Assembly: GCA_946699065.1 (NCBI GenBank)
Contig: CAMPDV010001443.1
Location: forward strand, 1-64,000
Source: Loxodes magnus
Taxonomy: Eukaryota > Ciliophora > Karyorelictea > Loxodida > Loxodidae
Length of the DNA: 64,000 bases
Reading direction: 5' to 3'
Positions 1 to 64,000 of this stretch are shown in pieces. The translations under genes were made by a program, and so were the position numbers. The notes below the pieces were generated by a model. It saw nothing but the letters and a program-made list of their open reading frames with translations. It had not been told where the DNA came from and searched no databases. Within the stretch, counting starts at the first letter, position 1, and each line of letters begins with the position of its first letter.

Positions 1-1724
1 GTCTAATCTACACTTCCCGATACGATGAACTCTGAATCACTGGATATAACCACAGCATATACATAATGTTTGTGACAACTCATGGTCTTACAGGTACCTG
101 TCTTGACGTCCCATAGTCTCACCGTCTAATCTACACTTCCCGATACGATGAACTATGAATCACTGGATATAGCCACAGATAATACACAACTAGTGTGACC
201 ACTCATGGTCTTACAGGTACCTGTCTTGACGTCCCATAGTCTCACCGTCTTATCTCTACTTCCCGATACGATGAACTCTGAATCACTGGATATAGCCACA
301 GATAATACACAACTAGTGTGACCACTCATGGTCTTACAGGTACCTGTCTTGACGTCCCATAGTCTCACCGTCTAATCTGCACTTCCCGATACGATGAACT
401 CGGAAACACTGGATATAGCCACAGCATATACATAACTAGTGTGACCACTCATGGTCTTACAGGTACCTGTCTTGACGTTCCATAGTCTCACCGTCTAATC
501 ATAACTTCCCGATACGATGAACTCTGAATCACTGGATATAGCCACAGATAATACATAATGTGTGTGACCACTCATGGTCTTACAGGTACCTGTCTTGAAG
601 TTCAATAGTCTCACCGTCTAATCATTACTTCACGATACGATGAACTCTGAATCACTGGATATAGCCACAGATAATACATAATGTGTGTGACCACTCATGG
701 TCTTACAGGTACCTGTCTTGACGTCCCATAGTCTCACCGTATAATCTTAACTTCCCGATACGATGAACTCTGAATCACTGGATATAGCCACAGATAATAC
801 ATAATGTGTGTGACCACTCATGGTCTTACAGGTACCTGTCTTGAAGTTCAATAGTCTCACCGTCTAATCTACACTTCCCGATACGATGAACTCTGAATCA
901 CTGGATATAGCCTCAGATAATACATAATGTGTGTGACCACTCATGGTCTTACAGGTACCTGTCTTGACGTCCCATAGTCTCACCGTCTAATCTACACTTC
1001 CCGATACGATGAACTCTGAATCACTGGATATAGCCACAGCATATACAGAACTAGTGTGAACACTCATGGTCTTACAGGTACCTGTCTTGACGTCCCATAG
1101 TCTCACCGTATTATCTACACTTCCCGATACGATGAACTCTGAATCACTGGATATAGCCACAGCATATACAGAACTAGTGTGAACACTCATGGTCTTACAG
1201 GTACCTGTCTTGACGTTCCATAGTCTCACCGTATAATCTTAACTTCCCGATACGATGAACTCTGAATCACTGGATATAGCCACAGATAATACATAATGTG
1301 TGTGACCACTCATGGTCTTACAGGTACCTGTCTTGAAGTTCAATAGTCTCACCGTCTAATCATTACTTCCCGATACGATGAACTCTGAATCACTGGATAT
1401 AGCCACAGATAATACATAATGTGTGTGACCACTCATGGTCTTACAGGTACCTGTCTTGACGTCCCATAGTCTCACCGTCTAATCTACACTTCCCGATACT
1501 ATGAACTCTGAATCACTGGATATAGCCACAGCATATACATAACTAGTGTGACCACTCATGGTCTTACAGGTACCTGTCTTGAAATCCCATAGTCTCACCG
1601 TCTAATCTACACTTCCCGATACGATGAACTCTGAATCACTGGATATAGCCACAGATAATACATAATGTGTGTGACCACTCATGGTCTTACAGGTACCTGT
1701 CTTGACGTCCCATAGTCTCACCGT

Positions 1725-2090
1725 CTAATCTACACTTCCCGATACGATGAACTCTGAATCACTGGATATAGCCACAGATAATACACAACTAGTGTGACCA
1801 CTCATGGTCTTACAGGTACCTGTCTTGACGTCCTTTAGTCTCACCGTCTTATCTCTACTTCCCGATACTATGAACTCTGAATCACTGGATATAGCCACAG
1901 CATATACAGAACTAGTGTGAACACTCATGGTCTTACAGGTACCTGTCTTGACGTCCCATAGTCTCACCGTATTATCTACACTTCCCGATACGATGAACTC
2001 TGAATCACTGGATATAGCCACAGATAATACATAATGTGTGTGACCACTCATGGTCTTACAGGTACCTGTCTTGAAGTTCAATAGTCTCAC
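1725..2090 (-). CDS. Open three-unit WD40 stretch with W5-to-K variant
   Basis: This is part of the array frame, open for three units between two TAG41 codons. From N to C the units are an LLNFK unit with HYV-LSV, a WDVK unit with GH changed to VH and SSV-YAV, and a unit in which the WD tryptophan is lysine (LKDVK) with SCV-LSV. The Lys replaces a tetrad Trp, which would weaken that blade. The first codon is a GTG directly after a stop, so it is not a credible gene start. It is unlikely to be a separate gene. Confidence 0.3.
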   Translation of the reverse strand: MRLLNFKTGTCKTMSGHTHYVLSVAISSDSEFIVSGSVDNTVRLWDVKTGTCKTMSVHTSSVYAVAISSDSEFIVSGSRDKTVRLKDVKTGTCKTMSGHTSCVLSVAISSDSEFIVSGSVD

Positions 2091-2831
2091 CGTCTAATCA
2101 TTACTTCACGATACGATGAACTCTGAATCACTGGATATAGCCACAGATAATACATAATGTGTGTGACCACTCATGGTCTTACAGGTACCTGTCTTGACGT
2201 CCCATAGTCTCACCGTTTTATCATTACTTCCCAATACGATGAACTCTGAATCACTGGATATAGCCACAGATAATACATAATGTGTGTGACCACTCATGGT
2301 CTTACAGGTACCTGTCTTGACGTCCCATAGTCTCACCGTATAATCTTAACTTCCCGATACGATGAACTCTGAATCACTGGATATAGCCACAGCATATACA
2401 GAACTAGTGTGAACACTCATGGTCTTACAGGTACCTGTCTTGACGTCCCATAGTCTCACCGTCTAATCTACACTTCCCGATACGATGAACTATGAATCAC
2501 TGGATATGGCCTCAGATAATACATAATGTGTGTGACCACTCATGGTCTTACAGGTACCTGTCTTGACGTCCCATAGTCTCACCGTCTAATCTACACTTCC
2601 CGATACGATGAACTCTGAATCACTGGATATAGCCACAGCATATACAGAACTAGTGTGACCACTCATGGTCTTACAGGTACCTGTCTTGACGTCCCATAGT
2701 CTCACCGTCTAATCATTACTTCACGATACGATGAACTCTGAATCACTGGATATAGCCACAGATAATACATAACTAGTGTGACCACTCATGGTCTTACAGG
2801 TACCTGTCTTGACGTCCCATAGTCTCACCGT

Positions 2832-3320
2832 CTAATCTACACTTCCCGATACGATGAACTCTGAATCACTGGATATAGCCACAGATAATACATAATGTGT
2901 GTGACCACTCATGGTCTTACAGGTACCTGTCTTGACGTCCCATAGTCTCACCGTCTTATCTCTACTTCCCGATACGATGAACTCTGAATCACTGGATATA
3001 ACCACAGCATATACATAATGTGTGTGACCACTCATGGTCTTACAGGTACCTGTCTTGACGTCCCATAGTCTCACCGTATAATCATAACTTCCCGATACGA
3101 TGAACTCTGAATCACTGGATATAGCCACAGCATATACATAATGTGTGTGACCACTCATGGTCTTACAGGTACCTGTCTTGAAGTTCAATAGTCTCACCGT
3201 TTTATCATTACTTCCCGATACGATGAACTCTGAATCACTGGATATAGCCACAGATAATACATAATGTGTGTGACCACTCATGGTCTTACAGGTACCTGTC
3301 TTGACGTCCCATAGGATCAC
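2832..3320 (-). CDS. Open four-unit WD40 stretch, joint longest in window
   Basis: At 162 codons this equals the longest open run in the window. It has four consecutive WD40 units, still short of the seven blades of a usual propeller. The first unit carries Ile instead of Arg at position 3 (ILWDVK), which I noticed nowhere else in the array. The second is an LLNFK unit, the third and fourth are WDVK units. Codons 39/41 run N/K, Y/Y, R/K and then V before TAG. It is bounded by TAG41 at both ends and has no ATG start. I treat it as a fragment of the array frame. Confidence 0.3.
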   Translation of the reverse strand: MILWDVKTGTCKTMSGHTHYVLSVAISSDSEFIVSGSNDKTVRLLNFKTGTCKTMSGHTHYVYAVAISSDSEFIVSGSYDYTVRLWDVKTGTCKTMSGHTHYVYAVVISSDSEFIVSGSRDKTVRLWDVKTGTCKTMSGHTHYVLSVAISSDSEFIVSGSVD

Positions 3321-5810
3321 CGTCTAATCTACACTTCCCGATACGATGAACTATGAATCACTGGATATAGCCACAGATAATACACAACTAGTGTGACCAC
3401 TCATGGTCTTACAGGTACCTGTCTTGACGTCCCATAGTCTCACCGTCTTATCTCTACTTCCCGATACGATGAACTATGAATCACTGGATATATCCACAGA
3501 TAATACATAATGTGTGTGACCACTCATGGTCTTAAAGGTACCTGTCTTGACGTCCCATAGTCTCACCGTATTATCTCCACTTCCCGATACGATGAACTCT
3601 GAATCACTGGATATAGCCTCAGATAATACATAATGTTTGTGACCACTCATGGTCTTACAGGTACCTGTCTTGACGTCCCATAGTCTCACCGTCTAATCTA
3701 CACTTCCCGATACGATGAACTCTGAATCACTGGATATAGCCACAGATAATACATAATGTGTGTGACCACTCATGGTCTTACAGGTACCTGTCTTGACGTC
3801 CCATAGTCTCACCGTTTTATCATTACTTCCCAATACGATGAACTCTGAATCACTGGATATAACCACAGCATATACATAATGTGTGTGACCACTCATGGTC
3901 TTACAGGTACCTGTCTTGACGTCCCATAGTCTCACCGTCTAATCTACACTTCCCGATACGATGAACTCTGAATCACTGGATATAGCCACAGATAATACAT
4001 AATGTGTGTGACCACTCATGGTCTTACAGGTACCTGTCTTGACGTCCCATAGTCTCACCGTATAATCTTAACTTCCCGATACGATGAACTCTGAATCACT
4101 GGATATAGCCACAGATAATACATAATGTGTGTGACCACTCATGGTCTTACAGGTACCTGTCTTGACGTCCCATAGTCTCACCGTCTTATCTCTACTTCCC
4201 GATACGATGAACTCTTAATCACTGGATATAACCACAGCATATACATAATGTGTGTGACCACTCATGGTCTTACAGGTACCTGTCTTGACGTCCCATAGTC
4301 TCACCGTCTAATCATTACTTCACGATACGATGAACTCTGAATCACTGGATATAGCCACAGCATATACATAACTAGTGTGACCACTCATGGTCTTACAGGT
4401 ACCTGTCTTGACGTTCCATAGTCTCACCGTCTAATCATAACTTCCCGATACGATGAACTCTGAATCACTGGATATAGCCACAGATAATACATAATGTGTG
4501 TGACCATTCATGGTCTTACAGGTACCTGTCTTGACGTTCCATAGTCTCACCGTCTTATCTCTACTTCCCGATACTATGAACTCTGAATCACTGGATATAG
4601 CCACAGCATATACAGAACTAGTGTGAACACTCATGGTCTTACAGGTACCTGTCTTGACGTTCCATAGTCTCACCGTATAATCTTAACTTCCCGATACGAT
4701 GAACTCTGAATCACTGGATATAGCCACAGATAATACATAATGTGTGTGACCACTCATGGTCTTACAGGTACCTGTCTTGAAGTTCAATAGTCTCACCTTC
4801 TAATCATTACTTCACGATACGATGAACTCTGAATCACTGGATATAGCCACAGATAATACATAATGTGTGTGACCACTCATGGTCTTACAGGTACCTGTCT
4901 TGACGTCCCATAGTCTCACCGTCTAATCTACACTTCCCGATACGATGAACTCTGAATCACTGGATATAGCCACAGATAATACATAATGTGTGTGACCACT
5001 CATGGTCTTACAGGTACCTGTCTTGACGTCCCATAGTCTCACCGTATAATCTTAACTTCCCGATACGATGAACTCTGAATCACTGGATATAGCCACAGAT
5101 AATACATAATGTGTGTGACCACTCATGGTCTTACAGGTACCTGTCTTGACGTCCCATAGTCTCACCGTCTAATCTACACTTCCCGATACGATGAACTCTG
5201 AATCACTGGATATGGCCTCAGATAATACATAATGTGTGTGACCACTCATGGTCTTACAGGTACCTGTCTTGACGTCCCATAGTCTCACCGTATAATCTTA
5301 ACTTCCCGATACGATGAACTCTGAATCACTGGATATAGCCACAGATAATACATAATGTGTGTGACCACTCATGGTCTTACAGGTACCTGTCTTGACGTCC
5401 CATAGTCTCACCGTCTAATCATTACTTCACGATACGATGAACTCTGAATCACTGGATATAGCCACAGCATATACAGAACTAGTGTGAACACTCATGGTCT
5501 TACAGGTACCTGTCTTGACGTCCCATAGTCTCACCGTCTAATCTACACTTCCCGATACGATGAACTCTGAATCACTGGATATAACCACAGCATATACATA
5601 ATGTGTGTGACCACTCATGGTCTTACAGGTACCTGTCTTGACGTCCCATAGTCTCACCGTCTAATCTACACTTCCCGATACGATGAACTCTGAATCACTG
5701 GATATAACCACAGATAATACATAATGTGTGTGACCACTCATGGTCTTACAGGTACCTGTCTTGACGTCCCATAGTCTCACCGTCTAATCTACACTTCCCG
5801 ATACGATGAA

Positions 5811-6149
5811 CTATGAATCACTGGATATAGCCACAGATAATACATAACTAGTGTGACCACTCATGGTCTTACAGGTACCTGTCTTGACGTCCCATAGTCT
5901 CACCGTATAATCTCTACTTCCCGATACGATGAACTCTGAATCACTGGATATAGCCACAGCATATACATAATGTGTGTGACCACTAATGGTCTTACAGGTA
6001 CCTGTCTTGACGTCCCATAGTCTCACCGTTTTATCATTACTTCCCAATACGATGAACTCTGAATCACTGGATATAGCCACAGATAATACACAACTAGTGT
6101 GACCACTCATGGTCTTACAGGTACCTGTCTTGACGTTCCATAGTCTCAC
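5811..6149 (-). CDS. Open three-unit WD40 stretch ending at a TAG in the SDS-E turn
   Basis: This holds three WD40 units: WNVK with SCV-LSV and an LGS variant of the SGS core, WDVK with HYV-YAV and Ile for Met at position 15, and WDVK with SYV-LSV. The frame closes at codon 32, where GAG (Glu) is TAG. The start is a GTG following TAG41. It is a piece of the array frame, not an independent gene. Confidence 0.28.
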   Translation of the reverse strand: MRLWNVKTGTCKTMSGHTSCVLSVAISSDSEFIVLGSNDKTVRLWDVKTGTCKTISGHTHYVYAVAISSDSEFIVSGSRDYTVRLWDVKTGTCKTMSGHTSYVLSVAISSDS

Positions 6150-8249
6150 CGTCTAATCTACACTTCCCGATACGATGAACTCTGAATCACTGGATATAGC
6201 CACAGCATATACAGAACTAGTGTGACCACTCATGGTCTTACAGGTACCTGTCTTGACGTCCCATAGTCTCACCGTATTATCTCCACTTCCCGATACGATG
6301 AACTCTGAATCACTGGATATAGCCACAGCATATACAGAACTAGTGTGAACACTCATGGTCTTACAGGTACCTGTCTTGACGTCCCATAGTCTCACCGTCT
6401 AATCTACACTTCCCGATACGATGAACTATGAATCACTGGATATGGCCTCAGATAATACATAATGTGTGTGACCACTCATGGTCTTACAGGTACCTGTCTT
6501 GACGTCCCATAGTCTCACCGTCTAATCTACACTTCCCGATACGATGAACTCTGAATCACTGGATATAGCCACAGCATATACAGAACTAGTGTGACCACTC
6601 ATGGTCTTACAGGTACCTGTCTTGACGTCCCATAGTCTCACCGTCTAATCATTACTTCACGATACGATGAACTCTGAATCACTGGATATAGCCACAGCAT
6701 ATACAGAACTAGTGTGAACACTCATGGTCTTACAGGTACCTGTCTTGACGTCCCATAGTCTCACCGTATAATCTCTACTTCCCGATACGATGAACTCTGA
6801 ATCACTGGATATAGCCTCAGATAATACATAATGTTTGTGACCACTCATGGTCTTACAGGTACCTGTCTTGACGTCCCATAGTCTCACCGTCTAATCTACA
6901 CTTCCCGATACGATGAACTATGAATCACTGGATATAGCCTCAGATAATACATAATGTGTGTGACCACTCATGGTCTTACAGGTACCTGTCTTGACGTCCC
7001 ATAGTCTCACCGTATTATCTACACTTCCCGATACGATGAACTCTGAATCACTGGATATAGCCTCAGATAATACATAATGTGTGTGACCACTCATGATCTT
7101 ACAGGTACCTGTCTTGACGTCCCATAGTCTCACCGTCTAATCTACACTTCCCGATACTATGAACTCTGAATCACTGGATATAGCCACAGCATATACATAA
7201 TGTGTGTGACCACTCATGGTCTTACAGGTACCTGTCTTGACGTCCCATAGTCTCACCGTCTAATCTACACTTCCCGATACGATGAACTCTGAATCACTGG
7301 ATATAGCCACAGCATATACAGAACTAGTGTGAACACTCATGGTCTTACAGGTACCTGTCTTGACGTCCCATAGTCTCACCGTCTTATCTCTACTTCCCGA
7401 TACGATGAACTATGAATCACTGGATATATCCACAGATAATACATAATGTGTGTGACCACTCATGGTCTTACAGGTACCTGTCTTGACGTCCCATAGTCTC
7501 ACCGTTTTATCATTACTTCACGATACGATGAACTCTGAATCACTGGATATAGCCACAGATAATACATAATGTGTGTGACCACTCATGGTCTTACAGGTAC
7601 CTGTCTTGACGTTCCATAGTCTCACCGTATTATCTCCACTTCCCGATACTATGAACTCTGAATCACTGGATATATACACAGATAATACATAATGTGTGTG
7701 ACCACTCATGGTCTTACAGGTACCTGTCTTGAAGTTCAATAGTCTCACCGTCTTATCTCTACTTCCCGATACGATGAACTCTTAATCACTGGATATAACC
7801 ACAGCATATACATAATGTGTGTGACCACTCATGGTCTTACAGGTACCTGTCTTGAAGTTCAATAGTCTCACCGTCTAATCATTACTTCACGATACGATGA
7901 ACTCTGAATCACTGGATATAGCCACAGATAATACATAATGTGTGTGACCACTCATGGTCTTACAGGTACCTGTCTTGACGTCCCATAGTCTCACCGTCTA
8001 ATCATTACTTCACGATACGATGAACTCTGAATCACTGGATATAGCCACAGCATATACATAACTAGTGTGACCACTCATGGTCTTACAGGTACCTGTCTTG
8101 AAATCCCATAGTCTCACCGTCTAATCTACACTTCCCGATACGATGAACTCTGAATCACTGGATATAGCCACAGATAATACACAACTAGTGTGAACACTCA
8201 TGGTCTTACAGGTACCTGTCTTGACGTCCCATAGTCTCACCGTATAATC

Positions 8250-8609
8250 TTAACTTCCCGATACGATGAACTCTGAATCACTGGATATAGCCACAGCATA
8301 TACATAATGTGTGTGACCACTCATGGTCTTACAGGTACCTGTCTTGAAGTTCAATAGTCTCACCGTTTTATCATTACTTCCCAATACGATGAACTCTGAA
8401 TCACTGGATATAGCCACAGATAATACATAATGTGTGTGACCACTCATGGTCTTACAGGTACCTGTCTTGAAGTTCAATAGTCTCACCGTTTTATCATTAC
8501 TTCCCAATACGATGAACTCTGAATCACTGGATATAGCCACAGATAATACATAATGTGTGTGACCACTCATGGTCTTACAGGTACCTGTCTTGACGTCCCA
8601 TAGTCTCAC
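8250..8609 (-). CDS. Open three-unit WD40 stretch with paired LLNFK units
   Basis: Three units read WDVK, LLNFK, LLNFK, all with HYV. The first two carry the LGS core variant with N39/K41. The stretch stops at TAA39 of the third unit. A copy with the same protein sequence lies 6,642 bp to the right at 14892-15251, inside the large segmental duplication. The LLNFK units lack the tetrad Trp (TGG to TTG). It is a fragment of the array frame. Confidence 0.28.
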   Translation of the reverse strand: MRLWDVKTGTCKTMSGHTHYVLSVAISSDSEFIVLGSNDKTVRLLNFKTGTCKTMSGHTHYVLSVAISSDSEFIVLGSNDKTVRLLNFKTGTCKTMSGHTHYVYAVAISSDSEFIVSGS

Positions 8610-9719
8610 CGTCTAATCTACACTTCCCGATACGATGAACTCTGAATCACTGGATATAGCCACAGCATATACAGAACTAGTGTGAACACTCATGGTCTTA
8701 CAGGTACCTGTCTTGACGTCCCATAGTCTCACCGTATTATCTCCACTTCCCGATACTATGAACTCTGAATCACTGGATATATCCACAGATAATACATAAT
8801 GTGTGTGACCACTCATGGTCTTACAGGTACCTGTCTTGACGTTCCATAGTCTCACCGTATAATCTTAACTTCCCGATACGATGAACTCTGAATCACTGGA
8901 TATAGCCACAGATAATACATAATGTGTGTGACCACTCATGGTCTTACAGGTACCTGTCTTGACGTCCCATAGTCTCACCGTCTAATCTACACTTCCCGAT
9001 ACGATGAACTCTGAATCACTGGATATAGCCACAGATAATACATAATGTGTGTGACCACTCATGGTCTTACAGGTACCTGTCTTGACGTCCCATAGTCTCA
9101 CCGTCTAATCATTACTTCACGATACGATGAACTCTGAATCACTGGATATAGCCACAGCATATACATAACTAGTGTGACCACTCATGGTCTTACAGGTACC
9201 TGTCTTGAAATCCCATAGTCTCACCGTCTAATCTACACTTCCCGATACGATGAACTCTGAATCACTGGATATAGCCACAGATAATACACAACTAGTGTGA
9301 CCACTCATGGTCTTACAGGTACCTGTCTTGACGTCCCATAGTCTCACCGTCTAATCTACACTTCCCGATACTATAAACTCTGAATCACTGGATATAGCCA
9401 CAGCATATACAGAACTAGTGTGAACACTCATGGTCTTACAGGTACCTGTCTTGACGTCCCATAGTCTCACCGTATAATCTTAACTTCCCGATACGATGAA
9501 CTCTGAATCACTGGATATAGCCACAGCATATACATAATGTGTGTGACCACTCATGGTCTTACAGGTACCTGTCTTGAAGTTCAATAGTCTCACCGTTTTA
9601 TCATTACTTCCCGATACGATGAACTCTGAATCACTGGATATAGCCACAGATAATACATAATGTGTGTGACCACTCATGGTCTTACAGGTACCTGTCTTGA
9701 CGTCCCATAGTCTCACCGT

Positions 9720-11660
9720 CTAATCTACACTTCCCGATACGATGAACTCTGAATCACTGGATATAGCCACAGCATATACAGAACTAGTGTGAACACTCAT
9801 GGTCTTACAGGTACCTGTCTTGACGTCCCATAGTCTCACCGTATTATCTCCACTTCCCGATACTATGAACTCTGAATCACTGGATATATCCACAGATAAT
9901 ACATAATGTGTGTGACCACTCATGGTCTTACAGGTACCTGTCTTGACGTCCCATAGTCTCACCGTCTAATCTACACTTCCCGATACGATGAACTCTGAAT
10001 CACTGGATATAGCCTCAGATAATACATAATGTGTGTGACCACTCATGGTCTTACAGGTACCTGTCTTGACGTCCCATAGTCTCACCGTCTAATCTACACT
10101 TCCCGATACGATGAACTCTGAATCACTGGATATAGCCACAGCATATACAGAACTAGTGTGAACACTCATGGTCTTACAGGTACCTGTCTTGACGTCCCAT
10201 AGTCTCACCGTCTAATCTACACTTCCCGATACTATGAACTCTGAATCACTGGATATAGCCACAGCATATACAGAACTAGTGTGAACACTCATGGTCTTAC
10301 AGGTACCTGTCTTGACGTTCCATAGTCTCACCGTATAATCTTAACTTCCCGATACGATGAACTCTGAATCACTGGATATAGCCACAGATAATACATAATG
10401 TGTGTGACCACTCATGGTCTTACAGGTACCTGTCTTGAAGTTCAATAGTCTCACCGTCTAATCATTACTTCACGATACGATGAACTCTGAATCACTGGAT
10501 ATAGCCACAGATAATACATAATGTGTGTGACCACTCATGGTCTTACAGGTACCTGTCTTGACGTCCCATAGTCTCACCGTCTAATCATTACTTCACGATA
10601 CGATGAACTCTGAATCACTGGATATAGCCACAGATAATACATAATGTGTGTGACCACTCATGGTCTTACAGGTACCTGTCTTGACGTCCCATAGTCTCAC
10701 CGTCTAATCTACACTTCCCGATACGATGAACTCTGAATCACTGGATATAGCCACAGCATATACAGAACTAGTGTGAACACTCATGGTCTTACAGGTACCT
10801 GTCTTGACGTCCCATAGTCTCACCGTATTATCTCCACTTCCCGATACTATGAACTCTGAATCACTGGATATATCCACAGATAATACATAATGTGTGTGAC
10901 CACTCATGGTCTTACAGGTACCTGTCTTGACGTCCCATAGTCTCACCGTCTAATCTACACTTCCCGATACGATGAACTCTGAATCACTGGATATAGCCTC
11001 AGATAATACATAATGTGTGTGACCACTCATGGTCTTACAGGTACCTGTCTTGACGTCCCATAGTCTCACCGTCTAATCTACACTTCCCGATACGATGAAC
11101 TCTGAATCACTGGATATAGCCACAGCATATACAGAACTAGTGTGAACACTCATGGTCTTACAGGTACCTGTCTTGACGTCCCATAGTCTCACCGTCTAAT
11201 CTACACTTCCCGATACTATGAACTCTGAATCACTGGATATAGCCACAGCATATACAGAACTAGTGTGAACACTCATGGTCTTACAGGTACCTGTCTTGAC
11301 GTTCCATAGTCTCACCGTATAATCTTAACTTCCCGATACGATGAACTCTGAATCACTGGATATAGCCACAGATAATACATAATGTGTGTGACCACTCATG
11401 GTCTTACAGGTACCTGTCTTGAAGTTCAATAGTCTCACCGTCTAATCATTACTTCACGATACGATGAACTCTGAATCACTGGATATAGCCACAGATAATA
11501 CATAATGTGTGTGACCACTCATGGTCTTACAGGTACCTGTCTTGACGTCCCATAGTCTCACCGTCTAATCATTACTTCACGATACGATGAACTCTGAATC
11601 ACTGGATATAGCCACAGATAATACATAATGTGTGTGACCACTCATGGTCTTACAGGTACC
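9720..11660 (-). repeat. 8-unit (984-bp) tandem duplication
   Basis: The eight units at about 9,720-10,690 are repeated at about 10,704-11,660, with the same order of variants (VH/SSV, LSE, TAG and TGA units). They differ at the last unit (WDVK against WDFK). The right segmental copy at 16.4-17.3 kb has only one such block, so this is either a later gain here or a loss there. Confidence 0.8.
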
Positions 11661-13601
11661 TGTCTTGAAATCCCATAGTCTCACCGTCTAATCTACACTT
11701 CCCGATACGATGAACTCTGAATCACTGGATATAGCCACAGATAATACACAACTAGTGTGACCACTCATGGTCTTACAGGTACCTGTCTTGACGTCCCATA
11801 GTCTCACCGTATTATCTGCACTTCCCGATACGATGAACTCTGAATCACTGGATATAGCCACAGATAATACACAACTAGTGTGACCACTCATGGTCTTACA
11901 GGTACCTGTCTTGACGTCCCATAGTCTCACCGTCTAATCTACACTTCCCGATACGATGAACTCTGAATCACTGGATATAGCCACAGCATATACATAATGT
12001 GTGTGACCACTCATGGTCTTACAGGTACCTGTCTTGACGTCCCATAGTCTCACCGTCTTATCTCTACTTCCCGATACGATGAACTCTTAATCACTGGATA
12101 TAACCACAGCATATACATAATGTGTGTGACCACTCATGGTCTTACAGGTACCTGTCTTGACGTCCCATAGTCTCACCGTCTAATCTACACTTCCCGATAC
12201 GATGAACTCTGAATCACTGGATATAGCCACAGCATATACAGAACTAGTGTGACCACTCATGGTCTTACAGGTACCTGTCTTGACGTTCCATAGTCTCACC
12301 GTCTAATCATAACTTCCCGATACGATGAACTCTGAATCACTGGATATAGCCACAGATAATACATAATGTGTGTGACCACTCATGGTCTTACAGGTACCTG
12401 TCTTGAAATCCCATAGTCTCACCGTATAATCTTAACTTCCCGATACGATGAACTCTGAATCACTGGATATAGCCACAGAATATACATAACTAGTGTGACC
12501 ACTCATGGTCTTACAGGTACCTGTCTTGAAATCCCATAGTCTCACCGTCTAATCTACACTTCCCGATACGATGAACTCTGAATCACTGGATATAGCCACA
12601 GATAATACACAACTAGTGTGACCACTCATGGTCTTACAGGTACCTGTCTTGACGTTCCATAGTCTCACCGTATAATCTTAACTTCCCGATACGATGAACT
12701 CTGAATCACTGGATATAGCCACAGATAATACATAATGTGTGTGACCACTCATGGTCTTACAGGTACCTGTCTTGAAGTTCAATAGTCTCACCGTCTAATC
12801 ATTACTTCACGATACGATGAACTCTGAATCACTGGATATAGCCACAGATAATACTTAATGTGTGTGACCACTCATGGTCTTACAGGTACCTGTCTTGACG
12901 TCCCATAGTCTCACCGTCTAATCATTACTTCACGATACGATGAACTCTGAATCACTGGATATATCCACAGATAATACATAATGTGTGTGACCACTCATGG
13001 TCTTACAGGTACCTGTCTTGAAATCCCATAGTCTCACCGTCTAATCTACACTTCCCGATACGATGAACTCTGAATCACTGGATATAGCCACAGATAATAC
13101 ACAACTAGTGTGACCACTCATGGTCTTACAGGTACCTGTCTTGACGTCCCATAGTCTCACCGTCTAATCTACACTTCCCGATACTATGAACTATGAATCA
13201 CTGGATATGGCCTCAGATAATACATAATGTGTGTGACCACTCATGGTCTTACAGGTACCTGTCTTGACGTCCCATAGTCTCACCGTCTAATCTACACTTC
13301 CCGATACGATGAACTCTGAATCACTGGATATAGCCACAGATAATACACAACTAGTGTGACCACTCATGGTCTTACAGGTACCTGTCTTGACGTCCCATAG
13401 TCTCACCGTCTTATCTCTACTTCCCGATACTATGAACTATGAATCACTGGATATGGCCTCAGATAATACATAATGTGTGTGACCACTCATGGTCTTACAG
13501 GTACCTGTCTTGACGTCCCATAGTCTCACCGTCTAATCTACACTTCCCGATACGATGAACTCTGAATCACTGGATATAGCCACAGATAATACACAACTAG
13601 T

Positions 13602-16600
13602 GTGACCACTCATGGTCTTACAGGTACCTGTCTTGACGTCCCATAGTCTCACCGTATTATCTACACTTCCCGATACGATGAACTCTGAATCACTGGATAT
13701 AGCCTCAGATAATACATAATGTGTGTGACCACTCATGATCTTACAGGTACCTGTCTTGACGTCCCATAGTCTCACCGTCTAATCTACACTTCCCGATACT
13801 ATGAACTCTGAATCACTGGATATAGCCACAGCATATACATAATGTGTGTGACCACTCATGGTCTTACAGGTACCTGTCTTGACGTCCCATAGTCTCACCG
13901 TCTAATCTACACTTCCCGATACGATGAACTATGAATCACTGGATATAGCCACAGATAATACACAACTAGTGTGACCACTCATGGTCTTACAGGTACCTGT
14001 CTTGACGTCCCATAGTCTCACCGTCTTATCTCTACTTCCCGATACGATGAACTATGAATCACTGGATATATCCACAGATAATACATAATGTGTGTGACCA
14101 CTCATGGTCTTACAGGTACCTGTCTTGACGTCCCATAGTCTCACCGTTTTATCATTACTTCACGATACGATGAACTCTGAATCACTGGATATAGCCACAG
14201 ATAATACATAATGTGTGTGACCACTCATGGTCTTACAGGTACCTGTCTTGACGTTCCATAGTCTCACCGTATTATCTCCACTTCCCGATACTATGAACTC
14301 TGAATCACTGGATATATACACAGATAATACATAATGTGTGTGACCACTCATGGTCTTACAGGTACCTGTCTTGAAGTTCAATAGTCTCACCGTCTTATCT
14401 CTACTTCCCGATACGATGAACTCTTAATCACTGGATATAACCACAGCATATACATAATGTGTGTGACCACTCATGGTCTTACAGGTACCTGTCTTGAAGT
14501 TCAATAGTCTCACCGTCTAATCATTACTTCACGATACGATGAACTCTGAATCACTGGATATAGCCACAGATAATACATAATGTGTGTGACCACTCATGGT
14601 CTTACAGGTACCTGTCTTGACGTCCCATAGTCTCACCGTCTAATCATTACTTCACGATACGATGAACTCTGAATCACTGGATATAGCCACAGCATATACA
14701 TAACTAGTGTGACCACTCATGGTCTTACAGGTACCTGTCTTGAAATCCCATAGTCTCACCGTCTAATCTACACTTCCCGATACGATGAACTCTGAATCAC
14801 TGGATATAGCCACAGATAATACACAACTAGTGTGAACACTCATGGTCTTACAGGTACCTGTCTTGACGTCCCATAGTCTCACCGTATAATCTTAACTTCC
14901 CGATACGATGAACTCTGAATCACTGGATATAGCCACAGCATATACATAATGTGTGTGACCACTCATGGTCTTACAGGTACCTGTCTTGAAGTTCAATAGT
15001 CTCACCGTTTTATCATTACTTCCCAATACGATGAACTCTGAATCACTGGATATAGCCACAGATAATACATAATGTGTGTGACCACTCATGGTCTTACAGG
15101 TACCTGTCTTGAAGTTCAATAGTCTCACCGTTTTATCATTACTTCCCAATACGATGAACTCTGAATCACTGGATATAGCCACAGATAATACATAATGTGT
15201 GTGACCACTCATGGTCTTACAGGTACCTGTCTTGACGTCCCATAGTCTCACCGTCTAATCTACACTTCCCGATACGATGAACTCTGAATCACTGGATATA
15301 GCCACAGCATATACAGAACTAGTGTGAACACTCATGGTCTTACAGGTACCTGTCTTGACGTCCCATAGTCTCACCGTATTATCTCCACTTCCCGATACTA
15401 TGAACTCTGAATCACTGGATATATCCACAGATAATACATAATGTGTGTGACCACTCATGGTCTTACAGGTACCTGTCTTGACGTTCCATAGTCTCACCGT
15501 ATAATCTTAACTTCCCGATACGATGAACTCTGAATCACTGGATATAGCCACAGATAATACATAATGTGTGTGACCACTCATGGTCTTACAGGTACCTGTC
15601 TTGACGTCCCATAGTCTCACCGTCTAATCTACACTTCCCGATACGATGAACTCTGAATCACTGGATATAGCCACAGATAATACATAATGTGTGTGACCAC
15701 TCATGGTCTTACAGGTACCTGTCTTGACGTCCCATAGTCTCACCGTCTAATCATTACTTCACGATACGATGAACTCTGAATCACTGGATATAGCCACAGC
15801 ATATACATAACTAGTGTGACCACTCATGGTCTTACAGGTACCTGTCTTGAAATCCCATAGTCTCACCGTCTAATCTACACTTCCCGATACGATGAACTCT
15901 GAATCACTGGATATAGCCACAGATAATACACAACTAGTGTGACCACTCATGGTCTTACAGGTACCTGTCTTGACGTCCCATAGTCTCACCGTCTAATCTA
16001 CACTTCCCGATACTATAAACTCTGAATCACTGGATATAGCCACAGCATATACAGAACTAGTGTGAACACTCATGGTCTTACAGGTACCTGTCTTGACGTC
16101 CCATAGTCTCACCGTATAATCTTAACTTCCCGATACGATGAACTCTGAATCACTGGATATAGCCACAGCATATACATAATGTGTGTGACCACTCATGGTC
16201 TTACAGGTACCTGTCTTGAAGTTCAATAGTCTCACCGTTTTATCATTACTTCCCGATACGATGAACTCTGAATCACTGGATATAGCCACAGATAATACAT
16301 AATGTGTGTGACCACTCATGGTCTTACAGGTACCTGTCTTGACGTCCCATAGTCTCACCGTCTAATCTACACTTCCCGATACGATGAACTCTGAATCACT
16401 GGATATAGCCACAGCATATACAGAACTAGTGTGAACACTCATGGTCTTACAGGTACCTGTCTTGACGTCCCATAGTCTCACCGTATTATCTCCACTTCCC
16501 GATACTATGAACTCTGAATCACTGGATATATCCACAGATAATACATAATGTGTGTGACCACTCATGGTCTTACAGGTACCTGTCTTGACGTACCATAGTC

Positions 16601-18938
16601 TCACCGTCTAATCTACACTTCCCGATACGATGAACTCTGAATCACTGGATATAGCCTCAGATAATACATAATGTGTGTGACCACTCATGGTCTTACAGGT
16701 ACCTGTCTTGACGTCCCATAGTCTCACCGTCTAATCTACACTTCCCGATACGATGAACTCTGAATCACTGGATATAGCCACAGCATATACAGAACTAGTG
16801 TGAACACTCATGGTCTTACAGGTACCTGTCTTGACGTCCCATAGTCTCACCGTCTAATCTACACTTCCCGATACTATGAACTCTGAATCACTGGATATAG
16901 CCACAGCATATACAGAACTAGTGTGAACACTCATGGTCTTACAGGTACCTGTCTTGACGTTCCATAGTCTCACCGTATAATCTTAACTTCCCGATACGAT
17001 GAACTCTGAATCACTGGATATAGCCACAGATAATACATAATGTGTGTGACCACTCATGGTCTTACAGGTACCTGTCTTGAAGTTCAATAGTCTCACCGTC
17101 TAATCATTACTTCACGATACGATGAACTCTGAATCACTGGATATAGCCACAGATAATACATAATGTGTGTGACCACTCATGGTCTTACAGGTACCTGTCT
17201 TGACGTCCCATAGTCTCACCGTCTAATCATTACTTCACGATACGATGAACTCTGAATCACTGGATATAGCCACAGATAATACATAATGTGTGTGACCACT
17301 CATGGTCTTACAGGTACCTGTCTTGAAATCCCATAGTCTCACCGTCTAATCTACACTTCCCGATACGATGAACTCTGAATCACTGGATATAGCCACAGAT
17401 AATACACAACTAGTGTGACCACTCATGGTCTTACAGGTACCTGTCTTGACGTCCCATAGTCTCACCGTATTATCTGCACTTCCCGATACGATGAACTCTG
17501 AATCACTGGATATAGCCACAGATAATACACAACTAGTGTGACCACTCATGGTCTTACAGGTACCTGTCTTGACGTCCCATAGTCTCACCGTCTAATCTAC
17601 ACTTCCCGATACGATGAACTCTGAATCACTGGATATAGCCACAGCATATACATAATGTGTGTGACCACTCATGGTCTTACAGGTACCTGTCTTGACGTCC
17701 CATAGTCTCACCGTCTTATCTCTACTTCCCGATACGATGAACTCTTAATCACTGGATATAACCACAGCATATACATAATGTGTGTGACCACTCATGGTCT
17801 TACAGGTACCTGTCTTGACGTCCCATAGTCTCACCGTCTAATCTACACTTCCCGATACGATGAACTCTGAATCACTGGATATAGCCACAGCATATACAGA
17901 ACTAGTGTGACCACTCATGGTCTTACAGGTACCTGTCTTGACGTTCCATAGTCTCACCGTCTAATCATAACTTCCCGATACGATGAACTCTGAATCACTG
18001 GATATAGCCACAGATAATACATAATGTGTGTGACCACTCATGGTCTTACAGGTACCTGTCTTGAAATCCCATAGTCTCACCGTATAATCTTAACTTCCCG
18101 ATACGATGAACTCTGAATCACTGGATATAGCCACAGAATATACATAACTAGTGTGACCACTCATGGTCTTACAGGTACCTGTCTTGAAATCCCATAGTCT
18201 CACCGTCTAATCTACACTTCCCGATACGATGAACTCTGAATCACTGGATATAGCCACAGATAATACACAACTAGTGTGACCACTCATGGTCTTACAGGTA
18301 CCTGTCTTGACGTTCCATAGTCTCACCGTATAATCTTAACTTCCCGATACGATGAACTCTGAATCACTGGATATAGCCACAGATAATACATAATGTGTGT
18401 GACCACTCATGGTCTTACAGGTACCTGTCTTGAAGTTCAATAGTCTCACCGTCTAATCATTACTTCACGATACGATGAACTCTGAATCACTGGATATAGC
18501 CACAGATAATACTTAATGTGTGTGACCACTCATGGTCTTACAGGTACCTGTCTTGACGTCCCATAGTCTCACCGTCTAATCATTACTTCACGATACGATG
18601 AACTCTGAATCACTGGATATATCCACAGATAATACATAATGTGTGTGACCACTCATGGTCTTACAGGTACCTGTCTTGAAATCCCATAGTCTCACCGTCT
18701 AATCTACACTTCCCGATACGATGAACTCTGAATCACTGGATATAGCCACAGATAATACACAACTAGTGTGACCACTCATGGTCTTACAGGTACCTGTCTT
18801 GACGTCCCATAGTCTCACCGTCTAATCTACACTTCCCGATACTATGAACTATGAATCACTGGATATGGCCTCAGATAATACATAATGTGTGTGACCACTC
18901 ATGGTCTTACAGGTACCTGTCTTGACGTCCCATAGTCT
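13602..18938 (-). repeat. Segmental duplication, right copy (~43 units)
   Basis: This is the partner of 6,960-13,280. Identity by eye is very high; one seen difference makes WDVK into WYVK in the unit near 16,590. It lacks the 8-unit tandem copy of the left block. Matching stops are shared, so they were present before the duplication. Confidence 0.8.
14892..15251 (-). CDS. Duplicate of the 8250-8609 open WD40 stretch
   Basis: The protein is identical to the stretch 54 units to the left: three units (WDVK, LLNFK, LLNFK) closing at TAA39. The identity of both sense and stop codons shows that the stops were copied along with the block, so they predate the duplication. There is no credible start codon. 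Confidence 0.28.
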   Translation of the reverse strand: MRLWDVKTGTCKTMSGHTHYVLSVAISSDSEFIVLGSNDKTVRLLNFKTGTCKTMSGHTHYVLSVAISSDSEFIVLGSNDKTVRLLNFKTGTCKTMSGHTHYVYAVAISSDSEFIVSGS

Positions 18939-19079
18939 CACCGTCTAATCTACACTTCCCGATACTATGAACTCTGAATCACTGGATATATCCACAGATA
19001 ATACATAATGTGTGTGACCACTCATGGTCTTACAGGTACCTGTCTTGACGTCCCATAGTCTCACCGTCTAATCTACACT

Positions 19080-20294
19080 TCACGATACGATGAACTCTGA
19101 ATCACTGGATATAGCCACAGATAATACATAATGTGTGTGACCACTCATGGTCTTACAGGTACCTGTCTTGAAATCCCATAGTCTCACCGTATAATCTCTA
19201 CTTCCCGATACGATGAACTCTGAATCACTGGATATAGCCACAGCATATACAGAACTAGTGTGACCACTCATGGTCTTACAGGTACCTGTCTTGACGTCCC
19301 ATAGTCTCACCGTCTAATCTACACTTCCCGATACGATGAACTCTGAATCACTGGATATAGCCACAGATAATACATAATGTGTGTGACCACTCATGGTCTT
19401 ACAGGTACCTGTCTTGACGTCCCATAGTCTCACCGTCTAATCTACACTTCACGATACGATGAACTCTGAATCACTGGATATAGCCACAGATAATACATAA
19501 TGTGTGTGACCACTCATGGTCTTACAGGTACCTGTCTTGACGTCCCATAGTCTCACCGTCTAATCTACACTTCACGATACGATGAACTCTGAATCACTGG
19601 ATATAGCCACAGATAATACATAATGTGTGTGACCACTCATGGTCTTACAGGTACCTGTCTTGAAATCCCATAGTCTCACCGTATAATCTCTACTTCCCGA
19701 TACGATGAACTCTGAATCACTGGATATAGCCACAGCATATACAGAACTAGTGTGACCACTCATGGTCTTACAGGTACCTGTCTTGACGTCCCATAGTCTC
19801 ACCGTCTAATCTACACTTCCCGATACGATGAACTCTGAATCACTGGATATAGCCACAGATAATACATAATGTGTGTGACCACTCATGGTCTTACAGGTAC
19901 CTGTCTTGAAGTTCAATAGTCTCACCGTCTAATCATTACTTCCCGATACTATGAACTCTGAATCACTAGATATATCCACAGATAATACATAATGTGTGTG
20001 ACCACTCATGGTCTTACAGGTACCTGTCTTGACGTCCCATAATCTCACCGTCTAATCTACACTTCACGATACGATGAACTCTGAATCACTGGATATAGCC
20101 ACAGATAATACATAATGTGTGTGACCACTCATGGTCTTACAGGTACCTGTCTTGAAATCCCATAGTCTCACCGTATAATCTCTACTTCCCGATACGATGA
20201 ACTCTGAATCACTGGATATAGCCACAGCATATACAGAACTAGTGTGACCACTCATGGTCTTACAGGTACCTGTCTTGACGTCCCATAGTCTCAC
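19080..20294 (-). repeat. 4-unit (492-bp) higher-order repeat, three copies
   Basis: Two-unit open stretches with identical protein (SSV-YAV R39/Y41 followed by a WDFK unit ending at TGA37) recur at 19080-19310, 19572-19802 and 20064-20294, spaced exactly four units apart. A fourth lies eight units further on at 21048-21278. The units between them are not all identical. Confidence 0.75.
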
Positions 20295-21890
20295 CGTCTA
20301 ATCTACACTTCCCGATACGATGAACTCTGAATCACTGGATATAGCCACAGCATATACATAACTAGTGTGACCACTCATGGTCTTACAGGTACCTGTCTTG
20401 ACGTTCCATAGTCTCACCGTATAATCTTAACTTCCCGATACGATGAACTCTGAATCACTGGATATAGCCACAGATAATACATAATGTGTGTGACCACTCA
20501 TGGTCTTACAGGTACCTGTCTTGAAGTTCAATAGTCTCACCGTCTTATCATAACTTTCCGATACGATGAACTCTGAATCACTGGATATAGCCTCAGCATA
20601 TACATAATGTGTGTGACCACTCATGGTCTTACAGGTACCTGTCTTGACGTCCCATAGTCTCACCGTCTAATCTACACTTCCCGATACGATGAACTCTGAA
20701 TCACTGGATATAGCCACAGCATATACAGAACTAGTGTGAACACTCATGGTCTTACAGGTACCTGTCTTGACGTCCCATAGTCTCACCGTATTATCTCCAC
20801 TTCCCGATACTATGAACTCTGAATCACTGGATATATCCACAGATAATACATAATGTGTGTGACCACTCATGGTCTTACAGGTACCTGTCTTGAAGTTCAA
20901 TAGTCTCACCGTCTAATCATTACTTCCCGATACGATGAACTCTGAATCACTGGATATAGCCACAGATAATACATAATGTGTGTGATCACTCATGGTCTTA
21001 CAGGTACCTGTCTTGACGTCCCATAGTCTCACCGTCTAATCTACACTTCACGATACGATGAACTCTGAATCACTGGATATAGCCACAGATAATACATAAT
21101 GTGTGTGACCACTCATGGTCTTACAGGTACCTGTCTTGAAATCCCATAGTCTCACCGTATAATCTCTACTTCCCGATACGATGAACTCTGAATCACTGGA
21201 TATAGCCACAGCATATACAGAACTAGTGTGACCACTCATGGTCTTACAGGTACCTGTCTTGACGTCCCATAGTCTCACCGTCTAATCTACACTTCCCGAT
21301 ACGATGAACTCTGAATCACTGGATATAGCCACAGCATATACATAACTAGTGTGACCACTCATGGTCTTACAGGTACCTGTCTTGACGTTCCATAGTCTCA
21401 CCGTATAATCTTAACTTCCCGATACGATGAACTCTGAATCACTGGATATAGCCACAGATAATACATAATGTGTGTGACCACTCATGGTCTTACAGGTACC
21501 TGTCTTGAAGTTCAATAGTCTCACCGTCTTATCATAACTTTCCGATACGATGAACTCTGAATCACTGGATATAGCCTCAGATAATACATAATGTGTGTGA
21601 CCACTCATGGTCTTACAGGTACCTGTCTTGACGTCCCATAGTCTCACCGTCTAATCTACACTTCCCGATACGATGAACTCTGAATCACTGGATATAGCCA
21701 CAGCATATACAGAACTAGTGTGAACACTCATGGTCTTACAGGTACCTGTCTTGACGTCCCATAGTCTCACCGTATTATCTCCACTTCCCGATACTATGAA
21801 CTCTGAATCACTGGATATATCCACAGATAATACATAATGTGTGTGACCACTCATGGTCTTACAGGTACCTGTCTTGACGTCCCATAGTCT
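20050..21890 (-). repeat. 8-unit tandem duplication
   Basis: The units at about 20,050-20,900 are repeated at 21,034-21,884 (offset 984 bp). Shared markers are the SES core variant (TCG GAA AGT) and the G39/N41 unit. Seen differences include YAE against LSE near 20,590 and 21,574, and LLNFK against WDVK at the unit near 20,890. Confidence 0.75.
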
Positions 21891-21905
21891 CACCGTCTAA
21901 TCTAC

Positions 21906-22864
21906 ACTTCCCGATACGATGAACTCTGAATCACTGGATATAGCCTCAGATAATACATAATGTGTGTGACCACTCATGGTCTTACAGGTACCTGTCTTGA
22001 CGTCCCATAGTCTCACCGTCTAATCTACACTTCCCGATACGATGAACTCTGAATCACTGGATATAACCACAGCATATACATAATGTGTGTGACCACTCAT
22101 GGTCTTACAGGTACCTGTCTTGACGTCCCATAGTCTCACCGTCTAATCTACACTTCCCGATACTATGAACTCTGAATCACTGGATATAGCCACAGCATAT
22201 ACAGAACTAGTGTGAACACTCATGGTCTTACAGGTACCTGTCTTGACGTTCCATAGTCTCACCGTATAATCTTAACTTCCCGATACGATGAACTCTGAAT
22301 CACTGGATATAGCCACAGATAATACATAATGTGTGTGACCACTCATGGTCTTACAGGTACCTGTCTTGAAGTTCAATAGTCTCACCGTCTAATCATTACT
22401 TCACGATACGATGAACTCTGAATCACTGGATATAGCCACAGATAATACTTAATGTGTGTGACCACTCATGGTCTTACAGGTACCTGTCTTGACGTCCCAT
22501 AGTCTCACCGTCTAATCATTACTTCACGATACGATGAACTCTGAATCACTGGATATATCCACAGATAATACATAATGTGTGTGACCACTCATGGTCTTAC
22601 AGGTACCTGTCTTGAAATCCCATAGTCTCACCGTCTAATCTACACTTCCCGATACGATGAACTCTGAATCACTGGATATAGCCACAGATAATACACAACT
22701 AGTGTGACCACTCATGGTCTTACAGGTACCTGTCTTGACGTCCCATAGTCTCACCGTCTAATCTACACTTCCCGATACTATGAACTATGAATCACTGGAT
22801 ATGGCCTCAGATAATACATAATGTGTGTGACCACTCATGGTCTTACAGGTACCTGTCTTGACGT
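21906..22864 (-). repeat. ~0.95-kb block duplicated at 24,366-25,324
   Basis: It is identical by eye to 24,366-25,324 at an offset of 2,460 bp (20 units). It shares a rare marker, an ACTTAATG variant near 22,447, with positions near 12,853, 18,511 and 24,907, so four copies of this neighbourhood exist in the window. Confidence 0.75.
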
Positions 22865-23987
22865 CCCATAGTCTCACCGTCTAATCTACACTTCCCGATA
22901 CGATGAACTCTGAATCACTGGATATAGCCACAGCATATACAGAACTAGTGTGACCACTCATGGTCTTACAGGTACCTGTCTTGACGTCCCATAGTCTCAC
23001 CGTCTAATCTACACTTCCCGATACGATGAACTCTGAATCACTGGATATAGCCACAGCATATACATAATGTGTGTGACCACTCATGGTCTTACAGGTACCT
23101 GTCTTGACGTCCCATAGTCTCACCGTCTAATCTACACTTCCCGATACGATGAACTATGAATCACTGGATATAGCCACAGATAATACACAACTAGTGTGAC
23201 CACTCATGGTCTTACAGGTACCTGTCTTGACGTCCCATAGTCTCACCGTCTTATCTCTACTTCCCGATACGATGAACTATGAATCACTGGATATAACCAC
23301 AGATAATACACAACTAGTGTGACCACTCATGGTCTTACAGGTACCTGTCTTGACGTCCCATAGTCTCACCGTCTTATCATAACTTCCCGATACGATGAAC
23401 TCTGAATCACTGGATATAGCCACAGAATATACATAACTAGTGTGACCACTCATGGTCTTACAGGTACCTGTCTTGACGTTCCATAGTCTCACCGTATAAT
23501 CTTAACTTCCCGATACGATGAACTCGGAATCACTGGATATAGCCACAGATAATACACAACTAGTGTGACCACTCATGGTCTTACAGGTACCTGTCTTGAC
23601 GTTCCATAGTCTCACCGTATTATCTACACTTCCCGATACGATGAACTCTGAATCACTGGATATAGCCACAGCATATACAGAACTAGTGTGAACACTCATG
23701 GTCTTACAGGTACCTGTCTTGACGTCCCATAGTCTCACCGTCTAATCTACACTTCCCGATACTATGAACTCTGAATCACTGGATATAGCCACAGCATATA
23801 CAGAACTAGTGTGAACACTCATGGTCTTACAGGTACCTGTCTTGACGTTCCATAGTCTCACCGTATAATCTTAACTTCCCGATACGATGAACTCTGAATC
23901 ACTGGATATAGCCACAGATAATACATAATGTGTGTGACCACTCATGGTCTTACAGGTACCTGTCTTGACGTCCCATAGTCTCACCGT

Positions 23988-24353
23988 CTAATCTACACTT
24001 CCCGATACGATGAACTCTGAATCACTGGATATAGCCACAGATAATACATAATGTGTGTGACCACTCATGGTCTTACAGGTACCTGTCTTGACGTCCCATA
24101 GTCTCACCGTTTTATCATTACTTCCCAATACGATGAACTCTGAATCACTGGATATAACCACAGCATATACATAATGTGTGTGACCACTCATGGTCTTACA
24201 GGTACCTGTCTTGACGTCCCATAGTCTCACCGTATAATCTACACTTCCCGATACTATGAACTCTGAATCACTGGATATAGCCACAGCATATACAGAACTA
24301 GTGTGAACACTCATGGTCTTACAGGTACCTGTCTTGACGTTCCATAGTCTCAC
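23988..24353 (-). CDS. Open three-unit WD40 stretch, mixed variants
   Basis: The units are WNVK with VH/SSV-YAV and V39/Y41, then WDVK with HYV-YAV-V and LGS with N39/K41, then WDVK with HYV-LSV and V39 before TAG41. The second and third units match, by protein, those in 26571-26936 and most of 28059-28412, so the same module recurs with different neighbours. It is part of the array frame. Confidence 0.28.
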   Translation of the reverse strand: MRLWNVKTGTCKTMSVHTSSVYAVAISSDSEFIVSGSVDYTVRLWDVKTGTCKTMSGHTHYVYAVVISSDSEFIVLGSNDKTVRLWDVKTGTCKTMSGHTHYVLSVAISSDSEFIVSGSVD

Positions 24354-24365
24354 CGTATAATCTTA

Positions 24366-25324
24366 ACTTCCCGATACGATGAACTCTGAATCACTGGATA
24401 TAGCCTCAGATAATACATAATGTGTGTGACCACTCATGGTCTTACAGGTACCTGTCTTGACGTCCCATAGTCTCACCGTCTAATCTACACTTCCCGATAC
24501 GATGAACTCTGAATCACTGGATATAACCACAGCATATACATAATGTGTGTGACCACTCATGGTCTTACAGGTACCTGTCTTGACGTCCCATAGTCTCACC
24601 GTCTAATCTACACTTCCCGATACTATGAACTCTGAATCACTGGATATAGCCACAGCATATACAGAACTAGTGTGAACACTCATGGTCTTACAGGTACCTG
24701 TCTTGACGTTCCATAGTCTCACCGTATAATCTTAACTTCCCGATACGATGAACTCTGAATCACTGGATATAGCCACAGATAATACATAATGTGTGTGACC
24801 ACTCATGGTCTTACAGGTACCTGTCTTGAAGTTCAATAGTCTCACCGTCTAATCATTACTTCACGATACGATGAACTCTGAATCACTGGATATAGCCACA
24901 GATAATACTTAATGTGTGTGACCACTCATGGTCTTACAGGTACCTGTCTTGACGTCCCATAGTCTCACCGTCTAATCATTACTTCACGATACGATGAACT
25001 CTGAATCACTGGATATATCCACAGATAATACATAATGTGTGTGACCACTCATGGTCTTACAGGTACCTGTCTTGAAATCCCATAGTCTCACCGTCTAATC
25101 TACACTTCCCGATACGATGAACTCTGAATCACTGGATATAGCCACAGATAATACACAACTAGTGTGACCACTCATGGTCTTACAGGTACCTGTCTTGACG
25201 TCCCATAGTCTCACCGTCTAATCTACACTTCCCGATACTATGAACTATGAATCACTGGATATGGCCTCAGATAATACATAATGTGTGTGACCACTCATGG
25301 TCTTACAGGTACCTGTCTTGACGT
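24366..25324 (-). repeat. ~0.95-kb block, copy of 21,906-22,864
   Basis: It matches the block 20 units to the left. Both ends are abrupt changes in the variant pattern: TCTAC against TCTTA at the left edge, and WDVK against WNVK units at the right. Such edges are expected of unequal exchange or conversion inside an array. Confidence 0.75.
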
Positions 25325-26570
25325 TCCATAGTCTCACCGTATAATCTTAACTTCCCGATACGATGAACTCTGAATCACTGGATATAGCCACAGATAATAC
25401 ATAATGTGTGTGACCACTCATGGTCTTACAGGTACCTGTCTTGACGTCCCATAGTCTCACCGTATAATCTTAACTTCCCGATACGATGAACTCTGAATCA
25501 CTGGATATAGCCACAGATAATACATAATGTGTGTGACCACTCATGGTCTTACAGGTACCTGTCTTGACGTCCCATAGTCTCACCGTCTAATCATTACTTC
25601 CCAATACGATGAACTCTGAATCACTGGATATAACCACAGCATATACATAATGTGTGTGACCACTCATGGTCTTACAGGTACCTGTCTTGACGTCCCATAG
25701 TCTCACCGTATAATCTTAACTTCACGATACGATGAACTCTGAATCACTGGATATAACCACAGCATATACATAATGTGTGTGACCACTCATGGTCTTACAG
25801 GTACCTGTCTTGACGTTCCATAGTCTCACCGTATTATCTACACTTCCCGATACGATGAACTCTGAATCACTGGATATAGCCACAGCATATACAGAACTAG
25901 TGTGAACACTCATGGTCTTACAGGTACCTGTCTTGACGTCCCATAGTCTCACCGTCTAATCTACACTTCCCGATACTATGAACTCTGAATCACTGGATAT
26001 AGCCACAGCATATACAGAACTAGTGTGAACACTCATGGTCTTACAGGTACCTGTCTTGACGTTCCATAGTCTCACCGTATAATCTTAACTTCCCGATACG
26101 ATGAACTCTGAATCACTGGATATAGCCACAGATAATACATAATGTGTGTGACCACTCATGGTCTTACAGGTACCTGTCTTGACGTCCCATAGTCTCACCG
26201 TCTAATCTACACTTCCCGATACGATGAACTCTGAATCACTGGATATAGCCACAGCATATACAGAACTAGTGTGAACACTCATGGTCTTACAGGTACCTGT
26301 CTTGACGTCCCATAGTCTCACCGTCTAATCTACACTTCCCGATACTATGAACTCTGAATCACTGGATATAGCCACAGCATATACAGAACTAGTGTGAACA
26401 CTCATGGTCTTACAGGTACCTGTCTTGACGTCCCATAGTCTCACCGTCTAATCTACACTTCCCGATACGATGAACTCTGAATCACTGGATATAGCCACAG
26501 ATAATACACAACTAGTGTGAACACTCATGGTCTTACAGGTACCTGTCTTGACGTCCCATAGTCTCACCGT

Positions 26571-26936
26571 CTAATCTACACTTCCCGATACGATGAACTC
26601 TGAATCACTGGATATAGCCACAGATAATACATAATGTGTGTGACCACTCATGGTCTTACAGGTACCTGTCTTGACGTCCCATAGTCTCACCGTTTTATCA
26701 TTACTTCCCAATACGATGAACTCTGAATCACTGGATATAACCACAGCATATACATAATGTGTGTGACCACTCATGGTCTTACAGGTACCTGTCTTGACGT
26801 CCCATAGTCTCACCGTATAATCATAACTTCCCGATACGATGAACTCTGAATCACTGGATATAGCCACAGATAATACACAACTAGTGTGACCACTCATGGT
26901 CTTACAGGTACCTGTCTTGACGTCCCATAGTCTCAC
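26571..26936 (-). CDS. Open three-unit WD40 stretch, left copy of a 12-unit repeat
   Basis: The units are WDVK with SCV-LSV and Y39/Y41, WDVK with HYV-YAV-V and LGS N39/K41, and WDVK with HYV-LSV and V39 before TAG41. The block recurs 1,476 bp (12 units) to the right at 28059-28412. It is part of the array frame with no own start. Confidence 0.28.
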   Translation of the reverse strand: MRLWDVKTGTCKTMSGHTSCVLSVAISSDSEFIVSGSYDYTVRLWDVKTGTCKTMSGHTHYVYAVVISSDSEFIVLGSNDKTVRLWDVKTGTCKTMSGHTHYVLSVAISSDSEFIVSGSVD

Positions 26937-28058
26937 CGTCTAATCTACACTTCCCGATACTATGAACTCTGAATCACTGGATATAGCCACAGATAATACA
27001 TAATGTGTGTGACCACTCATGGTCTTACAGGTACCTGTCTTGAAGTTCAATAGTCTCACCGTCTAATCATTACTTCACGATACGATGAACTCTGAATCAC
27101 TGGATATAGCCACAGATAATACATAATGTGTGTGACCACTCATGGTCTTACAGGTACCTGTCTTGACGTTCCATAGTCTCACCGTATTATCTACACTTCC
27201 CGATACGATGAACTCTGAATCACTGGATATAGCCACAGATAATACATAATGTGTGTGACCACTCATGGTCTTACAGGTACCTGTCTTGACGTCCCATAGT
27301 CTCACCGTCTAATCTACACTTCCCGATACGATGAACTATGAATCACTGGATATAACCACAGCATATACATAATGTGTGTGACCACTCATGGTCTTACAGG
27401 TACCTGTCTTGACGTTCCATAGTCTCACCGTATAATCTTAACTTCCCGATACGATGAACTCTGAATCACTGGATATAGCCACAGATAATACATAATGTGT
27501 GTGACCACTCATGGTCTTACAGGTACCTGTCTTGACGTTCCATAGTCTCACCGTATAATCATAACTTTCCGATACGATGAACTCTGAATCACTGGATATA
27601 GCCTCAGATAATACATAATGTGTGTGACCACTCATGGTCTTACAGGTACCTGTCTTGACGTCCCATAGTCTCACCGTCTAATCTACACTTCCCGATACGA
27701 TGAACTCTGAATCACTGGATATAACCACAGCATATACATAATGTGTGTGACCACTCATGGTCTTACAGGTACCTGTCTTGACGTCCCATAGTCTCACCGT
27801 ATAATCATAACTTCCCGATACGATGAACTCTGAATCACTGGATATAGCCACAGATAATACACAACTAGTGTGACCACTCATGGTCTTACAGGTACCTGTC
27901 TTGACGTCCCATAGTCTCACCGTCTAATCTACACTTCCCGATACTATGAACTCTGAATCACTGGATATAGCCACAGATAATACATAATGTGTGTGACCAC
28001 TCATGGTCTTACAGGTACCTGTCTTGAAGTTCAATAGTCTCACCGTCTAATCATTACT

Positions 28059-28412
28059 TCACGATACGATGAACTCTGAATCACTGGATATAGCCACAGA
28101 TAATACATAATGTGTGTGACCACTCATGGTCTTACAGGTACCTGTCTTGACGTCCCATAGTCTCACCGTTTTATCATTACTTCCCAATACGATGAACTCT
28201 GAATCACTGGATATAACCACAGCATATACATAATGTGTGTGACCACTCATGGTCTTACAGGTACCTGTCTTGACGTCCCATAGTCTCACCGTATAATCAT
28301 AACTTCCCGATACGATGAACTCTGAATCACTGGATATAGCCACAGATAATACACAACTAGTGTGACCACTCATGGTCTTACAGGTACCTGTCTTGACGTC
28401 CCATAGTCTCAC
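28059..28412 (-). CDS. Open three-unit WD40 stretch, right copy of a 12-unit repeat
   Basis: It has the same unit order as 26571-26936 but closes four codons earlier, at TGA in place of the Gly codon of SGS in the last unit. The two copies therefore differ by a sense-to-stop change at a structural glycine. It is part of the array frame. Confidence 0.28.
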   Translation of the reverse strand: MRLWDVKTGTCKTMSGHTSCVLSVAISSDSEFIVSGSYDYTVRLWDVKTGTCKTMSGHTHYVYAVVISSDSEFIVLGSNDKTVRLWDVKTGTCKTMSGHTHYVLSVAISSDSEFIVS

Positions 28413-28679
28413 CGTCTAATCTACACTTCCCGATACTATGAACTCTGAATCACTGGATATAGCCACAGATAATACATAATGTGTGTGACCACTCATGGTC
28501 TTACAGGTACCTGTCTTGAAGTTCAATAGTCTCACCGTCTAATCATTACTTCACGATACGATGAACTCTGAATCACTGGATATAGCCACAGATAATACAT
28601 AATGTGTGTGACCACTCATGGTCTTACAGGTACCTGTCTTGACGTTCCATAGTCTCACCGTATTATCTTAACTTCACGA

Positions 28680-29575
28680 TACGATGAACTCTGAATCACT
28701 GGATATAGCCACAGCATATACAGAACTAGTGTGAACACTCATGGTCTTACAGGTACCTGTCTTGACGTCCCATAGTCTCACCGTCTAATCTACACTTCCC
28801 GATACGATGAACTATGAATCACTGGATATAACCACAGCATATACATAATGTGTGTGACCACTCATGGTCTTACAGGTACCTGTCTTGACGTTCCATAGTC
28901 TCACCGTATAATCTTAACTTCCCGATACGATGAACTCTGAATCACTGGATATAGCCACAGATAATACATAATGTGTGTGACCACTCATGGTCTTACAGGT
29001 ACCTGTCTTGACGTTCCATAGTCTCACCGTATAATCATAACTTTCCGATACGATGAACTCTGAATCACTGGATATAGCCTCAGATAATACATAATGTGTG
29101 TGACCACTCATGGTCTTACAGGTACCTGTCTTGACGTCCCATAGTCTCACCGTCTAATCTACACTTCCCGATACGATGAACTCTGAATCACTGGATATAG
29201 CCACAGCATATACAGAACTAGTGTGAACACTCATGGTCTTACAGGTACCTGTCTTGACGTCCCATAGTCTCACCGTATTATCTCCACTTCCCGATACTAT
29301 GAACTCTGAATCACTGGATATATCCACAGATAATACATAATGTGTGTGACCACTCATGGTCTTACAGGTACCTGTCTTGACGTCCCATAGTCTCACCGTC
29401 TAATCTACACTTCCCGATACGATGAACTCTGAATCACTGGATATAGCCTCAGATAATACATAATGTGTGTGACCACTCATGGTCTTACAGGTACCTGTCT
29501 TGACGTTCCATAGTCTCACCGTATAATCTTAACTTCCCGATACGATGAACTCTGAATCACTGGATATAGCCACAG
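28680..29575 (-). repeat. ~0.9-kb block duplicated at 33,108-34,003
   Basis: The offset is 4,428 bp (36 units). The match ends abruptly on the right, where ACACAACTAG is replaced by ACATAATGTG. One internal difference was seen (WNVK here, WDVK in the copy, near 29,022). Confidence 0.7.
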
Positions 29576-29689
29576 ATAATACACAACTAGTGTGACCACT
29601 CATGGTCTTACAGGTACCTGTCTTGACGTTCCATAGTCTCACCGTATAATCTTAACTTCCCGATACGATGAACTCTGAATCACTGGATA

Positions 29690-32650
29690 TAGCCACAGAT
29701 AATACATAATGTGTGTGACCACTCATGGTCTTACAGGTACCTGTCTTGAAGTTCAATAGTCTCACCGTCTAATCATTACTTCACGATACGATGAACTCTG
29801 AATCACTGGATATAGCCACAGATAATACATAATGTGTGTGACCACTCATGGTCTTACAGGTACCTGTCTTGACGTTCCATAGTCTCACCGTATTATCTAC
29901 ACTTCCCGATACGATGAACTCTGAATCACTGGATATAGCCACAGCATATACATAATGTGTGTGACCACTCATGGTCTTACAGGTACCTGTCTTGACGTTC
30001 CATAGTCTCACCGTATAATCTTAACTTCCCGATACGATGAACTCTGAATCACTGGATATAGCCACAGATAATACATAATGTGTGTGACCACTCATGGTCT
30101 TACAGGTACCTGTCTTGAAGTTCAATAGTCTCACCGTCTTATCATAACTTTCCGATACGATGAACTCTGAATCACTGGATATAACCACAGCATATACATA
30201 ATGTGTGTGACCACTCATGGTCTTACAGGTACCTGTCTTGACGTCCCATAGTCTCACCGTCTAATCTTAACTTCCCGATACGATGAACTCTGAATCACTG
30301 GATATAGCCACAGATAATACATAATGTGTGTGACCACTCATGGTCTTACAGGTACCTGTCTTGACGTTCCATAGTCTCACCGTTTTATCATTACTTCCCA
30401 ATACGATGAACTCTGAATCACTGGATATAGCCACAGATAATACATAACTAGTGTGACCACTCATGGTCTTACAGGTACCTGTCTTGACGTCCCATAGTCT
30501 CACCGTCTAATCATTACTTCCCAATACGATGAACTCTGAATCACTGGATATATCCACAGATAATACATAATGTGTGTGACCACTCATGGTCTTACAGGTA
30601 CCTGTCTTGACGTCCCATAGTCTCACCGTCTAATCTACACTTCCCGATACGATGAACTATGAATCACTGGATATATCCACAGATAATACATAATGTGTGT
30701 GACCACTCATGGTCTTACAGGTACCTGTCTTGACGTCCCATAGTCTCACCGTCTAATCATTACTTCCCAATACGATGAACTCTGAATCACTGGATATATC
30801 CACAGATAATACATAATGTGTGTGACCACTCATGGTCTTACAGGTACCTGTCTTGACGTCCCATAGTCTCACCGTCTAATCTACACTTCCCGATACGATG
30901 AACTATGAATCACTGGATATATCCACAGATAATACATAATGTGTGTGACCACTCATGGTCTTACAGGTACCTGTCTTGACGTCCCATAGTCTCACCGTCT
31001 AATCTACACTTCCCGATACGATGAACTCTGAATCACTGGATATAGCCTCAGATAATACATAATGTGTGTGACCACTCATGGTCTTACAGGTACCTGTCTT
31101 GACGTCCCATAGTCTCACCGTCTAATCTACACTTCCCGATACGATGAACTATGAATCACTGGATATAACCACAGCAGATACATAATGAGTGTGACCACTC
31201 ATGGTCTTACAGGTACCTGTCTTGACGTCCCATAGTCTCACCGTATAATCTACACTTCCCGATACGATGAACTCTGAATCACTGGATATATCCACAGATA
31301 ATACATAATGTGTGTGACCACTCATGGTCTTACAGGTACCTGTCTTGACGTCCCATAGTCTCACCGTCTAATCTACACTTCCCGATACGATGAACTATGA
31401 ATCACTGGATATAACCACAGCATATACATAATGTGTGTGACCACTCATGATCTTACAGGTACCTGTCTTGACGTCCCATAGTCTCACCGTCTAATCTACA
31501 CTTCCCGATACGATGAACTCTGAATCACTGGATATAGCCACAGATAATACATAATGTGTGTGACCACTCATGGTCTTACAGGTACCTGTCTTGAAGTTCA
31601 ATAGTCTCACCGTCTTATCATAACTTTCCGATACGATGAACTCTGAATCACTGGATATAACCACAGCATATACATAATGTGTGTGACCACTCATGGTCTT
31701 ACAGGTACCTGTCTTGACGTCCCATAGTCTCACCGTCTAATCTTAACTTCCCGATACGATGAACTCTGAATCACTGGATATAGCCACAGATAATACATAA
31801 TGTGTGTGACCACTCATGGTCTTACAGGTACCTGTCTTGACGTCCCATAGTCTCACCGTCTAATCTACACTTCCCGATACGATGAACTCTGAATCACTGG
31901 ATATAGCCACAGCATATACATAACTAGTGTGACCACTCATGGTCTTACAGGTACCTGTCTTGACGTTCCATAGTCTCACCGTATAATCTTAACTTCCCGA
32001 TACGATGAACTCTGAATCACTGGATATAGCCACAGATAATACATAATGTGTGTGACCACTCATGGTCTTACAGGTACCTGTCTTGAAGTTCAATAGTCTC
32101 ACCGTCTTATCATAACTTTCCGATACGATGAACTCTTAATCACTGGATATAACCACAGCATATACATAATGTGTGTGACCACTCATGGTCTTACAGGTAC
32201 CTGTCTTGACGTCCCATAGTCTCACCGTCTAATCTACACTTCCCGATACGATGAACTCTGAATCACTGGATATAGCCACAGATAATACATAATGTGTGTG
32301 ACCACTCATGGTCTTACAGGTACCTGTCTTGACGTTCCATAGTCTCACCGTTTTATCATTACTTCCCAATACGATGAACTCTGAATCACTGGATATAGCC
32401 ACAGATAATACATAACTAGTGTGACCACTCATGGTCTTACAGGTACCTGTCTTGACGTCCCATAGTCTCACCGTCTAATCATTACTTCCCAATACGATGA
32501 ACTCTGAATCACTGGATATATCCACAGATAATACATAATGTGTGTGACCACTCATGGTCTTACAGGTACCTGTCTTGACGTCCCATAGTCTCACCGTCTA
32601 ATCTACACTTCCCGATACGATGAACTATGAATCACTGGATATAACCACAG
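29690..32650 (-). repeat. ~3-kb block duplicated at 34,487-37,447, left copy
   Basis: The offset is 4,797 bp (39 units). Rare markers line up, including a HYV-SAV unit (GCAGATACATAATGAG) near 31,172 and 35,969. Differences seen are two codons near 31,250 that make the left copy sense and the right copy TAG41, one base near 31,447, and a Glu/TAG32 difference near 31,883. Confidence 0.75.
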
Positions 32651-34486
32651 CATATACATAATGTGTGTGACCACTCATGGTCTTACAGGTACCTGTCTTG
32701 ACGTCCCATAGTCTCACCGTCTAATCTACACTTCCCGATACGATGAACTCTGAATCACTGGATATAGCCACAGATAATACATAATGTGTGTGACCACTCA
32801 TGGTCTTACAGGTACCTGTCTTGACGTCCCATAGTCTCACCGTCTAATCATTACTTCACGATACGATGAACTCTGAATCACTGGATATAGCCACAGATAA
32901 TACATAATGTGTGTGACCACTCATGGTCTTACAGGTACCTGTCTTGACGTCCCATAGTCTCACCGTTTTATCATTACTTCCCAATACGATGAACTCTGAA
33001 TCACTGGATATAACCACAGCATATACATAATGTGTGTGACCACTCATGGTCTTACAGGTACCTGTCTTGACGTCCCATAGTCTCACCGTATAATCTTAAC
33101 TTCACGATACGATGAACTCTGAATCACTGGATATAGCCACAGCATATACAGAACTAGTGTGAACACTCATGGTCTTACAGGTACCTGTCTTGACGTCCCA
33201 TAGTCTCACCGTCTAATCTACACTTCCCGATACGATGAACTATGAATCACTGGATATAACCACAGCATATACATAATGTGTGTGACCACTCATGGTCTTA
33301 CAGGTACCTGTCTTGACGTTCCATAGTCTCACCGTATAATCTTAACTTCCCGATACGATGAACTCTGAATCACTGGATATAGCCACAGATAATACATAAT
33401 GTGTGTGACCACTCATGGTCTTACAGGTACCTGTCTTGACGTCCCATAGTCTCACCGTATAATCATAACTTTCCGATACGATGAACTCTGAATCACTGGA
33501 TATAGCCTCAGATAATACATAATGTGTGTGACCACTCATGGTCTTACAGGTACCTGTCTTGACGTCCCATAGTCTCACCGTCTAATCTACACTTCCCGAT
33601 ACGATGAACTCTGAATCACTGGATATAGCCACAGCATATACAGAACTAGTGTGAACACTCATGGTCTTACAGGTACCTGTCTTGACGTCCCATAGTCTCA
33701 CCGTATTATCTCCACTTCCCGATACTATGAACTCTGAATCACTGGATATATCCACAGATAATACATAATGTGTGTGACCACTCATGGTCTTACAGGTACC
33801 TGTCTTGACGTCCCATAGTCTCACCGTCTAATCTACACTTCCCGATACGATGAACTCTGAATCACTGGATATAGCCTCAGATAATACATAATGTGTGTGA
33901 CCACTCATGGTCTTACAGGTACCTGTCTTGACGTTCCATAGTCTCACCGTATAATCTTAACTTCCCGATACGATGAACTCTGAATCACTGGATATAGCCA
34001 CAGATAATACATAATGTGTGTGACCACTCATGGTCTTACAGGTACCTGTCTTGACGTCCCATAGTCTCACCGTCTTATCATAACTTTCCGATACGATGAA
34101 CTATGAATCACTGGATATAACCACAGCATATACATAATGTGTGTGACCACTCATGGTCTTACAGGTACCTGTCTTGACGTCCCATAGTCTCACCGTCTAA
34201 TCATTACTTCACGATACGATGAACTCTGAATCACTGGATATAGCCACAGATAATACACAACTAGTGTGACCACTCATGGTCTTACAGGTACCTGTCTTGA
34301 CGTCCCATAGTCTCACCGTCTAATCTACACTTCCCGATACGATGAACTCTGAATCACTGGATATAGCCTCAGATAATACACAACTAGTGTGACCACTCAT
34401 GGTCTTACAGGTACCTGTCTTGACGTCCCATAGTCTCACCGTCTAATCTACACTTCCCGATACTATGAACTCTGAATCACTGGATA

Positions 34487-37447
34487 TAGCCACAGATAAT
34501 ACATAATGTGTGTGACCACTCATGGTCTTACAGGTACCTGTCTTGAAGTTCAATAGTCTCACCGTATAATCATTACTTCACGATACGATGAACTCTGAAT
34601 CACTGGATATAGCCACAGATAATACATAATGTGTGTGACCACTCATGGTCTTACAGGTACCTGTCTTGACGTTCCATAGTCTCACCGTATTATCTACACT
34701 TCCCGATACGATGAACTCTGAATCACTGGATATAGCCACAGCATATACATAATGTGTGTGACCACTCATGGTCTTACAGGTACCTGTCTTGACGTTCCAT
34801 AGTCTCACCGTATAATCTTAACTTCCCGATACGATGAACTCTGAATCACTGGATATAGCCACAGATAATACATAATGTGTGTGACCACTCATGGTCTTAC
34901 AGGTACCTGTCTTGAAGTTCAATAGTCTCACCGTCTTATCATAACTTTCCGATACGATGAACTCTGAATCACTGGATATAACCACAGCATATACATAATG
35001 TGTGTGACCACTCATGGTCTTACAGGTACCTGTCTTGACGTCCCATAGTCTCACCGTCTAATCTTAACTTCCCGATACGATGAACTCTGAATCACTGGAT
35101 ATAGCCACAGATAATACATAATGTGTGTGACCACTCATGGTCTTACAGGTACCTGTCTTGACGTTCCATAGTCTCACCGTTTTATCATTACTTCCCAATA
35201 CGATGAACTCTGAATCACTGGATATAGCCACAGATAATACATAACTAGTGTGACCACTCATGGTCTTACAGGTACCTGTCTTGACGTCCCATAGTCTCAC
35301 CGTCTAATCATTACTTCCCAATACGATGAACTCTGAATCACTGGATATATCCACAGATAATACATAATGTGTGTGACCACTCATGGTCTTACAGGTACCT
35401 GTCTTGACGTCCCATAGTCTCACCGTCTAATCTACACTTCCCGATACGATGAACTATGAATCACTGGATATATCCACAGATAATACATAATGTGTGTGAC
35501 CACTCATGGTCTTACAGGTACCTGTCTTGACGTCCCATAGTCTCACCGTCTAATCATTACTTCCCAATACGATGAACTCTGAATCACTGGATATATCCAC
35601 AGATAATACATAATGTGTGTGACCACTCATGGTCTTACAGGTACCTGTCTTGACGTCCCATAGTCTCACCGTCTAATCTACACTTCCCGATACGATGAAC
35701 TATGAATCACTGGATATATCCACAGATAATACATAATGTGTGTGACCACTCATGGTCTTACAGGTACCTGTCTTGACGTCCCATAGTCTCACCGTCTAAT
35801 CTACACTTCCCGATACGATGAACTCTGAATCACTGGATATAGCCTCAGATAATACATAATGTGTGTGACCACTCATGGTCTTACAGGTACCTGTCTTGAC
35901 GTCCCATAGTCTCACCGTCTAATCTACACTTCCCGATACGATGAACTATGAATCACTGGATATAACCACAGCAGATACATAATGAGTGTGACCACTCATG
36001 GTCTTACAGGTACCTGTCTTGACGTCCCATAGTCTCACCGTCTAATCTCTACTTCCCGATACGATGAACTCTGAATCACTGGATATATCCACAGATAATA
36101 CATAATGTGTGTGACCACTCATGGTCTTACAGGTACCTGTCTTGACGTCCCATAGTCTCACCGTCTAATCTACACTTCCCGATACGATGAACTATGAATC
36201 ACTGGATATAACCACAGCATATACATAATGTGTGTGACCACTCTTGATCTTACAGGTACCTGTCTTGACGTCCCATAGTCTCACCGTCTAATCTACACTT
36301 CCCGATACGATGAACTCTGAATCACTGGATATAGCCACAGATAATACATAATGTGTGTGACCACTCATGGTCTTACAGGTACCTGTCTTGAAGTTCAATA
36401 GTCTCACCGTCTTATCATAACTTTCCGATACGATGAACTCTGAATCACTGGATATAACCACAGCATATACATAATGTGTGTGACCACTCATGGTCTTACA
36501 GGTACCTGTCTTGACGTCCCATAGTCTCACCGTCTAATCTTAACTTCCCGATACGATGAACTCTGAATCACTGGATATAGCCACAGATAATACATAATGT
36601 GTGTGACCACTCATGGTCTTACAGGTACCTGTCTTGACGTCCCATAGTCTCACCGTCTAATCTACACTTCCCGATACGATGAACTATGAATCACTGGATA
36701 TAGCCACAGCATATACATAACTAGTGTGACCACTCATGGTCTTACAGGTACCTGTCTTGACGTTCCATAGTCTCACCGTATAATCTTAACTTCCCGATAC
36801 GATGAACTCTGAATCACTGGATATAGCCACAGATAATACATAATGTGTGTGACCACTCATGGTCTTACAGGTACCTGTCTTGAAGTTCAATAGTCTCACC
36901 GTCTTATCATAACTTTCCGATACGATGAACTCTTAATCACTGGATATAACCACAGCATATACATAATGTGTGTGACCACTCATGGTCTTACAGGTACCTG
37001 TCTTGACGTCCCATAGTCTCACCGTCTAATCTACACTTCCCGATACGATGAACTCTGAATCACTGGATATAGCCACAGATAATACATAATGTGTGTGACC
37101 ACTCATGGTCTTACAGGTACCTGTCTTGACGTTCCATAGTCTCACCGTTTTATCATTACTTCCCAATACGATGAACTCTGAATCACTGGATATAGCCACA
37201 GATAATACATAACTAGTGTGACCACTCATGGTCTTACAGGTACCTGTCTTGACGTCCCATAGTCTCACCGTCTAATCATTACTTCCCAATACGATGAACT
37301 CTGAATCACTGGATATATCCACAGATAATACATAATGTGTGTGACCACTCATGGTCTTACAGGTACCTGTCTTGACGTCCCATAGTCTCACCGTCTAATC
37401 TACACTTCCCGATACGATGAACTATGAATCACTGGATATATCCACAG
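34487..37447 (-). repeat. ~3-kb block, right copy of 29,690-32,650
   Basis: This is the partner of the block 39 units to the left. The adjacent shorter duplication at 33.1-34.0 kb has a 36-unit offset, so three extra units separate the two matching parts here. It reads as one larger duplication later altered by a 3-unit indel, or as two events. Confidence 0.75.
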
Positions 37448-37517
37448 ATAATACATAATGTGTGTGACCACTCATGGTCTTACAGGTACCTGTCTTGACG
37501 TCCCATAGTCTCACCGT

Positions 37518-37883
37518 CTAATCTACACTTCCCGATACGATGAACTCTGAATCACTGGATATAGCCTCAGATAATACATAATGTGTGTGACCACTCATGG
37601 TCTTACAGGTACCTGTCTTGACGTCCCATAGTCTCACCGTATAATCTCTACTTCCCGATACGATGAACTCTGAATCACTGGATATAGCCACAGCATATAC
37701 AGAACTAGTGTGAACACTCATGGTCTTACAGGTACCTGTCTTGACGTCCCATAGTCTCACCGTATTATCTCCACTTCCCGATACTATGAACTCTGAATCA
37801 CTGGATATAACCACAGCATATACATAATGTGTGTGACCACTCATGGTCTTACAGGTACCTGTCTTGACGTCCCATAGTCTCAC
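37518..37883 (-). CDS. Open three-unit WD40 stretch at the edge of the TAG-rich region
   Basis: The units are WDVK with HYV-YAV-V and G39/N41, WDVK with VH/SSV-YAV and R39/Y41, and WDVK with HYV-LSE and V39 before TAG41. The same unit order opens the four-unit stretch at 61154-61642, about 23.8 kb away. To the right, open runs fall to two units until the one at 54369-54734. Confidence 0.28.
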   Translation of the reverse strand: MRLWDVKTGTCKTMSGHTHYVYAVVISSDSEFIVSGSGDNTVRLWDVKTGTCKTMSVHTSSVYAVAISSDSEFIVSGSRDYTVRLWDVKTGTCKTMSGHTHYVLSEAISSDSEFIVSGSVD

Positions 37884-38499
37884 CGTCTAATCTACACTTC
37901 CCGATACGATGAACTCTGAATCACTGGATATAGCCACAGATAATACACAACTAGTGTGAACACTCATGGTCTTACAGGTACCTGTCTTGACGTCCCATAG
38001 TCTCACCGTCTAATCTACACTTCCCGATACGATGAACTCTGAATCACTGGATATAGCCACAGATAATACACAACTAGTGTGACCACTCATGGTCTTACAG
38101 GTACCTGTCTTGACGTCCCATAGTCTCACCGTCTAATCTACACTTCCCGATACGATGAACTCTGAATCACTGGATATAGCCACAGCAGATACATAATGAG
38201 TGTGACCACTCATGGTCTTACAGGTACCTGTCTTGACGTCCCATAGTCTCACCGTCTAATCTCTACTTCCCGATACGATGAACTCTGAATCACTGGATAT
38301 ATCCACAGATAATACATAATGTGTGTGACCACTCATGGTCTTACAGGTACCTGTCTTGACGTCCCATAGTCTCACCGTCTAATCTACACTTCCCGATACG
38401 ATGAACTATGAATCACTGGATATAACCACAGCATATACATAATGTGTGTGACCACTCATGGTCTTACAGGTACCTGTCTTGACGTCCCATAGTCTCACC

Positions 38500-41400
38500 G
38501 TCTAATCTACACTTCCCGATACAATGAACTCTGAATCACTGGATATAGCCACAGATAATACACAACTAGTGTGACCACTCATGGTCTTACAGGTACCTGT
38601 CTTGACGTCCCATAGTCTCACCGTCTAATCTACACTTCCCGATACGATGAACTCTGAATCACTGGATATAGCCACAGCATATACATAACTAGTGTGACCA
38701 CTCATGGTCTTACAGGTACCTGTCTTGACGTCCCATAGTCTCACCGTCTAATCTACACTTCCCGATACGATGAACTCTGAATCACTGGATATAGCCACAG
38801 CATATACATAACTAGTGTGACCACTCATGGTCTTACAGGTAACTGTCTTGACGTCCCATAGTCTCACCGTATTATCATGACTTCCCGATACGATGAACTC
38901 TGAATCACTGGATATAGCCTCAGATAATACATAATGTGTGTGACCACTCATGATCTTACAGGTACCTGTCTTGACGTCCCATAGTCTCACCGTCTAATCA
39001 TTACTTCCCAATACGATGAACTCTGAATCACTGGATATATCCACAGATAATACATAATGTGTGTGACCACTCATGGTCTTACAGGTACCTGTCTTGACGT
39101 CCCATAGTCTCACCGTCTAATCTACACTTCCCGATACGATGAACTATGAATCACTGGATATATCCACAGATAATACATAATGTGTGTGAACACTCATGGT
39201 CTTACAGGTACCTGTCTTGACGTCCCATAGTCTCACCGTCTAATCTACACTTCCCGATACGATGAACTCTGAATCACTGGATATAGCCTCAGATAATACA
39301 TAATGTGTGTGACCACTCATGGTCTTACAGGTACCTGTCTTGACGTCCCATAGTCTCACCGTCTAATCTACACTTCCCGATACGATGAACTCTGAATCAC
39401 TGGATATAGCAACAGATAATACACAACTAGTGTGACCACTCATGGTCTTACAGGTACCTGTCTTGACGTCCCATAGTCTCACCGTCTAATCTACACTTCC
39501 CGATACGATGAACTATGAATCACTGGATATATCCACAGATAATACATAATGTGTGTGACCACTCATGGTCTTACAGGTACCTGTCTTGACGTCCCATAGT
39601 CTCACCGTCTAATCTACACTTCCCGATACGATGAACTCTGAATCACTGGATATAGCCTCAGATAATACATAATGTGTGTGACCACTCATGGTCTTACAGG
39701 TACCTGTCTTGACGTCCCATAGTCTCACCGTCTAATCTACACTTCCCGATACGATGAACTCTGAATCACTGGATATAGCCACAGCATATACATAACTAGT
39801 GTGACCACTCATGGTCTTACAGGTAACTGTCTTGACGTCCCATAGTCTCACCGTATTATCATGACTTCCCGATACGATGAACTCTGAATCACTGGATATA
39901 GCCTCAGATAATACATAATGTGTGTGACCACTCATGATCTTACAGGTACCTGTCTTGACGTCCCATAGTCTCACCGTCTAATCATTACTTCCCGATACGA
40001 TGAACTCTGAATCACTGGATATAACCACAGCATATACATAATGTGTGTGACCACTCATGATCTTACAGGTACCTGTCTTGACGTCCCATAGTCTCACCGT
40101 CTAATCTACACTTCCCGATACAATGAACTCTGAATCACTGGATATAGCCACAGATAATACACAACTAGTGTGACCACTCATGGTCTTACAGGTACCTGTC
40201 TTGACGTCCCATAGTCTCACCGTCTAATCTACACTTCCCGATACGATGAACTCTGAATCACTGGATATAGCCACAGCATATACATAACTAGTGTGACCAC
40301 TCATGGTCTTACAGGTACCTGTCTTGACGTCCCATAGTCTCACCGTCTAATCTACACTTCCCGATACGATGAACTCTGAATCACTGGATATAGCCACAGC
40401 ATATACATAACTAGTGTGACCACTCATGGTCTTACAGGTAACTGTCTTGACGTCCCATAGTCTCACCGTATTATCATGACTTCCCGATACGATGAACTCT
40501 GAATCACTGGATATAGCCTCAGATAATACATAATGTGTGTGACCACTCATGATCTTACAGGTACCTGTCTTGACGTCCCATAGTCTCACCGTCTAATCAT
40601 TACTTCCCAATACGATGAACTCTGAATCACTGGATATATCCACAGATAATACATAATGTGTGTGACCACTCATGGTCTTACAGGTACCTGTCTTGACGTC
40701 CCATAGTCTCACCGTCTAATCTACACTTCCCGATACGATGAACTATGAATCACTGGATATATCCACAGATAATACATAATGTGTGTGAACACTCATGGTC
40801 TTACAGGTACCTGTCTTGACGTCCCATAGTCTCACCGTCTAATCTACACTTCCCGATACGATGAACTCTGAATCACTGGATATAGCCTCAGATAATACAT
40901 AATGTGTGTGACCACTCATGATCTTACAGGTACCTGTCTTGACGTCCCATAGTCTCACCGTCTAATCATTACTTCCCGATACGATGAACTCTGAATCACT
41001 GGATATAACCACAGCATATACATAATGTGTGTGACCACTCATGATCTTACAGGTACCTGTCTTGACGTCCCATAGTCTCACCGTCTAATCTACACTTCCC
41101 GATACAATGAACTCTGAATCACTGGATATAGCCACAGATAATACACAACTAGTGTGACCACTCATGGTCTTACAGGTACCTGTCTTGACGTCCCATAGTC
41201 TCACCGTCTAATCTACACTTCCCGATACGATGAACTCTGAATCACTGGATATAGCCACAGCATATACATAACTAGTGTGACCACTCATGGTCTTACAGGT
41301 ACCTGTCTTGACGTCCCATAGTCTCACCGTCTAATCTACACTTCCCGATACGATGAACTCTGAATCACTGGATATAGCCACAGCATATACATAACTAGTG

Positions 41401-43700
41401 TGACCACTCATGGTCTTACAGGTAACTGTCTTGACGTCCCATAGTCTCACCGTCTAATCATTACTTCCCAATACGATGAACTCTGAATCACTGGATATAT
41501 CCACAGATAATACATAATGTGTGTGACCACTCATGGTCTTACAGGTACCTGTCTTGACGTCCCATAGTCTCACCGTCTAATCTACACTTCCCGATACGAT
41601 GAACTATGAATCACTGGATATATCCACAGATAATACATAATGTGTGTGAACACTCATGGTCTTACAGGTACCTGTCTTGACGTCCCATAGTCTCACCGTC
41701 TAATCATTACTTCCCGATACGATGAACTCTGAATCACTGGATATAGCCTCAGATAATACATAATGTGTGTGACCACTCATGGTCTTACAGGTACCTGTCT
41801 TGACGTCCCATAGTCTCACCGTCTAATCTACACTTCCCGATACGATGAACTATGAATCACTGGATATAGCCACAGCATATACATAACTAGTGTGACCACT
41901 CATGGTCTTACAGGTACCTGTCTTGACGTCCCATAGTCTCACCGTCTAATCTACACTTCCCGATACGATGAACTCTGAATCACTGGATATAGCCACAGCA
42001 TATACATAACTAGTGTGACCACTCATGGTCTTACAGGTACCTGTCTTGACGTCCCATAGTCTCACCGTATTATCATGACTTCCCGATACGATGAACTCTG
42101 AATCACTGGATATAGCCTCAGATAATACATAATGTGTGTGACCACTCATGATCTTACAGGTACCTGTCTTGACGTCCCATAGTCTCACCGTCTAATCATT
42201 ACTTCCCAATACGATGAACTCTGAATCACTGGATATATCCACAGATAATACATAATGTGTGTGACCACTCATGGTCTTACAGGTACCTGTCTTGACGTCC
42301 CATAGTCTCACCGTCTAATCTACACTTCCCGATACGATGAACTATGAATCACTGGATATATCCACAGATAATACATAATGTGTGTGAACACTCATGGTCT
42401 TACAGGTACCTGTCTTGACGTCCCATAGTCTCACCGTCTAATCTACACTTCCCGATACGATGAACTCTGAATCACTGGATATAGCCTCAGATAATACATA
42501 ATGTGTGTGACCACTCATGGTCTTACAGGTACCTGTCTTGACGTCCCATAGTCTCACCGTCTAATCTACACTTCCCGATACGATGAACTCTGAATCACTG
42601 GATATAGCAACAGATAATACACAACTAGTGTGACCACTCATGGTCTTACAGGTACCTGTCTTGACGTCCCATAGTCTCACCGTCTAATCTACACTTCCCG
42701 ATACGATGAACTATGAATCACTGGATATATCCACAGATAATACATAATGTGTGTGACCACTCATGGTCTTACAGGTACCTGTCTTGACGTCCCATAGTCT
42801 CACCGTCTAATCTACACTTCCCGATACGATGAACTCTGAATCACTGGATATAGCCTCAGATAATACATAATGTGTGTGACCACTCATGGTCTTACAGGTA
42901 CCTGTCTTGACGTCCCATAGTCTCACCGTCTAATCTACACTTCCCGATACGATGAACTCTGAATCACTGGATATAGCCTCAGATAATACATAATGTGTGT
43001 GACCACTCATGGTCTTACAGGTACCTGTCTTGACGTCCCATAGTCTCACCGTCTAATCTACACTTCCCGATACGATGAACTCTGAATCACTGGATATAGC
43101 CACAGATAATACATAACTAGTGTGACCACTCATGGTCTTACAGGTACCTGTCTTGACGTCCCATAGTCTCACCGTCTAATCTACACTTCCCGATACGATG
43201 AACTATGAATCACTGGATATATCCACAGATAATACATAATGTGTGTGACCACTCATGGTCTTACAGGTACCTGTCTTGACGTCCCATAGTCTCACCGTCT
43301 AATCTACACTTCCCGATACGATGAACTCTGAATCACTGGATATAGCCTCAGATAATACACAACTAGTGTGACCACTCATGGTCTTACAGGTACCTGTCTT
43401 GACGTCCCATAGTCTCACCGTCTAATCTACACTTCCCGATACGATGAACTCTGAATCACTGGATATAGCCACAGCATATACATAACTAGTGTGACCACTC
43501 ATGGTCTTACAGGTAACTGTCTTGACGTCCCATAGTCTCACCGTATTATCATGACTTCCCGATACGATGAACTCTGAATCACTGGATATAGCCTCAGATA
43601 ATACATAATGTGTGTGACCACTCATGATCTTACAGGTACCTGTCTTGACGTCCCATAGTCTCACCGTCTAATCATTACTTCCCGATACGATGAACTCTGA
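38500..43700 (-). repeat. Mosaic region with recurrent KTVTC/H39 two-unit module
   Basis: A two-unit open module (KIM, LSE, H39/N41, then KTVTC, SYV-YAV, V39 before TAG41) recurs at 38748-38990, 39732-39974, 40347-40589 and 43422-43664. At 41946-42188 the module has KTGTC instead. The spacings are 8, 5, 13 and 12 units, so there is no fixed period. A synonymous GATACAATG marker near 38,518, 40,117 and 41,101 supports separate overlapping duplications. Confidence 0.7.
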
Positions 43701-46700
43701 ATCACTGGATATAACCACAGCATATACATAATGTGTGTGACCACTCATGGTCTCACAGGTACCTGTCTTGACGTCCCATAGTCTCACCGTCTAATCATTA
43801 CTTCCCAATACGATGAACTCTGAATCACTGGATATATCCACAGCATATACATAATGTGTGTGACCACTCATGGTCTTACAGGTACCTGTCTTGACGTCCC
43901 ATAGTCTCACCGTCTAATCTACACTTCCCGATACGATGAACTATGAATCACTGGATATATCCACAGATAATACATAATGTGTGTGACCACTCATGGTCTT
44001 ACAGGTACCTGTCTTGACGTCCCATAGTCTCACCGTCTAATCTACACTTCCCGATACGATGAACTCTGAATCACTGGATATAGCCTCAGATAATACATAA
44101 TGTGTGTGACCACTCATGGTCTTACAGGTACCTGTCTTGACGTCCCATAGTCTCACCGTCTAATCTACACTTCCCGATACGATGAACTCTGAATCACTGG
44201 ATATAGCCACAGCAGATACATAATGAGTGTGACCACTCATGGTCTTACAGGTACCTGTCTTGACGTCCCATAGTCTCACCGTCTAATCTCTACTTCCCGA
44301 TACGATGAACTCTGAATCACTGGATATATCCACAGATAATACATAATGTGTGTGACCACTCATGGTCTTACAGGTACCTGTCTTGACGTCCCATAGTCTC
44401 ACCGTCTAATCTACACTTCCCGATACTATGAACTATGAATCACTGGATATAACCACAGCATATACATAATGTGTGTGACCACTCATGGTCTTACAGGTAC
44501 CTGTCTTGACGTCCCATAGTCTCACCGTCTAATCTACACTTCCCGATACGATGAACTATGAATCACTGGATATATCCACAGATAATACATAATGTGTGTG
44601 ACCACTCATGGTCTTACAGGTACCTGTCTTGACGTCCCATAGTCTCACCGTCTAATCTACACTTCCCGATACGATGAACTCTGAATCACTGGATATAGCC
44701 TCAGATAATACATAATGTGTGTGACCACTCATGGTCTTACAGGTACCTGTCTTGACGTCCCATAGTCTCACCGTCTAATCTACACTTCCCGATACGATGA
44801 ACTCTGAATCACTGGATATAGCCACAGATAATACATAATGTGTGTGACCACTCATGGTCTTACAGGTACCTGTCTTGACGTCCCATAGTCTCACCGTCTA
44901 ATCTACACTTCCCGATACGATGAACTCTGAATCACTGGATATAGCCACAGATAATACATAATGTGTGTGACCACTCATGGTCTTACAGGTACCTGTCTTG
45001 ACGTCCCATAGTCTCACCGTCTAATCTACACTTCCCGATACTATGAACTCTGAATCACTGGATATAGCCTCAGATAATACATAATGTGTGTGACCACTCA
45101 TGGTCTTACAGGTACCTGTCTTGACGTCCCATAGTCTCACCGTCTAATCTACACTTCCCGATACTATGAACTCTGAATCACTGGATATAGCCTCAGATAA
45201 TACATAATGTGTGTGACCACTCATGGTCTTACAGGTACCTGTCTTGACGTCCCATAGTCTCACCGTCTAATCTACACTTCCCGATACGATGAACTATGAA
45301 TCACTGGATATATCCACAGATAATACATAATGTGTGTGACCACTCATGGTCTTACAGGTACCTGTCTTGACGTCCCATAGTCTCACCGTCTAATCTACAC
45401 TTCCCGATACGATGAACTCTGAATCACTGGATATAGCCTCAGATAATACATAATGTGTGTGACCACTCATGGTCTTACAGGTACCTGTCTTGACGTCCCA
45501 TAGTCTCACCGTCTAATCTACACTTCCCGATACGATGAACTCTGAATCACTGGATATAGCCACAGATAATACACAACTAGTGTGACCACTCATGGTCTTA
45601 CAGGTACCTGTCTTGACGTCCCATAGTCTCACCGTCTAATCTACACTTCCCGATACGATGAACTCTGAATCACTGGATATAGCCTCAGATAATACACAAC
45701 TAGTGTGACCACTCATGGTCTTACAGGTACCTGTCTTGACGTCCCATAGTCTCACCGTCTAATCTACACTTCCCGATACTATGAACTCTGAATCACTGGA
45801 TATAGCCACAGATAATACATAATGTGTGTGACCACTCATGGTCTTACAGGTACCTGTCTTGACGTCCCATAGTCTCACCGTCTAATCATTACTTCACGAT
45901 ACGATGAACTCTGAATCACTGGATATAGCCACAGATAATACATAATGTGTGTGACCACTCATGGTCTTACAGGTACCTGTCTTGACGTCCCATAGTCTCA
46001 CCGTCTAATCTACACTTCCCGATACGATGAACTATGAATCACTGGATATAACCACAGCATATACATAATGTGTGTGACCACTCATGGTCTTACAGGTACC
46101 TGTCTTGACGTCCCATAGTCTCACCGTCTAATCTACACTTCCCGATACGATGAACTATGAATCACTGGATATAACCACAGCATATACATAATGTGTGTGA
46201 CCACTCATGGTCTTACAGGTACCTGTCTTGACGTCCCATAGTCTCACCGTCTAATCTACACTTCCCGATACGATGAACTCTGAATCACTGGATATAGCCA
46301 CAGATAATACACAACTAGTGTGACCACTCATGGTCTTACAGGTACCTGTCTTGACGTCCCATAGTCTCACCGTCTAATCTACACTTCCCGATACGATGAA
46401 CTCTGAATCACTGGATATAGCCACAGATAATACACAACTAGTGTGACCACTCATGGTCTTACAGGTACCTGTCTTGACGTCCCATAGTCTCACCGTCTAA
46501 TCTACACTTCCCGATACGATGAACTATGAATCACTGGATATAACCACAGCATATACATAATGTGTGTGACCACTCATGGTCTTACAGGTACCTGTCTTGA
46601 CGTCCCATAGTCTCACCGTCTAATCTACACTTCCCGATACGATGAACTCTGAATCACTGGATATAGCCACAGATAATACACAACTAGTGTGACCACTCAT

Positions 46701-47234
46701 GGTCTTACAGGTACCTGTCTTGACGTCCCATAGTCTCACCGTCTAATCTACACTTCCCGATACGATGAACTCTGAATCACTGGATATAACCACAGCATAT
46801 ACATAATGTGTGTGACCACTCATGGTCTTACAGGTACCTGTCTTGACGTCCCATAGTCTCACCGTCTAATCTACACTTCCCGATACTATGAACTCTGAAT
46901 CACTGGATATAGCCACAGATAATACATAACTAGTGTGACCACTCATGGTCTTACAGGTACCTGTCTTGACGTCCCATAGTCTCACCGTCTAATCTACACT
47001 TCCCGATACGATGAACTATGAATCACTGGATATATCCACAGATAATACATAATGTGTGTGACCACTCATGGTCTTACAGGTACCTGTCTTGACGTCCCAT
47101 AGTCTCACCGTCTAATCTACACTTCCCGATACGATGAACTCTGAATCACTGGATATAGCCTCAGATAATACACAACTAGTGTGACCACTCATGGTCTTAC
47201 AGGTACCTGTCTTGACGTCCCATAGTCTCACCGT
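43665..47234 (-). repeat. ~29 consecutive units each carrying TAG at codon 41
   Basis: Across about 3.6 kb the codon-41 position reads TAG in every unit I checked, so no open run exceeds one unit. The other codons still vary (HYV-LSE, HYV-YAV-V, SCV-LSV, TAG32). I see no other gene in this stretch on either strand. Confidence 0.75.
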
Positions 47235-50200
47235 CTAATCTACACTTCCCGATACGATGAACTCTGAATCACTGGATATAGCCACAGCATATACATAACT
47301 AGTGTGACCACTCATGGTCTTACAGGTAACTGTCTTGACGTCCCATAGTCTCACCGTATTATCATGACTTCCCGATACGATGAACTCTGAATCACTGGAT
47401 ATAGCCTCAGATAATACATAATGTGTGTGACCACTCATGGTCTTACAGGTACCTGTCTTGACGTCCCATAGTCTCACCGTCTAATCTACACTTCCCGATA
47501 CGATGAACTCTGAATCACTGGATATAGCCACAGCATATACATAACTAGTGTGACCACTCATGGTCTTACAGGTAACTGTCTTGACGTCCCATAGTCTCAC
47601 CGTATTATCATGACTTCCCGATACGATGAACTCTGAATCACTGGATATAGCCTCAGATAATACATAATGTGTGTGACCACTCATGGTCTTACAGGTACCT
47701 GTCTTGACGTCCCATAGTCTCACCGTCTAATCTACACTTCCCGATACGATGAACTCTGAATCACTGGATATAGCCACAGCATATACATAACTAGTGTGAC
47801 CACTCATGGTCTTACAGGTAACTGTCTTGACGTCCCATAGTCTCACCGTATTATCATGACTTCCCGATACGATGAACTCTGAATCACTGGATATAGCCTC
47901 AGATAATACATAATGTGTGTGACCACTCATGGTCTTACAGGTACCTGTCTTGACGTCCCATAGTCTCACCGTCTAATCTACACTTCCCGATACGATGAAC
48001 TATGAATCACTGGATATATCCACAGATAATACATAATGTGTGTGAACACTCATGGTCTTACAGGTACCTGTCTTGACGTCCCATAGTCTCACCGTCTAAT
48101 CTACACTTCCCGATACGATGAACTATGAATCACTGGATATAGCCTCAGATAATACATAATGTGTGTGACCACTCATGGTCTTACAGGTACCTGTCTTGAC
48201 GTCCCATAGTCTCACCGTCTAATCTACACTTCCCGATACGATGAACTCTGAATCACTGGATATAGCAACAGATAATACACAACTAGTGTGACCACTCATG
48301 GTCTTACAGGTACCTGTCTTGACGTCCCATAGTCTCACCGTATTATCTCCACTTCCCGATACTATGAACTCTGAATCACTGGATATAGCCACAGATAATA
48401 CATAATGTGTGTGACCACTCATGGTCTTACAGGTACCTGTCTTGACGTCCCATAGTCTCACCGTCTAATCTACACTTCCCGATACGATGAACTATGAATC
48501 ACTGGATATATCCACAGATAATACATAATGTGTGTGACCACTCATGGTCTTACAGGTACCTGTCTTGACGTCCCATAGTCTCACCGTCTAATCTACACTT
48601 CCCGATACGATGAACTCTGAATCACTGGATATAGCCTCAGATAATACATAATGTGTGTGACCACTCATGGTCTTACAGGTACCTGTCTTGACGTCCCATA
48701 GTCTCACCGTCTAATCTACACTTCCCGATACGATGAACTCTGAATCACTGGATATAGCCTCAGATAATACATAATGTGTGTGACCACTCATGGTCTTACA
48801 GGTACCTGTCTTGACGTCCCATAGTCTCACCGTTTTATCATTACTTCCCGATACGATGAACTCTGAATCACTGGATATAACCACAGCATATACATAATGT
48901 GTGTGACCACTCATGGTCTTACAGGTACCTGTCTTGACGTCCCATAGTCTCACCGTCTAATCATTACTTCCCAATACGATGAACTCTGAATCACTGGATA
49001 TATCCACAGATAATACATAATGTGTGTGACCACTCATGGTCTTACAGGTACCTGTCTTGACGTCCCATAGTCTCACCGTCTAATCTACACTTCCCGATAC
49101 GATGAACTATGAATCACTGGATATATCCACAGATAATACATAATGTGTGTGACCACTCATGGTCTTACAGGTACCTGTCTTGACGTCCCATAGTCTCACC
49201 GTCTAATCTACACTTCCCGATACGATGAACTCTGAATCACTGGATATAACCACAGCATATACATAATGTGTGTGACCACTCATGGTCTTACAGGTACCTG
49301 TCTTGACGTCCCATAGTCTCACCGTCTAATCTACACTTCCCGATACTATGAACTCTGAATCACTGGATATAGCCACAGATAATACATAACTAGTGTGACC
49401 ACTCATGGTCTTACAGGTACCTGTCTTGACGTCCCATAGTCTCACCGTCTAATCTACACTTCCCGATACGATGAACTATGAATCACTGGATATATCCACA
49501 GATAATACATAATGTGTGTGACCACTCATGGTCTTACAGGTACCTGTCTTGACGTCCCATAGTCTCACCGTCTAATCTACACTTCCCGATACGATGAACT
49601 CTGAATCACTGGATATAGCCTCAGATAATACACAACTAGTGTGACCACTCATGGTCTTACAGGTACCTGTCTTGACGTCCCATAGTCTCACCGTCTAATC
49701 TACACTTCCCGATACGATGAACTCTGAATCACTGGATATAGCCACAGCATATACATAACTAGTGTGACCACTCATGGTCTTACAGGTAACTGTCTTGACG
49801 TCCCATAGTCTCACCGTATTATCATGACTTCCCGATACGATGAACTCTGAATCACTGGATATAGCCTCAGATAATACATAATGTGTGTGACCACTCATGG
49901 TCTTACAGGTACCTGTCTTGACGTCCCATAGTCTCACCGTCTAATCTACACTTCCCGATACGATGAACTCTGAATCACTGGATATAGCCACAGCATATAC
50001 ATAACTAGTGTGACCACTCATGGTCTTACAGGTAACTGTCTTGACGTCCCATAGTCTCACCGTATTATCATGACTTCCCGATACGATGAACTCTGAATCA
50101 CTGGATATAGCCTCAGATAATACATAATGTGTGTGACCACTCATGGTCTTACAGGTACCTGTCTTGACGTCCCATAGTCTCACCGTCTAATCTACACTTC

Positions 50201-51708
50201 CCGATACGATGAACTCTGAATCACTGGATATAGCCACAGCATATACATAACTAGTGTGACCACTCATGGTCTTACAGGTAACTGTCTTGACGTCCCATAG
50301 TCTCACCGTATTATCATGACTTCCCGATACGATGAACTCTGAATCACTGGATATAGCCTCAGATAATACATAATGTGTGTGACCACTCATGGTCTTACAG
50401 GTACCTGTCTTGACGTCCCATAGTCTCACCGTCTAATCTACACTTCCCGATACGATGAACTATGAATCACTGGATATATCCACAGATAATACATAATGTG
50501 TGTGAACACTCATGGTCTTACAGGTACCTGTCTTGACGTCCCATAGTCTCACCGTCTAATCTACACTTCCCGATACGATGAACTATGAATCACTGGATAT
50601 AGCCTCAGATAATACATAATGTGTGTGACCACTCATGGTCTTACAGGTACCTGTCTTGACGTCCCATAGTCTCACCGTCTAATCTACACTTCCCGATACG
50701 ATGAACTCTGAATCACTGGATATAGCAACAGATAATACACAACTAGTGTGACCACTCATGGTCTTACAGGTACCTGTCTTGACGTCCCATAGTCTCACCG
50801 TATTATCTCCACTTCCCGATACTATGAACTCTGAATCACTGGATATAGCCACAGATAATACATAATGTGTGTGACCACTCATGGTCTTACAGGTACCTGT
50901 CTTGACGTCCCATAGTCTCACCGTCTAATCTACACTTCCCGATACGATGAACTATGAATCACTGGATATATCCACAGATAATACATAATGTGTGTGACCA
51001 CTCATGGTCTTACAGGTACCTGTCTTGACGTCCCATAGTCTCACCGTCTAATCTACACTTCCCGATACGATGAACTCTGAATCACTGGATATAGCCTCAG
51101 ATAATACATAATGTGTGTGACCACTCATGGTCTTACAGGTACCTGTCTTGACGTCCCATAGTCTCACCGTCTAATCTACACTTCCCGATACGATGAACTC
51201 TGAATCACTGGATATAGCCTCAGATAATACATAATGTGTGTGACCACTCATGGTCTTACAGGTACCTGTCTTGACGTCCCATAGTCTCACCGTTTTATCA
51301 TTACTTCCCGATACGATGAACTCTGAATCACTGGATATAACCACAGCATATACATAATGTGTGTGACCACTCATGGTCTTACAGGTACCTGTCTTGACGT
51401 CCCATAGTCTCACCGTCTAATCATTACTTCCCAATACGATGAACTCTGAATCACTGGATATATCCACAGATAATACATAATGTGTGTGACCACTCATGGT
51501 CTTACAGGTACCTGTCTTGACGTCCCATAGTCTCACCGTCTAATCTACACTTCCCGATACGATGAACTATGAATCACTGGATATATCCACAGATAATACA
51601 TAATGTGTGTGACCACTCATGGTCTTACAGGTACCTGTCTTGACGTCCCATAGTCTCACCGTCTAATCTACACTTCCCGATACGATGAACTCTGAATCAC
51701 TGGATATA
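46687..51708 (-). repeat. Perfect 20-unit (2,460-bp) tandem duplication
   Basis: Positions 46,687-49,146 are repeated at 49,147-51,606, and the match continues to about 51,708. Compared line by line I found no difference. All variants, sense and stop, are shared, which makes this the youngest-looking large duplication in the window, or a product of ongoing homogenisation or of assembly. Confidence 0.85.
47235..47972 (-). repeat. Three identical 246-bp dimers
   Basis: The two-unit module (HYV-LSE H39/N41 plus KTVTC SYV-YAV V39 before TAG41) is present three times in a row at 47235, 47481 and 47727, with identical protein. It recurs as a triplet at 49695-50432 inside the 2,460-bp duplication. 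The right-hand unit of each carries AACTG instead of ACCTG, which breaks the KpnI palindrome. Confidence 0.85.
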
Positions 51709-52822
51709 GCCTCAGATAATACATAATGTGTGTGACCACTCATGGTCTTACAGGTACCTGTCTTGACGTCCCATAGTCTCACCGTCTAATCTACACTTCC
51801 CGATACGATGAACTATGAATCACTGGATATAACCACAGCATATACATAATGTGTGTGACCACTCATGGTCTTACAGGTACCTGTCTTGACGTCCCATAGT
51901 CTCACCGTCTAATCATTACTTCCCAATACGATGAACTCTGAATCACTGGATATATCCACAGATAATACATAATGTGTGTGACCACTCATGGTCTTACAGG
52001 TACCTGTCTTGACGTCCCATAGTCTCACCGTCTAATCTACACTTCCCGATACGATGAACTATGAATCACTGGATATATCCACAGATAATACATAATGTGT
52101 GTGACCACTCATGGTCTTACAGGTACCTGTCTTGACGTTCCATAGTCTCACCGTTTTATCATTACTTCCCAATACGATGAACTCTGAATCACTGGATATA
52201 GCCACAGATAATACATAATGTGTGTGACCACTCATGGTCTTACAGGTACCTGTCTTGACGTCCCATAGTCTCACCGTCTAATCTACACTTCCCGATACGA
52301 TGAACTCTGAATCACTGGATATAGCCACAGCAGATACATAATGAGTGTGACCACTCATGGTCTTACAGGTACCTGTCTTGACGTCCCATAGTCTCACCGT
52401 CTAATCTACACTTCCCGATACGATGAACTCTGAATCACTGGATATAGCCACAGCAGATACATAATGAGTGTGACCACTCATGGTCTTACAGGTACCTGTC
52501 TTGACGTCCCATAGTCTCACCGTCTAATCTCTACTTCCCGATACGATGAACTCTGAATCACTGGATATAGCCTCAGATAATACATAATGTGTGTGACCAC
52601 TCATGGTCTTACAGGTACCTGTCTTGACGTCCCATAGTCTCACCGTCTAATCTACACTTCCCGATACGATGAACTCTGAATCACTGGATATAGCCACAGC
52701 AGATACATAATGAGTGTGACCACTCATGGTCTTACAGGTACCTGTCTTGACGTCCCATAGTCTCACCGTCTAATCTCTACTTCCCGATACGATGAACTCT
52801 GAATCACTGGATATAGCCACAG
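51361..52822 (-). repeat. ~1.46-kb block duplicated at 53,821-55,282, with a divergent patch
   Basis: The offset is again 2,460 bp. The blocks match by eye except at 51,939-52,080 against 54,399-54,540, where several codons differ at once (V26 class, WNVK, K41, Glu32). A short multi-site difference inside matching flanks is the signature of conversion. Confidence 0.7.
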
Positions 52823-54368
52823 CAGATACATAATGTGTGTGACCACTCATGGTCTTACAGGTACCTGTCTTGACGTCCCATAGTCTCACCGTCTAATCTA
52901 CACTTCCCGATACGATGAACTATGAATCACTGGATATAACCACAGCATATACATAATGTGTGTGACCACTCATGGTCTTACAGGTACCTGTCTTGACGTC
53001 CCATAGTCTCACCGTCTAATCATTACTTCCCAATACGATGAACTCTGAATCACTGGATATATCCACAGATAATACATAATGTGTGTGACCACTCATGGTC
53101 TTACAGGTACCTGTCTTGACGTCCCATAGTCTCACCGTCTAATCTACACTTCCCGATACGATGAACTATGAATCACTGGATATATCCACAGATAATACAT
53201 AATGTGTGTGACCACTCATGGTCTTACAGGTACCTGTCTTGACGTTCCATAGTCTCACCGTTTTATCATTACTTCCCAATACGATGAACTCTGAATCACT
53301 GGATATAGCCACAGATAATACATAATGTGTGTGACCACTCATGGTCTTACAGGTACCTGTCTTGACGTCCCATAGTCTCACCGTCTAATCTACACTTCCC
53401 GATACGATGAACTCTGAATCACTGGATATAGCCACAGCAGATACATAATGAGTGTGACCACTCATGGTCTTACAGGTACCTGTCTTGACGTCCCATAGTC
53501 TCACCGTCTAATCTACACTTCCCGATACGATGAACTCTGAATCACTGGATATAGCCACAGCAGATACATAATGAGTGTGACCACTCATGGTCTTACAGGT
53601 ACCTGTCTTGACGTCCCATAGTCTCACCGTCTAATCTACACTTCCCGATACGATGAACTCTGAATCACTGGATATAGCCTCAGATAATACATAATGTGTG
53701 TGACCACTCATGGTCTTACAGGTACCTGTCTTGACGTCCCATAGTCTCACCGTCTAATCTACACTTCCCGATACGATGAACTCTGAATCACTGGATATAG
53801 CCACAGCAGATACATAATGAGTGTGACCACTCATGGTCTTACAGGTACCTGTCTTGACGTCCCATAGTCTCACCGTCTAATCATTACTTCCCAATACGAT
53901 GAACTCTGAATCACTGGATATATCCACAGATAATACATAATGTGTGTGACCACTCATGGTCTTACAGGTACCTGTCTTGACGTCCCATAGTCTCACCGTC
54001 TAATCTACACTTCCCGATACGATGAACTATGAATCACTGGATATATCCACAGATAATACATAATGTGTGTGACCACTCATGGTCTTACAGGTACCTGTCT
54101 TGACGTCCCATAGTCTCACCGTCTAATCTACACTTCCCGATACGATGAACTCTGAATCACTGGATATAGCCTCAGATAATACATAATGTGTGTGACCACT
54201 CATGGTCTTACAGGTACCTGTCTTGACGTCCCATAGTCTCACCGTCTAATCTACACTTCCCGATACGATGAACTATGAATCACTGGATATAACCACAGCA
54301 TATACATAATGTGTGTGACCACTCATGGTCTTACAGGTACCTGTCTTGACGTCCCATAGTCTCACCGT

Positions 54369-54734
54369 CTAATCATTACTTCCCAATACGATGAACTCGG
54401 AATCACTGGATATAGCCACAGATAATACATAATGTGTGTGACCACTCATGGTCTTACAGGTACCTGTCTTGACGTTCCATAGTCTCACCGTCTTATCATT
54501 ACTTCCCGATACGATGAACTCTGAATCACTGGATATAACCACAGATAATACATAATGTGTGTGACCACTCATGGTCTTACAGGTACCTGTCTTGACGTTC
54601 CATAGTCTCACCGTTTTATCATTACTTCCCAATACGATGAACTCTGAATCACTGGATATAGCCACAGATAATACATAATGTGTGTGACCACTCATGGTCT
54701 TACAGGTACCTGTCTTGACGTCCCATAGTCTCAC
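54369..54734 (-). CDS. Open three-unit WD40 stretch isolated in the TAG-rich region
   Basis: The units are WDVK, WNVK and WNVK, all HYV-LSV. The first and third have the LGS core variant, and codons 39/41 read N/K, N/K and then N before TAG41. It coincides with a divergent patch between two otherwise matching blocks (51.4-52.8 and 53.8-55.3 kb), which suggests local conversion from another part of the array. Confidence 0.28.
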   Translation of the reverse strand: MRLWDVKTGTCKTMSGHTHYVLSVAISSDSEFIVLGSNDKTVRLWNVKTGTCKTMSGHTHYVLSVVISSDSEFIVSGSNDKTVRLWNVKTGTCKTMSGHTHYVLSVAISSDSEFIVLGSND

Positions 54735-57700
54735 CGTCTAATCTACACTTCCCGATACGATGAACTCTGAATCACTGGATATAGCCACAGCAGATACATA
54801 ATGAGTGTGACCACTCATGGTCTTACAGGTACCTGTCTTGACGTCCCATAGTCTCACCGTCTAATCTACACTTCCCGATACGATGAACTCTGAATCACTG
54901 GATATAGCCACAGCAGATACATAATGAGTGTGACCACTCATGGTCTTACAGGTACCTGTCTTGACGTCCCATAGTCTCACCGTCTAATCTCTACTTCCCG
55001 ATACGATGAACTCTGAATCACTGGATATAGCCTCAGATAATACATAATGTGTGTGACCACTCATGGTCTTACAGGTACCTGTCTTGACGTCCCATAGTCT
55101 CACCGTCTAATCTACACTTCCCGATACGATGAACTCTGAATCACTGGATATAGCCACAGCAGATACATAATGAGTGTGACCACTCATGGTCTTACAGGTA
55201 CCTGTCTTGACGTCCCATAGTCTCACCGTCTAATCTCTACTTCCCGATACGATGAACTCTGAATCACTGGATATAGCCACAGATAATACATAATGTGTGT
55301 GACCACTCATGGTCTTACAGGTACCTGTCTTGACGTCCCATAGTCTCACCGTCTAATCTACACTTCCCGATACTATGAACTCTGAATCACTGGATATAGC
55401 CACAGCATATACATAATGTGTGTGACCACTCATGGTCTTACAGGTACCTGTCTTGACGTCCCATAGTCTCACCGTCTAATCTACACTTCCCGATACGATG
55501 AACTATGAATCACTGGATATATCCACAGATAATACATAATGTGTGTGACCACTCATGGTCTTACAGGTACCTGTCTTGACGTCCCATAGTCTCACCGTCT
55601 AATCTACACTTCCCGATACGATGAACTCTGAATCACTGGATATAGCCACAGATAATACATAATGTGTGTGACCACTCATGGTCTTACAGGTACCTGTCTT
55701 GACGTCCCATAGTCTCACCGTCTAATCTACACTTCCCGATACTATGAACTCTGAATCACTGGATATAGCCTCAGATAATACATAATGTGTGTGACCACTC
55801 ATGGTCTTACAGGTACCTGTCTTGACGTCCCATAGTCTCACCGTCTAATCTACACTTCCCGATACTATGAACTCTGAATCACTGGATATAGCCACAGCAT
55901 ATACATAATGTGTGTGACCACTCATGGTCTTACAGGTACCTGTCTTGACGTCCCATAGTCTCACCGTCTAATCTACACTTCCCGATACGATGAACTATGA
56001 ATCACTGGATATATCCACAGATAATACATAATGTGTGTGACCACTCATGGTCTTACAGGTACCTGTCTTGACGTCCCATAGTCTCACCGTCTAATCTACA
56101 CTTCCCGATACGATGAACTCTGAATCACTGGATATAGCCTCAGATAATACATAATGTGTGTGACCACTCATGGTCTTACAGGTACCTGTCTTGACGTCCC
56201 ATAGTCTCACCGTCTAATCTACACTTCCCGATACGATGAACTCTGAATCACTGGATATATCCACAGATAATACATAATGTGTGTGAACACTCATGGTCTT
56301 ACAGGTACCTGTCTTGACGTCCCATAGTCTCACCGTCTAATCTACACTTCCCGATACGATGAACTATGAATCACTGGATATAGCCTCAGATAATACATAA
56401 TGTGTGTGACCACTCATGGTCTTACAGGTACCTGTCTTGACGTCCCATAGTCTCACCGTCTAATCTACACTTCCCGATACTATGAACTCTGAATCACTGG
56501 ATATAGCCACAGATAATACATAATGTGTGTGACCACTCATGGTCTTACAGGTACCTGTCTTGAAGTTCAATAGTCTCACCGTCTAATCATTACTTCACGA
56601 TACGATGAACTCTGAATCACTGGATATAGCCACAGATAATACATAATGTGTGTGACCACTCATGGTCTTACAGGTACCTGTCTTGACGTCCCATAGTCTC
56701 ACCGTCTAATCTACACTTCCCGATACGATGAACTATGAATCACTGGATATAACCACAGCATATACATAATGTGTGTGACCACTCATGGTCTTACAGGTAC
56801 CTGTCTTGACGTCCCATAGTCTCACCGTCTAATCTACACTTCCCGATACGATGAACTATGAATCACTGGATATAACCACAGCATATACATAATGTGTGTG
56901 ACCACTCATGGTCTTACAGGTACCTGTCTTGACGTCCCATAGTCTCACCGTCTAATCTACACTTCCCGATACGATGAACTCTGAATCACTGGATATAGCC
57001 ACAGATAATACACAACTAGTGTGACCACTCATGGTCTTACAGGTACCTGTCTTGACGTCCCATAGTCTCACCGTCTAATCTACACTTCCCGATACGATGA
57101 ACTCTGAATCACTGGATATAGCCACAGCATATACATAACTAGTGTGACCACTCATGGTCTTACAGGTACCTGTCTTGACGTCCCATAGTCTCACCGTCTA
57201 ATCTACACTTCCCGATACGATGAACTATGAATCACTGGATATATCCACAGATAATACATAATGTGTGTGACCACTCATGGTCTTACAGGTACCTGTCTTG
57301 ACGTCCCATAGTCTCACCGTCTAATCTACACTTCCCGATACGATGAACTCTGAATCACTGGATATAGCCTCAGATAATACATAATGTGTGTGACCACTCA
57401 TGGTCTTACAGGTACCTGTCTTGACGTCCCATAGTCTCACCGTCTAATCTACACTTCCCGATACGATGAACTCTGAATCACTGGATATAGCCACAGATAA
57501 TACACAACTAGTGTGACCACTCATGGTCTTACAGGTACCTGTCTTGACGTCCCATAGTCTCACCGTCTAATCTACACTTCCCGATACGATGAACTCTGAA
57601 TCACTGGATATAGCCTCAGATAATACACAACTAGTGTGACCACTCATGGTCTTACAGGTACCTGTCTTGACGTCCCATAGTCTCACCGTCTAATCTACAC

Positions 57701-58602
57701 TTCCCGATACTATGAACTCTGAATCACTGGATATAGCCACAGATAATACATAATGTGTGTGACCACTCATGGTCTTACAGGTACCTGTCTTGAAGTTCAA
57801 TAGTCTCACCGTCTAATCATTACTTCACGATACGATGAACTCTGAATCACTGGATATAGCCACAGATAATACATAATGTGTGTGACCACTCATGGTCTTA
57901 CAGGTACCTGTCTTGACGTCCCATAGTCTCACCGTCTAATCTACACTTCCCGATACGATGAACTATGAATCACTGGATATAACCACAGCATATACATAAT
58001 GTGTGTGACCACTCATGGTCTTACAGGTACCTGTCTTGACGTCCCATAGTCTCACCGTCTAATCTACACTTCCCGATACGATGAACTATGAATCACTGGA
58101 TATAACCACAGCATATACATAATGTGTGTGACCACTCATGGTCTTACAGGTACCTGTCTTGACGTCCCATAGTCTCACCGTCTAATCTACACTTCCCGAT
58201 ACGATGAACTCTGAATCACTGGATATAGCCACAGATAATACACAACTAGTGTGACCACTCATGGTCTTACAGGTACCTGTCTTGACGTCCCATAGTCTCA
58301 CCGTCTAATCTACACTTCCCGATACGATGAACTCTGAATCACTGGATATAGCCTCAGATAATACACAACTAGTGTGACCACTCATGGTCTTACAGGTACC
58401 TGTCTTGACGTCCCATAGTCTCACCGTCTAATCTACACTTCCCGATACTATGAACTCTGAATCACTGGATATAGCCACAGATAATACATAATGTGTGTGA
58501 CCACTCATGGTCTTACAGGTACCTGTCTTGACGTCCCATAGTCTCACCGTCTAATCTACACTTCCCGATACGATGAACTCTGAATCACTGGATATAGCCA
58601 CA

Positions 58603-58617
58603 GCATATATAGCCACA
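58603..58617 (-). other. 15-bp in-frame insertion in one unit
   Basis: The normal GATATAGCCACAGATAATAC context has 15 extra bases, making a partial repeat of the local sequence. On the minus strand this adds five residues, so the segment reads SVAIYAVAISS. It looks like a join between the LSV and YAV variants of the same region and keeps the frame. Confidence 0.85.
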
Positions 58618-58810
58618 GATAATACATAATGTGTGTGACCACTCATGGTCTTACAGGTACCTGTCTTGACGTCCCATAGTCTCACCGTCTAATCTACACT
58701 TCCCGATACTATGAACTCTGAATCACTGGATATAGCCACAGATAATACATAATGTGTGTGACCACTCATGGTCTTACAGGTACCTGTCTTGACGTCCCAT
58801 AGTCTCACCG

Positions 58811-58883
58811 TCTAATCTATACACTTCCCGATACGATGAACTCATGAATCACTGGATATACTTCCACAGATATATACATAATG
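58811..58883 (-). other. Single unit with four small insertions (+2, +1, +2, +1)
   Basis: Compared with the consensus this unit has extra bases near 58,819 (+2), 58,844 (+1), 58,861 (+2) and 58,872 (+1). In minus-strand order they pair as +1 then +2, twice, so the frame is left and regained twice and the net gain is 6 bp. The displaced segments read as non-WD40 sequence with a TGA. No other unit shows such clustering. Confidence 0.8.
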
Positions 58884-60464
58884 TGTGTGACCACTCATGG
58901 TCTTACAGGTACCTGTCTTGACGTCCCATAGTCTCACCGTCTAATCTACACTTCCCGATACGATGAACTCTGAATCACTGGATATAGCCTCAGATAATAC
59001 ACAACTAGTGTGACCACTCATGGTCTTACAGGTACCTGTCTTGACGTCCCATAGTCTCACCGTCTAATCTACACTTCCCGATACTATGAACTCTGAATCA
59101 CTGGATATAGCCACAGATAATACATAATGTGTGTGACCACTCATGGTCTTACAGGTACCTGTCTTGAAGTTCAATAGTCTCACCGTCTAATCATTACTTC
59201 ACGATACGATGAACTCTGAATCACTGGATATAGCCACAGATAATACATAATGTGTGTGACCACTCATGGTCTTACAGGTACCTGTCTTGACGTCCCATAG
59301 TCTCACCGTCTAATCTACACTTCCCGATACGATGAACTATGAATCACTGGATATAACCACAGCATATACATAATGTGTGTGACCACTCATGGTCTTACAG
59401 GTACCTGTCTTGACGTCCCATAGTCTCACCGTCTAATCTACACTTCCCGATACGATGAACTATGAATCACTGGATATAACCACAGCATATACATAATGTG
59501 TGTGACCACTCATGGTCTTACAGGTACCTGTCTTGACGTCCCATAGTCTCACCGTCTAATCTACACTTCCCGATACGATGAACTCTGAATCACTGGATAT
59601 AGCCACAGATAATACACAACTAGTGTGACCACTCATGGTCTTACAGGTACCTGTCTTGACGTCCCATAGTCTCACCGTCTAATCTACACTTCCCGATACG
59701 ATGAACTCTGAATCACTGGATATAGCCTCAGATAATACACAACTAGTGTGACCACTCATGGTCTTACAGGTACCTGTCTTGACGTCCCATAGTCTCACCG
59801 TCTAATCTACACTTCCCGATACTATGAACTCTGAATCACTGGATATAGCCACAGATAATACATAATGTGTGTGACCACTCATGGTCTTACAGGTACCTGT
59901 CTTGACGTCCCATAGTCTCACCGTCTAATCTACACTTCCCGATACGATGAACTCTGAATCACTGGATATAGCCACAGATAATACATAATGTGTGTGACCA
60001 CTCATGGTCTTACAGGTACCTGTCTTGACGTCCCATAGTCTCACCGTCTAATCTACACTTCCCGATACGATGAACTCTGAATCACTGGATATAGCCACAG
60101 CATATACATAACTAGTGTGACCACTCATGGTCTTACAGGTACCTGTCTTGACGTCCCATAGTCTCACCGTATAATCTACACTTCCCGATACGATGAACTC
60201 TGAATCACTGGATATAGCCACAGATAATACACAACTAGTGTGACCACTCATGGTCTTACAGGTACCTGTCTTGACGTCCCATAGTCTCACCGTCTAATCT
60301 ACACTTCCCGATACGATGAACTCTGAATCACTGGATATAGCCTCAGATAATACACAACTAGTGTGACCACTCATGGTCTTACAGGTACCTGTCTTGACGT
60401 CCCATAGTCTCACCGTCTAATCTACACTTCCCGATACTATGAACTCTGAATCACTGGATATAGC

Positions 60465-60480
60465 CACAGATATACATAAT
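60465..60480 (-). other. 1-bp deletion breaking the array register
   Basis: CAGATATACAT replaces CAGATAATACAT, a loss of one A/T pair in the unit. Units right of this point are shifted by one base relative to those on the left, which accounts for the 860-bp instead of 861-bp spacing between landmarks at 60,290 and 61,150. Confidence 0.85.
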
Positions 60481-60784
60481 GTGTGTGACCACTCATGGTC
60501 TTACAGGTACCTGTCTTGACGTCCCATAGTCTCACCGTCTAATCATTACTTCACGATACGATGAACTCTGAATCACTGGATATAGCCACAGATAATACAT
60601 AATGTGTGTGACCACTCATGGTCTTACAGGTACCTGTCTTGACGTCCCATAGTCTCACCGTCTAATCTACACTTCCCGATACGATGAACTATGAATCACT
60701 GGATATAACCACAGCATATACATAATGTGTGTGACCACTCATGGTCTTACAGGTACCTGTCTTGACGTCCCATAGTCTCACCGT

Positions 60785-61150
60785 CTAATCTACACTTCCC
60801 GATACGATGAACTCTGAATCACTGGATATAGCCACAGCATATACATAACTAGTGTGACCACTCATGGTCTTACAGGTACCTGTCTTGACGTTCCATAGTC
60901 TCACCGTATAATCTCTACTTCCCGATACGATGAACTCTGAATCACTGGATATAGCCACAGATAATACATAATGTGTGTGACCACTCATGGTCTTACAGGT
61001 ACCTGTCTTGACGTCCCATAGTCTCACCGTATTATCATGACTTCCCGATACGATGAACTCTGAATCACTGGATATAGCCTCAGATAATACATAATGTGTG
61101 TGACCACTCATGATCTTACAGGTACCTGTCTTGACGTCCCATAGTCTCAC
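60785..61150 (-). CDS. Open three-unit WD40 stretch between two register breaks
   Basis: The units are WDVK with Ile at 14 (KIM), HYV-LSE and H39/N41; WDVK with HYV-LSV and R39/Y41; WNVK with SYV-YAV and V39 before TAG41. It lies between a 1-bp deletion near 60,471 and a scrambled unit near 61,655-61,695, so its frame is offset by one base from the part of the array left of 60.4 kb. Confidence 0.28.
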   Translation of the reverse strand: MRLWDVKTGTCKIMSGHTHYVLSEAISSDSEFIVSGSHDNTVRLWDVKTGTCKTMSGHTHYVLSVAISSDSEFIVSGSRDYTVRLWNVKTGTCKTMSGHTSYVYAVAISSDSEFIVSGSVD

Positions 61151-61153
61151 CGT

Positions 61154-61642
61154 CTAATCTACACTTCCCGATACGATGAACTCTGAATCACTGGATATAG
61201 CCTCAGATAATACATAATGTATGTGACCACTCATGGTCTTACAGGTACCTGTCTTGACGTCCCATAGTCTCACCGTATAATCTCTACTTCCCGATACGAT
61301 GAACTCTGAATCACTGGATATAGCCTCAGATAATACATAATGTGTGTGACCACTCATGGTCTTACAGGTACCTGTCTTGACGTCCCATAGTCTCACCGTA
61401 TAATCTCTACTTCCCGATACGATGAACTCTGAATCACTGGATATAGCCACAGCATATACAGAACTAGTGTGAACACTCATGGTCTTACAGGTACCTGTCT
61501 TGACGTCCCATAGTCTCACCGTATTATCTCCACTTCCCGATACTATGAACTCTGAATCACTGGATATAACCACAGCATATACATAATGTGTGTGACCACT
61601 CATGGTCTTACAGGTACCTGTCTTGACGTCCCATAGTCTCAC
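61154..61642 (-). CDS. Open four-unit WD40 stretch, joint longest in window
   Basis: It has 162 codons and four WDVK units: HYV-YAV-V G39/N41, VH/SSV-YAV R39/Y41, HYV-LSE R39/Y41, and a unit with Ile for Thr at 19 (GHIHYV) and V39 before TAG41. The start is a GTG after TAG41. The 3' neighbour on the minus strand is the open stretch ending at 60785; one TAG separates them, so together they span seven units with a single stop between. Confidence 0.3.
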   Translation of the reverse strand: MRLWDVKTGTCKTMSGHTHYVYAVVISSDSEFIVSGSGDNTVRLWDVKTGTCKTMSVHTSSVYAVAISSDSEFIVSGSRDYTVRLWDVKTGTCKTMSGHTHYVLSEAISSDSEFIVSGSRDYTVRLWDVKTGTCKTMSGHIHYVLSEAISSDSEFIVSGSVD

Positions 61643-61650
61643 CGTCTAAT

Positions 61651-62037
61651 CTACACTACAGGTACCTGTCTTGACGATACGTCTAATCTACATGATAACT
61701 CTGAATCACTGGATATAGCCACAGATAATACACAACTAGTGTGAACACTCATGGTCTTACAGGTACCTGTCTTGACGTCCCATAGTCTCACCGTATAATC
61801 TCTACTTCCCGATACGATGAACTCTGAATCACTGGATATAGCCTCAGATAATACATAATGTGTGTGACCACTCATGGTCTTACAGGTACCTGTCTTGACG
61901 TCCCATAGTCTCACCGTATAATCTCTACTTCCCGATACGATGAACTCTGAATCACTGGATATAGCCACAGATAATACATAATGTGTGTGACCACTCATGG
62001 TCTTACAGGTACCTGTCTTGACGTCCCATAGTCTCAC
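61651..62037 (-). CDS. Open WD40 stretch that runs into a scrambled unit
   Basis: Three WD40 units (HYV-LSV R39/Y41, HYV-LSE R39/Y41, VH/SCV-LSV) are followed at the C-terminal end by about 16 residues unlike the repeat, beginning after SSDSE. The change marks the rearranged junction near 61,655-61,695, where the frame leaves the WD40 register. It is a fragment of the array frame broken by a rearrangement. Confidence 0.3.
   Translation of the reverse strand: MRLWDVKTGTCKTMSGHTHYVLSVAISSDSEFIVSGSRDYTVRLWDVKTGTCKTMSGHTHYVLSEAISSDSEFIVSGSRDYTVRLWDVKTGTCKTMSVHTSCVLSVAISSDSELSCRLDVSSRQVPVV
61652..61695 (-). other. Scrambled unit with net 26-bp gain
   Basis: Between the CTAATCTACAC and AACTCTGAATC landmarks the usual 14 bp are replaced by 40 bp, made of pieces from elsewhere in the unit (TACAGGTACCTGTCTTGACG, ATAC, then GTCTAATCTACA). 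The gain is 26 bp, so the frame shifts. It looks like a short template switch between units, or an assembly join. Confidence 0.85.
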
Positions 62038-62040
62038 CGT

Positions 62041-63639
62041 CTAATCTACACTTCCCGATACGATGAACTCTGAATCACTGGATATAGCCACAGATAATAC
62101 ACAACTAGTGTGACCACTCATGGTCTTACAGGTACCTGTCTTGACGTTCCATAGTCTCACCGTTTTATCATTACTTCCCAATACGATGAACTCTGAATCA
62201 CTGGATATAGCCACAGCATATACAGAACTAGTGTGAACACTCATGGTCTTACAGGTACCTGTCTTGACGTCCCATAGTCTCACCGTCTAATCTACACTTC
62301 CCGATACGATGAACTATGAATCACTGGATATAGCCACAGCATATACAGAACTAGTGTGAACACTCATGGTCTTACAGGTACCTGTCTTGACGTCCCATAG
62401 TCTCACCGTATAATCTCTACTTCCCGATACGATGAACTCTGAATCACTGGATATAGCCTCAGATAATACATAATGTGTGTGACCACTCATGGTCTTACAG
62501 GTACCTGTCTTGACGTCCCATAGTCTCACCGTCTAATCTACACTTCCCGATACGATGAACTCTGAATCACTGGATATAGCCACAGCATATACAGAACTAG
62601 TGTGAACACTCATGGTCTTACAGGTACCTGTCTTGACGTCCCATAGTCTCACCGTATTATCTCCACTTCCCGATACGATGAACTATGAATCACTGGATAT
62701 AACCACAGCATATACATAATGTGTGTGACCACTCATGGTCTTACAGGTACCTGTCTTGACGTCCCATAGTCTCACCGTCTAATCATAACTTCCCGATACG
62801 ATGAACTCGGAATCACTGGATATAGCCACAGATAATACATAATGTGTGTGACCACTCATGGTCTTACAGGTACCTGTCTTGACGTCCCATAGTCTCACCG
62901 TCTAATCTACACTTCCCGATACGATGAACTCTGAATCACTGGATATAGCCACAGATAATACACAACTAGTGTGACCACTCATGGTCTTACAGGTACCTGT
63001 CTTGACGTTCCATAGTCTCACCGTTTTATCATTACTTCCCAATACGATGAACTCTGAATCACTGGATATAGCCACAGCATATACAGAACTAGTGTGAACA
63101 CTCATGGTCTTACAGGTACCTGTCTTGACGTCCCATAGTCTCACCGTCTAATCTACACTTCCCGATACGATGAACTATGAATCACTGGATATAGCCACAG
63201 CATATACAGAACTAGTGTGAACACTCATGGTCTTACAGGTACCTGTCTTGACGTCCCATAGTCTCACCGTATAATCTCTACTTCCCGATACGATGAACTC
63301 TGAATCACTGGATATAGCCTCAGATAATACATAATGTGTGTGACCACTCATGGTCTTACAGGTACCTGTCTTGACGTCCCATAGTCTCACCGTCTAATCT
63401 ACACTTCCCGATACGATGAACTCTGAATCACTGGATATAGCCACAGCATATACAGAACTAGTGTGAACACTCATGGTCTTACAGGTACCTGTCTTGACGT
63501 CCCATAGTCTCACCGTATTATCTCCACTTCCCGATACGATGAACTATGAATCACTGGATATAACCACAGCATATACATAATGTGTGTGACCACTCATGGT
63601 CTTACAGGTACCTGTCTTGACGTCCCATAGTCTCACCGT
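62041..63639 (-). repeat. 7-unit (861-bp) tandem repeat, partial second copy
   Basis: Six units at 62,041-62,778 recur at 62,902-63,639 with an offset of seven units. The seventh unit of the first copy (62,779-62,901, with TCC-GAG codons) has no equivalent after the second. Seven units would equal one classic seven-bladed propeller. Confidence 0.8.
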
Positions 63640-64000
63640 CTAATCTACACTTCCCGATACGATGAACTCTGAATCACTGGATATAGCCACAGATAATACA
63701 CAACTAGTGTGACCACTCATGGTCTTACAGGTACCTGTCTTGACGTTCCATAGTCTCACCGTTTTATCATTACTTCCCAATACGATGAACTCTGAATCAC
63801 TGGATATAGCCACAGATAATACATAATGTGTGTGACCACTCATGGTCTTACAGGTACCTGTCTTGACGTCCCATAGTCTCACCGTCTAATCTACACTTCC
63901 CGATACGATGAACTATGAATCACTGGATATAACCACAGCATATACATAATGTGTGTGACCACTCATGGTCTTACAGGTACCTGTCTTGACGTCCCATAGT

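Follow-up and report, generated by a model that had tools for sequence, protein, structure and literature searches.

A 64-kb tandem array of WD40-derived 123-bp units that is probably a satellite born from a gene

DNA that is filled from end to end with copies of a single protein repeat raises the question of whether it still encodes a protein. The window analyzed here, by which we mean the whole stretch of 64,000 nucleotides, had been described in preliminary form as an uninterrupted, WD40-coding array of near-identical 123-bp units, whose translation would exceed 21,000 residues. That description offered two readings of the locus, which was either a satellite born from a WD40 gene or a section of a repeat gene that ranks among the largest. 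We find an array in which the WD40 frame is broken, the alleles carry no sign of constraint at the protein level, variants have been mixed between units, and blocks of units have been copied. We consider it likely that the window lies within a large satellite array whose founding sequence was the repeat-bearing region of a rapidly diversifying WD40 gene and which is now non-coding and homogenized by recombination between units. The array would at present be inert or structural DNA in a eukaryote.

The array and its unit are as first reported. Tandem Repeats Finder returns a period of 123 over positions 1-61657 (501.1 copies, 93% matches) and over 61697-64000 (18.7 copies, 92% matches), and the window matches itself at 93.0% when shifted by 123 bases. 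The units are arranged head to tail, number about 520 (64000/123), and reach both ends of the window; the WD40 frame is read on the minus strand, a detail absent from the preliminary description. Between plus 58418 and 117, 474 consecutive units lie in exact register with zero register-shifting indels in 58 kb; these comprise 152 distinct types, with a mean identity to the consensus of 95.7% and a minimum of 89.4%. The term "uninterrupted" is nearly right in that the array spans the window, but there are four register shifts, two of which alter the frame. At these places the anchor spacings are 138, 129, 122, and 149 instead of 123, as located by a base-by-base screen of plus 58419-64000 only (Table 1). 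All four cluster within 3.1 kb (58586-61720), and the irregularities at 58.6-61.7 kb could stem from slippage or template switching in a local burst, or from an insufficiently polished assembly. In the Rfam comparison of the window, none of the families attains its gathering score. A perfect 12-base palindrome, ACAGGTACCTGT, occurs 509 times, or about once per unit (for example at 89-100); since the neighboring codons are about as invariant, we do not claim a special role for it.

Table 1. Positions of the array, its longest frames, copied blocks, and irregular units in the window.
Feature	Position	Strand	Basis
123-bp tandem array, WD40-derived, ~520 units	1..64000	-	repeat period, self-match, Pfam
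474 units in exact register; 152 distinct; 385 with in-frame stop	117..58418	-	unit and codon counts
Longest standard-code frame, 163 aa, four units	2832..3323	-	frame scan
Second standard-code frame of equal length, 163 aa, four units	61154..61645	-	frame scan
20-unit block, 2460 bp, exact copy of 14016-16475	7374..9833	-	block comparison
20-unit block, 2460 bp, exact copy of 7374-9833	14016..16475	-	block comparison
20-unit block, 2460 bp, exact copy of adjoining 49194-51653	46734..49193	-	block comparison
20-unit block, 2460 bp, exact copy of adjoining 46734-49193	49194..51653	-	block comparison
Irregular unit, net +15 bases	58586..58630	.	anchor spacing, sequence
Irregular unit, several small indels, net +6 bases	58796..58895	.	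anchor spacing, sequence
Irregular unit, net -1 base, frame shifted	60451..60495	.	anchor spacing, sequence
Scrambled junction, net +26 bases, frame shifted	61636..61720	.	anchor spacing, sequence

The consensus unit is 41 codons long, presumably one residue fewer than the HET-E repeat, and the majority state of its codon 38 is a stop. When an 819-aa piece is read with translation table 6, the Pfam WD40 family (PF00400) matches it in 19 stretches with 581.1 bits against a cut-off of 27. The same piece matches 46 further families and, among the best 25 of the 47, nearly all are WD40 or beta-propeller families. A stop-free piece of 163 aa also matches WD40 proteins of solved structure, with 2ymu as the best. 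The unit is therefore a WD40 repeat by sequence ancestry, as evidenced by the PF00400 match above the curated cut-off.

Relatives of one 163-aa piece were sought in three collections. Three distinct peptide patterns reveal none in the viral contigs, and prokaryote genomes contain 39 pattern-matching stretches, nine of which encode relatives at 34-47% identity; six of these nine loci are cyanobacterial. In plasmids, 308 records hold relatives, all below 60% identity (best 50.6%). A regular-expression scan of the WD40 spacing in the nine loci, to which we give little weight, returns 42 residues as the commonest value (four times in L001 and three in L004), with a single instance in each of L003, L006, and L007 and no instance in the remaining four loci. 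At the nucleotide level, an exact 35-base pattern of the array has 0 matches in viral contigs and an exact 23-base pattern has 0 in prokaryote genome contigs, and blastn of plus 1-2500 (2,500 of the 64,000 bases) against phages and plasmids gives no match. The collections searched were thus of viral, prokaryote, phage, and plasmid sequences; by elimination, and from the size of the array, the host is probably a eukaryote.

The description of the array as WD40-coding is not borne out by its reading frame. An in-frame stop is present in 385 of the 474 in-register units (81%), with 271 units carrying one, 110 carrying two, and 4 carrying three. These 503 stops comprise 398 TAG, 58 TAA, and 47 TGA codons and are confined to six codons of the unit (18, 28, 29, 34, 36, and 38), codon 38 being TAG in 326 units. 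The window lacks any stop-to-stop frame of at least 300 aa under the standard code, and the translation of more than 21,000 residues is thus nonexistent under that code. The longest frame is 163 aa and occurs twice; its four repeats fall short of the roughly six or more that make one propeller. A giant open gene in the standard code is accordingly rejected. Stop-free units make up 43 of the 152 distinct types and are not grouped along the array (157 runs against 145.5 +/- 6.6 in shuffles), where they occur singly 68 times, as pairs 9 times, and as a triple once. Structural residues are damaged as well: codon 2 no longer encodes the WD-motif Trp in 41 of 474 units, nor codon 14 the Gly of Gly-His in 50, and just 36 units are at once stop-free and in line with a simple list of canonical residues.

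These stops would be of no consequence if they were read as amino acids, in a ciliate-like code or one in which all three triplets are sense, and the array would then belong to a giant functional WD40 gene with a protein of about 20,000 residues. We regard this as highly improbable. It would be in keeping with the 474 units that pass without a register shift and with the dominance of the commonest stop, TAG, at codon 38, and reading TAA and TAG as Gln does open the WD40 frame for 3771 and 3566 aa. However, the 47 TGA codons would also be needed as sense, and open frames are cheap in a tandem array. Plus frame 0 proceeds without TAG for 20,194 codons, and minus frame 0 proceeds without TAA for 19,973, though over most of their length neither is the WD40 frame. 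Roughly one unit in ten has lost structural residues, and there is no synonymous excess under tables 1, 6, or 15 or in the non-surface codons, as detailed below. The specific assignment of TAG and TAA to Gln (table 6) is likewise unsupported, given the presence of TGA, the opening of non-WD40 frames, and the lack of a synonymous excess. With three kinds of stop at six codons, the loss of the Trp, and variants that are as expected without selection, we find no support for membership in one of the largest repeat genes. The same data also call for caution in annotation: within a tandem array, the absence of a single stop triplet is enough to keep a frame open over tens of kilobases, and such a frame can pass for a giant gene under a relaxed code.

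Protein-level constraint was assessed by tallying, over the 123 sites of the unit, every distinct variant base a single time against the majority base, which gives 58 alleles, and by comparing these with random placement under the same mutation spectrum. The alleles comprise 12 synonymous (13.3 expected), 38 missense (40.6 expected), 6 stop-creating (3.0 expected; P=0.04), and 2 stop-losing changes (1.1 expected). Setting a sense codon at codon 38 leaves the result unchanged, with 6 to 8 new stops and P values of 0.006 to 0.04. The outcome is the same for rare as for common alleles under tables 1, 6, and 15, with synonymous changes not in excess. A functional gene with a variable surface predicts a synonymous excess in its core. 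When the seven surface codons described below are removed, 9 of the 37 alleles in the remaining 34 codons are synonymous against 9.1 expected, and the core shows no such excess. With 58 alleles only strong constraint is excludable, the missense to synonymous ratio being confined by hand arithmetic to about half to twice neutral, and the lack of detectable purifying selection on the protein is to be read within that limit. On the WD40 strand, the commonest change among the 58 alleles is G-to-T (14, against 6 C-to-A), a strand-biased spectrum (117-58418).

Three considerations run against the satellite reading. The first is that the lack of any register-shifting indel over so many units is gene-like. 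The scarcity of indels may be better explained by a small number of independent mutations, since 58 alleles cover the divergence and only a handful of indels would be expected. The second is that eleven codons are invariant in 474 of 474 units. His 15 and Asp 37, which we take to be residues needed by WD40 folds, are included, but the other nine include residues without a structural role, and general homogeneity explains the eleven equally well. The third is that 58 alleles leave room for weak constraint. On balance, the array, its stops, and its neutral-looking variants support the proposal of a satellite born from a WD40 gene.

The variation that the units do carry is concentrated in codons 4, 16, 17, 18, 20, 36, and 38, with 21 of the 58 alleles in these 7 of 41 codons (P=0.0004). 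These seven also include 4 of the 6 codons at which three or more states are common (P=0.005). Aligned through the Trp, codons 16, 17, 18, 20, 36, 38, and 4 correspond to positions 10, 11, 12, 14, 30, 32, and 39 of the HET-D/E repeat, in a comparison that was drawn with the codon table already known and whose register is approximate, the unit being one residue shorter. Those seven positions are the ones chosen for high dN/dS (PMC12222747), in a study that reuses the repeat definition of Hu et al., who put the repeat Trp at position 37 (PMC5587647). Near-identical repeats that vary at diversifying sites thus point, post hoc and in approximate register, to a HET-E-type parent. The parent would have been a WD40 gene of the high-internal-identity kind, in which mainly surface residues differ.

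The closest comparison is with the HET-D/HET-E (HNWD/NWD) NACHT-WD40 receptors of Podospora anserina, which also have near-identical repeats homogenized by exchange (PMC12222747, PMC4986451) and, in the approximate register, variation in the same few codons (PMC12222747). Functional alleles of those genes usually carry 11 highly conserved repeats (PMC12222747, PMC4986451), whereas the array has about 520 units, mostly with stops. Unlike the receptors, the array has a 41-residue unit and no N-terminal domain within the window. Highly repetitive WD40 proteins more generally, a set of 305 that is half bacterial and more than one-third fungal and lacks animal and plant members, share with the array a high internal repeat identity, variable hotspot residues, and young duplications (PMC5587647). 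They are proteins, whereas in the array the frame is broken and constraint at the protein level is not detected.

The concentration of diversity in codons that match HET-E-type recognition sites also bears on a reading in which the array is a silent archive, whose hundreds of decaying WD40 units pass sequence, through gene conversion, to a recognition receptor expressed from another locus. The satellite would then double as a reservoir of cassettes for a gene of immunity or self-recognition. The units clearly exchange sequence, and the stop-free types noted above could serve as donors in such a scheme. We nevertheless consider it very unlikely. With stops in 81% of the units, and the commonest of them inside recognition codon 38, donation would mostly break the recipient; the stop-free units are also ungrouped, and a recipient gene is not seen in the window.

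Exchange between units is evident from the 22 common variable sites. All four combinations, each required in at least two distinct unit types, are found for 160 of the 231 site pairs, and the share of positive pairs is 36% for sites no more than 9 bp apart and 77% beyond. Positive pairs are rarer at close range and commoner further apart, which places exchange breakpoints inside units. The order of the units is mostly non-periodic, and no single dominant unit lag that would mark a higher-order repeat is observed, only scattered block copies. Blocks of six or more units recur as exact copies in nine cases, at distances of 8 to 54 units, the longest being 20 units (2460 bp). The window has sequence properties of satellite DNA, namely a long, near-identical, non-coding array with both exchange and block amplification.

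Exact block pairs, two of 20 units and one of 19, may also be a product of the assembly, in which case the array is real and its length or order has been distorted by collapsed or duplicated blocks or by poor polishing. The confinement of the four irregular units to 3.1 kb agrees with this. Simple duplication of one stretch would hardly yield 152 distinct units in a mostly non-periodic order, though, and the array would stay stop-rich at any exact length. We consider such distortion unlikely.

A gene turned satellite would have arisen as follows. The repeat region of a WD40 gene of high internal identity would cease to be required for a protein. It would then be expanded, by the unequal exchange and gene conversion that also shuffle the units of such genes, to at least about 520 units with copied blocks as long as 20 units, and those blocks would carry stops and structural damage with them as they spread. 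The exchange mechanism itself is suggested by the mixing of variants and the block copies. Satellites derived from genes or transposons are known in which a piece of functional sequence has likewise become the monomer of a long array. The examples covered come from RNA genes or retrotransposons; the present monomer is instead a single protein repeat unit, which was presumably tandem already within a gene. No WD40-derived satellite is reported in the titles or abstract openings covered, a coverage that takes in few subscription journals.

If the satellite reading holds, the window is a clear case of a protein repeat gene becoming satellite DNA, and it suggests that the exchange that diversifies receptor repeats also carries stops through an array that selection no longer maintains. 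Read codon by codon, the array appears to record both stages, the diversity of the surface first and the loss of constraint next, which makes the passage from gene to satellite testable.

The two parts of the in-register array differ in the stops that they carry. The left part (117-38738) has 218 TAG, 58 TAA, and 44 TGA codons, that is, all 58 TAA and 44 of the 47 TGA stops, and its mean pairwise identity, computed like that of the right part in blocks of up to 40 units, is 92.6-93.6%. The right part (plus 38739-58418) is almost purely TAG, with 180 TAG, 0 TAA, and 3 TGA codons and a mean pairwise identity of 94.3-95.3%. The two parts are probably sub-families of different age or origin, and their contrast fits block amplification of different sub-families.
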